From Sphaerolaimus hirsutus (Eukaryota > Nematoda > Chromadorea > Monhysterida > Sphaerolaimidae), in NCBI GenBank assembly GCA_964036195.1, contig OZ038452.1, forward strand, positions 27,787,785-27,851,784: DNA of 64,000 bases. The letters are read 5' to 3'. Made by a program: the position numbers and the translations under genes. Below, piece after piece: positions 1 through 64,000 of the stretch (the stretch's first letter is position 1; every line of letters begins with the position of its first letter). Under the pieces are notes generated by a model that saw nothing but the letters and a program-made list of their open reading frames with translations, ran no database searches and was not told the origin of the DNA.

Positions 1-298
1 AACTCAAGTTTTTTCCAAAAAATTCGAGTTTTCCCCCCAAAAATTTTGATTTACAGCATTTCGATCTGGAAACAGTAGTTTTCTTATAAAATATTGGTTT
101 TGCACATGTTTTAACCCCACATAACATTTGTGTATTCATTCAAGTGTCAAAAAAGTCCTTAAAAATGTCCACAATGAAGACATCAACATCACAACACCAG
201 CAACAAAATGCCCAGAAACGACAATTTACGCAGTACTCCAAAATTCTTCAATGGATGTGCATTGTATGGAAGACTACAGAATTGATTTGAACTACAAC
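1..298. other. AT-rich spacer, no gene seen
   Basis: The first bases contain short CTCAAG and GAGTTTT runs that resemble the edge of a GAGTC-type array cut by the window start. The open frame from 128 to 373 matches nothing I recognise and runs into the following MITE. I see no supported gene here. Confidence 0.4.
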
Positions 299-300
299 TA

Positions 301-596
301 CCATATTACCTCGAAATACCCCCATGGGCATTATTATTTTGTCAGAAAGTTTTGTAAGGATCATAGAAAATAGTAGGCATTTACGTACCCAAAACAGGTT
401 ATAAATGCGTACAAACAGGATATATTTGAAATAAACATGTAGTCAGCTACACAGCCTAGTACAGTCTATGTGTAGCTGCGATACATGATGTACATCATCC
501 CGGAGGGGGGTATTTCGAGGGGGGCGGGGCTTATTATTTCACCAGTCCATATTGAGGGGAGTTAATTCAAGGGGGGGTTTATTCAAGGTAATAAGG
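301..596. mobile_element. Diverged CCGTATT-type MITE (TA target site)
   Basis: The left end reads CCATATTACCTCGAAATACC and the right end is its degraded inverted copy ending AATAAGG. Both ends are flanked by TA. The interior keeps the G-rich blocks (GGGGGTATTTCGAGG) typical of this family elsewhere in the window. Mutated terminal bases suggest an old copy. TA duplication plus short TIRs fits the Tc1/mariner superfamily, but no transposase is present. Confidence 0.7.
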
Positions 597-780
597 TATA
601 CTTAAATGTCAAAACTTAAATTGTCAAATCCACCATGAGATGTGCATGCCATCTTTAATTTCTTTTTTGTACCATTATAAAATATGAATACATTATCTAC
701 ATTTTTACATACTATAGACGCTTATCTTATCTTGTTTAGTTTAACTGAATTAATGTGCATTCAACCACTTCGCTGAAAAA

Positions 781-955
781 AACACACAAACTCAAAAAAC
801 TTTTCTGTGTTTCCGTGTTTCTGTGTTTCTGTGTTCTCCAAAAAAAAATCATTTGAGTTTTGAGTTTTTCAAAATTTATGAGTTTCTGTGTTTCTGTGTA
901 AAACAAAAACACAGAAACTCAATGAGTTTCTGTGTTCAATTTCTGTGTTTTTTCC
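781..955. repeat. TTTCTGTG simple-sequence array
   Basis: Repeated TTTCTGTG units occur together with their complement (CACAGAAAC), so the block can fold back on itself. It resembles the arrays inside the TAGGG elements further on, but no clean terminal repeats or target duplication were found. Confidence 0.6.
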
Positions 956-1310
956 ATCGTTGGGTGTAATAGGCAGAGCTGAGCATTGATTCCATTGTCT
1001 GTGTGTTAGTGCTTCTGCCAGCCATTCTGATGGTACTGTCTTCGATCCCGCAAATTGACCCCTGCCTGAATTTTTTGCACTTTTTTGGAATGACCGTTGT
1101 ATTTGAAATAACTGCAAAACTGTGTCTCCATATTTTTTTGCAAAATTACTCCCAGAAGAAAATAATTGTCCTTTTTGTGATGACGACTTCGGCTGTATTT
1201 TCAACTTAAGCTCAGTTGTTTCCAATAAAGTGCAAAAAAAAGTTAGCGCCTCAAGCCGCGTTCAAACACAGAGACACATAGAAATAGACTGCAGGACGTG
1301 TTACTCGTTG
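956..1310. other. Spacer without recognisable features
   Basis: Short overlapping open frames exist on both strands but none shows splice-site support or family similarity. Confidence 0.4.
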
Positions 1311-2090
1311 GCGCACTGCACACTCAAAATTTTCAAGGGCGGTTCAAACGTTTTTGAGTTCCGCCAAGGCAGAACTCCAAGGGCGGTTCGAACATTTTTA
1401 TTTAGGAAAAATGTAGCATTTTTAGGACATTCGGATGAAATTCACACAATTCCGGATGAATTCACACAGTTTTTGTCCATTTGCATATCATAACAAAACA
1501 TTTCAAAAACATTGGGACACTTTCAATTCCGCCCTTGACTTAAGAGATACGCCCTTTAGAGAAGGTTGTTATGGGAAACACATCTTATTTATCTTACCAA
1601 ACATATTTGAGAAAAAAATATTTAAAGGTAGATCTAGGCTTTGTCTTCAAAAATGAATAGATAAATTTTTTAGTAATATCCACTTGTTTAAAAGATATTG
1701 AAGTTCACTGTGTGGCATATTTGTGTAAACCGAAACTGAATTCCATCCTCTAGAAAGTGTCTGAATGTTTTCTTGCCTAGATGGTGCACTGCACACTCAA
1801 AATTGTCAAGGGCGGTTCGGACGTTTTTGAGTTCTGCCAAGGCAGAATTCCAAGGGCAGTTCGGACATTTTGCACTTTCCTACCTGTCTGAAATAATTCC
1901 GCCCATGCACAATCCGGGGCAATTCCGCCATCGTGCAAAGTGTTCAAACGTTTTATGTGCGGAATTGAAATCGAGGGCAGTTCGAACGTTTTTGGATTCC
2001 GCCCCTGTTTTATTTAAATTCTGCCCTTTTGAATTCTGCCCTTGAAAAAGTGTTTGAACTGCAACTGAAAATTTGTGTGTGCTGTGCAAC
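1311..2090. repeat. Inverted/direct repeat block with GGGCGGTTCAAACG units
   Basis: The phrase GCACTGCACACTCAAAATT followed by CAAGGGCGGTTC and a CGTTTTTGAGTTC run occurs near 1313 and again near 1789. Inverted CCGCCCTTG units lie between and after them, including a right end near 2041. The layout is that of a degraded palindromic element. The GTTCRAACG motif also occurs in the palindrome at 33319-35222, so the two may be related. No target duplication was identified. Confidence 0.5.
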
Positions 2091-2184
2091 GTTGGGTCTA
2101 AGCAACCATCATATTCATAGACAGTATTTTTGAAGTTTGGACAGTAAAAATAAACTTTTGCGGCGACGATGTTTGTGATTTTTA

Positions 2185-2310
2185 ATGTTTCCCATTACAT
2201 CAGACATTTTACAGGGTCTTTTACATGACATTTGTCATTTTGCAGGGTCTCTCACATGACACATGACATTTTACAGGGATTTATAAACCTTACAGGGTCT
2301 TTTAAAGGTT
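2185..2310. repeat. CATTTTACAGGGTCT short tandem repeat
   Basis: Units of roughly 20-40 bases containing CATTTTACAGGGT, with ACATGACA between them, are repeated four times or so. Similar TGTCATG/TTTACA phrases recur near 30.4 kb, 47.2 kb and 57.4-57.9 kb, so this is probably a fragment of a dispersed repeat. Confidence 0.5.
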
Positions 2311-2461
2311 TAGGCAGCTCAATAGGTGTGAGACGTCTATTTATTCTGTGTCAGCCTTTTTCTGTGAGAACAGTAATACAAATTATTATTTTTCGATTTC
2401 TATACGCGTTTTGGGCTCAGTGCCAAAATTTTGCATTTTTTATTTTATTTTTTTTCCATAG

Positions 2462-2598
2462 AAAGTTCCTCCCGACTCGCCCGTCGCGCCAGGCGCCTGA
2501 GAGCTGCCGCCCGGCACGCAATTGAATCTTGATTTGCCTGGCAGTCAGGCGGCGGCTGTCAGGTGCCTGGCGCCAGGGCAGGTCGGGAGGGATTTTAC
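2462..2598. repeat. GC-rich inverted repeat
   Basis: The left arm CCTCCCGACTCGCCC with GCGCCAGGCGCCTGA pairs with the right arm TCAGGTGCCTGGCGCC followed by AGGGCAGGTCGGGAGG. The arms are about 60 bases with few mismatches. It would form a strong hairpin and is probably a small MITE. Confidence 0.65.
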
Positions 2599-2697
2599 TC
2601 CCAAAAAAAAAAGAAAATTCGGAGATGCGTCTTATGAAAACTTGGCAGCCAGCCAAAGATTTCGAAATCGCCTTTAACATAAAAAATAGGTACATAC

Positions 2698-4646
2698 TAG
2701 GGTGTTAAAAAAATTTTTTTACGGAAAACGGAAAACGGAAAGGTAAAATTTTTTCACTTTGCAGAAAATGGAAAACGGAAAGGTAAAAAAAAATTTCTGC
2801 CGGAAAATGGAAAACGGAAAGGTAAAAAAATTTCACTCAGCGGAAAACGGAAAACGGAAAGGTAAAAAAAAATTGTCAGCCAGAAAACGGAAAACGGAAA
2901 AATGAAATGCCGGAAAACGGAAAACGGAAAGCAAAATTTTCACGGAAACGGAAAAAAATAAAGTGAAATTAGCATGGTAATAGACAAATTTGCAGAAGGA
3001 AAACCTGCATGCAGGTTTGCCTGTCTGGCTTTGATTGTGGTATCTGTACATTCTGCAACTATGGATCATGCCTGTAACTTCACTTGTAGTTCAAGCTTAA
3101 CTGAACCAACAAAAAATCATCAAAAAGTAGCCATAGTGGCAATAGGAAAGGAAACACTACAACAATTTCACAGTCTAGAAGCAGTGGGAATCACTGATGA
3201 CCCCTATGCTATTGATGACAACATTGCAGAGGAGATGATAATAAATAGCATAAAATTCAACGACAACAACAAACAAAACTATATTGACTGGCTGTATAAA
3301 GAGAGTATCAGTGACCTGCCCACAGGAAAAGCAGAAGCCATGGCGCGGTTTAAATCACTGATAAGAAGATTCAACAAAGATCCAAACTTATTCAAACAAT
3401 ACGGGAAAGTTTTGGACGACCAACTAGAAAAGGGAATAATTGAGATCTGTGACAACCATTCATTACCTGCCACACCAGCCAGTAATCACGCCGGGCAAAT
3501 CGACATCATGCAGAATTGTGTACGACGGGTCGGCAGGTAAGCCCAGCAAGTGCCTTTTTAGAGGACCAATTACAACACCATTAGCACTGGGCCTACTCCT
3601 GAGGTTCAGGGCAGGCAATCTAGCATTAATTGCCAATATTGAAAAGGCATTTTTGCAAATAGGATTGCATGACCAAGCTAGAGACTACACAAAATTTTTC
3701 TGGCTGAAAGATGCCTCAAAACCAGTAACTGAAAATAACTTAATAGTACTTCATTTTAAACGCATACTGTTTGGACTTGTCTGCAGCCCAGCAATTGTGG
3801 GAGCAGTCATAAAATACCATTTAAATGTGACAATAAACAACATGAATGAATATGAAGAAAATGAAGGGGAACGAAACCAGTTGGCAATGATAATAAACAA
3901 CATTTACGTTGATAACTTCATCATGAGTGTCACGAATGAAGTTGAAGCTTTAGAACTATATTACAAAGTCAAAGCTTTATTTAACCAATGTTTTATGAAC
4001 ATGAGGGAATGGCTATCAAACTCCAGATCAGTCATGAATGAAATAGCAGAAAACAACAGGAGTCCAAAGGTGAATAAAACTGTCGCAGTAATGGGCATGA
4101 AAAAAAATCACCGAACGGACATGCTGGCAATATCAACACCAAAATTGCAAATTGACAGCATCACAACACCAACCAGACAAAACTTGAATAAATGATTGGC
4201 ATCAGCATATGACCCAATTGCATTCACAGCACCTGTTTCACTGACCCTGAAATCCCAGTTGTCAATGCTGCTCCAAGAGACAAAAACAACACAATGGGAT
4301 GAGCCAATTGAAGATAAATACAGATTGGAAAAACAATGGAAAAATGCCAGAAAACTGAAAATCGAGCCAGAAAATGGAAAAATGGCCTGGTAAAACAGAA
4401 ACGGAAAGGTAAAAATTTTTCAGCCGGAAAACGGAAAAATGGGCCAGAAAAACGGAAACGGAAAGGTAAAAAAATTTCAGCTGCCGGAAAACGGAAAACG
4501 GAAAGGTAAAATTTTTTCGGCTGCCGGAAAACGGAAAACGGAAAGGTAAAAATTTTTTGGCTGCCGGAAAACGGAAAACAGAAAGGTAAAAAATTTTCCT
4601 GCGGAAAGGCGGAAACGGAAAACAGAAACGGAAATTTGACACCCTA
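2698..4646. mobile_element. CGGAAAA-array hAT-like element, 8-bp TSD, carries RT fragment
   Basis: The element starts TAGGGTGTTAAAA and ends TTTGACACCCTA. An exact 8-bp duplication GTACATAC flanks it (2690-2697 and 4647-4654). TAGGG ends with 8-bp TSDs fit the hAT superfamily. Arrays of CGGAAAA/GGAAAGGTAAAA lie at both ends (about 2720-2970 and 4390-4640). The 1.4 kb between them holds a decayed BEL/Pao pol fragment. No hAT transposase is present. Confidence 0.85.
2974..4393 (+). pseudogene. BEL/Pao-type retroelement pol fragment (decayed RT)
   Basis: Three consecutive frames together resemble the reverse-transcriptase region of BEL/Pao LTR retrotransposons. The order is an upstream segment with FHSLEAVGI, then LPHQPVITPGKS, then IVYDGSAG, FLQIGLHD, LFGLVCSP and NIYVDNFIM, and a tail with ASAYDPIAFTAP and WDEPI. 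The catalytic box normally reads YVDD but is YVDN here. The frame changes near 3440-3540 and a stop codon separates the pieces at 4193-4195. No LTRs, protease or integrase are seen. The fragment lies entirely inside the CGGAAAA element and is non-functional. A shorter relative lies inside 52590-53770. Confidence 0.8.
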
Positions 4647-4846
4647 GTACATACCCATGTATAAAGACAAAATTAGCGATTAAGTAGGTCAAAGTTTTGA
4701 AAATAAAGCAAATTTGAGCAGTTTTGGGCAAAAAAGGGGCAAGCGAGCAGGCGCGGGCTTGCCTGTCTAATCAAATCTCGAATTGCCAGACATGCCCGTC
4801 ATGTCCTCCCTCTCAGGGATAATCTGCCCAATTAAATCTGGGGCCA

Positions 4847-6050
4847 GGGGTTCATAATCAGGGTTTTAGTAATGTGGTGTCAAAATGGAGTGCATATTTG
4901 AAATCACTACAATCAAAAAGCCACAAATGCATCATTTCACAATTTCTAATTAATTAGCCCCAGGGGTTCAATTTAAGGCTTACAGTAATGTAGAGTTGAA
5001 ATTGAGTTATTTCAAATCAGTGCAATTAGAAACCCGCAAAATGCATCATTCATAATTTGAAATTTTTAGGTCTTGGGGTTCAATTTCAGGGTTTTAGTAA
5101 TGTAGTGTCAAAATGGAGTGCATATTTGAAATCACTACAATCAGAAACCCACAAATGCATCATTTTATGATTTGAAAGTTTTTGGCCCAGGGGGTTCATT
5201 TTTAGGGTTATGGTAATGTAGTGTCAAAATGAAGTGCATATTTCAAATGAGTGCAATCAGAAACCTGAAAATGCATCATTTCTCAAATTGAAAGTATTTG
5301 GCCCCATGGGTTCATTTTTAGGGTTATGGTAATGTAGTGTCAAAATGGAGTGCATATATCAAATCAGTGCAATCAGAAACCCAAATTTGAAATCAGTGCA
5401 ATCAGAAACCCAAAAATGAATGATTTCACAAATTGAAAGTTTTTGGCTCCAGGGGTTCATTATCAGGGTTATGGTTATGTAGTTTTCAGGGTTATGTAGT
5501 GTCAAATGGAGTGCATATTTCAAATCAGTGCAATCAGAAACCCACATTGCATCATTTCACAATTTCTAATTTTTAAGCCCTGGGCATTATACTTAAAGGT
5601 TATGGTAATGTTGAGTCAAAATGGAGTGCATATATCAAATTAGTGCAATTAGAAACCCACAAATGCATCATTACACTATTTAAAAATTTTGGCACAAATG
5701 GTTCAGTTTCAGGGTTACAGTAATGTAGTGTCAGAGTGGAGTGCATATTTGAAATCAGTGCAATCAGAAACCCAAAAATGCATCATTTCACAAATTGAAA
5801 GTTTTTGGCCCCAGTGGTTCATTTTCAGGGTTATGGTAATGTAGTGTCAAAATGGAGTGCATTAAATATCAAATCAGTGCAATTAGAAACCCACAATGCA
5901 TCATTTCACAATTTGAAAGTTTTTGGCCCCAGGGGTTCAATTTCAGGGTTATGGTAATGTACTGTCAGAATGGAATGCAGATTTCAAATCATTGTAATCA
6001 GTAACCCACAAATGCATCATATCACAATTTATATTTTTTAGCCCCAGGGG
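4847..6050. repeat. Tandem satellite, roughly 110-130-bp monomer, about ten copies
   Basis: A monomer containing CCCCAGGGGTTCA, then CAGGGTTATGGTAATGTAGT, then CAAAATGGAGTGCATAT, then CAATCAGAAACCCA and AATGCATCATTTCAC is repeated head to tail with 5-20 percent visible divergence. The spacing of successive GGGGTTCA sites is irregular but mostly 110-130 bases. The array resumes for one partial unit after the insertion at 6051-6675. It has no coding capacity. Confidence 0.85.
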
Positions 6051-6675
6051 CCAGATTTAATACTCCCTACAGATTTGTAGGATAGGGCGTACGCCCGACA
6101 GATTTTTTAAAGTTTAGCCGCATCGACGCACATGCACCGAGAGCAAGGCAGTTTGTAAAATATACGAAACCATCCCTTAAGGTTGCCGATATTGCAATAT
6201 GACGTATATCACTTCAATTTTGTCCCGGAAATCACAATTTCGTCAGTTCTTGGCCGTCTGCCAATTTGTTTTCTATTTTATTTTGTCGGGCGGGTTACTC
6301 GCATAGGTCACGCTTTTGTGTAGTCAGGTGGTCACTTTTTTAGTGTTCACTGTCTGCAACCGAAACCATGAGGGCAGCGACAAGAAAGAAATGCATGCAC
6401 AAGCGTACAAAAGCGCAACTTATGCGAGTAACACGCCCGACAAAATAAAATAAAAAACAAATTGGCAGATGGCCAAGAAATAACGAAATCGTAATTTCCG
6501 AGCCAAAATCGAAGCGATATACGTCATATTGCAATATCGGCGACATTAAGGGATAGTTTCGTGTATTTTATGAACCACCTTGCTCTCGGTGCATGTGCGT
6601 CGATGTGGTTGAACTTGAAAAAATCTATCGGGCGTACGCCCTACCCTACAAATCTATAGGGAGTATTAAATCTGG
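6051..6675. mobile_element. Mutator-like MITE with long TIRs and 9-bp TSD
   Basis: The whole element is close to a perfect palindrome. The left end CCAGATTTAATACTCCC matches the right end GGGAGTATTAAATCTGG, and the arms extend about 300 bases each. It is flanked by CCCCAGGGG on both sides (6042-6050 and 6676-6684), which belongs to the satellite monomer it entered. Very long TIRs with a 9-bp duplication fit Mutator-like elements. No transposase is present. Confidence 0.8.
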
Positions 6676-6699
6676 CCCCAGGGGGCCTCTTTAAAGGAT

Positions 6700-6910
6700 T
6701 ATGGTAATGTTATTGTTAACTCCCATAAACTCAGCCCCTAATGTGGCAAACATCCATCAACTCAACTCCCATAAACTCAGCCTCTAATGTGTAAACTTGT
6801 GTCAACAGCCCCTTATTTTTAAACTTCTGTCAACTCAACCCTAATTTATAAACACCCATCAACTCAACCCTGAATTGTAAACTCAGCCCCTAAAAACTCA
6901 AGTCAACCAA
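6700..6910. repeat. Degenerate CAACTCAACTC/AACTCAGCCCC tandem repeat
   Basis: Units of about 35-50 bases containing CATCAACTCAA and TAAACTCAGCCCCTAA repeat with substantial divergence. No gene is seen. Confidence 0.55.
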
Positions 6911-7224
6911 CACGCTATACATGTGCAATTGCATTATTGGGAAGCTACTTTGCCATCTACTAACCCTGTTTGTCAAGATTGTTAGGGATCGTGTGTGTAA
7001 AGGGCATTTTGTACAAAAAAATAGTGACTACATTCTGTGTAAAAACACACACAAATCGGGTAGAGTCAGTGACGTCCCATTGTTTACGTTGGAGCATACT
7101 TTCCACACGAAAAAATAGTGGATTTATAGTTGGTTAGATATATCCTGTATTACCATTTTTATTACCAGTTTTGGCTATGTAAAACCCATCTTTACTACAA
7201 TCCATTTCGATAACTTTTTGGGAA

Positions 7225-7320
7225 TCCTCCTCAAATAAGCCCCCTGGAAATACCGCCCTCAAAACTTGCACTAGAAAAATGAACCCCCTGGGGGTATTTC
7301 AAGGGCCAAGTGGTTTTTCG
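7225..7320. mobile_element. Fragment of CCGTATT-type MITE
   Basis: The stretch contains AAATAAGCCCCCTGG, then AAATACCGCCCTC and CCCCCTGGGGGTATTTCAAGG, all characteristic of the interior of this family. Clean ends are missing. Confidence 0.5.
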
Positions 7321-7478
7321 CGGTGATAACATACAGTTACATATTGCGTTTGAATTTGGCTTGTTATTTTTCCAATTTGAATAATCGGGTACGAGCGTTT
7401 CCTCCAACAACTGGTTGCCTGACCGGCAAGGCCGCGTATCAGAAAAAAGTGACATTTTTGCAGGGCAAATCTGACGTA

Positions 7479-7540
7479 ATGGCGACTGAAACCGACGAAA
7501 AAATTGTGTCAGCTGACGAGATTTCACATCAAAAAGAAAA
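7479..7540 (+). CDS. Alternative first coding exon of HAPSTR1 (or uORF)
   Basis: An ATG in good context (A at -3, G at +4) opens a 20-codon stretch, MATETDEKIVSADEISHQKE. It can end at the donor AAAA|GTGAGA at 7541. The two leftover bases plus the first base of the exon at 7978 make an in-frame lysine codon, so the exon splices directly to HAPSTR1 exon 2. The junction HQKEK-SLSWNHF resembles the charged stretch preceding the first repeat in the vertebrate protein. If not spliced here, translation ends at the TGA inside the donor at 7542-7544 and the stretch is a uORF for the downstream start at 7632. Transcript data are needed to choose. Confidence 0.5.
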
Positions 7541-7631
7541 GTGAGACTCGCGGGAAAATTCCGCCCGGAAGTGGTAAATTCGACTATTCGGGCGATTATC
7601 GACGGAAGTTTTCGACAAATTTCACGGGAAA

Positions 7632-10600
7632 ATGTCCGACGGCGGTCGGTATTCCGCGTTCGAAGCGGATTGCCTGAAATATTTGGAAAGTTTGGCCTCC
7701 GCGAAGGATTCCAGCGATGCGGCCACGTTCGTTTTAATACGATTACCTTTTTTGAGACGTGCCATTTACCCGTCGGATCTATTTTCGGATAAAATCGTCC
7801 GGTATAGTGTTGTTAACAATCTTTCGGTTTTTAGAATACCGACCCCGTCTTTTCAAATGCCAATCACGACCTCGATCCATGGAACTGAAAAATGCGAACT
7901 CTTTCCGTTAAGATCCCGAAAACCCGAGAACAATTTTGTCAACTCGTGGAAGTACTGTTTTATTTTCTTCCTTTCAGATCCCTTTCGTGGAACCACTTCG
8001 AGTGCAGTGCGACCGCAATCGCAAATTTGTACAGGCAGCCCGGCTGGGGGCGGTTTCAAACTGCCGCCAGGGCCGCAACTCAGTTGTATAAAGGTACTTT
8101 TGACATATGTTTGGCACTTTGGCACGCAAAAGTTCATTTAGACACTAGAATGCTCTTTTATCCGTAGTTCACAGAGAGAATTGCATATACTCCATGAATG
8201 AATGACTTCTAAATTTCAAAATAACCCACTTTCTTGCTAAATTTTCAAAATTCCCACTTTCTTGCTATTTATTGCAATATTGACAGAAATCGGTCAGAGA
8301 TGGAAAAAGTGCTTTTTTCAATGGCCCGCAAAAATGTCCCGACATTAGTAAATTGTGCCATTTCATCCATTGTGTAAATTGTGAAAATAATTTGTGACTT
8401 TTTTCCAACTTTATCCTTCATTATCACTATAATCAGTTTATTGCCACTTTGGGTTATTAAAATATGTACTTATGTACCTACTTAGAGCTATTTTTATCCA
8501 TTTAAAGATATTTTTCTGTTTCTATACCTTAAAAACCCCTATATATAGTAACCCAACACCCCCAGAAAATCTATCCATTGGAAGAGTGATTTCTATCTAT
8601 CTGATTCCGTGCACGGGTCCGAATCAAGATGGTAATTTGAGTGCTAGGGCTAAATAGATAGCTTGGGATAAAACCACAACCAAACCAATAAATTTTCGCC
8701 GGTGTTGTTCTAAAAAAAACACGTGGGGCCATTTGACTTATGAAAAAAGCGCTTAGCAGTAGAGGATAGATTTTTTGGACATAAATATCATTCTGTAAGT
8801 CAATGTGCTCTTTTTCTACTGAAAAAGTACGGGCCATTTCTAAACCGTAGAGAACATACAGTTCAGTGGTTATCATTTGATACTGCTTGCAGGGACGTAC
8901 GCAGGATTTTTGAGCGGGGGGGGGCGGATTGTATACGGAGCCAGGCGAACGGCCAACCATGGCAGTGTTGGCGTTGGCGCTGGCGCCAAGATATACTATA
9001 TACTATATTTAGACCTTTATATAGTACTAAGACCATGGTTGGCCCTTTTGAAATGCTGTTTAGACTGCCTAAAATACATATTAAACAAGGCGGTGGGGAT
9101 TTGCGGGATTTGCAGTGCCTACAAAATCGCTTTAGAAAAGTGCCATTCCTGGCGGCCGCCCCCCCCCCCCCCCTGTGTACGTCCCTGACTGCTTGTCACG
9201 GGTCTCCAAGATTTTGGCCCTCGCGGGGGCTGGATGGATAGCAAATCGCTCCTCCCGAGGGATAGATAGCTGAAAAAAATTTCTGGGGGGGGGCTCGCCA
9301 GGGCAAAATATATAGGCATTTTCAGTGCATAGAAGGCCGAAAGGGGAAAAATCGCTAGTAATTGGTTAAAAGTGGCTAAAAGTATGTTTAAAATGGCTAA
9401 AAACAGGCATATAACCATGCATGCATAAAGCTGGAGAACACGATTTTGAAGGTGAAAAACTATAAAAAGGTGCGAAAATTAGTGATTTTGAGCGAAAATT
9501 GGGGGAAAAGTTCTCAAAAACCACTGCAGATAGATAGATAGCTGAGCGATTGGGGGGGGGGGTCTTTGGGGGTAGTAGCCAAAAATTTTGCCTCGGATAG
9601 ATAGCTGAGCGGCCTCCGGGATAGAAAGATAGCTGGCAGATTTGGGGGGGAGCCCCCCCCCCCAGCCCCCCCAGCCCCCCCAGTCCCCCCCCCCCTAGGA
9701 GGCCGCTGCGCCCCCCGCCCAACAATCCTGGCTACGTCCCTGGCTTGTAGTTTTATTTTATTATATCCTCTCAGATGTGATTGAAGTAGGTCCAATGTGA
9801 ACTTTTTTTAATCGGGGTGCTCTATAAATCTTTGTTTGCATGAATGGTCAATTATACCGGAATAGTGACTTGTTGTGAAACTACGCGATGGTGAAAATCA
9901 TAAACACTCTTGGTGTGTGGAAATCCTAGGGTAGCATGTTTTTATCCGATTTTTTTAAATCAAAAACTTCCCCTTCCAGATTACACGGATTCCTACCGCC
10001 GTGGATTTGAATATGGCGTTAGCGCGGGGCGTCAAAGATATTTGAAAGAAATGTTGGGTTTTTTGAAGTCTGGCAAAGCCAAGGGACACTACGTGAGGAG
10101 GGAGGAGCTTATTGCATTTTTGGCCGGATGCCAAGCGCCCAACAAAGAGCACAGAGGCAGCAGAGGTTTGTTTGATCCGTGTTAATATTGCAGTGTGAAC
10201 TGAAAAATTTGGTTCTGTGTCGAGAAGCTCTTTGGTTCCGCACTGCTGGAATGATATCTTTTGTCATTTTCGGACTAAGAAGCCAACTTCCACGAAAAGC
10301 TCGTAAGACTTTTGATTAAAAAATTTGATGTTAAAAAAAACATTTTGGACGTCATGTTTTTTTAAAAAAAAACTTTTTTTTTTATAAATAAAAAACGTTT
10401 TAAAAAAAACATCGGCCAACCCTAGTTGCGTCAAAAATCCGTCAAAAAGAGTTCAAAATCGCCATTTTTTGACATTGATGTACTTATGTGTATCTTTGAC
10501 CATTTTACCAATTTTCAGGTATTTTAAATTTATTGTCTTAAGTATTTACTTTCATAAATGTTCTACCAGCTTCACCCACCGCAAAACCCCCAATCGCCCA

Positions 10601-12877
10601 ATCCCTTATTTAGAGTGACAAGTTATCTTATAATTGCTAATGTCAAGTAAAATTGTAAATGAAAGCTTGTCACCTGTATGTTAACTTATCGTTTGGCCCA
10701 CCAGTAATAACTTACCTCGCTGGTTGCCTCTTATCTTGTCAGCTTGCCGAATTGGCACCTAATGACGCCACTCTTACCCCCCAGGGGTTTAGTAGGGGGT
10801 TTACCCCCCCCCAAATCCGCCAGCTATCTATCTATTCCGGAGGCCCGCGCAGCTATCTATCTATCCCGGAGGCAAAATTTTGGGCTACTATCCCCTAACC
10901 CCACCCCCCAAAATCGGCCAGCTATCTATCCATCTGGAGCGATTTTAAAGAAATTTTGTCCCGATTTTCGCACTTAATCGCTAATTTTCGTACCTTTTTA
11001 TAGTTTTTCACCTTCAAAATTCTAATTCATGTTCCGTATTGCCTATTTTCGGGTATTTTTTGTACTATCCCGATATACCTATTTAATGTACTACTATTTT
11101 ATGTACCTATATACCTGTTTTTAGCTGTTTTTATCCTACTTTTAGCGATTTTTTTCCCTTTTCTTCCTTCTATACCTCGGAAAAGCCTATATATTGAACC
11201 CCCGCGAACCCCCCCGCCCAAATTTTTTTCACCTATCTATCTCTCCGGAGGAGCGATTTACTATCTATATGAACCGCCGCGGGGGTCCAAATCTACAAAA
11301 CCCCTACCCCCCCCCGCTTTTCAGGCGTCACCGACCGGCCCCCATCGTGTATTCGAAGTCCGTCGACGCATCGCAGCCATAATCAACAGTTGAATCGGTC
11401 GCCTGGCGCTGGCGCCATTTCCCATGGCGCGCCGGATGGCGCTGGCGCCAATGAGAGTGAATCTACTTTTGTCATGTTTCACGAGGCGCTTAAAGGTTCG
11501 TTCGGTATGTATTTTGGGTTTAGTGTTTCTAGATTATGCGTTCTTCGGGTTTTAGGCAGACTGGGGGTCGGTCCCACGCTCTGTCAAGTGCGGGTGTTTT
11601 AAAATAGATGTTTAAATGTTAAATAATCTCAGGATTTTTGAGCGGTGGGGGTTGCTTGTTTACGTAGCCTGGCGAGCCCTCCTACAATTTTGCCTACACA
11701 GTGACGAATGGCGTCATTGGCCCCACCTACGCTAGTTGACACCGACATCAAATGTCAACTGCTTCCGTTCCTAATCCAAAGATTGCGTTTGAACGTCGTT
11801 CGTCCACTCGTCAGCAAGCTTTGAATCGGGATCGGCACCAGTTGACATTTGGTGTCGATGTCAACTAGCGTGTGTGTGCCCATTGGCGCTGGCGCCAGTG
11901 CCAGAAACCACTGTAGATGTATGTAGATACACGCGCTTGCGCCAAATTTTTTGAACAAAACTTGAAAAACGTATAGGAAAAGTGCCGCCCCCCCTGGATA
12001 CGTCCTTGATTCTAGGCACTCAGGGGTCTCCTAGGGGGGGGGCTGGGGGGGGGCTGCCCCCCCCCAAATCGGCCAGCTATCTATCTATCCCGGAGGCCGC
12101 TCAGCTATCTATCTATCCCGAGGCAAAATTTTTGGCTACTACCCCCAAAGACCCCCCCCAAATCGCTCAGCTATCTATCTATCTGGAGTGGTTTTTGAGA
12201 AATTTTGCCCCAATTTTCGCTCAAAATCACCAATTTTCGCACCTTTTTATAGTTTTTCACTTTCAAAATCGTGCTTTCCGGCTATATACATGGTTATATA
12301 CCTATTTTTAGCCATTTTATACCTACTTTTGGCTACTTTTAACTGATTCTTAGCGATTTTTTCCCCTTTCTGCCTTCTTAACCTTGAAAAAGCCTATATA
12401 TTGTGCCCCCGCCAGCCCCCCCCCAGCCCCCCCCCAGAAAAATTTTTCAGCTATCTATCCCTCCGGAGGAGCGATTTGCTATCTATCCAGCCCCCGCGAG
12501 GGCCAAAAATCCTGGAGACCCCTGTAGGCACTGCGTATGTCCGGACCGGGAAGGGGGGTGGCCCCCCCCCCTCCTGCGTACGTCCTTCCCTGAGACCCCC
12601 AAATCGCTCAAAATTCGCTCCATGTGATAATTTAGAGTGTTAAGCGATTTCTAAATACTTTATGCGCAATTTTCATTCTAAAATCGCGTGAAATTTCTTT
12701 TTTCGTTTTCTAGACTCTACCAGCGCGCGGCAGTGGGCCCGCAGTCACCCCGAGGGGGATTTGAGCACTTTTTTGCTGGAAGAACTGAAATTGAATAGGA
12801 AAAGGAAACGCAATTTGCCCGTCTGTTTGGGGGGGGGGTGTTGTTTCTTTCTTCATTTACCTACAGTGGCTTTTTGA
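7632..12877 (+). CDS. HAPSTR1: HAPSTR1-family protein (C16orf72/UPF0472), five exons
   Basis: Proposed exons are 7632-7801, 7978-8093, 9980-10165, 11325-11504 and 12714-12877, with GT/AG boundaries and compatible phases (2, 1, 1, 1). Exon 2 carries two short repeats, NHFECSATAIANLYRQ and GRFQTAARAATQLYK. Exon 3 has SYRRGFEYGVSAGRQRYLKE and a VRREELIAFLAG box. These are the hallmark of HAPSTR1, known as a HUWE1-associated stress-response regulator. Exon 1 YSAFEADCLKYLES aligns with the family N-terminus. Exon 4 ends TFVMFHEALKG and exon 5 holds DLSTFLLEELKLNRKRKR, a likely nuclear-localisation patch like the family C-terminus. A run of ten G in exon 5 encodes GGG just before the stop and could hide a length error. 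The donor at 11496 is an alternative to 11505. The internal exons are the most certain. Confidence 0.85.
8530..8670. mobile_element. Fragment of CTATC-type hAT MITE
   Basis: The phrases CCCCCAGAAAATCTATCC and AAATAGATAGCTTGGG resemble the distal part of the element at 12021-12524. It is truncated and lies in HAPSTR1 intron 2. Confidence 0.45.
8890..9187. mobile_element. hAT-like MITE, CAGGGACGTA ends, 8-bp TSD
   Basis: The left end CAGGGACGTACGCAGG and right end TGTGTACGTCCCTG are inverted copies. The exact 8-bp sequence ACTGCTTG flanks both sides (8882-8889 and 9188-9195). G-rich and C-rich runs lie just inside the ends and the centre contains TGGCGCTGGCGCCA. The 298-bp element has no coding capacity and sits in HAPSTR1 intron 2. 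Confidence 0.88.
9197..9745. mobile_element. Reverse-oriented CTATC-type hAT MITE, possibly chimeric
   Basis: It reads as the complement of 12021-12524. From left to right it has GGGTCTCCAAG, the GGATAGCAAATCGCTCC block, the ATAGATAGCTGAGCG blocks and long G/C runs. The right end (GGCTACGTCCCTG) belongs to the other CAGGGACGTA family, so the copy looks recombinant or inserted into such an element. A TSD could not be assigned. It is in HAPSTR1 intron 2. Confidence 0.65.
10300..10425. mobile_element. Right-hand remnant of poly-A/T TAGGG element
   Basis: Runs of T and A separated by CGTTTT end with ACATCGGCCAACCCTA, identical to the right end of the element at 27460-28144. No matching left end is found, so it is truncated. 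It is in HAPSTR1 intron 3. Confidence 0.6.
10770..11322. mobile_element. CTATC-type hAT MITE ending at HAPSTR1 exon 4
   Basis: It starts CAGGGGTTTAG and carries the CAGCTATCTATCTATYCCGG blocks and the AGCCTATATATTG block seen in 12021-12524. It ends near the CTACAAAACCCC run. Its C-rich right end merges into the run CCCCCCCCCGCTTTTCAG just before exon 4 at 11325, so the MITE appears to supply the polypyrimidine tract. The terminal repeats are diverged and no TSD was found. Confidence 0.65.
11631..12597. mobile_element. Composite hAT-like element hosting a nested MITE
   Basis: The left part CAGGATTTTTGAGCGGTGG matches the interior start of the 8890-9187 element, and the right part ends GCGTACGTCCTTCCCTG. 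Inside are a GTTGACACCGACATC palindrome (about 11730-11875), the GCGCTTGCGC hairpin (11933-11942) and the complete nested element 12021-12524. The extreme left terminus is missing. It is in HAPSTR1 intron 4. Confidence 0.55.
12021..12524. mobile_element. CTATC-type hAT MITE, complete, 8-bp TSD
   Basis: The ends CAGGGGTCTCC and GGAGACCCCTG are exact inverted repeats, flanked by an exact duplication TAGGCACT (12013-12020 and 12525-12532). The interior has repeated CAGCTATCTATCTATC blocks, C-rich tracts and an AAGCCTATATATTG phrase. It is the best-preserved of at least eight relatives in the window (9197, 10770, 16274, 37770, 46635, 51977 and others). It has no coding capacity. Confidence 0.9.
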
Positions 12878-12888
12878 GTAATCGTGGC

Positions 12889-13360
12889 TAGGGTGTCAAC
12901 AAAAACTTTTTTGCGGACAACGGAAACGGAAAAATTTTTGAACTTGGCGGGAAACGGAAATGGAAATTGAAAAGTTTTTGCACCTACCGGAAAACGGAAA
13001 AATGAAAAGCCGGAAAACGGAGACGGAAAAATTTGTTAAAATTCTGCCGTAAACGGAAAAAAATAAGCCGAAATTTTGCGGGCAATGGAAAAAAGTCACA
13101 TTCGCAAGAAAGAAGAAGAAATTCGCAGAATTGAGAACCTGCATGCATGTTTACCAGTGTGGCTGAAACAGAAAATTGAGCTGGAAAATGAAAAAGAGTT
13201 GGAAAAACAGACAATTTTGCTGGAAAACGAAAGAAGGCGGAAAAAACTGAAAATTTAGCCGGAAAACGGAAAATGAGCCGGAAAAACGGAAACGGGAAAG
13301 AATTTAGCAGCCGGGAAACGGAAAAAAATTGCCTGCGGAAAACGGAAAGTTGACACCCTA
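12889..13360. mobile_element. CGGAAAA-array hAT-like element in HAPSTR1 3' region
   Basis: It begins TAGGGTGTCAAC and ends GTTGACACCCTA, with an exact 8-bp duplication ATCGTGGC (12881-12888 and 13361-13368). Arrays of CGGAAAACGGAAA on both sides surround an AACCTGCATGCATGTTTACC core, which also appears in the copies at 2698 and 52590. It starts 11 bp after the HAPSTR1 stop codon, so it should be within the 3' UTR or replace it. Confidence 0.88.
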
Positions 13361-13374
13361 ATCGTGGCACTACG

Positions 13375-13575
13375 CACACTGGCACCTGGTTTTCATGTAA
13401 ACTTATATTTTAGTTGATCGTGGTTTCGATGTCAACTGCAATCTAATCGACCCGTCGCAGGTTCATAGTGAAATGCACATGCTGCAATAAATAACGGTTC
13501 ATGGGTACATTTTTGAACATTGCTTTGCGACCTATCAACTAAAATCGACGTTGACATGAAAACCATTTGACACCC
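13375..13575. repeat. Degraded palindromic repeat with GTTTTCATGTYAAC ends
   Basis: GGTTTTCATGTAAAC near 13387 pairs with GTTGACATGAAAACC near 13550, and TAGTTGATCGTGG pairs with an internal CTAAAATCGACG. It is probably an old MITE related to the GTTGAC palindromes at 11.7, 18.5 and 40.2 kb. Confidence 0.45.
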
Positions 13576-14258
13576 GTCAACATGTGGGGACTTCCGTTCC
13601 AAAAGTTCACAAGCGCCAAATCCAGAAAAATCTAGTTAAGCGTGGATTTGACCTCCACGTATAGTTTTTCACATTTTAGAAAAAAATCAGCATTATAGTC
13701 CATCTCGTTTCTGAGATACAGTGGTACCGGATTTCAGAAAAATCACAATTTTCATATCGAAATTTCACATATCCATCTCAAATCCCCTTTGAAAAACAGA
13801 AGTTTCACGTCGAAAGTTCACATATCCATCCCAGACCACAGGAGTTTCATTTCATAAGTTCACAAGTCCAAAAAATAGTTTCATTTCCAAAAGTTCATAC
13901 GTGAATTTCCAAAAATATTTTGCTCTACGGGTATAAATATAGATCTGAAAATTTAGGTTTGGGTACTTTTCGAAAAGGGTTTCTCGTTTTTTTATTCTTA
14001 TATTCCAATGACGCAAAGAGAGTTTTTCCGTGTTTCCAAGTTTCTCGCAATTTTTCCCTTTTTTCAGGACGGCAGCAGCTCCCCGATGGAAATGTCGCCC
14101 ACTTTGGAATACAAGCGCGCAAAAAATAGCCACTAGACAGTGAAAATAAAAAACATTCAAACGGAAACATTTTTGCCCAAGTGCTTTATCAGGTAAATTC
14201 TCGGTTGTTTTCCACATTACAGCCTTCGGATGTGTATTAGTCACGTTTTTTTGTGAAG
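13576..14258. other. Spacer, no gene supported
   Basis: A short local repeat of TTTCACATATCCATC occurs at 13740-13860. The open frames between 13852 and 14313 overlap on both strands and match nothing I recognise. Confidence 0.4.
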
Positions 14259-14260
14259 TA

Positions 14261-14912
14261 CGGTATCTGCTCGAATAAGTCCCCATAAGGTTATTTTCTC
14301 CTACGTTAATCAAAATCTGCTGAGATACACGTCACGCTCGGATTTACGTGAGCAGCGGCCCATTCCGTTTAAACTCCGCCCACCCATATATTTCACCGAC
14401 ATAGGTACTGTAGGTATTTATAACCACCCTAAATCCTCGAATAAGTCCCCATGGGAGTTATTTTTTGTCAGTTTTTGAGGGGGGGGGGGGGATTATTTTT
14501 CCTCATAAGTTTCAGTAAAACATGGACTTTATTCATTGTATGAATTCATTCCATCAACGCATGAAATCCAGGTATTTAACAATTCAACAACAACAAAAAA
14601 AGTATCCATTCTAAAATTAGCGTGTAATTGCTAACATTCTTTTGTATTTTTTGTTTTCACACACAGAATTTGCATTGATGAATCAGCCCAGGCGTAGCTT
14701 AATCTTACTTTTGTCTTCATCGAATCGTTTTTTCATAAGTTCCCCCATTGTTTCCAGGTGGAACTTATTCAAGGGGGGGGGGGTATTTTTTCCTCACCTG
14801 GCGAACACCGGGGAGTTATTTAAGGGGGGGCTTGAATTCAAGAATTTGCGTTATTTAGATCTACTGCACCGTTACATTTCTATTCAATGAGGTTGTTTTC
14901 GAGCAAATACCG
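14261..14912. mobile_element. CGGTATCTGCTCGAATAAG MITE (TA-type), composite
   Basis: The left end CGGTATCTGCTCGAATAAG, preceded by TA, pairs with the right end CGAGCAAATACCG, followed by CA (a probable mutated TA). G-rich tracts at 14479 and 14775 with TTATTTTTTCCTC are characteristic of the CCGTATT superfamily. Internal CCTCGAATAAGTCCCC phrases suggest a second nested copy. Confidence 0.6.
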
Positions 14913-15111
14913 CAGTTTACGAGATAAAAGTTTTCAAGTGTGAATTCTGGTCTGTTTCCAATTTCGAGTATGTTGTTTTACTTGAATTGCCGGATGTAAT
15001 ATTTGTTTGATTGAAAGTTGGTGCAAACCGTTTTGCATACGCAAATGGGGTGTCTGGGAAATATGACTCTTCAATAATTTTCTGCATGTTGATTTTCGAT
15101 GTCAAAGGTAA

Positions 15112-15268
15112 CCTGGTGCCAGTTCCGTAAATTGGCAAAAGCGAAGAGAAATGGCAAGTGAATTGGCAAAAGCTAAGTAATTTCTCGTCGCTTTTGCTAT
15201 TTTACTTTCCAATTTACTTAGCATTTGCCATTTTTACTTCTCACTTTCCAATTTGGCGGAACTGCCCC
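15112..15268. mobile_element. Small palindromic MITE with GTGCCAGTTCCG ends
   Basis: GCCAGTTCCGTAAATTGGCA pairs with CCAATTTGGCGGAACTGCC across about 150 bases. AATTGGCAAAAGC and GCTTTTGCTATTTTACTTTCC units lie inside. No TSD was assigned. Confidence 0.6.
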
Positions 15269-15701
15269 CTGGGGCAGTCTCGCACTCTGTGAAGTGACAA
15301 ATGTAAAATGTCAACTAAACAACAATATGACTTTATTACGGAACTTTATTTCGCATGACAATTTTTACGGCATTTTACGCTTTGAATGGTACGGGACAGA
15401 CAGGTGTATTTATTTGAATTTTTATATTTGTCATTATTCGAATGCATAAATTCCCAAGCTATCCATGTGCACATGCAAAACGATTTGCTGTGTAATTATT
15501 TACATTGCGTTGCCCCTGGTACATTTGATGCTACTTCACAGTTCTCTGGAAACATTCTAGTAGTTTGTTGCACGTTTTTCATTTGATCTGAGTATACACG
15601 AATCTAAAAATCTGCGCTGAATACCATAAATGGACGATTATAGCATATTTTTGTGTTGGATGAATAACAAGCAAGTGATAATTTGTGAAATCACTAATCT
15701 A

Positions 15702-15947
15702 CCGTATTTCCTCGAAATACCCCCAGGGGGTTTATTTTTTCAGAGTGGAAATTTTGAGAGAAAAACGTGAAAAATGCAACAATAACCACCATTTATAAGT
15801 TTTTACAGCCTTATATAAGGATGTAGATGGTATAAACGATGTTCTAACGTAACACAGTAAGTGTTTTGAACGTCTGTTATGCATTCCCCGGACCACAAAT
15901 ACATAGTGCCCATTTTGAGGGGGGGGGGGTATTTCGAGGAAATACGG
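15702..15947. mobile_element. CCGTATT-type MITE, intact, TA TSD
   Basis: Perfect ends CCGTATTTCCTCGAAATACC and GGTATTTCGAGGAAATACGG are flanked by TA on both sides. The interior is almost the exact reverse complement of the copy at 19374-19613, so the two are recent siblings in opposite orientation. Confidence 0.88.
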
Positions 15948-16097
15948 TAGGCATGCAAAATAGTTGTGATGTAAACGCGCAGCGCCCAGAAAGATATTTC
16001 CTACACCAGGTGCCAATTCCATTTTTTTGCAAATGAACTTCGTTAATTGACCCATTTCACCACATTCTATTCCATGATTTCGCGCATACTCATTGTG

Positions 16098-16871
16098 GAG
16101 TGTGCTACATTGCACATACAAGCACATATCACAGTATGTCTCCCTGCACATGCCGCAGTGCTCATATCACAGTTTGTCTCCCTGCACATGCCCGAAGGCA
16201 CAGATCACATGTCGCTGTGCTCATTGCACATACACGCGTGGTGGTGTTGTCGAAATGCGTGTGCGCGCGTGAAGCAGGGGTCTCCTACGAGGGGGGGCTG
16301 CCCCCCCCCAAATCGGCCAGCTATCTATCTATCCTGGAGGCCGCTCAGCTAAATATCTATCTATCCCGAGGCAAATGTACAGCACATTGACAAATATACA
16401 GCCAAAGAAATGTACAGCCATTAACAAATATAAAAAATTGAAATAAATAGATAATCTGTGAAATAAGTTGTAGAGACATGTTAGACTGATTAGTGATAGT
16501 AAAATTATCTATAATGTTATCTTGAATAACTCCCCATTTTGAATAATCCCCCTGTGTATACCAGTAACAAGTTGATAATTTCAATGAAAAAATACACCCC
16601 AAGGGAGTTTTTTAAGGGTGAGCAAATGGCAGCATATTCCCAACAAAGATTACAATAAATTTGAGATGATGATGTATAGAGATAAATACATGTACTTCAC
16701 ACGCGCACACGCATTTCGACAACACCGCCCCGCGTGTATGTGCAATGAGCACAGCGACATGTGATCTGTGCCTTCGGGCATGTGCAGGGAGACAAACTGT
16801 GATATAAGCACTGCGGCATGTGCAGGGAGACATACTGTGATATGTGCTTGTATGTTAAATGTGATCCACCC
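16098..16871. mobile_element. Mutator-like long-TIR element, 9-bp TSD
   Basis: Two arms of about 180 bases (16098-16275 and 16690-16871) are near-identical inverted copies. They contain CATATCACAGTATGTCTCCC and CATGTCGCTGTGCTCATTGC. The 9-bp CTCATTGTG flanks both sides (16089-16097 and 16872-16880). Long arms and a 9-bp duplication fit Mutator-like elements. A truncated CTATC-type MITE lies in the loop. The four overlapping open frames in the arms are by-products of the repeat. Confidence 0.8.
16274..16373. mobile_element. Truncated CTATC-type hAT MITE nested in Mutator-like element
   Basis: It starts CAGGGGTCTCCTACG, contains GGCCAGCTATCTATCTATCC and stops abruptly after CCCGAGGCAAATG. Only about 100 of 500 bases remain. 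Confidence 0.7.
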
Positions 16872-16891
16872 CTCATTGTGCAACATGCGGG

Positions 16892-17156
16892 TAGGATTCA
16901 AACGGACTCAAAGTTTTCGTGTCGGGATTGTTTTTTTTCGGGATCGGGATTTTGACCAAAGCTCTTGAATTTGGTTTTTCTCTTAATTTTTCACGAAAAA
17001 TTCCAAAATTAGTGGCATAGAACGACACTTGACGTTACCGTTTACATTTCTCAGTGCAAAGTTATTTTTCCCACTTTATCATTTCTGCAAATTTTTCGGG
17101 ACGGCTGAATCCCGGAAATTAGCGCGATTCGGGATCGTGATCCCGATTGAACCCTA
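16892..17156. mobile_element. Old GGGATC-type hAT-like element
   Basis: The ends TAGGATTCAAACGG and CCCGATTGAACCCTA are degraded copies of the standard TAGGGTTCAAACGGGAT terminus. The flanking octamers CATGCGGG (16884-16891) and CATGCGAG (17157-17164) differ at one base. Sparse TCGGGATCGGGAT units remain inside. Confidence 0.75.
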
Positions 17157-17164
17157 CATGCGAG

Positions 17165-18465
17165 TGCTATAACAATTGAGACTTAACATTTGACGATCAG
17201 TTTGCAGCACCTAACGATGGCAAACCACCCGAAAAAAGTATTTAAATTTTTAAGTATTTTTTTAAAAGGACTTTTCGAATCTTCCTGCTTAGTTTCGATC
17301 TTTTTTTGCACCAAATGATTGAATTTTTTTGTTGAATTTTGAATACATTGTGACGTTTGCCAGCTTTCGAAGCTGTTACAGCAGACAAATCTTCACAATT
17401 CTGCCGCTATGAATAGATACATACGAAATTGATGTTTTCAAATGTGTTTCTGTATTTATAAGCATTGTAAGAAATATTGAAAAAAATTCGAAAACGTTTC
17501 CGAATTTTTGTTTGCCATCGTTAGCGGTACCAATCACTTACTCTTTGTCACATGAAAATTTAGTTTTCATTTTGCATGGTGCGGAATTGACCCTTGGAAC
17601 TGCCATTTTGGTACTTTTCTCATCACACTTAAAATATCGAAAACCATATTGTTTCAACCCTAAATAAATATTGCAGCTATTTTATGGCTCGGGACTGGTC
17701 TAATCTTTTATTAATTATTATTTACATATCTAGCAAATGGGTAACTAAATATATTAGTCAATTTCTAAGCGAATTTGAAATTAATTAACAGTAAGTTTGC
17801 GTGTAAACGAATGTGCAAAATCATTTTTTGCATAACACCTAAACGCACAAAAATAATTTTTTTTCACCAACTTAGGAGACAATATTTGTAAAAATATAAA
17901 TTACATTTCACGTTGCGAAGTATGGCGCATATGCGATATGTTTTTGCACAGATTATTTACACACGAACTCAATCTGGTGAATCGACACAAATCTAGAATT
18001 GCTCAATTTTGCACTAAAGCGTCAGAAATTATTAGATCGGCGTAAATTTCAACTTTGTGCATAATTTTTTGTAAATTATAATTTTAATATTCAAGTAGCC
18101 CCTGTTAAAAATTTGCGCATAAAAATATTGAATGCAAAAGTAATTCTCAACAGAAAAACTAAAAAATTTATATGATCGAATAATTTATAAGCTTTGGCAT
18201 GCAAATGTCTTCCATAATTAATCAACCACACTGTACAACAAAATTCAGAAAGTGAATAAAATCTACCGGAAATGGTAGAAAAAATACAATTCCATTGAAC
18301 AACGATGGGATTTGTATAGAATACAGGGTAAAAATAAATAATGGCAATTAATGCAAGAATAAAATCAGTCTATTAATAATTTTCTATCTATAACGTTATT
18401 GGCACTGAAATGATGATTAATGAGCCTATAGACATATTTATTTGTCATAATTTGGCACTATGGGC
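17165..18465. other. AT-rich spacer, nothing recognised
   Basis: No long open frame, array or terminal repeat is visible over 1.3 kb. It may be regulatory or simply old unique sequence. Confidence 0.4.
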
Positions 18466-18469
18466 CACC

Positions 18470-18708
18470 ACACACTGGATGTCAACTGATTTCGTGTCAA
18501 CTAAATGTCAACTGAATTTAAGTGATACTGTGATTTCAACTTATCTATCTGATAGAGCATAGTTAATTTTACATCATGACACTTCATTTTCATTGTTCCT
18601 GTTAAGTGTGATGCTTTTTACAAACTTCTTGTTTTATTCAATTGACACTGAGTTGACGCGAATTTGCGATGTCAACTAGTGTGTGTGGGCCCATTGTGTA
18701 GCTTGAAA
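18470..18708. mobile_element. Palindromic MITE with CACACACTRGTTGACAT ends
   Basis: The left GGGCCACCACACACTGGATG pairs with the right GATGTCAACTAGTGTGTGTG plus GGCCC. Internal GTCAACT units occur on both arms. Related palindromes occur near 11.73, 40.2 and 62.6 kb. The TSD is unclear. Confidence 0.55.
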
Positions 18709-19004
18709 TAATTCTAATTCTTTTACTAAAGCTAAAATCCGCAAACGTGTCTCTTTTTTCCCTCATTTTGTACTGTGTCATTGTTCATCTGAAAAGTGAA
18801 AAAAGTTGAAATTAAAACATCTTCTGGTAATGCTCCTTATATAAAATATTTTTTAGTCGATTCCACATGCACCGGAAATTTACCGGTAATTAACACACGT
18901 TAAACGATACGTAAACATTCACATTTACCGGCAATTATTATACCCGTCCTAATTTCAGCTGTTTTTGTGCTGATGAAAAATTAAAGGTCAAACGTAAAAT
19001 AAAA

Positions 19005-19217
19005 GTCGCCGAAAAATTCATGTTGAAAACTAAATTTTTCTAGAAAATTTTATGTGAGAGATGTTCTTTTCTGGTTTGGATAAAAATGTTGATAATGTGA
19101 AAATCAATTTGACATCGGCATATTTTCATCAGACATTTTTCATTCAAATCAAAAAGTAACATCTCTCAGATAAAATTTTCTAGAAAAATCAAGTTTTCAA
19201 CATGAATTTCAAATAAA
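19005..19217. repeat. Inverted repeat with TTCATGTTGAAAAC arms
   Basis: ATTCATGTTGAAAACTAAAT and TCTAGAAAATTTTATGTGAG on the left pair with CTCAGATAAAATTTTCTAGA and GTTTTCAACATGAATTT on the right. The arms are about 80 bases. It is probably a MITE. Confidence 0.6.
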
Positions 19218-19373
19218 CAACTTGAAAACATGGAAATAAATTATTTTCATTCACGTTACTCGTTTAATCTCGTCTAGTTGTAAATTTCCATAATAAATTT
19301 CCCATCCCATAGACAAAATTAATAATGCTTCCATTATAACCGTCATAATGGTGTGAACCGAATATTCCGCGTA

Positions 19374-19613
19374 CCGTATTTCCTCGAAATACCCCCCTCA
19401 AAATGGGCACTATGAATTTGTGGTCCGGGAAATGCATAACAGACGTTCAAAACACTTACTGTGTTACGTTAGAACATCGTTTATACCATCTACATCCTTA
19501 TATAAGGCTGTAAAAACTTATAAATGGTCGTTATTGTTGCATTTTTCACGTTTTTCTCTCAAAATTTTCACTCTGAAAAAATAAACCCCCCGGGGGTAAT
19601 TCGAGGAATACGG
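19374..19613. mobile_element. CCGTATT-type MITE, TA TSD, sibling of 15702-15947
   Basis: The left end CCGTATTTCCTCGAAATACC and right end TTCGAGGAATACGG are flanked by TA. Apart from a few substitutions and the loss of one A, the sequence is the reverse complement of the 15702 copy. Confidence 0.85.
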
Positions 19614-20125
19614 TATATTACTTAAACTGTCAATTCAAAAGAGTAAGGTCGCGCGTGTGAACTCAGACAACTTAGCGTGTCCTTCAAATTATGGTACTAT
19701 TTAGGCGAAAATTACCAGTGAATTTCCGAATGACAAAGTCAAGGTCACTTGAAGGGTGCAACGTGTAAAATGTCGAAAAATTCAGAAAAATATCGAATCT
19801 CGACGCCAAAAATCGAGATTCGTATCAATATTGAATCTCACCTGGGTTTATCAATATCGAAAACAATCAAATATCGAAAGTCAAATCTGACTCACCTAGT
19901 ACGCAAATCTCTCAAACATCCAACTGCAATATTCTCAGCTGATTTTTGTCCTTATCACTTTTGACCATTGTCGACGATGAAACGCTTTGATTGCGATCTG
20001 CGGGAAAACGGAATTTCAAAATGAATTTGAACAAATTTCGGGGGGGGGGTGCAAAGTGACAAAAAGTGGGGTGTTAATGTTTTGCTCCTTGTCAAGTGAA
20101 AGTGACGGATGAGCAGAAATACATA

Positions 20126-20504
20126 CCGTATTACCTCGAAATACCCCCATGGAGGTTTATTATTTCGCCAGCAAAATTTGAGGGGGGTTAATGCGAGGGG
20201 GGTTAATTATTTCGTCAGAAATTTTTGTAAGGATAGTAGTAAATAGTAGACATTTGCTTACCCAAAACAGGTAATAAATGTGTCCAAACAGGATATATTT
20301 GGACATAAAAACGTAGATAGCTACACAAACTAGTCTATTTGTAGCTGCAATGTAAATTAGCAGTAATAAATACATCATGTACGTTGCATACATAACGTAT
20401 TTATTACGTACACGACGTATACCATTCCTGAGGGGGGGTATTATTTCCCCAGCCCATTTGGGGGGGGGGGTTAATTCGAGGGGGGATAATTCGAGGTAAT
20501 ACGG
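20126..20504. mobile_element. CCGTATTACC-type MITE
   Basis: The left CCGTATTACCTCGAAATACC, preceded by TA, pairs with the right TTCGAGGTAATACGG, followed by CA (mutated TA). Several G-rich tracts and ATGTACG/ACGTACA phrases lie inside. A 115-codon open frame on the minus strand is a by-product. Confidence 0.75.
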
Positions 20505-20508
20505 CAAG

Positions 20509-21165
20509 TAGGGTTGGAAAAAAATAGATTTTTTTAATAAAAATCGCCGGGGTCAAAATTAGCCCCATTTCTGCCTAAAATCGCCTCTGGGGGTAATAAA
20601 AGCCATATAAATTGGTAGGGAGTGCACACTTATACTTTCTGTGCTAATATAAGTACTGTAGAGCTTCGGAAAAGCTTCAAAGTCAGTTATTTTTAAGTGT
20701 AAATGAAATCAAATTGATCTATTTGTGACGTGAATCACATTTCATCGACCATTTGCAATTTTGTTTGCAGAAATAGCATGTTCTTGCTCAGAACCAAATA
20801 TAAATGATATTGGAAGTGAACATGCATGCATTTTGCATAAATGTTTGATGTGACAACACAAAGCATAACTATGAATACTTCCTAAAATAATTCACAGCCT
20901 ACCTTACACGCTTAAAAGCACACATAAATGGGTACTACACCCCCCAAATTGGTTGTCAAAGCCATGAAAAAATAAACTTGTGGATTGTTTGCATGAAAGT
21001 GCGCGCTTGCGCGCAAAATTTTTGCATTTTACCTAGTGCTTGAGTACCAAATTTTTTTGCCAGCGACTTTTTTTAAAAAAAATCGGTACGGGTGCTGCGA
21101 TTTTAAAAAAAAAAAATCGGAATTAAAAAAAAAAAATCGCTTAAAAAAATCGCTTGCCAACCCTA
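20509..21165. mobile_element. Poly-A/T TAGGG hAT-like element, 8-bp TSD
   Basis: It starts TAGGGTTGGAAAAAA, ends CGCTTGCCAACCCTA and is flanked by exact ACGGCAAG (20501-20508 and 21166-21173). Sub-terminal ATTTTTTT and AAAAAATCG runs surround a unique core of about 480 bases. The core contains TAAAAGCCATATAAATTGG, the GCGCGCTTGCGCGC hairpin (21001-21014) and TACCTAGTGCTTGAGTACCA. The same core recurs in degraded form at 28700-29158, and the hairpin part at 27.98 and 40.97 kb. Confidence 0.88.
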
Positions 21166-21177
21166 ACGGCAAGTGAT

Positions 21178-21629
21178 TAGGGTTCAAACGGGATTGACTT
21201 TTCGGGATCGGGATCGCGATTGGTTTTTTGAGATTTCGGGATCGGGATCGGGATTGGCCGGGATTGGGGTCACGGGATAGGGATCGGGATCGGGATTGGC
21301 ATTTTTTCGGGATCGGGATTGGGGTCTTGGGATAGAGATTTTGGCCAATGTTTTGGCATCCACAGTTGTTCATAAAGGTCTAAAAACACTGTTGGATGCC
21401 AGAAACGTGGCATAAAATGAACGCTGGGGGCTTGCGTTCATATTTTTGCATGCAAAAATGTCGTTTTTTCACTTTTGATAATGTCCACTAATTTTTCCGG
21501 GATCGGGATCCCGGACTTTGGAGTTTCTTGGGATCGGGATTTGAAAAGTTTCGGGATCGGGATCGGGACTGCTAAATCCCGGAATTTCACGGGATCCGGG
21601 ATCGGGATCGGGATCCCGTTTGAACCCTA
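21178..21629. mobile_element. GGGATC-array hAT-like element, 8-bp TSD
   Basis: TAGGGTTCAAACGGGATTG and ATCCCGTTTGAACCCTA form the ends. The exact TSD is CAAGTGAT (21170-21177 and 21630-21637), and it overlaps the right TSD of the preceding element. Arrays of TCGGGATCGGGAT flank a core with GGCATCCACAGTTGTTCATA and CACTGTTGGATGCCAG, shared by all GGGATC copies. Confidence 0.9.
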
Positions 21630-21926
21630 CAAGTGATGTGTTTGAATAATCGATATAATCAAACAACATTTTAAAAACAGTAAAAAAAGAAAAAATGTAA
21701 CCTTGATTTTCCACGGTGCCGTAAGTGGCACTCAAGTGGATAAATTTCGCTGGCGAACTCTGAATTTTGCTCCTTTTCATACATTCCTCTCGTTTGGACA
21801 CGTGATAGTAATCTGAAAAAGGAAACAGAAAAAATGTTATTTTTAAACACAAAAACACTGAAATATTTATTCAACCCCCGACCGAAATTTGTCATTTTGA
21901 AAAAACACAATCCAATAAATAGTTAC

Positions 21927-22079
21927 CAACGGAAAGATATAAAATTCAAAGAAATCCGCAAAGTTTTGGCGCCAAAAAATTGACTGTGCGAAATCCGGAA
22001 ACAGGTTTTTGACGCCGCCGTCGCGACGACAATTAGTTTTGTTGGCGGGAATAAAAGAATCCGTTTTGTGTGTATTCAT
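21927..22079 (-). CDS. Possible first exon of an unidentified gene
   Basis: An ATG at 22079 opens 51 codons (MNTHKTDSFI... ending FYIFPL) to a GTAACT donor. It lies in a locally GC/CpG-rich stretch (21960-22200) that looks like a promoter region. A possible downstream exon with acceptor TTTTTCAG near 21813 reads YYHVSKREECMKRS, but its phase does not match this donor. I do not recognise the protein, and the call rests on composition and splice signals only. It could be chance. Confidence 0.2.
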
Positions 22080-22254
22080 GTGCCATTTTCAGTTTGGAAC
22101 CGCCGCCGACTATTGGCGGCGGCGGGAAATTTAATTTTCCCAGAAACATTAAAATATCGGAATGCCTCTAAAAATGGCCGCGGTTGAATACACCGCAGTC
22201 AAAAACTTATCAGCAAAAAAATCTGCACGCGCTTGAAAAGAACAATGTTGAGTA

Positions 22255-22405
22255 AAGTTATTAAGGTAGGTCAAGTGATAAGTAAACTGATTGACTTTTC
22301 AGTGACTTTTCATTATCTACCTGTCATTTATGTCACTTGCCTCACCATATGTTAAATTACTTATCACTTGTTCCATTACTTAGCTTAACTTGTCACTTTT
22401 TAGAG
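22255..22405. repeat. GTGATAAGTAAA palindromic repeat
   Basis: TCAAGTGATAAGTAAACTG and later TACTTATCACTTG/TTGTCACTT units form an imperfect palindrome. The same units recur at 23.93-24.03, 24.6, 32.93-33.05 and 35.83-36.0 kb, so this is a dispersed short MITE-like repeat. Confidence 0.5.
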
Positions 22406-22591
22406 GAATTTCGTATGCGTAAATATGGGGGAAAATCAATCACAATTTTCCACCAATGAAAAACATTGTAAGGAACGCATGCATTGAAATTGTCAATGGA
22501 TTATCGCATTTTGGCGGTACTACCCCAGATATAATTCTTCAAGTCGAAATATTTCCCAAACTACAATAACCCAAAGAATAAAGTCCCAAAC

Positions 22592-25083
22592 TTAAATCCA
22601 ACCATTAAGGCATCTTTTCACTCTGCCCCCACTCTTTCTCTCAGTGCAAACTTTTGCAATTTTACCACCGCTATTAGTCTTCCCACCACTAGTGTCTACA
22701 TTTTTGGCACCCAACTTTTTCTTGGCTTGCAACCGCTTCGAATTTTGGCCCGGCGCCAAGAAAAATTCCCGTGGCGCGGTGTCTTTTTTCAGCGACGAAG
22801 TTCGAGTTTTCGCTGGTATTGTCCGCTCCGTGTAGAAGACAGGTGTGCGCCAGCCTGGAAATTGTAAAGCGAATTGTTGAATAGGTAAATCATCTTCAGT
22901 TTGGGCCAGGGGCCGTTTTTAAGGAACCCGACAGGTATTTTGGGGCATCTCGATCGACTATGTGTAAATTTTCATGCCGATATTCGACAGGACGATAATA
23001 ATTAATTTTAAATGTTTGGATATTTTCACGCGCTAGTTTCGACCCATATTGCTAGACTAGCGTCTAACTGAGCTGGGTCTCTTCAGTAGCAACTCAGTGA
23101 ATTACTTAAACAAAGCTTAATTTTTTGTTTAATTTAAGTTTACTAACTTGAGTGTACTCATACTGAGTGCTCATATATCAGCTTTGAACTCATCTGAATT
23201 GATCAGAGTGAGTTATTCTAAATCTTCAACTGTAGTTTACAGACACCTAATTATGGTAAATTCAAATGCGTCCAAAGCTGATTTATAAGTTTACCAGAAT
23301 CTGAGTTTACAGGCAGTCAGCTAGTGTGCGCAGCGTCAATGTGCATACCATAGTTGTTAAAACGTATTTACTTTTACTCACAAAATATGCATACTCGAGT
23401 ACTGAGTAAATACGTTTACGTTTCCTCAGAAAAAAGTACCAGTACTTGCTTTTACACATACTTATTAAAGTACTCGAGTACAGAAAACGTATTTCAGATT
23501 AAACGGGTTTTACACTAAGTTTTTAAGACATAGAAGAGAAAAAAGGGTGCAAATAGTCTGAAAATAAGGAAAAGAGGTCAAAAATGTGTATATAAGCATA
23601 TACCTAGCAAAAAATCCCTGGAATTAGCCACAAAGTTATGAAAGTAAGTGAATTTGGGTGAAAATTGGTGCAAAGTTTCACAAAAACACTCACTTTTACG
23701 TTTTCCAAGGGAAAAAGTACGTTTACTATTGAGTAAAAGTGAAACTATTTTATTTGACGTTTTCAGTACTCAGGGGGTGAGTAAAAAATAAATACTTTAC
23801 GTTTAAGTATACTTTAAAAAGTACAGTATTTTTAACAACTCTGGTGCATATGGCTGTCGGAGGGAAAAAACTAGATGTCCATTCAGCGTCTGAAGAAGTG
23901 ACACAAAATCCTAAGTGGTATTGGTTAAGTAATGTGCTGAGACAAGTGACAAGTAAATTCGAACGAGACAAGTATTTTCAGTCGAAAATTTACTCGTCTT
24001 GTCACTAATCAGTTTACTTGTCACTTAACACTTCACACTTTTCTATAACTCTACTCTACATTCGGCACCAGCCCGATATGGATAATAAATCGGATAAAAA
24101 AAATAATCCAACCCGAAAATAATCGTCGGGCAAACTAAATCCCACCCCAGGTGCACAGGTGTTCAACGGGTTTACCTGTTTACGCACATTTTTCATGTGA
24201 AAAATATTGAGCCAAACTTTTCGGGGCACAGATGTGAACACATGGCACTTGGGTGGGAACGATTTTTATGTTGAGTTTGGAGGAAATATGGTCATAATTT
24301 TGTAGATAAAATCGCATGTTTACGTAGGTTGTAAAGTGTAGAGTTTATTATGTGTATTGAGTGAGGGTCTTATTAAATGATTGGGGTATAGATTTGAGAT
24401 AAAAAACAGCAGCACTAATTTTGGGGTGTCTTACACGTTGAATAAATTTTTCACTAAAGTAGAAGTCAGAAAACTGCGATAATTGCAATTTTTGAAGCAC
24501 TAAGATTTCTACGTGTAGCATTCTTACTGAACGCGAAAACATGAGCTTATACTTCAGCAAATGAATCTGCATTTGTAAATACATAACCATGTCAATTCGG
24601 CAAGTGACAAGAAAAGTGCTAAGTAGCAGGAAAGTTGTAAGTGGTAACGTATTTCAAGTAACAATGAGATATATTTGAATGTGATAAAATACAAGTTTTA
24701 CTCATTGGCATTTGAAAGTACTCTTAATTTTTTGACAGCACTCTTCTTGCCACCCCGCAAATACGATTTTTTTTTGCGACGCCAAAAAAAAAACAAAAAA
24801 AAATTCCACCAAAAAATCGAGAAAAAAACAAACCTTCAACCTTGACCCACTGCCATTCGGGATCATTTCCATTTCCTTCAATCATATCGACATTTTCCGA
24901 CCCGCTGCTGCAAGGTCGATCGCTGTCGAAATCAAACGACCACTTTTTCATCGATTCCGTTTTGATCGCCTCCAATTTGGCATCGAGCCAATTTTGTTGC
25001 GACAAATTTTCCGCCGCTGAGCCGCCGCCGAATAAACAGCGCCTCGCTTGAGAAGCTTTTTTCAACGGCGTGCGGTAGTCCAT
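22592..25083 (-). CDS. CIP/KIP-family CDK inhibitor (p27/p57/dacapo-like), two exons
   Basis: Exon 1 runs from 25083 down to 24834 and exon 2 from 22854 down to 22592, giving 170 residues. The donor AAG|GTTTGT and acceptor TTCCAG join in phase 1 as VEG-WRTP. Exon 1 carries the cyclin-binding RCLFGG box (residues 15-20), then about 30 residues on KKWSFDFDSDRP, the CDK-binding segment, and DPEWQWVKVEG. Exon 2 opens with RTPVFYTERT, matching the conserved PxFY motif at the end of the inhibitory domain. A lysine-rich tail (LQAKKKLGAKN) could be a nuclear localisation signal. Family members bind cyclin-CDK complexes and block the cell cycle. The length is close to the 198 residues of human p27. 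The intron holds at least one hAT MITE. I cannot assign orthology to one vertebrate paralogue. Confidence 0.88.
23349..23843. mobile_element. CAYAGTTGTTAAAA hAT-like element in CDKI intron
   Basis: The left end CATAGTTGTTAAAA pairs with the right TTTTTAACAACTCTG. The flanking octamers GTGCATAC (23341-23348) and GTGCATAT (23844-23851) differ by one base. Both arms contain units like TACTCACAAAATATG and CGAGTACTGAGTAAATACGT. A half copy starts at 42866 (CAGAGTTATTAAAAGTAC). Confidence 0.75.
23920..24040. repeat. TGACAAGTAAA palindromic repeat
   Basis: AAGTGACAAGTAAATTCG pairs with CTTGTCACTAATC and TTTACTTGTCACTT on the right. It belongs to the dispersed short repeat described at 22255. Confidence 0.5.
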
Positions 25084-26405
25084 TTTTCAATTGTGAGTTT
25101 GTTAAGTGAAGTCTGAGGGATAATGGGGAAATTATTTTACAGGTTGATAAAATGTAATTTGATGTCGCAGTCAGTTGTGAAAGTTTGGAAAAAGTAAACT
25201 TGAACGAATATACTCACAGTGAATTCTACCGTATCCTACATCAATAAACAAACAGACATTAAAAATCAAATTTATTTCTCATCAGATCACATTCATCAAA
25301 ATATGGTAGCATTCATCATTGTATAGCGTTCTGTCTGTCCAGTATACAATGATTGTTACCGTATTTTGATGAATAAAGCCACCAATATTGTGCACTAAAT
25401 TCGTACATTGCGAGAGCTATGTTATGCGATCAGAACAAAAACGTGGGCATTTATTCAAACTTTATTGCAAAGTGTGCGGTCTGTGGGCTATATTTTTGGA
25501 TATGATACATCATACCGGAAATTTACAGTATTGTCAAAATACTCACTCAAGCACAAATATACAATTGAATTTGATGATTCCACCTAAAAATCCTATTTAT
25601 CAAGGAAACAAGTAAAAAACAACTACATATTATACATTGCTAGTGCAAATTAGTTCTGAAACAAAAAGTGGTGCCAATGCTGTTATCACTCATTTTTATT
25701 TGGTGTGAACAATTTCATTTCATTTGAATGCAAATACTTTTTTAAATACCCAAGTATTTGTGATGATGAAAAACCGTAAACATCAGAAATATACTATTTT
25801 GCGAGAGCCAAAATTTTGTTACTTTTTCCATTTTTCCGATATTCACTATGCCATTTTTCCCCAAAAATTACTCACAGATACCTCGGTACTTCAGGTAAAT
25901 GAAAATACTCTTTTCACAACTGTAGAAAATGGAAATTTCACCATAGTGTGAAATAAAACTGATAGCACTGATGCAAGTTTAAACATGCCTATCAAAACAG
26001 CGAGTTTCAATTCTACACTTTCACAAAAACTCTTATCACAAAATGCGCATGACATTTTTGGCTTGCGCTTCACTTTTAAAATCAGAAAACAAATAAAACA
26101 ATTGTGAAATGCGCAGAAAAAAGGAACTTTTTCATCAGTGTTGAGTGAAATTTAGCATTTTTATGACCTTGGGACTTGTGGCTTGGGAACTTATCAGTGG
26201 GCAGCAAAAGTGTAACATTTCAATGAAATTACTTTTGTTAGCAAAAGAAATCGAATTAAACAAAATACAGTGTGATATGAGAATACAAACGCCGTATAAA
26301 GTTAGGTTATTTATTGTGTAGTAGTTGATTGAGTTACTACAATTTGTAGTAAGTCAATACACTAAATACTACAATGTTAAATTAATTTAATGAATCTTTG
26401 CAAAG
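25084..26405. other. AT-rich intergenic spacer upstream of the CDKI gene
   Basis: The first few hundred bases should hold the promoter of the minus-strand inhibitor gene, but I see no unambiguous core element. A small inverted repeat around CAATAAACAAACAGACATT and ATCAAAATATGGTAGC/GTATTTTGATGAA lies at 25.23-25.38 kb. No other gene is supported. Confidence 0.4.
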
Positions 26406-26467
26406 TAGTAGGGTTCGGGATAGACTTTTCCACATCGGGATTTGTTTTTTTATTTTTGGGATCTGGG

Positions 26468-27364
26468 TAGGGTTCAAACGGGATCCCGATCCCGGATCCC
26501 GCGAAATTCCGGGATTTAGCAGTCCCGATCCCGATCCCGAAACCCCAATCCCGATCCCGATCCCGAAATCCAAAAATACCAATCCCGATCCCGAAAACTT
26601 TCAAATCCCGATCCCGATCCCGAGAATCTCCCAAGTCCGGGATCCCGATCCCGGAAAAAATAGTGAAAATTATAAAAAGTGAAAAAATGACATTTTTGCG
26701 TGCAAGAATGTGAACGCAAACCCCCAGCGTCCATTTTATGTCACTTTTCTGGCATCCAACAGTGTTTTGAGACATTTATGAACAACTGTGAATGCCAGAA
26801 CAGTGACGAAAATCTCTATCCCTAGACCCCAATCCCGATCCCGAAAAAATGCCAATCCCGATCCCGATCCCGTGACCCCAATCCCAGCCAATCCCGATCC
26901 CGATCCCGAAATCTCAAAATACCAATCCCGATCCCGAAAACTTTCAAATCCCGATCCCGAGAATCTCCCAAGTCCGGGATCCCGATCCCGGAAAAAATAG
27001 TGAAAATTATAAAAAGTGAAAAAATGACATTTTTGCGTGCAAGAATGTGAACGCAAACCCCCAGCGTCCATTTTATGTCACTTTTCTGGCATCCAACAGT
27101 GTTTTGAGACATTTATGAACAACTGTGAATGCCAGAACAGTGACGAAAATCTCTATCCCTAGACCCCAATCCCGATCCCGAAAAAATGCCAATCCCGATC
27201 CCGATCCCGTGACCCCAATCCCAGCCAATCCCGATCCCGATCCCGAAATCTCAAAATACCAATCCCGATCCCGAGACCCCAATCCCGATCCCGATCCCGA
27301 AATCTCAAAAAGTGAATCCCGATTCCGATCCCGATCCCGAAAAGTCAATCCCGTTTGAACCCTA
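26468..27364. mobile_element. GGGATC-array hAT-like element with internal tandem duplication
   Basis: It starts TAGGGTTCAAACGGGAT and ends ATCCCGTTTGAACCCTA, with the exact TSD GATCTGGG (26460-26467 and 27365-27372). A 337-bp segment containing the arrays and the unique core (TGACATTTTTGCGTGCAAG, CCCCCAGCGTCCATTTTATG) is present twice in tandem. A partial TAGGGTTCGGGATAG at 26408 suggests it landed in an older relative. Translated arrays give meaningless Arg/Ser/Asp/Pro repeats. Confidence 0.9.
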
Positions 27365-27459
27365 GATCTGGGATACCGCGGAATAACGTAAAACTGGGGT
27401 AAAAATGACTGAAAACATCAATAATTCAATCAACCCAGAAATTAGAACACGGTCACATT

Positions 27460-28144
27460 TAGGGTTGGAAAAAAAACGTTTTTTTTTAACTCGATGTTTT
27501 TTTTTAAAAAAAAACGTTTTTTTTAAATAAAAAACGTTTTTTTTTAAAAGCTCCCAGATATGACCTTGTGTCAACATATATAGGTATATCAGACAGTGGC
27601 AATACTCTGTGATGTTAAATATGACCATATAATGTCTGTGGAGCCATGGGATAGCATTATAAGTGGTGATTTGTGTCAAAAATATCCATTTTTCGTCGAC
27701 ATATCGTTCGTATATCGCCTTATAGTCGAATGTTCGTGACTTCAGGTAAAGTTTGGCACGGAATAGTGATCAAACAAGGTTATAAAACGAGGTTGTTACT
27801 TTGAGAGTGAAGTTACACACTGTGGAGGTACATGGAAGCACATTACCTCAATATTATATACTACAGCAACATATGACGGCTTATTAACCCATGGTAGCAC
27901 ATAGAAATGGATACTTTGATACTAAAAATGCCACAAAACCAATTAAAACAACCACCAATGTCAATTTGTGTGTGAAATTGCGCGCTTGCGCGCAAAAATT
28001 TTGCAAAATACCTAGTGCTTAGTACTAAAAATTTCGGTTGATGTTTTTTTTAAAAAAAAAACATTTCGGACGTCATGTTTTTTTTTAAAAAAAAACGTTT
28101 TTTTTTAATAAAAAACGTTTAAAAAAAAACATCGGCCAACCCTA
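27460..28144. mobile_element. Poly-A/T TAGGG hAT-like element, 8-bp TSD
   Basis: The ends are TAGGGTTGGAAAAAAAACG and CATCGGCCAACCCTA. The exact TSD is GTCACATT (27452-27459 and 28145-28152). Runs such as ACGTTTTTTTTTAA and AAAAAACG flank a core with ATGACCATATAATGTCTGTG, the GCGCGCTTGCGCGC hairpin (27980-27993) and TACCTAGTGCTTAGTACTA. Confidence 0.9.
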
Positions 28145-28152
28145 GTCACATT

Positions 28153-28695
28153 TTGATAAAAAGTTCAAGCAAATGCCATCATAAAAAATAGCCGGACACC
28201 AAAATCGCTACGTCCAAAAATTCAATACAAACCAATAAAAAACACAATCAATAAACGCTACAAACCCAAATCATATTCCAAATCGCAAAAGCAATAAAAA
28301 CTCATGAAAGATGGCACACTTCCACAAGATCCACAAAAATGGGCAATATTACAATTTGCATAGCTCAGAGCGAGAAAAAGGTCACAAGTTCGAGACACAT
28401 GCACATTTGGCATTGAGGCCAGCAAAGGTTTTAGTGAACCTCACTTTGAGTCTACACTTTTGCCCAATGTAATGAATGCCAAGGCACACATTCATTGCCA
28501 AGCCAAGGCATATTCGAGTACAGGGTGGTTCACTTTTTTGGAAGTAGCTTTTTATGGTGGGTGGAAATGGGATGGTGTGGAAATGATGTTTAGTGACAAT
28601 TGTGGGGAAAATTTTGACATAAGATTTCATAAACAGTGATAATATAACATGACGTCTATTATTGTAGGAGATAAATCTATGGAATTTGAAGCTTA
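28153..28695. other. Spacer, no gene supported
   Basis: An 82-codon open frame on the minus strand (28382-28630) has no recognisable similarity or splice context. Nothing else is seen. Confidence 0.4.
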
Positions 28696-28699
28696 TGAC

Positions 28700-29158
28700 T
28701 AGGTTATAAAAGTCTATTTTTTTAAGCTGCCTTATTTAAAAAATCGATTATTTTAAATAAAAATATCAAAATCAGAGTCAAAATAGTACCTTTTTTCTCT
28801 AAAATCAGCTTTGAGGGGATATAGATGAATTAAAAGCCATATAAATTGATAGCCAGTGCACACTTATGCTTACTGTGGTAATATAATTACTTTAGAGCTT
28901 TGGAAAAGCTTGAAAGTCTATTATTATCAAGTTTGTAAAGTAATTAAATAGTTATTTTTGCTGCATGAATCACATTTCATCAACCATTTGCAATTTTGTT
29001 TGGAGAAATTGCATGTTCTTGCTGAGAAAGCAATATAAATCAGCATGGAAGTGCCTAGTGCATGAGTACCAAAAAAAATTGCCAGTGATTTATAAAAAAT
29101 TGGACTGGGTATTGCATTTTTCAAATCACTGAAAAAATCGTTTGCCAACACAACCCTA
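28700..29158. mobile_element. Degraded relative of the poly-A/T element at 20509
   Basis: The phrases AAAAGCCATATAAATTGATA, GTGCACACTTATGCTTACTG and GCAATTTTGTTTGGAGAAAT parallel the 20590-20780 core. The right end CCAACACAACCCTA is a mutated CCAACCCTA. The hairpin region is deleted and no TSD is legible. Confidence 0.65.
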
Positions 29159-29159
29159 C

Positions 29160-30350
29160 TGGACCCTAACTGCAGCATAGATATACGAGTCAGTTAATTG
29201 GTATCACATGCAGAAAATACTTTACAAAGTTATTTGTATTGGTTAAGTCTAGATATGACAATACCCCATACTTATGGACTGTACTTGTTGAAAACTTTGT
29301 TAAAATTTTTTTAAATACAATGTAAAGGTCAAAGTCACAAATTAATCCAATAAGCAATTCACTTCAAGCCTAACCAACAAAAACACAAATACACAAAATG
29401 AACCACCCGTACATCTTAATGTCACAGTGCACAAATGCCGCGGGGGGTGTCCCACTTTGCGCGTGGGGGGGAGGGCAAAAGTTCAATGGCCGTGGCGCAC
29501 TCGCAAATAAATAAAGCGCGCAAATGAATCATTTTTCGGCGTGTGCGGCAGATCAAAATCAGAAATCAAAGGCGAGATTGAGTGTCAAAGTTCAAAGCGA
29601 AAAGTTTCGCATTTCAAGGAGAAATGCAACTTTTTGATCGGGTCTAATGCGACATATATCGTTTATATATTCAATGCGATATATCGTTTATATATTCAAG
29701 TGGATAGAAAAAGCGCGAATGTAGGAATTCAGAAAAAAAGTTTCTTAACGCCACAGTTAAATGTTTTTTGCCGACAAAAGTGTCGAAATTTTGGTGCGAA
29801 CATGTATCGCGTAAAAATATTTAACACAAATCACAAAAACAGCACAACATCATACAATCTCAAAACTTGTGTTCAAACATCTCGCACACATCACACGCGC
29901 GCACGCATGCAGACGCGTTCGAGTCGTATTTTTGAACAGACACGCCCCCTTGGCTCAGTGCCAATAAGAGCGCGTGTCTGCAAGATTAAATTGCGTATTT
30001 TATGGATAGATTGTAAAGTACGCAAATTTTATCGATTGACACTCCATGAACTTGGTAGCGGAAGTTGAAACTGTATCTTTACTGTGCAGTAAAAATAGAT
30101 TTGAACATTTTTTACATAGGATTTATTGGATGAATGCTTTACAAAGAATGTTACCATGATTTGATGAACAAAAAACGAAAAATAATACTATGGTGAGAAC
30201 AATGTAATGTGATGAGACAAAATAAAGTTTTGTTGGTTTTTATTGGTATGGTGAATGTCATTTGTTAAGTGTGCATTGTTAAGTGTTGGAAAAGTAGACT
30301 TGAGATTGTAACAAATTGTGACAGGGTATGCATGTTTATCTATACATATT
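29160..30350. other. Spacer with a CpG-rich patch and an unassigned open frame
   Basis: A GC-rich stretch at 29437-29560 (GCCGCGGGGGGTGTCCC, GGCGTGTGCGG) stands out from the AT-rich surroundings and could be promoter DNA. A 175-codon frame at 29541-30068 is rich in Ser/Lys/Arg, resembles no family I know and contains no convincing splice or domain signal, so I do not call it a gene. Confidence 0.35.
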
Positions 30351-30360
30351 TAGTGGTTAC

Positions 30361-30556
30361 TCCCAGACACTGTAAAATGCCCTGTAAAATGTAAAATGTC
30401 ATGTAAGGTGTCTAAAGTCATGTATAATGTCATGAAAAATGTCAAACAACTGGTAAAGAATAAAATTTTCTTTGGCAGTTTACAGGGAATTTTACATGAC
30501 TTTTGACACTTTGCATGACATTCAGCATTTTACAGAACATTTTACAGTGTCTGTGA
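30361..30556. mobile_element. Small palindromic MITE with CAGACACTGTAAAATG ends
   Basis: TCCCAGACACTGTAAAATG pairs with CATTTTACAGTGTCTGTGA. The flanking octamers GTGGTTAC and GTGGCAAC agree at six of eight positions. The interior is made of TGTCATG/CATGACA units, as in the repeats at 57.4-57.9 kb. Confidence 0.6.
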
Positions 30557-30838
30557 GTGGCAACAGAGCTAACTTGAGAAACACTTTTTGATACGACGTT
30601 TTTAAGTCTACAATCTTGTTGCAAAATCTTACAATGTAATTTGAAACCCATCAAAAAATCGTCATTTTATAGCGAAAAAAATGATTTTGGCACGCCGAAA
30701 TATTTCGCACACATTTTGTGACGAAATACCTGTGCGTAGCTGCGAAAGCTGCAGTTAGCTAGTAATTTTTTCACAAAAAGAAATTGTGTGTATGCTGTTC
30801 GTCCATTGTTTTTATGATTTTTTGATTAAAAAGTGCTA

Positions 30839-32937
30839 TGTCTGATTATTATGGCGATTTTTTCTATGACGAGGATAGACTGTGAGTTTCATGTTGTATA
30901 GATTTGTTCTTTTTTGCATTTTTCGGGACGCTTTTGGAGTGCTGATCATTTTGGCATTGTGCCCAAATATTTTGCATGATTTATTGCGAATTTGTAGTGC
31001 ACGGTGCGTTCCGGAAATTTAGGGACACTAATTGAGCGTACCATTTTTGCATGAAAAAGTCATGTGGACGAATTTCCATCAAAGTAACTGATAATGATAG
31101 CAATGTCATAAGGTCATAAATGGTTTTTGGTTCTTTATTCACATGGGATATGTAGATTTCTGTGTTTGCGATCAGTAGAATATAAAAATTTGCACGTCAG
31201 CGATGCACTTTGTTAAAATGACTGTCCCATTATTTTCGGAACTCATTGAGGGGGTTGATACGGCAGAGATTCGAATTATCTTTTCCCAAAACAGCCGGCT
31301 GCCAAAACTTTTTTTCCCGATTTGGGCATCGCCCAAAAAATTTCAAATAAATCTTTCGCAATTGTTTGGCGTGACAAACTGGGGTGCGAACTCGTGTCAT
31401 GTAGCTAGTCCCGGTTTTTTTTTCGGGTTTAGTCACGTTGGAATTCATTGAAAGAGCACATTGTGTAATGCCGTTGGCGGGGCAATGTACATTGTTGAAT
31501 GCCATGCGCGGGGCAACGTACATTGTCGTAATGCCGTCGGTGGGGTAATTGCGCTGAATTCAGTGACCGGGTGAAAAAAGAGATCAATATATCGCCACTT
31601 AATAGTGTCAATGTTAAGTGGTCGGTTGGCTCAGTGGCATGAGGCCTGCCCTGTGTTCGAAAACCGAGCACAATTTTTTGCAGTGCGACTGTCAGCCGCA
31701 GGTTTTCTTGACCGGAGAAAACTTCTTCAGTCTCCGGTCAGGAACAACTGGGGCCGTCATGTTGCCTGCCAAAACGACCCGAACCTCTGCCGTATTCCTC
31801 CCCTCATTGAGTTATTTTATTGAGGCTGAAATGCTTTTTATTGGGCGTTTATTTATACTTGTGTTGTGTTTGTGTCTCAGTGAATGTTTGTTTTGCACTC
31901 TTTCCGCACGTCCACTTACTGGAGCCTGTTTCAAAAAATTTGTGATTCACTACTGGTGTAAAATGATGAGAAAAGTGGTAAGTAAAGTGACGAGAAAAGA
32001 TGAGTTCGGTGCGAAGAAAAATGATAGGTTGGAGGTAATTGAGAACACTTGTAAATTCCCTTGTCAGTTGACCTACCATATCACTTATGTAGGGTTCAAA
32101 CGGGATCCCGATCCCGGATCCCGTGAAATTCCGGGATTTAGCAGTCCCGATTCCGATCCCGATCCCGAAAATTTTCAAATCCTGATCCCGATCCCGAGAA
32201 ACTCCCAAGTCCGGGATCCCGATCCCGGAAAAATTAGTGGAAATAATAAAAAGTAAAAAATGACATTTTTGCATGCAAAAATGTGAACACAAACCCCCAG
32301 CGTCCATTTTATGCCAATTTTCTGGCATCCAACAGTGTTTTGAGACCTTTATGAACAACTGTGGATGCCAGAACATTGGCCAAATTCTCTATCCCAAGAC
32401 CCCAATCCCGATCCCGAAAAAATGCCAATCCCGATCCCGATCCCGTGACCCCAATCCCGGCCAATCCCGATCCCGATCCCGTGACCCCAATCCTGGCCAA
32501 TCCCGATCCCGATCCCGAAATCTCAAAAAACCAATCCCGATCCCGAAAAGTCAATCCCGTTTGAACCCTACACTTATGATTTTACTTATCACGTTTCTTA
32601 TCACCATCGGGACCATTCTCAAAAAGTACCTAAAAGACAACTTTAGAAACACGCTTCACGTTTTCCACCTCTGCTTGCCTTATGTGTTTCCCCCACATTT
32701 TTATAGAGTCGCTAGACACTGAAATGGCTTACAAGGAAGCCAAGCAGCGAAGATACGATCGGAATTACCCTTATACGCCACTTTCTGGTGTCCCATTTAC
32801 TCTCGACAGCGCTGTACCTACGATTGGGGATATTGGTCTTGCTCGTGGCGTAATGCCGCCGCCAAAGTTTGATGTTTTTGTTGTTGTTGTTTTGGTTTTG
32901 ATGTATGCTGTCAATTCCAAGTGGCATGGAAAGTGAT
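30839..32937 (+). CDS. Tentative gene for a small membrane protein (two recognisable exons)
   Basis: A likely first exon at 30839-30882 reads MSDYYGDFFYDEDR before a strong GTGAGT donor. A possible last exon follows an acceptor TTTTTATAG near 32706 and reads EMAYKEAKQRRYDRNYPYTP, then a proline/valine-rich stretch. A hydrophobic segment VFVVVVLVLMYAV and a short basic tail (NSKWHGK) precede a stop at 32935-32937. The hydrophobic end suggests a tail-anchored or single-pass protein. The two pieces do not join in phase directly, so a further exon must lie between them or one piece is false. The family is not recognised. Confidence 0.35.
31240..31440 (-). repeat. SINE-like repeat, reverse orientation
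   Basis: Read on the minus strand it has GAGTTCGCACCCCAG (a B-box-like motif), a middle part with GGCAGCCGGCTGTTTTGGG, and TCTCTGCCGTATCAACCCCC followed by TCAATGAG. The last part matches the tail of the plus-strand copy at 31614-31830. Confidence 0.45.
31614..31830 (+). repeat. tRNA-derived SINE-like repeat
   Basis: GGTCGGTTGGCTCAGTGGCA resembles a tRNA A-box and GTGTTCGAAAACCG a B-box about 30 bases later, as in the head of tRNA-derived SINEs. The body carries a hairpin (GACCGGAGAAAACTTC with CAGTCTCCGGTCAGG), and the tail reads CTCTGCCGTATTCC then CTCATTGAG. The element lies in the presumed intron of the 30839 gene. Confidence 0.5.
32090..32570. mobile_element. GGGATC-array hAT-like element, 8-bp TSD
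   Basis: The ends are TAGGGTTCAAACGGGAT and ATCCCGTTTGAACCCTA. The exact TSD is CACTTATG (32082-32089 and 32571-32578). CCCGATCCCGAT arrays flank the shared core (CAACAGTGTTTTGAGACC, TGTGGATGCCAGAAC). Confidence 0.92.
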
Positions 32938-33060
32938 AAGTTGAGTGACAAGTAAATTTTCAATGAAAATATGTGTGATGTGTACTTTTACTTGTCATTT
33001 ACCTTATCGCTTTGCTTGCCCGTCACTTTTCTTGTCACTTGAAAAACGGTAAATACCTGG
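32925..33060. repeat. GTGACAAGTAAA palindromic repeat
   Basis: AAAGTGATAAGTTGAGTGAC and ACAAGTAAATTT on the left pair with TTTTACTTGTCATTTACC and CTTGTCACTTG on the right. It belongs to the family at 22255. Confidence 0.5.
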
Positions 33061-33717
33061 GTGTGGTTCTGTCATGTGGTAAATAGAAGCTTAGTGCATG
33101 CTGAATGTGTCGTCCTCTGATTATTTTTTTTTCGAAAATGATTTAAATTGGAAAAGTAGTGTAATAAAGTTTCTAAAAGTTTCGTGAAAAATGAGAGAAT
33201 CAATTTCGAGTGTAATAATTTAAATTCAATTAATCATTACATCTAAAACGGTATTGCCCGGTAGACATCATTACTTCCTGAACATCGCAGCTCTTTGCAT
33301 GAATATGCATGGACATAGTCACACCGCACACTGAAATTTTGCGTTCAGCGTTCGAACGTTTTCGCACGCTGAACTAGGGTTCAAACGGGATTGACTTTTC
33401 GGGATCGGGATCGGGATTCACTTTTTGAGATTTCGGGATCGGGATCGGGATCGGGATTGGCCGGGATTGGGGTCACGGGATCGGGATCGGGATTGGGATA
33501 TGCATTTTTCCGGGATCAGGATTGGGTTCTAGGAATAGAGATTTTGGCCATTTTTATGGCATTCACAGTTGTTCATAAAGGTCTCAAAACACTGTTGGAT
33601 GCCAGAAAAGTGGCATAAAATTGACGCTGGGGGTTTGCATCCACTTTTTTGCATGCAAAAACGTCATTATTTCACTTCTTATATATTCCACTAATTTTTC
33701 CGGGATCGGGATCCCGG

Positions 33718-34813
33718 TAGAGCTCGAAACTCGATTTTTTTCAAACTCGAGTTCGAGTCTCAACCCAAAAAAATTTCCGGTCGAGTCGGCGAGTCGAGTC
33801 GGGCGAGTCAGTGAAAAGTCGAGTCGAGTCAGGCAAAAATCTCGAGTCTTGAGTCGAGTCGGATGCGTTACTTTTTCACATGAATCTTGCAGAAATTTCA
33901 GATACTGGTTCTCCAACCAATGTTTTCACACACTCTAATGCCAACGGTTGATTTTAATATCAAGATAAAGCAAAAATATAACTACCGTATTTCCTCGAAT
34001 TACCCCCTAGGGGGGTTTATTTTTTCAGATTGGAAATTTTGAGGTGGGGGGTATTTCGAGGGGGGTGGGGGTTATTATTTCGCCAGAAATTTTTCGAAAT
34101 CCCAGAACTAAATTGTTGTTTGCAACTTACACAAACGTGGAAAAATGTAACAAAAACTGCCACTTATAACACTCAGTGAAGTTATATATGTATGCAGACG
34201 GTATATTACTGTTTCTAACATAACATAGTCATTGTTTTTAGCATGTATTCTGCGTTTGCCAGATCACAAACCACATTACGTTCTCTATACAGTAAATTGG
34301 GGGGGGGGGTATTTCGAGGGGGGGGGTTATAGGTTCATAGTGCCCATTTTGAGAAGGGGGTATTTCGAGACGGGGGTAATTTGAGGGGGGTGGTATTTCG
34401 AGGAAATACGGTACATTACATCTTTTTGGGTCAGTGCCAACATTGTGGAATGTATTTGACATGGTGTGTGTGTTTCATTCCTTAGAATTGTAGCAACTTG
34501 AGTTGAGAAACTTGACTTTAGATATCATTGTATAGATATGACAAGCAATTATATATGCTGCATGTGGGCGCTTGCGCCCAAAATTTTTGAAAAATATGTT
34601 TAAAAGTCATATTAAAATTGATATTTTTGATATGATTCAATGTGAAACCCCGACTCGTAATTTGCTGAATTTTCGAGTCGAGTCGGGCAAAAACCTCGAG
34701 TCTCGAGTCAGGGCCATATTTTTCCGGTCGAGTCAGTCGAGTCGAGTCGGCACCCCATTTTACCCTCGAGTCACGAGTCGAGTCGAGTCGAGTCGAGTCG
34801 AGTTCGAGCCCTA
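33718..34813. mobile_element. GAGTC-array hAT-like element nested in GGGATC array
   Basis: It starts TAGAGCTCGAAACTCG and ends CGAGTTCGAGCCCTA. The duplication is GATCCCGG (33710-33717 and 34814-34821), made of the host array itself. GAGTCGAGTCGGGC arrays lie near both ends. The core includes the hairpin GGGCGCTTGCGCCC (34566-34579). A CCGTATT MITE sits inside at 33985-34411. Confidence 0.88.
33985..34411. mobile_element. CCGTATT-type MITE nested in the GAGTC element
   Basis: CCGTATTTCCTCGAATTACC on the left and GGTATTTCGAGGAAATACGG on the right are flanked by TA. Several GGGGGTATTTCGAG blocks lie inside. Confidence 0.85.
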
Positions 34814-35476
34814 GATCCCGGACTTGGGAGTTTCTCGGGATCGGGATCGGGATTTGAAAATTTTCGGGATCGGGATCGGGATTGGTATTTTTGAGATTTC
34901 GGGATCGGGATCGGGATTTGGGTTTCGGGATCGGGATCGGGATCGGGACTGGTAAATCCCGGAATTTCACGGGATCCGGGATCGGGATCGGGATCCCGTT
35001 TGAACCCTACGCTGAACTACAAACGCTGAAATCAAAATCTAAAGAACACAGCGTTTTTGAAGCGTAAAAATTTCGGCTCGAATGTAAATTACGCGACGAA
35101 TTACAAATCCGAATTTTTACGCTTCAAAAACCGTGTGTCCTTTAGATTTTGATTTCAGCGTTTGTAGTTCAGCGTGCAAAAACGTTCGAACGCTGAACTC
35201 AAAATTTCAGTGTGCGGTGCGCCAATGAGGATAGAACATTATTCTGAAAAAAACTAGACATAGAAAGGCATATTCGGAAAAAAATATTTTCTCGGTGAAG
35301 ATTATCCATATCCATTTAAAAAATTCGTTTGAAAATGTCAACTCAATCACTACCTACTACTAGTTGAATTAGCATCCCAGTTCTAGCTGAAATTCAAAAC
35401 ATTGTTTTAAATGTCACAAAGAATATCACACTGAAATGTAACTCTACAAATTAACCGTGATGTCCAGGGGGTAAAG

Positions 35477-38400
35477 ATGTCCACAGACCCTGGCCAATCA
35501 CGCAAGAACTACTCCCTACTTAAAAAATCCTTACATTTCACCCCCAAACTCGACAGGGGTATGTCCGTCACATCGGGCCTGTGCACATTGGAAAAGGATC
35601 CCAATAACATGGTAGGGATTTCCATCGGGGGCGGCGCTCCCTACTGCCCCTGTTTGTACGTGGTCCAGATTTTCGACAATACCCCCGCATCAAAAGATGC
35701 CAATTTGGAACCTGGCGATGAATTGACAGGTTTGGGTTTTTTAAAACGTTTTTTTAAAGTGATTTGAAAGTGTTTTTGGAGGTGGGATGTTGGGATGTTT
35801 TGATTGGGGTCAGGTCGCAATTCAGCAAGTGGACGGTTGATAAGAAAAGTTGATAGTGACAAGTTTATGCGTTGACGCTTTGTGGCGTGACAAATAATAT
35901 TACGGATAACGGGTGAATTTTCGACGAAATTTTTTTCACAATAGTTCACCAGACACGATTTACTAAAACCTTACTTATCACTTCCCACTTTTCGTGTCAC
36001 TTTCGGCCGCATGACTTGAAAATTTCCTGACTGGGAGATTCATCCAATTAAAAAAACGTCACCCTTAAATTACCCCCCCCCCCCATGTCCAGGTGTCAAC
36101 CGAATTTCAATCAAAGGTAAAACGAAGACAGAAGTCGCCCGGCTAATTCAAAATCACAGCGAGGGCGCCGTTATAATTCAGTATAACAAACTGCATGCCG
36201 ATCCGAAACAAGGAAAAACGTTAGATATTGTTATGAAGAAAGTAAGTTGTGTTGGAAGGATAGGGATTGAAAAATGGTATTTTTTGACGGCCCACTATTT
36301 TAAAAACAGTTTTTTTCAATTAAAAGCGCTTTTTTGTTGTTGTTTTTCAAAATTGTCCTGGTATTTCCAAATTTCACCATTTCGAGTTCTTCGAGGGGGG
36401 TATCTTTTCCTCAGCTCGATTAGATCTGGGGGTTATTCAAGGGGGTATTTCTATCGAAATGCGGTACCCACTCTGAGTTATTTCAAGATATTTTCCGATT
36501 CTCTGCTTCTATACCTTGAAAGCTCATGGAGATTAATCTTAACTCATCGTAGTAAACTCATGGCATTCAAAGCTGATTTTTGGGCATAAAAAAATCAAAA
36601 TTTTGGTTCTTAGTATAGTGTAGCTTGTAGACACAAAAAGCCCCCCTACAGATGAAACATCGAATGGTAGAAAAAATGTCATCAGACACAGCGGACGCTT
36701 TGGGACTTTCCCGCGCCATTTTGTGCAACGACGCGATGGTCAGAAAATTGGGTGAATTAGAACGCACTGCTGAGATGTACGCGCATTTAGTGGACAACGC
36801 TAGGAGGGTATGGAGGGCTTATTACGGTTTGGCCCAAGTTCAGAGGGGTGAGGTTTTTTGTTGTTTTTTGGTGGGGGTAGGGTTGGGACGATATGACTTC
36901 CCGGTATCGATATAGACCCTCGATATCGATATTCTATAGGAAAAACGTTTTCAATATTCGATATGAAAAATAGTCGATATTCGGTGCGATATATTTAATG
37001 GCAGAATTTACATACCGTTTGCCACCTATCAATAATTGGCACTATTCCAGGTTTTGGTGAATTATTTGCCGAAATCGGCGCCAGGGAGCCCCAGCCAAAC
37101 GCTAGTGAAGCCTTTACAGTTTTTGGTGAGGCGCACAGAAACATGGAAAAACAGAGTGTCAGAATGTTGAAAAGTATGCATCCGATGGTGAATGACTTGA
37201 ACACATTTCTGGTCAAGGTTTGTTTATGGTTTACGGTTTCGTTGGTGAAAAGAATTGTGAAAATGGCTCTACACACTAGTTTACAAAGACACAGAATGTC
37301 AACTGGTTCCCATCCCAATTCAAAGCTTGCTTACGAGTGACACTACGAATTAGTGTATACACAATTTTGGCCAAGGTTTAAAAAAACGGTTTCGATGGTA
37401 AAGTTTCAAAAAACAACGTTTTTTAAATCTGAAAAACCCCGGCCATCCCTAGAATCTATCAGAGATTTCCCCCAGAAATTACACAAAACCGGAACAAAAT
37501 ATATACCAAAACTTCCCAGGCCATACCGGACACAAAATTGACGGTCAAAAAGTACCTGGACGCCAAATTCGAGTACCTTTCGTATTGCCTGAAGCTCAAG
37601 GAAATGGACGACGAAGAGGCACAGTTTGCGCAGTTGCAGGAGCCGTTGTATCGGGTGGAGACTGGCAATTATGAGTACAGGTGAGTTGGCATGTTGCCAG
37701 CATTTCTTTTACCAAGGCCCTAAAGTTTTACTTACACAGTCATTGTGGAGTCATGGAGTCAACATGTAGGCTTTTTCGTGATGTTGCAGGCAGATAAGGC
37801 AGAAAAATGAGTGAGAATGGGTTAAAATAGCCAGAAATACGTTAAAAGATAAGTATAGACATAGCCAAAAATGGCTAATTTTTATGTGAAGAACGGCAAA
37901 ATGTGAAACAATTGCTATTTTGAGTCAAAATTGTAGCAAAATCGCTCCAGATAGATAGATAGCTGAGAGATTGGGATTATAGTCACCAAAAAAATTTGCC
38001 TCCGTATAGATAGATAGATAGTTGAGCGGCCTTCGGGATAGATAGATAGCTGGCAGATTTGGGGGTGTCCCCACACTGGAGACCCCTGATATACAGATTT
38101 GCCTGCCCCATAGTCTTTGTTAATCGGGTTTTATTACATTTTTAGCCCCTCATTTAACGCGATATGAATCGACAATGACTGCATCACCTAAATAGATTTC
38201 CAACACGTCCATTTTTAGCGTCAAGCTTCGCTCAAACGTAACCCCCCAAATAACTCGCAGATTGGTGCTACGTTGCCGGTCAGACGCGCGCACACGTTTC
38301 GCACGTTTGCGCAGCGACGTTTTAGAGAAAATCGAACTTTTGGACAACAAACACGTGCAGGACATAAGTTTCCAGTTGAAAAATTTTGTGGAACTTATGG

Positions 38401-41273
38401 CTCGCTACCACGTGGAATGCAAGGGGGTGTTGGAGCCGACGAGGGGGCTGTTTCCCGTGGAAGTCGATTTGAGTACGGTAGGTGGGGTGGGTTACTGTAG
38501 TCGTTTGGTCGTGTTTTTGGACAGTTTGGAGTGCTGCAAAACAAACATGTATTCAACAGTTTCAGGAAAATGTCGAAAGTGCAGAAATCTAGTGGTAAAA
38601 TCAGAAAACTACCCACATTCGAAAATTAGGAAACTAAATTAAAAATTCGAAAAATATTTATTGAAAAAAATTTGAAAAGTGACTTTAATTGTATTTTAGA
38701 AAAATCTCTGAAAAACTTCACCACCTTTTTCCATTGGGTTTGCCATCATTATTCTCTACAATTAGCCACCATAAAATGCAACATACACCACAACTAGGGT
38801 GTCAAATTTCCGTTTTCCGTTTCCGTTTTCCGCAGGCAAATTTTATCTGTTTTCCGTTCCGTTTTCCGGCTGCTGAAATTTTTTTCCGTTTTCCGGCAAC
38901 TTTTTTTCCGTTCCCGTTTTTCCGGCTCATTTTCCGTTTTCCGACTAAATTTTCAGTTTTTCCGCCTTTTTTCTGTTTTCCGCCTCAATTTCCAGTTTTT
39001 CCACTTTTTTTCCATTTTCCGCCTCAATTTTCCATTTTTCCGCCTCATTTTACCTTTTTCTGGCTCAACTTTCTGTTTTCTGATCAGCCAAACTGGTAAA
39101 AATTCATGCAGATTGTCAATGATGTGAAAAATTTTCCATTTCCAGCAAAATTATTGCAAAGTTTTTCCACTTCCAGCAAAATTTCAGCAAATTTTACCCG
39201 TTTTCCAGCAAAATTTTAGCAAGTTTTTCCATTTCCGTGCAAATTTGATTTTTCCGTTTGCGTTTTTCCGGCCGCTGAAATTTTTTTTCCGTGTCCGTTT
39301 TCCGCCAAGTGCAAATTTTTTTCCGTTTTCCGTACCGTTTTCCGGCCGCTGAAAAAAATTTTCCGTTTCCGTTTTCTGTAAAAAAATTTTTTTACACCCT
39401 AACCACAACAACATCAAAAAAACAGGTGGCCATCAAATACAACACGACTGGGCAGTTGCCACCCGACATGGACGATTCCGACCCTGACGACACCGCCTCA
39501 CCCGAACACGGGGAAGACGCCCTCCACATGCAGGTGGGCAAATGGCCCTACACCCTACCTAGTTTTCACCGTGACATGTGTGAAAACTGAAATGGCCACA
39601 TGGCGACATTCAGCCTACTCTTATAGTATGCTATATGTGTTTTAGTTTTCAAATTTTAGCCTTTATTAATTTAAATTAAATCATTCAACCGTGTTCATTA
39701 ATTTACATTTTTCAAATTTTCAGTTTTCACACGAAGTCACGGTGAAAACTAGTGTGTGTAGGCACATTGGGTTTGGGCCCTGGAGCAGTCACGGTCACTG
39801 TCAAATGTCAAATGTCCTGCAAAGTGACTAAATAAATGTAAAATTTTATTTTTTACTGTTCCTAGGGTTGGAAAAGGATAAAAAATATTCAATCGCATTG
39901 ATTTAAAAAATATTTTTATAAAAATTATTTAAAAATTAAAATCAGATTTTTTTAGAAATAATCAAAATGGGTGTATAGAGAAAAATATGACCATCTTAAG
40001 TGTCATAACATAATGTAATGTCTATTGTGGTCATATTATGACTGCACATTCATGGCATAACATTATACCGTATTTCCTCGAAATACTCCCCGGGGGGTGA
40101 TTGTTTCAGAATGAGAATTTTGAGGGGGGTTAAACGAGGGGGGCTTATTATTTCGCCAGAATTTTTTGAAATTTCAGTACTAAAGGCCCTCCACACGCTA
40201 GTTGACGCCAAAATTAGCGTCAACTCAGAGTCAACTGGTCAAAAATTCAATGGACTCTGAGCCATTTACAATATGTATCCAAAAAATCCCCTTCTTTCAT
40301 TCTACATCAATCGACTTCTCAATATTTCTTAATCAACACAGGTAAAAAATTAAAAATAGTTATACTTAAAACAGTTGACTCTGAGTTGACTCAATCGACT
40401 TCTAAAAAGTAGCGTCAACCACCGTGTGGAGCGCCAAATTGTCGCCTGTAACGTTCGCAGACGTAGAAAAATACAACAATAACCGCACTATATGAGAGTT
40501 TGTTGACTTCTATAAGTAAGTAGATGGCATAAACACTGTTCTAACGTAACAATTCATTGTTTTTAACGTGTGTTTTGCATTGCCCGAATCACAAACCGCA
40601 GGTTTTGTCATTAACGTTCTCTTTACACGCAATTGGGGGGGGGGTATTTCGAGGAAATACGGTAAGCAGTTATTTATGTCTTTCGAAAATATTTGGGTCG
40701 ACTCATTATGTATATCACCTTTTGTTGAACGTTCCCGACTTCAAGTGGAGTTCAGCATACAATGGTACTCAAATAAGGTTGCAAGAGAAGGCTAATACAT
40801 TACAGTTCTCACTGTAGAAGTATGTGGGAGCACATTGGCTGAATATTATGTACTAAACTAGCATATCACGGCTTTTTATTACACAGTAGCATGAATCAAT
40901 GGAGGATTTTGCACTAAAAATGCCTCAAAACCAATGAAAACAACCACCGCCGGTAACGTGTCTGAATCTGCGCGCTTGCTCTAACAAAAGTACATGTTTA
41001 CCGGAAGTTTTGCCTTTTGATAAAATAAAATAATTAGTTGCCACCCTGTGATTGAAATATGATTGGAAAAAAATCAATTGAAAAACATCATGTGCCGTCC
41101 CTACTCACTGGCGTATACATTATTTTGACAAGGTCGACATTTGAGTGGAAACAAATCCCTCATATTTGTATCCATCGCAGGTGCCGCAGCAGTTTGTGGA
41201 CCAAGCTAAACAGGAATTGGCACGGGGCCAAAATGGTGGCGATGGCGATGATCAGCTTTTAGATTTGGGCTAA
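35477..41273 (+). CDS. PICK1: PICK1 (PRKCA-binding protein), PDZ and BAR domains, eight coding exons
   Basis: Exons are 35477-35729, 36093-36241, 36652-36847, 37051-37217, 37520-37680, 38261-38477, 39426-39533 and 41181-41273. All have GT/AG borders and matching phases and encode 447 residues (human PICK1 has 415). Exons 1-2 hold the PDZ domain, with the carboxylate loop VGISIGGG, the metal-linked CPC motif in APYCPCLYVVQ, and NKLHADPKQGKTLDIV. Exons 3-6 hold the BAR domain: MSSDTADALGLSRAILCND, ASEAFTVFGEAHRNMEK, KKYLDAKFEYLSYCLKLKEM, EPLYRVETGNYEYR and KIELLDNKHVQDISFQLKNF. PICK1 dimers bind receptor and kinase C-termini and curve membranes during trafficking. The last exons are acidic (DMDDSDPDD, DGDDQLLDLG), as in relatives. 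The N-terminus is longer than in vertebrates, and an in-frame CAG just upstream (35465-35467) could be an acceptor for an earlier exon. Introns are loaded with MITEs. Confidence 0.95.
35820..36005. repeat. TGACAAGT palindromic repeat in PICK1 intron 1
   Basis: GATAGTGACAAGTTTATGCG and later ACTTATCACTTCCC with TTTTCGTGTCAC resemble the short dispersed palindrome at 22255, with a diverged centre. Confidence 0.4.
36888..36990. mobile_element. Left-end remnant of an ATATCG-array element in PICK1 intron 3
   Basis: TAGGGTTGGGACGATATGAC is followed by TATCGATAT/TATTCGATATG units, as in 43368-44135. No right end is present, so it is truncated. Confidence 0.6.
37770..38090. mobile_element. Reverse CTATC-type hAT MITE in PICK1 intron 5
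   Basis: ATAGATAGATAGCTGAGAG and ATAGATAGTTGAGCGGCC blocks end with CTGGAGACCCCTG, the intact right terminus of the 12021 family in reverse orientation. The other terminus is not recognisable. Confidence 0.65.
38795..39401. mobile_element. CGGAAAA-array hAT-like element in PICK1 intron 6
   Basis: It starts TAGGGTGTCAAATTTCCG and ends TTTTTACACCCTA. The exact TSD is ACCACAAC (38787-38794 and 39402-39409). It is filled with TTTTCCGTTTTCCG units on this strand. It ends 24 bp before exon 7, so the exon's branch-point and pyrimidine region lies inside or immediately beside the element. Confidence 0.9.
39540..39775. mobile_element. Palindromic MITE with CTAGTTTTCACCGTGAC arms
   Basis: ACCTAGTTTTCACCGTGACA on the left mirrors GTCACGGTGAAAACTAGTGT on the right. 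The outer bases CCCTACACC and GTGTAGGCAC partly pair. It begins about ten bases after the exon 7 donor at 39534. Confidence 0.55.
39863..41048. mobile_element. Poly-A/T TAGGG element, ends mismatched, hosts a MITE
   Basis: The left end TAGGGTTGGAAAAGG and a right end TTGCCACCCTG enclose an ATTTAAAAAATATTT array and a core. The core shares AATGTCTATTGTGGTC and CAAAACCAATGAAAACAACC with 27460-28144, and has a hairpin missing its right arm (GCGCGCTTGC at 40970). The flanking octamers do not match, so the two ends may come from different copies. It is in PICK1 intron 7. Confidence 0.6.
40068..40662. mobile_element. CCGTATT-type MITE with a further nested palindrome
   Basis: CCGTATTTCCTCGAAATACT and GGTATTTCGAGGAAATACGG are flanked by TA on both sides. 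Inside at about 40187-40435 is a palindrome with CCACACGCTAGTTGACG and GCGTCAACCACCGTGTGG ends. Confidence 0.8.
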
Positions 41274-41727
41274 TTTTTTGTGTGTACATTTTTGCCGATT
41301 ACAGATTCTTGTCAATGCGCGAGATGGTAAAGTGGTGGGACTTTTCAAAAGACACGTTTGTTCCAATTGTGTTCATTTTAAAACGTATAAGGTTGTTCAG
41401 TTCATGTGTTTCAAAAACAGTAGGTTTTCCATTCATTCCAGGAAAACGTACTGGTAAATACTCGTCGAACGTTGTTGTGCTTATTTTTGCGTTTTAGATA
41501 GCATTCCAAAATCTCATGACTTTTTTTGATTTGTTAACTGAGACTGCAAATTTTGAGAAGGGGGGGGGGGTATTATTTACAATTATTTTTTTCCTGGAAA
41601 TCGTCCATTTTTGGAATTCTAATTATAGATGTTGCTTTTGACATTTGCCGTGGTTGTGGAGGCATCTTTAAGTTAAAATTTTTGTTCCAATGTCTATCGT
41701 TTACTGATGTAAATTTATTTAGGTATA

Positions 41728-42146
41728 CCGTAAATGCTCTAATAATACGACAGTCGTACTATTTTTTTAAGCACATTTTTAGGTGTCGTACTATTGGAGA
41801 TGTCGCATTATTAGAGAGTGTCGCATTATTGTTTTCGTCGAATCAACAACTTCTCGGCCAGTGAATAGTGGCAGTTGTGAGGCGGCTGGCGCCCTTGCGA
41901 ACTGCCGAGCGACTCTTGTGAACTGCCGCCAGCCGCCGCTTTGTCCAAAAGCGCCGAATCCGCGGCTTCCGCAGATTGCCACATCGTTACGGCGCTTTTT
42001 CTTTTTATTTCTCAGGTGTCGCACTATTGAAGAGTGTCGCATTATTGGAGAGTGTCGGATTATTTTCACACAACGTGCCCAAACCTGTCGCACTATTGGA
42101 GATGTCGTATTATTGGAGACCTGTCGTATTATTAGAGCATTTACGG
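41728..42146. mobile_element. CCGTAAATGCTCTAATAA MITE, TA TSD
   Basis: CCGTAAATGCTCTAATAATA and ATTATTAGAGCATTTACGG are exact inverted ends flanked by TA. Units such as GTCGTACTATT/GTCGCATTATTAGAGAG repeat inside, around a GC-rich centre (GGCGGCTGGCGCCC). A diverged relative is at 51306-51747. It lies about 450 bp past the PICK1 stop. Confidence 0.85.
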
Positions 42147-42149
42147 TAC

Positions 42150-42865
42150 CTAGATTTACACTCACCCATTTGTGATTTCTTTAAATATTTGGGCTAGTCA
42201 GCATATCATTTGGAGGTTTTTTTACTTTTTACTGGTTCTTTCTGCTAGCTTTTTTGGTCTCCATTTTGTTTTCTGGTCTCATTTTCGTGCTTTATGGTCA
42301 TTTCTGTGGTGATGTTTTATTGGATTTCAAAATGTTTGGTTGAAAACAGAGAGTGATAAATGAAGAGCTACTCACACTTGAAATATTTTGCAGTGTTTCC
42401 TATTTTTAAATTTTGACAAGATGCCAACGGTCACCTGGGAAATGTATTTACAAGAAAAACTTTTTTTAGAGTTATTACCTAGTTTCCCACACTTTGCGTA
42501 GCTTTATTTGGTCTGTCTAACTTATGGATTTAGTTATGGATTTATTCGAGGAGGGAGTGATTTTTCCCTTGCCCTTCCAACAGCAGAGTTATTTGATGGG
42601 GGGGGGGGCTTATTCAAGACAAACCATGATCCCGCCGGGTCCCGCAAGCAGGATAGCCCAAAGCCGTCATATTTACAAAGAGGACAAACACTGTATCTAG
42701 GTATACACAAGTAAAACTGACATTGTTAATATCATATTACTCTGAATTTTCAGGATTTATGATATCCCGAGTAGGACTCATTATGCATCTAAACCGATTA
42801 TGCATCTAGGCCCATCATGCACCTAATTCAACCCATTATGCATTTAGTCAAATTATGCATTTAAC
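42150..42865. other. Spacer with a MITE fragment
   Basis: Bases 42535-42625 (TTTATTCGAGGAGGG, GGGGGGGGCTTATTCAAG) are a remnant of the CCGTATT superfamily. A short GCATCTA/TATGCATTTA repeat occurs at 42780-42865. No gene is supported. Confidence 0.45.
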
Positions 42866-43367
42866 CAGAGTTATTAAAAGTACTGAACTTTTTTTAAAAA
42901 GTGAACGTAAACAAAGTATTTTTGTTTTACTCGCTCCTGCGTAGGGTTGGGAACACGACCCGACCCGAACCCGATACCCGCACACTTTTTGGAACTGAAA
43001 CCCGATACCCGAACCCGACTCTACTACCCGAACCCGAACCCGATACCCTACCTCAATACCCGAACCCGCACTCAATACCCAAAAATACCCGCAAAAATTT
43101 CCCACAGGTCAATCTTTCAAGCAGTTTGGGAGCATTGTGAATACAACTTCCAGTTGTCTGGTGCTGTTGTAATTTTTACACTTCTAATTGGTTTGTTTCA
43201 ATAAGTTCAGATCTGATTTTACTATGTGCTGCATATCTTCATTCCTATTTGAAAAAATTTGATTCAATTGAGGACAATTCAGATAGCTGCCTATCTCTTG
43301 GCCAATATGGCTACCAGATATTTTGGGTGCACTTGATTCCAGTTTTCTCTTGAAAGTGTGTTCAGTT

Positions 43368-44135
43368 TAGGGTTCAAACGATATATCGTATCGAATATCG
43401 GATATCGACCATTTTTTAATATCGAATATCGATATCGAAAATTTTGAAAAAATATCGAATATCGAATATCGATATCGAAAATTTTGAAAAAATATCGAAT
43501 ATCGATATCGAATATCGACCATTTTTTCGATATATCGAACCTATATTGTGTCCCTAAAAAAGTTATCCTTTTCATTTTGAGATATTTATGATTGATCTGA
43601 TGTGCTTGATCTGATCTGAGAATTGTATTGGATGAGTAAAAGTACAGTACTTATAATGTCATTTTTGTTGGAGCGCTAAATTTGAAGCCAGAAAATGCTG
43701 ATATTCTTATTTTTTCAACATGCCCTTAAGCAATCAGGTTATCAGTATGAACTGTAATATCTACCAATTGTTTTTTGTCTGATACACATTGATTCATCAT
43801 GTTTTTTTCTACATGTTCTACTTTTGAGTGATGTAAACCTTGTTAAAATCACTTGTACCATTTACATTTAACTAAAGAGATGATTAACCATGCGTGCAAC
43901 CACATGAAAATACAATATGTCACTTGAAATATGCCTTGCTATACCAAAAGCAAATCGCAATATCGAATATCGAAAATATCGAAATATCGAATATCGAATA
44001 TCGACCATTTTTAAATATCGAATATCGAATATCAATATCGAGGTTCCATATCGTATCGATATCGAATATCAAGTTTCAGAAAAAAATATCGAATATCGAA
44101 TATCGATATCGAAAAGTCATATCGTTTGAACCCTA
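43368..44135. mobile_element. ATATCG-array hAT-like element, 8-bp TSD
   Basis: It starts TAGGGTTCAAACGATAT and ends ATATCGTTTGAACCCTA, with the exact TSD GTTCAGTT (43360-43367 and 44136-44143). AATATCGAATATCGATATCG arrays lie at both ends around a 380-base core that differs from the GGGATC core. The outer 13 bases are identical to the GGGATC family. Confidence 0.92.
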
Positions 44136-44411
44136 GTTCAGTTGCACTGGTTCAGTGAGGTAGACAATCTGACTGGGTGCACTGCCTGGCACGGTGCCAG
44201 AGCAACTTAGAAAATGTCGTTTGCTCAACTGCAAAAAGTCCACACAGTTGAGTTTGCAACTATTTTGTAATCAGGCAATGAGAATTCATATCCTGAGTGT
44301 GCCAACAGTTGCACTTTATTGGCATTCTGTGAGACCACTGGAATAATGCCACCATTAACTCCGATGTTTCAAGCACTGTTGAATTTTTATGGTGGGTTTT
44401 GTATATATATA

Positions 44412-44880
44412 CAGTTGTCCCCGGGTTAACGGTTCCCCCGGTTATAGGGTTCCCCGGGTTAATGGGTGGAATTTTGAAAACCGGGGACACGTGTGAAGAA
44501 AATTCCCTGGATTGAAGGTTTCCCCGTATTCCCGGGTTATCGGGTGGGATTTGGGAATTTTTTACCATTTTTATATATAAAATTCCTTCAGTTATCGGGT
44601 ATTCAAGTATAATATAAAACGGGGAATAACATTCGGAATAAAACTGTGCTGTCCGCAGAGTATAAATTTACATATGAACATCATAAATGCACATTTTGAA
44701 CGTTGCACGATTATTGCATATAAAAAGCCTCATGTTCATTATTAGTGATGTGCATAAATGTTGGTACACCATGCGCCAGCACCACAACACTTCTATAGTA
44801 CATTCCCCAGTTATTGGGTTCCCCGCATTTTAGGGTGAGATTTCAAAAATTTACGTCACCCGATAACCCGGGGATGACTG
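44412..44880. mobile_element. Tigger/pogo-like MITE, CAGTTGTCCCC ends, TA TSD
   Basis: CAGTTGTCCCCGGGTTAACG and CGATAACCCGGGGATGACTG are inverted ends flanked by TA. Repeated CCCGGGTTAT/GGTTCCCCG units lie near both ends. The termini and TA site match the pogo/Tigger branch of Tc1/mariner. Confidence 0.8.
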
Positions 44881-44903
44881 TATAGGTATTCTAATTTGCC
44901 ACT

Positions 44904-45207
44904 CACAGCAAAAAATGCGCTGGTGATCTGCCGTGATCTGTGGTGAAGTGCCTTCACGCAGACGCTCGCAGGCACTTCAACGCACTTCACGAATTTCTGA
45001 TTTTTTATTTCTGTAAACAATTTAGTAATAAAATTCGTGAAGTGTCGGTGAAGTGCATTCCATCGGTGATCAGGCGTGATCAGGGTCTGAAGTGTGATCA
45101 CGGGCCGTGAAGTGCCTGGTGATCAGGCGTGATCAGGCTCTGAAGTGTGATCACAAGGGGCACTTCAGACCACTTCAGTGCACTTCACGGGCACATTATT
45201 TGCTGTG
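44904..45207. mobile_element. CACTA-like MITE, CACAGCAAAWAATG ends, 3-bp TSD
   Basis: CACAGCAAAAAATGCGC and GGCACATTATTTGCTGTG are inverted ends with ACT on both sides (44901-44903 and 45208-45210). The interior repeats GTGAAGTGC/GTGATCAGGCG. CACAG termini with a 3-bp duplication fit CMC/EnSpm, but a 3-bp match is weak on its own. Confidence 0.6.
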
Positions 45208-46634
45208 ACTGGTTTTTGCCCAAATAAACAGGTAAAAACTGTGGGTCAAAATGAAACCTGCAAAAACTATGTTACACCATTCTTGGGGCCTCAGCAGCCA
45301 TGGCATGACACTATCCAAAATAACCAAACCATTAAGCGCAATTGCTAAAACTGGAACTGATTACTAAGAATCATTGAAACATATTTCTGCTAGGTTTGCA
45401 GTGCAATGCCTCCAGCAGTTATTACCCAAGTAAATATGTTGAGTAACACAGTGGGTCAATCTGAATCCACCAAAAATATGTTTCAGTATTTTTGGAGGAT
45501 TCAGCCACCATGGTGTGATTGTATCCCACAACCAATGGAGCTATTTTTTATATCACAGTTCAATGGTCATGCGTTTTGCTTGAGCAAGATGATTTTTTTT
45601 TAAATGCTGCATGTGTATTTGCACTTAGTTATACACCTTGTGATAGATACACCACACCATGCTGTATTTTTGTTCAATTACATACCAGATGATTTATTAC
45701 CTGATATCCGAGAATTCTATTACCCGATACCTGACAATTTTATCACCCGATACCCGAGATTTTGACCTGAAAACCCGACCCGATACCCGATCTCAATACC
45801 CGAACCCGAACCCGATACCCGCAAAAATTTTGGAACCGCTACCCGATACCCGATACCCGACCCGAAATTTTTAGGACCCGATACCCGAACCCGAAAATTT
45901 TGAAATTTCCAACCCTACCCCTGCGTAATTGTTCCATCCAATTGCCAGTGATATGCCATCAAAAAAAGTTGTTCACTGCCCAATTAATGATACCTATTTA
46001 ATGGTATAAGGCCATGTGTATACATTTAAAATGCATTTATAGTTTGTCTGAGCACACTGAGCATTGTTTACACTTGTTATTGGATACTTTATGCTCAATT
46101 GATTGGGTGTGCATAGTGTTTCTGAAGCATTTTCTTATATTTACTATTCCAGTGAAAAAAGTTCTGATAAAAACCAGTATTATCAAATAAACATTTGCAG
46201 TTTTCAATGGCAATTCATTACTTGGCCCTGAAGTTATTCAAAAATACTGCCGACATAATTACCTCAACATTTTTGCTAATTTTCGCCCAGCCAGTTAGCA
46301 CCAATCTATCAGTAATGTTGCAGTATGAAAAAAGCAACAACCTCATTCCAGTCATTGTCAAGTGTATCGTTGCACCCACACTAATTTTTGGTGTGTGAGA
46401 CTTTCTTTTTTGGTATATTTAAATATTTACCTGTGAGGTATGGCTGTCTGTAATGCAAACTCAGTAGTGAAGAGGTACTTATCATTAAATGAACAGAAGA
46501 ATATGAATAATTATGGTTGAACTGACCTAAAAAGGGCACTTTCAAAATGCATTTCATGGCCCCCATGTTTGATGATTTTAGGGGCTGTACTTGAAAATAT
46601 TGAACCGTGCAAATGGTGACACAGTTGCAAGCAG

Positions 46635-47006
46635 GGGTCTCCAATAGGGGCTGGGGGTAACCCTCCTCAAACAAGGTCTGCTATCTAGCTTTCAGCTAGG
46701 TATATATCAGGCATGAGGCTAAAAATTTTTTTGCTTGTGTCCTCTGAGTCCCCCCCACCCCCAAATCACTTAGCTAGCTATATATATGTGGAGCAAATTT
46801 TGAGTGATTTTTGCCCAACTTTCACTCAAAATTGCTAATTTTTGCTTGATTTTGCAAATTTTCACCTTCAAATCTATTTATGCTATAATCGCAAAATTGA
46901 AGCCCCATGAGCCCCCTGAACTCCCCCAACATTTTTTAGCTATCTCCATCAGATGAGCGATTTGCTATCTATCCAGCCCCTGCAAAGGGCAGAATACTGA
47001 AGACAC
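46635..47006. mobile_element. Old CTATC-type hAT MITE in receptor intron
   Basis: The left CAGGGGTCTCCAATAGGGG is intact. The interior has AGCTAGCTATATATATG and GCGATTTGCTATCTATCCAG. The right end (ACTGAAGACACGTG) is decayed. Confidence 0.65.
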
Positions 47007-47089
47007 GTGGGTCCAGCTCCACAAGATGCAAAGTTTCAACTTTTTATTTTACTTTTAACCCTGTCACTTTACTCTAACTCTTAACTTTA

Positions 47090-47325
47090 CTCTAACTTAA
47101 AACTTTACTGTTATCTTTGCCACTTGTGGAACTGACACCTGGTGCCAATCCCAAGCCCTGTAAAGTGTAAAATAAAGTGTCAAATGTAAAGTCAAATGCA
47201 AAGTAAAGTGTCAATTGTCATGCAAAGTTCAGTATTAAAATCTTTTCTGTTTTGTTTTGATTGACACTCGACTTTGCATTTGACTTTACATTTGACACTT
47301 TACTTTCACTTTACAGGGCTTGGGA
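47090..47325. repeat. Palindrome with GTAAAGTGTCAAATGTAAAG units
   Basis: TGGTGCCAATCCCAAGCCCT and GTAAAGTGTAAAATAAAGTG on the left mirror CACTTTACAGGGCTTGGGAC on the right. The pattern is the same as at 57.34-57.89 kb. It lies in the receptor intron. Confidence 0.6.
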
Positions 47326-48768
47326 CTGCCCTCTGGTTGCACACACCTCTGAGTACTTTGAAAGCCACTTGTGATTTGCAGGGATTGTATGTAAAATGTT
47401 TGCTGAAATCTACATAACTATCTATATTAAGGAGGATGCTACACTATACAGTATTGTGTATAGTTTGGTCTACATTCTGATAGCAATGAAGGCTCCATTT
47501 ACTTTATCTATCTCATAAAGAAGAATCAGAATGTGAAGCATTGGATATCATTGCTCAGTTTTTTCCACAAACTGGGACTAAAAACAAATACACAAGATAC
47601 AGGGAGTGTCAAAGCATATGCTGGGAAAATTATTTACACTTTTACTGCACTAGGCATTGGTATTTTTTAATGTATGGGTTGCTAGTGGAAAATTTCAGTT
47701 TCTCAGTAATGGAATTTCTTATCCAGATGCAAACAATTCTAACATTAGTAAAATTTTTAATGCAGATGTTCTCTTTCTGGCAGATATTTTTGGCACATTC
47801 ACAACAGAAATGGTCATTATCACATTCCTCTATTATTTTTATGTTATATTTGAAATTATTCATTGTGTTTCTGATGCAATCAGCAAATTCAATTCAGTTG
47901 CAGGCAGTGCCAGCAGTACAGAGTGGAATGAGAGAAATGTTTTCAACAATTTGGTACTGACCCACTACAACTATTGTCATGGCATAAGAAAGCTTAATAT
48001 GCATTTCTCAAATTATTTTCTACTTGTGTACCTCATAGAGGTACCACTTCTGATTTTTGTTGTTTTTACAAGCTTTGGACAAATTTTGAGTGTGTTTGAT
48101 GTCACCTTTAAACCAGATGGATATAGTATCGAAAATCAATTTATTATAATTTCACGAATTTTTGTATCAAGTATGATGTTAATCCCAGCATCAATCGTAG
48201 CTGCTCTATCAAATGAACATGTGCGTAATAAATCATTTTTATTGTAAATATATGAAAAACTCTATGTAATCACTGTAGCATCTCAACTCACAGATATTTG
48301 TTTTTCCACATATTCTTCATGCTAAAGTGAGTCCTGTCAATGTGAATCCACAGGTTGTTTGGTGTGAAATTTTTTAAACATTTTGAATAGAATATTGAAT
48401 ATTTGAATTGAATATTTTGTTATGTATTGTAGCTTAATGCTGAAATGGTTGGTTATTTTACAAGGATGAACTCTATGAGTTTTGCAATCACATGTGGTCA
48501 GATATTTCCAATTACCAAGTCCACATTGCTAACTGTGAGTAGCTTTTCTATGAAGGTATGATACACATTCAGATTATTTTCAATTTCTTTTCAGATGAGT
48601 TCAGTTGTGCTAACTTACATGACACTGCTGTGGCAGCTGAGAATCTAAAGGGGTTTTGGGACTGCTGTCAGATTTATGTATAACTATAAAGTTGCTTATA
48701 GAATTAAATGGGACTGCTTCCTGTCTCAGCCCAACCAATGAAGTTTCTGTGCCCAGTCCTGATGAGGG

Positions 48769-49000
48769 TGTCTGAAGTATTTATTTACAGGAAACGGAAT
48801 GTTTTTGCACTTGCCAGAAAATGGAAACAAAAATGGAACGAAATGCAAACTTGCCAGAAAACCAGAAATGGAAAAACGGAATACCATAATTTCAGCATTT
48901 TTTCATTTCCATCTAAATTTCATATTTCTGTTTTCGATGTTCTGGCCTTTCATTTGTCCGTTTTCTGTTTTCCAGCAAGTGCAAAAAATGCAGGGTGATG
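48769..49000. mobile_element. Degraded CGGAAAA-array element
   Basis: GGAAACGGAATG, CCAGAAAATGGAAAC and TCCGTTTTCTGTTTTCCAGC units occur in opposite orientations between GAGGGTGTCTG and CAGGGTGATG. The ends have decayed and no TSD is readable. Confidence 0.45.
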
Positions 49001-49401
49001 CAGTCCATTAGTTCAAGTGCTTTTGTTTTAAATTACAATGTCATTTGAAACTTTATTTCATCTCTCTGCCATACGACGATACTTTTATTATGAGCCAATG
49101 TGATACAATTGAGGTATTTTGCCTAGGCTCAGTTTTTAACATTGGCAGTGACATTACAGATACATTAAATGACCACAATAAATCTGTTGTAAATATGATA
49201 TTGAATTTTGTACTTTATAAGATTTTTCCCCACTTTGAAACTACAATGTAACTAAAAACTGCCAGAAATAAAAAGTGTCAAATTGAAAAATTCCTTTCAA
49301 ATAGAGACTTATTTTTTCATCAAAAAGAGACAATATCTGTTTACCTTTCTCTAAGCATTATTAGTCCTACAAATGTGCTCGGGTGTTCCTCACTCACATA
49401 C

Positions 49402-50884
49402 CGTAAATGAGGCATCTAGTTCCGAATGTCGGTAAAGACCAAAGTGTAAAAAAATGAGTTAAGTGCGGATCTGTGATAAGTGCACTTATTTCTTCATGAT
49501 AGCAAAAGAATTTAATCAATATCTTATACCGTTCCCGAGATATATATATGCCGATTTTTAGAAAAAAACAAAAAAAATCATCTGAAACAGGGTATCTCCA
49601 CCCTCAAATTGGAAAAAATTCACTCGAAACTAGGGTTCAAACGGGATCCCGATCCCGATCCCGGATCCCGTGAAATTCCGGGATTTACCAGTCCCGATCC
49701 CGATCCCGATCCCGAAACCCCAATCCCGATCCCGATCCCGATCCCGAAATCTCAAAAATACCAATCCCGATCCCGATCCCGATCCCGAAAGTTTTCAAAT
49801 CCCGATCCCGATCCCGAGAAACTCCCAAGTCCGGGATCCCGATCCCGGAAAAATTAGTGGAAATTATAAAAAGTGAAATAATGACGCTTTTGCATTCAAA
49901 AAAGTGGATGCAAACCCCCAGCGTCAATTTTATGCCACTTTTCTGGCATCCAACAGTGTTTTGAGACCTTTATGATCAACTGTGAATGCCAGAAAAATGG
50001 CCAAAATATCTATCCCTAGAACCCAATCCCGATCCCGGAAAAATGCCTATCCCAATCCCGATCCCGTGACCCCAATCCCGGCCAATCCCGATCCCGATCC
50101 CGATCCCGAAATCTCAAAAAACCAATCCCGATCCCGATCCCGATCCCGAAACCGCAATCCCGATCCCGATCCCGATCCCGAAATCTCAAAAAGTGAATCC
50201 CGATCCCGATCCCGATCCCGAAAAGTCAATCCCGTTTGAACCCTACTCGAAACAGGGTATCTCCAAAAAGAGCCACCAAAAATTTCACTCGAAACAGGGT
50301 ATCTCCACCAACGGAAAAAATCATCCGAATTACGGTATAGATTTGACGCAAACAGTCCAAATTCCCATACAAAACAGAAAAAATCATCCGAATTACGGTA
50401 TAGAATTCCAAACCAGTTTTTGAAAAAAATCATCCGAAACAGGGTATCTCCAAAAAAATCTTTGTCGGAAACAGGGTATCTCCAAAAAGTCTTTGTCCGA
50501 AACAGGGTATCTCCACTGCTCTGGGTAAGAAATTTGCTCTCAAGTGGGGCCATGGGCCAGCAGAACGGCAGCACAACCGGGCCTGTTGATCCCATGGACT
50601 AAGTGGAGATACCCTGTTTCGAGTGATTTTTTTGAAAAAAATCACTCGAAACAGGGTATCTCCACTGAATCTGCTGACCTGCTGTCAATCAAATCATCAT
50701 AACTCTAGCTATATACGCCGGCCGCAGGGTTTAAAATATGGAAAATGTAGACAATTCCATAAGCTTTTCAAAAAGTCTTGGGCAAGACTTGTCACTTTAA
50801 AGTTGCACGCCCGGGCCAACTTTGAATTTTCAAATGCAATTTTGGAAAAACCTAAAATGATGGAGATACCGACATTCGGAACTA
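49402..50884. mobile_element. Palindromic element with TAGTTCCGAATGTCGGTA arms and CGAAACAGGGTATCTCC array
   Basis: TAGTTCCGAATGTCGGTA near 49419 mirrors TACCGACATTCGGAACTA ending at 50884. Units of CGAAACAGGGTATCTCCA repeat at 49580 and 50246-50665, some inverted. It is interrupted by a GGGATC element at 49631 and bounded on the right by a CCGTATT MITE, beyond which the palindrome seems to continue (GATGCCTCA against TGAGGCATC). Confidence 0.55.
49631..50245. mobile_element. GGGATC-array hAT-like element, 8-bp TSD
   Basis: The ends are TAGGGTTCAAACGGGAT and ATCCCGTTTGAACCCTA. The exact TSD is CTCGAAAC (49623-49630 and 50246-50253). The CCCGAT arrays are long and regular, implying a young copy, and flank the shared core (TTTTCTGGCATCCAACAGTG). 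Confidence 0.92.
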
Positions 50885-51301
50885 CCGTATTTACTCGAAT
50901 AATTCCCCCGGGGAATTATTTTTTCGTCAAACATTTTTGAGGGGGGAACTATTCAAGGGGGGGAATTATTCAAGTGGGGGGATTATTATTTCGTCAAAAT
51001 TTTTAGCCATGTTTCTATCACACTAAATACACATCCTGTTTCCATTGGTAGTGCACACTTGCATATTTGAACACCCGATGTACTGCATTTGCATTCAGTG
51101 AATCAAACCACACAGCGGTCTTTTGCTTGGGTTGACTTCATCGATTGTTTATGAAAACAAGGTGCATTAACTACCTTCCATCATTGGGGGGGGGGGGATT
51201 ATTCAAGTGGGGGAATTATTTTTTCCTCACTCGCCTAACAGGGGGGAATTATTCGAGTGGGGGAATTATTCAAGTGGGGGGAATTATTCGAGTAAATACG
51301 G
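50885..51301. mobile_element. CCGTATTTACTCGAATAATT MITE, TA TSD
   Basis: CCGTATTTACTCGAATAATT and AATTATTCGAGTAAATACGG are inverted ends flanked by TA. It is a subfamily with ACTCGAATAATTCCCC instead of CCTCGAAATACCCCC. Confidence 0.85.
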
Positions 51302-51305
51302 TAGA

Positions 51306-51747
51306 TGCCTCAAATGCTCCAATAAGGCGACTGTCGGTTTATTGTTTTCAGCACATTTTTGGGGGTCGCATTATTGGAGGGGTCGCTTTATTGGAGAGGG
51401 TCGCATTGTATTTTTCGACACCTCAACTCAACTGTTCATGTAACTCTAGTATGAGCATGACATTGTAAAGAAATATTGCCCTTGCAATATAGCAATATAT
51501 ATCCCTTGTGAATTGCCCGCTGGCTCTGGCGAACTGGCCGCCACCTTGTCCGCCGAATTAGCGTCATCCAAAAATTGCGACATCATTTTCTTACATCCAT
51601 TTTTTGTTTTTCTTTTGGGGTCGCACTATTGAAGGGGTCGCATTATTGGAGAGGGTCGCTTTATACTTACACAACGTGCCAAAGGGGGTCGTACTATTGG
51701 AGAGGTCGCTTTATTGGAGGGGGGTCGTCCTAATAGAGCATTTACGG
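51306..51747. mobile_element. CCGTAAATGCTCTAATAA-type MITE, left end altered
   Basis: AAATGCTCCAATAAGGCGAC on the left pairs with CCTAATAGAGCATTTACGG on the right, followed by TA. GGGTCGCATTATTGGAG units repeat on both sides. The outermost left bases are replaced by GATGCCTC. Confidence 0.65.
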
Positions 51748-51976
51748 TAATCATCAACTTCATATTGCTATACCCATGTACCCTTGATGTACCCCTCTTC
51801 ATACTGCACCAATTTTACTTGTAATGTTTGATGCACTTTTGCTGAAACTATCATGAATTTTTCCTATCATTGAGTGATAAGCACCAAGCATATCCAATCA
51901 CAACATGAAATGAATGTAATGTGTACTCACACACTACTGTTTTTGATTGCTTTTTGATGTAACTGCTTTTTGCAGG

Positions 51977-52290
51977 TGTCTCCAATGGGGTAAGGGTACT
52001 GGTTAATTTCTCAGCTATTTAGCTATCTGGAGAAATTTTTGAGAAATTTTGCTACAATGTTTGTTGAAACTTGCAAATTTTCATGACTTTGTCCATATTT
52101 TCACCTTCAAAGTCGCCAGTTCATGTGTCTTATTGCCTATTTTCAGTCATTTTTTTCTTCTCCCCTTTTCTTCCATGTACACTTGGAAAAAGCCTATATA
52201 TTGAACCCGTGTCAACCCTCACGATGGAGTGATTTGCTTTCTACCCAATTCCTGGGAGGTAAAAATCTAGGATACCCTGGCTTTCTGGTT
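51977..52290. mobile_element. Old CTATC-type hAT MITE
   Basis: CAGGTGTCTCCAATGGGG, TCAGCTATTTAGCTATCTGG, AAAAAGCCTATATATTGAAC and GAGTGATTTGCTTTCTACCC follow the order of the 12021 element, with many changes. Confidence 0.6.
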
Positions 52291-52366
52291 CACTCTGTTG
52301 TGTGAGAACCTCAAGATTGAATGCAATCACAAAGCATCCATGTTAAATCAACACTGAATTACATCA

Positions 52367-52570
52367 TTGACAATGGTGATTAATAAATTCTTCACAGTTA
52401 AAAATTGCAAGGTAGTGGTTGATAAACTTACTTCAATATGTTTGTATCTGTTTGCTTGGCCAGTAAGTATGAATCTACCAGAGATGCTGAAGTACCAACA
52501 GAAGGAAAAACTATTTTCAAGGATTGCCTTCAAGTGGTCTTGTGCTATCATACTTGTTTTAGGTATGTTT
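52367..52570 (+). CDS. First exon of a second gustatory-receptor-like gene
   Basis: Reading from the ATG at 52367, the 68 codons (MTMVINKFFTVKNCKV... ending IILVLG) align with the first exon of the receptor-like gene at 46207. Shared pattern: a hydrophobic stretch, then PVSMNLPEMLKYQ against PVSTNLSVMLQYE. It ends at a GTATGT donor in phase 1. No later exons are visible downstream, because the sequence is occupied by a CGGAAAA element and other insertions. It is either a relict or the start of a gene with a long intron. Confidence 0.55.
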
Positions 52571-52589
52571 TTGTTGTGAAGGGTGCTGC

Positions 52590-53770
52590 TAGGGTGTCAA
52601 TAATTTTTTTTACAGAAAACGGAAAATGGAAAGGGTAAAATTTGAAAGCTGCCAGAAAACGGAAAAATTAAAAAAATTAATCGGCTGGAAAACGGAAAAA
52701 TGAAACACCGGAAAACGGAAAGCGAAATATGCACGGAAACGGAAAAAAATTTGCTAGAATTTTAAAAAATTAACATGAAACACCTGCATGCAGGTTTGCC
52801 TGTTTAGCTATGATTGTGGTAGCTGTATAGTTTTGAATTTGTGATTGCACCAGTGGACCTTTACTTGTACTGAGCTTCTGAACTGAACCAGCAAAAATCA
52901 TTACAAAAGGATCAAAGCAACAACAATACTCTTCATTTAGCAAAATGGTTCTGTGATGTAACATAACAGTAAACAGTATAAGAGTACACTCAGCAGACTG
53001 CAATGTATGCAACCAAAATGTCAGGGCTGAGTTGGATACAAGTGATGTTTCATGGAGATGGTATCATTATGGAGCATTTTCTTCTGAAAGGTGCATGGCA
53101 TGCAGTCTGCAGAGTATATAAAACAATATAGTGCCACATAGTGCCACAAAATATCACTGCATCAAAATCAAATTTTGTAACAATAATCAGTTCGAGGCAA
53201 CAGTTGATGCAACATACCGTATTACCTCGAATTAACCCCCCCTTGAATTAACCCCCCCCTCGAAATACCCCCCCTAAATTTCGGCTGAGGAAATAATAAA
53301 CCCCCCCCCTCGAAATACCCCCCCTAAAATTGAGTGTAACGTGAACGTACATGACAAATACCGCAGTTCGTGATTTGTACAATGCAGAAAACACGTTAAA
53401 ACTGATGATTAAGTGACGTTAGGGAAGGGTTTATGTGTAAATACAGTTTGATATGCCTTCAAACACATACAAATCTATGTAATTGTTCGATTTTTCTACG
53501 TCTGCATATGGGGAATTTCCGAAAATTTCTGGCGAAATAATAAACCCCCTGGGGGTATTTCGAGGTAATACGGTAATCAACTCCTCAGCTGTTTCAGCCT
53601 TCAAATTGCTACAAAGAAAGTGGGACTTAAAAAACCAGTGGAAAAAGATAAAATACAGAGCAGAAAAATAATGGGAAGATGTCAGAAAAGTGAAAATCTA
53701 GCCAGACAACGGAATAATGGCCTGGAAAAAAATAAATGGATCTAGCCGGAAAACGGAAAAAAATGGTCCA
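52590..53770. mobile_element. Second RT-bearing CGGAAAA element, right end lost
   Basis: It starts TAGGGTGTCAATAA, right after GGTGCTGC, with CGGAAAA arrays. Its core repeats landmarks of 2698-4646 in the same order. These are CCTGCATGCAGGTTTGCCTG, then CTGAACCAGCAAAAATCAT, then a tail at 53595-53730 with AAAAACCAGTGGAAAAAG and CGGAATAATGGCCTGG. The RT centre is deleted and a CCGTATT MITE sits inside. No CCCTA end or matching octamer is found; a GCGCC array begins at 53776. Confidence 0.65.
53217..53573. mobile_element. CCGTATTACC-type MITE, TA TSD
   Basis: CCGTATTACCTCGAATTAAC and GGTATTTCGAGGTAATACGG are inverted ends flanked by TA. The interior is close to the copy at 59268-59689. Confidence 0.85.
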
Positions 53771-53775
53771 GGGGC

Positions 53776-54000
53776 TAGTGATGTAAAAGCGCCATGGCGC
53801 TGGCGCCTGGCGCTAGCGCCAAACCAAAAAGCGCCATGGCGCTTTTGGCGCTTGGCGCCTTTTTGCCGTGGCGCTATTGGCGCTTGGCGCCGAGACCTCC
53901 AAAAGCGCCATGGCGCTTTTGGCGCTTGGCGCTAGAAAGCCGTGGCGCCATTGGCGCTTGGCGCTCACACTTTAAAAAGCGCCAAAAAAGCGCCATAACG
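53776..54000. repeat. GCGCCATGGCGCTTTTGGCGC array, left
   Basis: It begins TAGTGATGTAAAAGCGCC and continues with 30-40-base units of GCGCCATGGCGCTTTTGGCG and GCGCTTGGCGC. The start is the inverted copy of the end of the array at 58395-58618. The high GC content gives spurious Ala/Leu/Trp/Arg-rich frames. Confidence 0.75.
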
Positions 54001-56095
54001 TCTGCGTACGTTTTCGATAGGTAGCATCAAATATGCCATCAAAAAATGAAATGATTGTTGTTTTTGTTCATTCCAATTTTTCCATCACCTAACAGTTGTC
54101 ATGAATCCGTGTATTCAGCTGTTTTTCGACTACACGATTCACGAGGTTTTTTACCGCACTTTTCCCTCTATTCCCACTTCACCGGCCGCTCGCAGCTGCA
54201 GTGCACTGCACTGGGCCCGGAGGTCCAGGTTATAAATGCGTGTTGTAAATTTTAAGGAAACATGTCCGAAGACGGTAGGTTTTTCAGAACGTGCGATGAA
54301 CCACTCGGTGGCTCACGCTGTTCCGTTTCCCGCAGCACGCACAGCACTTACAGTCAGCATAAGCAGCGCGGCAATTAGAGCAGTTGTTAATTAGCTAACT
54401 AAGGGAAAACAGTTAGTACTTAGTGCTAATACAAAAAAAAGGGGTCCGAGTTGGGTTGAGAAGAGAGTTTATTTTTAGGGCGATGGAAGAACAGTAGCGG
54501 CAGAGTAGAAGCAAAATCAGTTTTCGTCGCATCGACAAAGTTGGGGGGAAAAAACAATTTCAGCTACTTATAAGGTAATCAAGGCTACCATAATCGACGT
54601 GAATAAAAAGCTAAAAAAAAACATAAAACGGCAAGGTTACAAAATCACTTCCAAATCACATAAGCTCTGATGTAAGCACTTAGTAAAATCGTACGTAACA
54701 CAGCTGCTTATGAAAAGAGTACTAATTAATATCAGCTAACAACGGTAATTAAAAGCTTCATGCGACATGGGGCTTAATCTATAATTTACAAGTTTACTTG
54801 GGGCGGCAATTATTTACTTCCATAATTACCTACAAATCCCTACTTAATCTAATGCGATTAAAAAAAGATAACAATGCAGTGCAATGCATATTCATCAAAA
54901 TGGAACGAACAACGTATGTACAAAGGCAATCACGACATCAAAATCTAATACAGCAATTTAAGCTAACCAGTAATTAGACAGCTAATACAAGCTTACAACT
55001 AATGTTAATTAATTAAGATACAAAACAATTAATTAAGCTCGTGGGAATGAAAGGCATTGGCGAGAAACGATATGTACAACAATTTCTACATGTCACATGG
55101 AAACTTTGTTTGGGGGTTTTGTATTCATAAGTTACGTTAGCTAGAAAGTGCTCGCGGGCGCGAAATGCTTATCACCTCCAACCCCGCGACCCACTATTGT
55201 GACTATCCGGTCAGCTAGCGCCCGTGAGAAAGGTTTCAGCCCGATGGCCACACCCTTCCAAGCGCGGGGAGATATTTATGCTAGGGCGGCGGAAAAGTAT
55301 TTTTTGGACTGCGACTTGTCACTTGGGGCGTTATCAGAAGCTGTTCCTACCACCCACTGATACTAGATGACGCACGACAATCTAGTCAACATGGGGAGGA
55401 ACACGGAACAGTGTTTTTGTATTTTTTGAGTGAAATTCATTGTTCCTGGCTTCCGGTCGCCACCTACCTATCAGCCGTCAGTCTCCGCCTCTGCCCAAAG
55501 ATAAGTAAAGGGTAGAATGTGCTTTAGACCGCCCAGAGAGTCACAACAGTGTGCCGGCGAGCCCAAAGGCGGCCACACGCCACGCCGCGGCATTTCAAAG
55601 TGAAAAATGTGAAATTCCCCTCTCACCTTATGCCATGTGGAATGCAGTTACACCTAAGCTAGACATAACCTAGCCAACTTGACTTAAATAGATTTGGCGC
55701 ACAAAAATAGTAATTAAAATTGGGGGGTAAGGGAACGAAATTGTGCAGAGCACTACAACCACTAGAAAACATGGCGAACTCGGTCAGCCCATGTAGCGGC
55801 GTCGATCTTGCGATGCAGTGCTCTGACGGGGTACTGCGCAGCCCACTGCAGGGCTGTGCATGCCGTGCAGTCCCCGTTGCCGTCGAAAAGCCGTCGCAAT
55901 GTCTGAGAAAGTTTGCCCAAATTTAGTTTACAAAATACATAGTAGTTTACGTTCCGTGAATTATTATTGCATTTGTTTGTCTAAAATTTTGTGGGGTGGT
56001 GTTTTTCCCCTCGTAAAAACGCTCTTACACAATTATGGTACACACAGACAAATTTCATTGATTGGTGTATAAATGGCAAAATTTCACTTGCTTTA
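54001..56095. other. MITE-poor island, possible promoter or exon, unidentified
   Basis: Over 2 kb without recognisable MITEs, GC-richer at 54180-54370 and 55440-55920. At 54262 an ATG (MSEDG) runs straight into a GTAGGT donor, with TTATAAATG about 30 bases upstream. This could be a tiny first coding exon. A frame ending at 54255 (LYSHFTGRSQLQCTALGPEV) follows a CAG acceptor-like site. Frames at 55148-55360 and 55720-55926 are open but unrecognised. None can be promoted to a gene from sequence alone. It is flanked by the paired GCGCC arrays. Confidence 0.3.
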
Positions 56096-56100
56096 AAATA

Positions 56101-56547
56101 CCGTATTTCCTCGAAATACCCCCCCCCCCCTTGAAATACCCCCCCCCCTCGTTTGACCCCCCCTCTTGAGACCACTATGAAACAATCACCCCCCCCTCGA
56201 AATACCCCCCCCCCAAATTGAGTGTAAAGAGAACGTACATGACAAATACGGCAGTTTATGTTCTGCGTAGTGCAGAACACACGTTAAAACAATGTCGGAA
56301 TCACGTTAGAACAGTGTTTATACCATCTACATACTAATATTAGTCTACAGAACCTTATAAATGGCAGTTTTTGTTGCATTTTTTGACGTCTGCGTACGTT
56401 TCAGACGACAATTTCGTACTTGGTTTTCAAAAATTTTCTTGTGAAATAATAACCCCCCCCTCGAAATACCCCCCCCTCGTTTAACCCCCCCCTCTCGGGA
56501 TCACTATGAAACAATCACCCCCCGGGGGGTATTTCGAGGAAATACGG
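56101..56547. mobile_element. CCGTATT-type MITE, TA TSD
   Basis: CCGTATTTCCTCGAAATACC and GGTATTTCGAGGAAATACGG are flanked by TA. Long C runs near the left and repeated CCCCCCTCGAAATACCCCC blocks lie inside. Confidence 0.85.
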
Positions 56548-56719
56548 TAGTCACCTACTGAAACTATCTGCATTTAGAGTAAAACTACCTATACAGCACG
56601 CGGAATGTACACTTTACAATCTACCTATCCATCATATCACATTTATTTTTATGACATTCATTTTACGATGCTTATCAGATCTGAGTAAAAAACGTGCTTC
56701 ATCACATTACTTTTTATTT

Positions 56720-56825
56720 ACCGTATGTCTTTAAATATGATCCCTTGAATAAACCCCCTGAATAACTCCCCCTGTTGGCCAGGTGAGGAAAAGTACCCCC
56801 TTGAATAACTCCCCCATCTGGGTAT
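56720..56825. mobile_element. Fragment of ACTCGAATAA-type MITE
   Basis: ACCGTATGTCTTTAAATATG, CTTGAATAAACCCCCTG and CTTGAATAACTCCCCCA are a decayed left half of the superfamily. Confidence 0.45.
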
Positions 56826-56917
56826 TTGATATGTATTTACCTATATCCACAATGTGTAAATTGAATGCCAATGAAGTCAAATTTTTGAATGGATACCTTG
56901 TTTTTGTTGTTGCTGAA

Positions 56918-58148
56918 CAGGGTTGGTTTTATAAAAATTCATTTGAGTAAAATTGTATAAAAATTTTATAAAAATTTTATTTTATTTTTATTTTATTCTT
57001 GTTTCATTTTATTTTATTTTATTTTATTCCCAAAAGTCATCAATAAAATAAAATGACACATTTTACAAAAATTTTACAAAAATTGTACAATTTTTTTACA
57101 AAAAATCAAAATCATGCATGCAAGGCCAGGAAAAATGTTATAATTAGAATTTTACAAAAATTGTACAATTTTTTTACAAAAAATCAAAATCATGCATGCA
57201 AGGCCAGGAAAAATGTTATAATTAGACCTATACATGAAACACCTGTGGCAAATTTTTCCCTTACTTTTCAAAAGTTGCATGCAGTAGGTATTGTTAGCTA
57301 GCTGCAAGTGTAAAGTTACAATTATTGTCAGTAGGACTGGAGTGTGCTGGGCACATTTGTAAAATGTCATGCAAAGTGTCAACTGTCATGCAAAATATCA
57401 AGTGTCATGCAAAATATCAAGTGTCATGTCAAATTTCAAGCAAAGTGGCAATTGTCATGACAAATGTCATGCAAAGTGTAAATTGTGTATCTGTATCTTC
57501 TGTTTTTGTATCCATGGTGTGTTTTGTATCCACATCTTATGTTTTTGTATCCAAATCTTATGTTTTTGTATCCAAATGTTCACATAAGATTTGGATTCAA
57601 CAACAATATAATTTGGATGCAAAACATAACATTTAGAAATAAAACTTGGATTTGGAAACTAAGAAAACTAAGAAAAAAAGATTAGGATACAATTTGCTTG
57701 ACAATTGACAATTTAGTTTATATTTCTCATGCCAATTGACAGTTTACTTAAAATTTGTCATGACAATTGACAATTTAGTTTATATTTGTCATGCCAAATG
57801 ACAGTTTACTTAACATTTGTCATGACAATTGACACTTTGCATGACATTTTACTTGACATCTGACACTTTACAAACTTTGGGACTGTCCCCAGATTCATGA
57901 ATAAACAGGTAGAGACTAGAGACTCAAGCAATGAGATACAATTTTACAAAAAATATGAATTTTTATACAATTTTACAAAAATATGAATTTTTATACAATT
58001 TTACAAAAATTTTAACAAAATTCAAACTTTTATACAATTTTTATTTTTATTCTTAAATTTTCCATTTTATTTTATTTTATTTTATTCTTAAATTTTCCAT
58101 TTTATTTTTATTTTATTTTTATTTTTCTCCGAGATTTTGCCAACCCTG
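56918..58148. mobile_element. TTTTATT-array CAGGG hAT-like element
   Basis: It starts CAGGGTTGGTTTTATAAAAA and ends TTTTGCCAACCCTG. The flanking octamers TTGCTGAA (56910-56917) and TTGTTGAA (58149-58156) differ by one base. TTTTATTTTATTTTAT arrays and TTTTACAAAAATTG units lie at both ends. A segment of about 85 bases with AATCATGCATGCAAGGCC is duplicated in tandem near 57070-57225. A TGTCATGCAAAG palindrome is nested inside. Confidence 0.8.
57335..57895. mobile_element. TGTCATGCAAAGTGTCAA palindromic element nested in 56918-58148
   Basis: ATTTGTAAAATGTCATGCAA units on the left mirror GCATGACATTTTACTTGACA units on the right, over roughly 560 bases. The centre has four ATCTTATGTTTTTGTATCC units. 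The ends resemble the palindrome at 47090. Confidence 0.6.
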
Positions 58149-58394
58149 TTGTTGAACTATCAAATACCTGGATTACATGAGTTTATGGAATGCATTCATA
58201 CAATGAATAAAGTGTCTTATTTGAGGATATAGGGTACTACGGTACTTGCATTCACTGCGAGTAATTTTTTGCACAAATTTTCACGCAGCTTCATTGATCA
58301 AGTAGGGGAACAGCTTTGTGTATTTAACGTCCAGTTCGATCGATATAAATACAACGTACCATGTAACTTTAGATATTGATGTACATAGCTAATT

Positions 58395-58618
58395 AAAAAT
58401 CGGCCAAGAAATTTTTGGCGCTGGCGCTATTGGCGCTTGGCGCCATTGTCCTCTGGCGCCATTGGCGCTTGGCGCTACGGTCTGGAAAAGCGCCATGGCG
58501 CTTTTGGCGCTTGGCGCTAAAATCGTTTGGCGCCATTGGCGCTTGGCGCCGCAATGGGAAAAGCGCCATGGCGCTTTTGGCGCTTGGCGCCGAAACTCTG
58601 GCGCTTTTTACATCACTA
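58395..58618. repeat. GCGCCATGGCGCTTTTGGCGC array, right
   Basis: GGCGCTATTGGCGCTTGGCG units end with GCGCTTTTTACATCACTA, the complement of the start of the 53776 array. Either the two arrays are separate truncated copies or they are the two ends of one large element. Confidence 0.75.
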
Positions 58619-58667
58619 GTGTAGGCACAATATTACATCTGCGTGAGTGAACTCTACTATCAAAAAG

Positions 58668-58925
58668 TCAACCATCGTTAAGCGAATTCAACAACTCAAT
58701 AACTTTTCTGGCTGCCGCTGTGCCTGGGTCGCTTTTGTATTCATATCTTACATTGCGTAAATCAGTGCCATTTTCATCCAAAATCATGACCACATTGCCA
58801 TCGGACTTCCTCTTAGTAAAAAGTAATTTCTTGATGCCGCTACGACTGCTTGGGTGGCGCTGAAAAGTTTCGTATTTATACTTTTGGTACCGCGGTAAAG
58901 GGCAAGTCGTAGTTGACAAAAACAT
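58668..58925 (-). CDS. Unidentified C-terminal exon candidate
   Basis: An 85-codon frame ends in a stop at 58668. An acceptor-like CTTTTCAG would start an exon at RHPSSRSGIKKLLFTKRKSD, followed by NVVMILDENGTDLRN and ending AARKVIELLNSLNDG. The composition (balanced charged and hydrophobic residues, little low complexity) is more protein-like than neighbouring frames. I do not recognise the family and find no upstream exon. Confidence 0.3.
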   Translation of the reverse strand: MFLSTTTCPLPRYQKYKYETFQRHPSSRSGIKKLLFTKRKSDGNVVMILDENGTDLRNVRYEYKSDPGTAAARKVIELLNSLNDG

Positions 58926-59039
58926 CGAGTGTCAAGTTGTCAACTGGGCCGGCTGGTTTCCATTCAGCTTTCGGTTGATGGGTACCATTCGGTTTCCATT
59001 CAACTTTCAGAACGATCTTCAAATGCACAAACCAGTATA

Positions 59040-59857
59040 CCGTATTACCTAGAATTATCCCCCCCTTGAATTAACCCCCCTCATAATGATCTGGGGAAAT
59101 AATAACCCCCCTCGAAATACCCCCCTCCGGAATGATGTACATCATGTATGCAATGTACATGATGTATTTAAATACTACTACTTATTTGCATTGCAGCTAC
59201 ACTGATACGCTCATTTGTGTACTGTTGTACATCTTTAGCCCCAATAAAACCTATTTTCTCACGTTTACCGTATTACCTCGAATTAACCCCCCCCTTGAAT
59301 TAACCCCCCCCTCGAAATACCCCCCCTAAATTTCGGCTGAGGAAATAATAAACCCCCCCCTCGAAATACCCCCCCTAAAACTGAGTGTAACGTGAACGTA
59401 CATGAAAATACCGCAGTTTGTGTTCTGTACAATGCAGAACACACGTTAAAACTGATGATTAAGTGACGTTAGGGAAGGGTTTTGTGTATATACAGTTATA
59501 GCTGCCTATAAACACACATACATCTATGTAATTGTTCGATTTTTCTACGTCTGCGTATGGGGAATTTTCGAAAATTTCTGGCGAAATAATAGACCCCCCC
59601 CTCGAATAAACCCCCCCCTCGAATTATCCCCCCCTCAAATTTTGCTGGCGAAATAATAAACCCCCTGGGGGTATTTCGAGGTAATACGGTATTACCTTTT
59701 TGTGTATGAAAAACCGTACTCTTTACTATGCATTTCACGAAAATTTCTGATGAAATAATAAAACCCCCCATCGAATAACCCCCCCTCGAATTAACCCCCC
59801 CTCATATTTTGCTGGCGAAATAATAAACCCCCATGGGGGTATTTCGAGGTAATACGG
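59040..59857. mobile_element. CCGTATTACC-type MITE interrupted by a sibling
   Basis: CCGTATTACCTAGAATTATC on the left and GGTATTTCGAGGTAATACGG on the right are flanked by TA. Removing 59268-59689 with one TA restores a continuous element that resembles the 20126 copy inside. Confidence 0.8.
59268..59689. mobile_element. CCGTATTACC-type MITE nested in its own family
   Basis: CCGTATTACCTCGAATTAAC and GGTATTTCGAGGTAATACGG are flanked by TA. It is nearly identical in layout to 53217-53573. Confidence 0.85.
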
Positions 59858-59969
59858 TACTCTGCTGACCGCATGCTATGGTATGCACGTTTCTGAATGA
59901 AACACTCCATCATGACGTCATCGGTTCTAAAATAAAAATTGTTCCAGAAAATGGAAAAAAAATTTCAGG

Positions 59970-60362
59970 TATACTCAGCGGACCGCAAAGTATGCGCCCT
60001 AAATTACTTATGTCTTAGTCGATAACGCGCGAGCGGGAGACTTATGCACTTCACAAAAAAGAACAATATTCCAAAAAAGAAAGGTGGAGTCACGTGCAAG
60101 CAACAAATGTTTTTATCCTGGAACGGTTTTTCCGTTTTTGTGGAACAATATATATTTTATTGACGATGACGACATGATGGAGTGTTTCCTTCAGAAAAAT
60201 GCATAGTGTGCGGTCCGCGGAGTATATGAAGAATATGCTGGTTGTACTTGACACCGCCTTAAATTTTCTTCTTCTTTTTGCATACATAAGTATCCTACTC
60301 GTGCGTTATCGACTAAGGTATAAGTAAATTTGGGTGCATACTTTGCGGTCTGCAGAGTATAT
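59970..60362. mobile_element. Palindromic MITE with ACTCWGCRGACCGC arms
   Basis: TATACTCAGCGGACCGCAAA and CTTAGTCGATAACGCGCGAG on the left mirror CGCGTTATCGACTAAGG-like and TTTGCGGTCTGCAGAGTATA sequences on the right. A related left end (TACTCTGCTGACCGCATGC) precedes it at 59858, and a similar pair occurs at 52985-53115. The interior holds a second pair, AAACACTCCATCATGACG and TGATGGAGTGTTTCC. Confidence 0.55.
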
Positions 60363-61376
60363 CAATTCCTTTTCCGCACTGCCACTTGTGCACTTGAAAA
60401 TTCTCCTGTAACCTGTCAACTAAAATCTGAATTTACGTGGAAACCAGTTGATTTCCGTGAGTGAAAAACTTTCCTTTGCGCGAGTAGAGCAAAGTTTTTC
60501 AACAGTGCCATAAAAAATTGGCGCTATTCCAATTTCCAGTGGTGACAGTCAAAAGTTAACAAACCAAATAGAGACGAGCTTCAGCAAGTAGAAGTTCGGA
60601 ACAAATAATTCCGGCCAGTGCGATTGCAAGAAATCTGAGTGAGCTCATTTGGGACTATTTTTTCCCCGAGAAAGTATTTATGCTCAAATAAAATTTGTAA
60701 TTTTTAGCTGGAGGTCAGGTGTAATCTCATATTTTGCATGTTGAAACTGAGGATTGTTTTCGCTGGGAATTATTTTGAAAAAATGTTACGTCGTGAATCG
60801 ACATTCAGCTCGGAGAATGTGTGTTCAATTGCCACTTATTTTGTATTTATTTCCATCAGGAGATTAATCATCGACATGAATGTACGCCGCTGTTATGTGA
60901 CATTGGCGGAAAAATTTACAAGAAGATTTGAGACGTACACTTCTAAAAATAAATAATACCAAAATTTCATAAATTAACTTAGAAATGGTTCCACATATTT
61001 CCGCATTTCTTCTAACAGAATAGTGCTGTTCAAATTTCTCGTCAACTTTTACCTGCCATTCTACTGGCGGTGCCGTTATATTTTTTCAATAACTTTTTTC
61101 ACACTTTTTAATTTGAACTTTGGTATTTTTAGTGAAACTTGAAAAGTTGAAAAGTAGAACTCGAAAAAATTCGAAAATTCGAAAAAAATTTTTTTGCCAT
61201 TGCTCATTTTACTGGTCGGCAGAGTTCAACTTGAACATTTTCCACCAATGCCATGCGAAGAATTCACAGAAGCTTCACGTCATATTCCTAGCAAGCATGA
61301 AATTTTTTGTCTATGCATCCAGATAGAATTTCTAATGAATGCGATGCCGTTTGGAATGAAGATTTATCTGTAATTA
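60363..61376. other. Spacer, no gene supported
   Basis: The open frames at 60738-60956 and 61120-61326 are short and unrecognised. No array or terminal repeat is evident. Confidence 0.4.
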
Positions 61377-61802
61377 CCGTATTTCCTCGAAATACCCCCC
61401 CCCCCTTGAAGTAACCCCCCCCCCCTCGAAATACCCCCAGGTGTTTTTGAGCTGAGGAAAAAATAACCCCCCCCCCTCGAAATACCCCCGTCACGAATGA
61501 TGTACATCATGTATTCAATGTACATGATGTATTTATTGATGCCAATTTGCATCGCAGATACTCATAACGCTAAATTGTGTAGAGATGTACGCTTATATCT
61601 CCAGTAATACCCTATTTGGTTGCGTTTGTTACCAGTTTTGGATATGTAAGTGCGTGTTCTTTACTAAGAACTTCGCGAAAATTTCTGACGAAATAATAAC
61701 CCCCCCCCCGTCGAATAAGCCCCCCCCCCCCTCGAAATACCCCCCCTCAAAATTTCCACTCTGAAAAAATAAACCCCCTGGAGGTATTTCGAGGAACTAC
61801 GG
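61377..61802. mobile_element. CCGTATT-type MITE, TA TSD
   Basis: CCGTATTTCCTCGAAATACC on the left and GGTATTTCGAGGAACTACGG on the right are flanked by TA, with long C runs and CTCGAAATACCCCC blocks inside. Confidence 0.85.
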
Positions 61803-61804
61803 TA

Positions 61805-62380
61805 GATAAGTATAACTGATATTTTTCATATGGCAAAACGCCGAAATTCGCAAAGTCATAAGAGATGTGACAAGTGTCAAGTAGACAAGAGAATGGCAGG
61901 CAGTTCAAATAAAATGGCAACTAAAAAGTTGACAAAATGATAGAATGGTAGAAGATTAGAAGAAATAGTACTCTCCTATTAGAAGAAATACAGACAGATT
62001 TTGTAAAATATTATGAAAAATTTGAGCAATGAGCATGAGCTTTCAAATATGTCCACAAAAAGTGGGCACAGTTCATGTAAATATATTTCATGGACAAACA
62101 ATATGATTTACATGAAAAATGAAGATAGGAATTTGCTTCAGGCATTAATACGTCTGTGGTCTGGGGCGGGGATTGCCACCATAATTTGGCACTATGCCAG
62201 CCAGCTCCAAACTTGTAAAACACCATTTTGAATTTTTTGGGTAGAACTATTCAATTGATGCCAGTGTTTATGTCAGTGAAAATGATCTCAAATGATGAAT
62301 GGAATCTTTAAAAAGTGCATTCATTCATCATAGAATGATGAATGAATGGAAGTTATAATAAAAACCTACATTCCATCAAG
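61805..62380. other. Spacer, no gene supported
   Basis: Only short overlapping frames are seen. AATGATGAATGGA/CATTCATCATAGAATG at 62290-62350 is a small inverted repeat. Confidence 0.4.
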
Positions 62381-62384
62381 CAGA

Positions 62385-62515
62385 GTTGCAAAAGTGTATT
62401 TACACTTACCCGAAATACCCGGGTAAATGGGTATTTATATTTACACTTACACTTACACTTTCACAAAATACCCATACACTTTTTTACACTTTCCTGAGCA
62501 AAATACCTTGGCAAT
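62385..62515. repeat. TTTACACTTACCC array with a hAT-like left end
   Basis: CAGAGTTGCAAAAGTG looks like a hAT terminus and is followed by ACACTTACCCG, AATACCCGGGTAAATG and ACTTACACTTACACTTTCAC units. No right end is found. Confidence 0.45.
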
Positions 62516-62544
62516 GGCACTCCACATGGTGGTTGATGCTACCT

Positions 62545-62945
62545 ATTAGAAGTCAATTGAGTCAACTCAGAGTCAACTGTTTTTTGTTTAGTTGAACCTC
62601 AGAACCCATTTAGTTGAAAACGTGCACACTTTTTTTGTGTCAACTGGAAAATTTGGACAGTTGACAATTTTGTGAAAGTGTCAAGTCAACTGAAATGACA
62701 CACATGCACTAAAAAGTGTACATTTTTCATTCAGTTGACATTTCTTGGTGATTACTTTTGTCAATTGGGTGATTTTATTAGGCAAAAATCAACTTTAGTT
62801 GATATTTTTGCTGCACACAAATAACTGTTTTTATAGTGAAAATGTCAACTAGTGAAAAAAGTGTTTGTAGTGCATGCAAGTGTACATTTTTAGCTGACAT
62901 TTTCATTTTACAGAAATTCAATTGACACAAGTAGTTGCTCTTTAT
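62545..62945. repeat. GTCAACTSARTTGA repeat-rich segment
   Basis: AGTCAATTGAGTCAACTCAG and many GTCAACT/AGTTGAC units in both orientations suggest a decayed palindromic element like those at 18470 and 40187. Confidence 0.45.
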
Positions 62946-63196
62946 TGCCAACTGCCCAAAATAGTTTCTGAGAAAAGATGAAGGTATTCACCTGTACACA
63001 TCATTTTGAAAAGTTCAGTACTTGCAACAACTGCTTACAATCAGTATCACTTTCCTATTGTCTACTGAAGAACATTTGAATAACCATGCATCAAAACAAA
63101 ATACAATCATGGACAGAAATCATCAGCATGACATTAGGACAATTTGAGAATAGCATGTAATTCATCACCAAAGTCAGCTAGATGGGGGTACACATC

Positions 63197-63303
63197 TTAG
63201 CATCTGCCGCATGTCTTCTTGCACCACTCCCACGCGTGTTTGCCTGGCTTGCAGAACGACTTGTACTTGGGGGCACACCAGCTCGCATAGTCCCTGCAGC
63301 CAC
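63197..63303 (-). CDS. ShKT-domain terminal exon of a cysteine-rich, probably secreted protein
   Basis: On the minus strand an acceptor TTTGGTCAG precedes 34 full codons and a TAA stop at 63197-63199. Six cysteines are spaced as in ShKT domains, with C-R-D after the first, WC and SFC in the middle, and a WCKKTCGRC ending. ShKT domains occur in sea-anemone potassium-channel toxins, but also very widely in ordinary secreted proteins such as metalloproteases and oxidases. The domain alone therefore does not mean a toxin. Upstream exons are not identified, and the rest of the gene may lie beyond the window. Confidence 0.65.
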
Positions 63304-63487
63304 CTGACCAAAGATTGGGATCAAATATGTGCTTTAGGTGCAAACTCTGAATGATATGTATACAAATGCACAAGTATTTACATGCACAAAAGAGTCATAT
63401 TTCATGATGAATATGAAAATGAAATAGGTAGTTCTGTTGTTAATGACTAATGAAGATCCAGGATTTTGACAACAGTTCTAGGCAATG

Positions 63488-63660
63488 AATGGCACCATTA
63501 TCGGTGCTGGTGTGGTGCGGTGCCCTTTTTAGGGTGCCCTGCTGGTGCCCGTGCCATTTTTTAAAGAATAGCACCAGTGCGGGTGCGGTGCGGTACCCTT
63601 TTTTGCCAGTGCCAAAGGTGCTAGCACCAGGGCCAAAGTAAAAGGTGCCGGGTGTAAAAT
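63488..63660. repeat. GGTGCGGTGCCC simple-sequence array
   Basis: GGTGCTGGTGTGGTGCGGTG, GGGTGCCCTGCTGGTGCCCG and GCTAGCACCAGGGCC units occur in both orientations. It looks like another array-type element interior, but the ends are unclear. It lies upstream of the minus-strand ShKT exon, possibly in its intron. Confidence 0.55.
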
Positions 63661-64000
63661 GACGTCCACAGCATGCGCTTATTCATATTTACAAGAGCAG
63701 CAATATACCAAAATGGTTTTAGTCTATTTTGGGAAAAACATCCCATCACAATATACTCTGAAATCTGCCATACCCTCCTGGAGAGGAACCAAAAATTGTG
63801 CTGTTTTCATAAACAATAAATATTACATTTAAATATTACATTTGTTTTGTCATTTTGTTCATAATTTTTTGTCAGTTTATGAACATTTATGTCAGTAACA
63901 TTTTCAGTACAACATCCAACCCAGTCAGTAGATAATAGTGACCAGTGACTAGTATATTGGAGCATATTCAATATTTGAGCTATCATTTGTAATAATTCTA
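63661..64000. other. AT-rich spacer at window end
   Basis: No gene, array or terminal repeat is visible. Confidence 0.4.

Follow-up and report, generated by a model that had tools for sequence, protein, structure and literature searches.

The simple-sequence arrays in a 64,000-nt stretch of Sphaerolaimus hirsutus DNA (the window; contig OZ038452.1, positions 27,787,785–27,851,784) very likely belong to about a dozen groups of hAT elements, mostly short and non-autonomous, as the subterminal repeats of their families, and would be bound by BED zinc fingers. Judged from the letters of the DNA, these repeats are probably family-specific 'address' words, read by the jumping enzyme, and not captured satellite. 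Two observations go beyond the textbook: word differences between sister families are concerted, and the words keep one direction through both ends.

hAT signature of the elements

The elements are members of the hAT superfamily by their 8-bp target-site duplications (TSDs), TIRs, subterminal repeats and transposase remnants lying within the same ends, a signature that the first-pass annotation of the window had recognized. All 12 exact duplications that it had read (at 2698, 12889, 20509, 21178, 26468, 27460, 32090, 33375, 33718, 38795, 43368 and 49631) and all 3 near-exact ones (16892, 42942 and 56918) were found again. When 173 left ends ([TC]AG[GA]G) were paired with 163 right ends (C[CT]CT[AG]) at spacings of 60–6000 bp, 14 pairs carried an exact 8-bp duplication, including two additional ones at 8890 and 12021, and 2 more (42942 and 56918) carried one with a single mismatch. 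The duplication at 16892–17156, CATGCGGG/CATGCGAG, likewise differs at one base. Duplication lengths of 6, 7, 9 and 10 bp gave no pairs in the window and 5 bp gave five; shifting the right flank to nine further offsets gave none.

The same preference holds in a larger set of 331,131 bp, comprising the window and loci L009–L047, which were picked around matches and not at random: 72 TIR pairs have exact 8-bp duplications, against 14, 2, 1 and 0 for 6, 7, 9 and 10 bp. In both sets the ends are short TIRs tipped by T/CA, as in hATs; the T/CA tip belonged to the search rule itself, and agreement of the TIRs at 9 or more of 12 positions was tested in the larger set. Removing an element with exactly 8 bp restores an ungapped empty site found elsewhere for 17 of 84 elements, compared with 1, 2, 1, 0 and 0 of 84 when 7, 9, 0, 4 and 12 bp are removed.

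Organization of the window

Family A is represented by complete elements at 2698–4646 (+; TAGGGTGT..ACACCCTA, TSD GTACATAC on both sides), with CGGAAA words near both ends and a reverse-transcriptase-like fragment inside at about 3440–4195, at 12889–13360 (+; TSD ATCGTGGC twice) and at 38795–39401 (−; minus-strand words, TSD ACCACAAC twice). An incomplete copy at 52590–53775 (+) has the left end TAGGGTGTCAA, a CGGAAA array and two remnants of the C terminus of an A-type hAT transposase, at 53147–53215 (E = 2.7e-7) and 53575–53613 (E = 0.011; both E values from the local set).

Elements of family B (TAGGGTTCAAACGGGAT), each with two exact TSD copies, lie at 21178–21629 (−; ATCCCG words, CAAGTGAT), 26468–27364 (+; GATCTGGG, with a 337-bp internal duplication), 32090–32570 (+; CACTTATG), 33375–35009 (−; CGCTGAAC) and 49631–50245 (+; CTCGAAAC); the copy at 16892–17156 is decayed. 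The B element at 33375 is split by a nested family F element (TAGAGCTCGAA) at 33718–34813 (+; CGAGTC words, TSD GATCCCGG twice), and positions 49799–49869, in the B element at 49631, are the equivalent of its empty site. A second nesting places a family C element (TAGGGTTCAAACGATAT) at 43368–44135 (+; ATATCG words, TSD GTTCAGTT twice), with a C-type transposase C-terminal remnant at 43679–43751 (+; E = 4.7e-4, local set), inside a family E element (TAGGGTTGGGA) at 42942–45917 (+; ACCCGA words, one-mismatch TSD).

Family D (TAGGGTTGGAAAA) comprises elements with A/T runs at 20509–21165, with AAATCG, and at 27460–28144, with AAACGT in the sequence; family G (CAGGGTTGG), at 56918–58148, has a TTTTAT-type array and a one-mismatch TSD. 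The two hAT-like elements absent from the earlier list are CAGGGACGTA at 8890–9187 (TSD ACTGCTTG twice) and CAGGGGTCTCC at 12021–12524 (TSD TAGGCACT twice). A family J element at 23349–23843 has a one-mismatch TSD and no clear word; one end of a J3 element at 62381–62500 (+) has 7 AGTGTA-type words and 0 of the sister types. Family I (TAACGATGGCAAA) is present at 17212–17523, its TSD having two mismatches. For family K there are a left end (TAGTGATGTAAAAGCGCCA) at 53776–53995 (+; GCGCCA words) and a right end at 58416–58618 (−); because their flanks differ, the pair 53776–58618 was rejected as a single element.

Family-specific words near the ends

The ends fall into about a dozen TIR groups. 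The first-pass annotation had seen one terminal type, but beyond the first five bases the ends have little in common, and groups are marked by TGTCAA, TTCAAACG, TTGGAAAA, TTGGGA, CTCGAA or TTGGTTTTA (the rules for each family were drawn up after inspection of the elements). Short TIRs with a T/CA tip are common to hATs, which accounts for the appearance of a single type. Close to both ends, ten families repeat a clear word that is peculiar to them. On average, the terminal 2 × 250 bp of an element hold 27.8 CGGAAA in A, 32.5 ATCCCG and 0 ATATCG in B, 36.2 ATATCG and 0 ATCCCG in C, 18.2 ACCCGA in E, 18.0 CGAGTC in F, 13.7 TTCGAA in I and 27.2 GCGCCA in K. Most counts of a word outside its own family are near zero; the exceptions are GCGCCA in L (11.0) and GGCACC in K (3.0), because the TIR rule fails to separate K from L, and CGGAAA in K (2.6) and F (2.0). 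Most family words contain CG. Subterminal repeats stand at both ends in A, B, C, E, F, G, I, K, L and 6 of 9 J elements, and are weaker in D, M and N; no clear word was found in the other 3 J elements (L020:8179, L027:2261 and window 23349) or in 14 CAGGG-type elements (group H).

The motifs that had been described as simple-sequence interiors are present, but in long elements the arrays adjoin the ends. In family A elements of at least 800 bp, 271 of 275 words lie within 250 bp of an end; confinement is looser in B (103 of 158) and C (66 of 86). These positions were tabulated for the groups other than H, and the false pair L031:2213-7130 (two copies), excluded from the word counts per family and from the empty-site test, is still included in their family I row. 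What lies between the arrays differs: transposase remnants, a retroelement piece or nothing recognizable. Across seven families, the words run on one strand at both ends in 43 elements and on opposite strands in 0, with 2 undecided.

Four transposase lineages and a full-length J element

We examined 24 of 28 PF05699 places (the others being C712, C219, C15:25296907 and C9:15783913). Twenty lie inside TSD-flanked elements of A, C, I and J, 5 of them with one TSD mismatch; 3 more lie in such elements as judged by ends or arrays only, and 1 has no family. The hAT C-terminal dimerization domain is accordingly present in A, C, I and J, and a tree separates the remnants into four lineages: A (9 rows, 96/92), C (4 rows, 96/92), I (5 rows, 100/100) and J (4 rows, 84/88). 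It omits L033 (stops), the weak matches L040, L042, L044 and L046, and one L031 copy of a pair that look identical. A single transposase family behind all ends is ruled out by this tree for A, C, I and J; the result comes close to the situation that the first-pass annotation had itself set against its reading, in which each family derives from an unrelated transposase with different end recognition.

An A-type fragment, compared with PDB chains only, matches the Hermes transposase (E = 1.4e-8); against a protein database the A fragment gave no match. Family N has weak transposase matches in two elements (E = 0.013–0.014), which are not one clade in the tree. In B, D, E, F, G, K, L and M, which are classed from TSD, TIR and array, no transposase remnant could be placed; for B, the most numerous of those whose copies were counted, the classification comes from the TIR that it shares with C. 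A BED finger and an RNase-H-like core were not found in A, C and I. The zf-BED profile finds 8 places in the genome, six clustered at C1:7466186–7488779, one at C1:7679975 and one on C6; the DUF659 and hAT-like RNase-H profiles find none, and are silent in control genomes too.

Family J includes a full-length element of 6.0 kb (C3:40743–46748; TSD CCTTGGCG twice) with a spliced BED-finger hAT gene. Joined by a GT/AG splice, its BED finger scores 25.5 bits as a 50-residue piece and 22.2 bits over 133 residues, above the profile cut-off of 20.6 bits; an incorrect exon join scores 12.0 bits. Once assembled, the exon pieces gave matches to hAT-type proteins, the best at E = 1.9e-20. Its RNase-H core was recognized by eye only; a Pfam search with seven exon pieces returned no hAT family and a PDB search with the core exons no hAT match. 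The dense array of this element stands at the 5′ end of the gene only.

Concerted word changes between sister families

Sister families differ in their words: AACGTA, AGCGTA and AGTGTA in J, ATCCCG and ATATCG in B and C, GCGCCA and GGCACC in K and L, and ACCCGA and AACCGA in E. The claim that the same ends carry different arrays therefore holds within B/C, J1/J3/J4 and K/L, but not for one type overall. Among J1, J3 and J4, the TIR and spacers are kept and the same one or two bases differ in every word; between B and C the difference is likewise in every copy of the word, with spacers less alignable than in J. Searching with the B/C TIR TAGGGTTCAAACGY for a third state, with the next base read, gave 162 places, against 4 for a reversed control, and no further word type.

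On the mechanism that we favour, the array would be many copies of one 6–7-bp word near the ends of each family, the BED zinc finger of the family's transposase would bind its own word, so that the ends are recognized and paired, and the unit-by-unit change between sisters would record a shift of transposase specificity. More broadly, it is about an even call whether hAT families within one genome split by way of this word, acting as a private address: the transposase finger and every word copy of a master element would shift jointly to a new word, and do so repeatedly, while the TIR (and, in J, also the spacers) would be kept; some of the new words would then give rise to families with hundreds to thousands of copies, and the shared direction would mark left from right.

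Alternative explanations

The first-pass annotation proposed that satellite DNA is captured or generated, and then spread, by elements of one hAT terminal type acting as vehicles. Several unrelated array motifs do stand between ends sharing about five bases, and array-bearing stretches are internally duplicated in the window element at 26468 and at L010 and L025. ATCCCG, the commonest word and the one tested genome-wide for free arrays, also forms one long pure array, at C4:2459094–2459177. That is the sole run of at least 8 pure units in the 348-Mb genome, against 4,007 B left ends, and in the sequence examined no more than 5 pure units stand in a row. Moreover, the words track TIR families, and arrays are mostly subterminal and limited in size, leaving interiors of 0.4–1.9 kb with few or no words in long A, E, F, K and L elements. 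Given word position, the link of word to family and the rarity of free ATCCCG arrays, we rejected this reading as extremely unlikely. Nor do the words seem to be sites for a host factor such as a chromatin or replication protein, which we judge very unlikely: the CG in most of them could be read by host proteins, but one word across families would then be expected, whereas each family has its own, and the precedents of Ac, Hermes and Tgf2 favour the transposase.

Passive change deserves more weight, although we still consider it improbable. Under constant transposase specificity, CpG decay in a master copy, gene conversion or slippage could make sister words differ. In every word J3 has TG where J4 has CG, a change that methylation typically produces; some copies have single decayed words; arrays as such can homogenize; and, among the first 100 places listed in the J comparisons (tallied by hand), 13 copies have mixed words, 6 of which join words of two or three subfamilies. 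However, between J1 and J4 (one copy each) the difference is A/G at word position 2, a non-CpG change present in 13 of 13 comparable words, while 1 of 70 other word sites and 88 of 294 spacer sites changed. This comparison, with word lists typed by hand from the alignment, used 7 of 9 right-hand J4 words; the remaining two fall beyond the conserved part, and the spacer count spans that part. Because the J words stand among conserved unique spacers, slippage alone cannot explain their replacement. Of the 5 CpGs that J4 has outside its words in the alignable part, J3 also keeps 4 in at least one copy, a count made after the second copy had been seen; two more beyond that part are lost in J3. Finally, the B/C difference falls outside the CpG of the word.

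Implications

To our knowledge, it is an open question of protein–DNA coevolution how a transposase can move to a new binding word when at least a dozen sites have to change along with it. Here the sister states coexist, with thousands of J copies, conserved spacers and a full-length J transposase gene with a BED finger, and so the question can be tested by binding arrays and excision assays. For annotation, the families are a caution that simple-sequence arrays can be transposon ends and not satellites.

Comparison with known hAT systems

The Ac element has the tip C/TAGGG, and Ac/Ds resembles the elements described here in its TIRs and repeated subterminal hexamer, AAACGG, which also occurs in family A, at up to 22 copies per 2 × 200 bp. 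The hexamer does not mark A as a descendant of Ac: the A fragment was searched against PDB chains only and matched Hermes there, and the likeness to Ac may at most be one of mechanism. PMC3260210 describes maize Ac transposase as binding AAACGG in the terminal 200 bp, and Ds copies as heterogeneous, sharing the TIR and some subterminal repeats around variable filler. Unlike Ac/Ds, about a dozen groups coexist here, ten with their own word and four with a known transposase lineage.

Subterminal repeats and an 8-bp TSD are called defining hAT features in PMC4890040. In Hermes and Tol2/Tgf2, the BED finger binds multiple subterminal repeats, with 17 copies at one end of Tgf2 and 18 at the other; the ends of Hermes are asymmetrically arranged. 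The Tgf2 paper describes subterminal repeats as haphazardly placed, whereas in all 7 families tested here non-palindromic words keep to a single strand across the two ends. According to PMC8097297, the words that hAT BED/Hermes domains bind vary widely (CGG, GCGC or AT-rich), and four hAT proteins prefer words matching their own subterminal regions. The range given there for hAT-19/CGGBP domains covers the types found here, such as CGGAAA, GCGCCA and TTTTAT. In that work proteins were measured across many species; our analysis approaches the same relationship from the DNA side, in many families of one genome, where words change unit by unit between sisters.

Insertions of 8-bp-duplicating elements

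In the window, 14 pairs of hAT-like ends are flanked by an exact 8-bp target site duplication (TSD) and 2 more by one with a single mismatch; duplication lengths of 6, 7, 9 and 10 bp and nine shifted registers gave no pairs in the same sequence, and a length of 5 bp gave five. All 12 exact duplications listed by the first-pass annotation were recovered among the 14, and its three near-exact ones are present with one mismatch each. Across 331,131 bp, comprising the window and loci L009-L047 of the same genome, exact pairs number 72 for 8 bp versus 14, 2, 1 and 0 for 6, 7, 9 and 10 bp, in a sample that is non-random because its loci were picked around matches.

Empty sites were sought by joining the flanks of each element with one duplication copy deleted and matching the product elsewhere in the sequence set examined (ungapped, identity at least 80%). 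Such a site was found for 17 of 84 elements, six in family A, four in the CAGGG-type family H and one each in B, F, I, J, K, L and M; deleting 7, 9, 0, 4 or 12 bp instead gave 1, 2, 1, 0 and 0 of 84. One filled and empty pair is contained completely within the window: the F element at 33718-34813 is inserted in a B element, and the undisrupted B element at 49631 provides the empty site, with one GATCCCGG copy and 97% identity over 71 bp.

Each family carries its own subterminal words

The first-pass annotation had proposed one terminal type packaged with many satellite interiors. Instead, the elements sort by TIR into groups A to N (B versus C and K versus L being separated by the sequence after the TIR), and the table of words, the 6-7 bp motifs repeated near element ends, is mostly diagonal. 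Mean counts per element in the terminal 2×250 bp are 27.8 CGGAAA in A (12 elements), 32.5 ATCCCG and 0 ATATCG in B (11), 36.2 ATATCG and 0 ATCCCG in C (5), 18.2 ACCCGA with 5.0 AACCGA in E (4), 18.0 CGAGTC with 2.0 CGGAAA in F (2), 23.0 TTTTAT in G (2), 13.7 TTCGAA in I (7), 6.8 AACGTA with variants in J (9), 27.2 GCGCCA with 3.0 GGCACC and 2.6 CGGAAA in K (5), and 18.5 GGCACC with 11.0 GCGCCA in L (4). The off-diagonal entries are GCGCCA in L, GGCACC in K, and CGGAAA in K and F; the TIR rule does not separate K from L, hence their mixed counts.

These arrays are subterminal. In elements of at least 800 bp, words lying within 250 bp of an end make up 271/275 in A, 52/55 in E (ACCCGA), 23/23 in F, 97/97 in K, 74/74 in L (GGCACC) and 109/122 in I, where the remaining 13 are due to false pairing. 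The fractions are 103/158 in B and 66/86 in C; 53 of the 55 B exceptions come from L010 and the window element at 26468, and the C exceptions from L025, all three of which contain internal tandem duplications. The 1,949-bp element at 2698 has words close to each end and a retroelement-like piece between them, with an RVT_1 match of 22.7 bits, under the 29.6 cut-off.

Nor did the idea of spreading satellites hold for ATCCCG, the word examined genome-wide: runs of at least 8 pure units occur at a single place in 348 Mb (C4:2459094-2459177, 14 units), versus 4,007 places for the B left end and 0 in the reversed control. Of the window's 37 clusters of at least four words, 28 fall inside recognised elements. 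Seven of the other 9 touch or span ends from the same set of families: at 52590 for A (which counts for two words), 26468 for B, 53776 and 58618 for K and 62381 for J3, together with a C-like end at 36878. No element end was found in the window for the GCGCCA clusters at 11404-11450 and 11884-11944. At 36878-36992, a C-type ATATCG array follows first ten bases that differ from the C end (TAGGGTTGGGACGATATGACTT); no partner end was found for it, and it is possibly a TIR variant or a chimera.

Transposases of the families

A genome search with the hAT dimerisation profile matched 28 places (E ≤0.001), 24 of which were examined. Twenty of these lie within TSD-flanked A, C, I or J elements, five with one TSD mismatch; L024, L027 and L033 were placed in these families by ends or arrays alone, and L039 is without a family. 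In a transposase tree of 26 rows (25 distinct), a single branch separates each of A, C, I and J from the rest (96/92, 96/92, 100/100 and 84/88), and the two N rows are not separated in this way. The window itself holds a C-type transposase scrap in its C element (43679-43751) and A-type scraps in the incomplete A element at 52590. An A fragment matched the Hermes transposase in a PDB search (E 1.4e-8). Six zf-BED matches over cut-off cluster at C1:7466186-7488779 in the genome search, perhaps hAT-derived host genes.

A full-length family J element of 6,006 bp lies at C3:40743-46748, with CCTTGGCG flanking each side and a predicted multi-exon hAT gene on the minus strand. The BED finger of this gene is split by one intron (GTGAGT donor, CAG acceptor) and scores 25.5 bits when spliced, versus a cut-off of 20.6 and 12.0 for a wrong join; the gene also has a dimerisation domain and, as read by eye, apparent hAT core motifs. 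The assembled pieces match six database proteins among the 7,993 scored candidates with most words in common (best E 1.9e-20, 23% identity); five matches span the dimerisation domain and beyond, and one is to a protein named by its source as a BED-domain protein. The array is dense at the 5′ end of the gene, where 250 bp hold 10 CGCGTA and 8 GCGTAC, and thin at the opposite end; its word is unlike those of subfamilies J1, J3 and J4.

Concerted word differences between sister families

J1, J3 and J4 have TIR, spacers and word positions in common. At the right end, J4 has seven AGCGTA-type words, J3 seven AGTGTA-type (window 62381 and L026) and J1 seven AACGTA-type, and none of the copies compared has another subfamily's word there. 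The left-end words of J3 and J4 show the same difference in 7/7. Between J1 and J4, one copy each, word position 2 is changed in 13/13 comparable words, versus 1/70 other word sites and 88/294 spacer sites; two further J4 words beyond the conserved part were excluded.

A search for the J left end that left the dinucleotide free in each of three words matched 3,735 places in the genome, versus 0 in the control. Among the first 100 listed, tallied by hand, 40 have AC throughout, 25 GC and 22 GT; 13 are mixed, six of which combine subfamily words. The B/C two-word pattern matches 5,993 places, versus 0 in the control, and the first 100 listed comprise 62 GG/GG, 29 AT/AT, 9 with a single deviating letter and no GG/AT hybrid. 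K and L share TAGTGATG(G/T)AAA, and the pattern used matches 2,014 places versus 1 in the control.

Copies agree with one another through their shared masters; what speaks for concerted change is the agreement across words inside one master. CpG decay could be the source of the J3/J4 difference, but not of the J1/J4 difference. An exact-term search of an open-access library found no report of hAT sister families whose words changed in concert.

Other features of the window

Exons at 35435-38642 belong to a gene resembling PICK1, with two Arfaptin-domain pieces over cut-off (36999-38642; 46.4 and 49.4 bits), which point to an animal host, and a sub-threshold PDZ piece; the A element at 38795 adjoins them downstream. 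At 4844-6050 and 6056-6670, a 116-bp minisatellite neighbours an inverted sequence pair of about 600 bp, whose ends were read by eye as GGGGCCAGATTTAATACTCCCTAC and its complement. A further repeat recurs at 15701-15948, 19373-19617, 20140-20500, 51241, 53225, 59276, 59588, 59762 and 61385; its ends are close to TACCGTATT(A/T)CCTCGAAATACCCCC, and it has 17-bp GGGGGGTTAATTCGAGG-type arrays. The internal palindrome GCGC(C/G)TTGCGC(C/G)AAAATTTTTG is common to D (20509-21165 and 27460-28144) and F (33718-34813), which have different word families, and a stretch near 11930 is similar.

Word direction and comparison with known hATs

The simple expectation would be array copies inverted like the TIR. 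For the non-palindromic words of A, B, C, E, F, G and J, both arrays lie on the same strand in 43 elements and on opposite strands in none, with 2 undecided. Because copies have common ancestry, direction was counted per family, giving seven of seven (sign test, 0.016); N words are mixed at one end. Direction may mark the identity of the end.

It is established that hAT transposases bind subterminal repeats (PMC4890040, PMC3260210, PMC10368747 and PMC8097297), which explains many arrays under one terminal type. In Hermes, BED sites are arranged differently at the left and right ends (PMC10368747).
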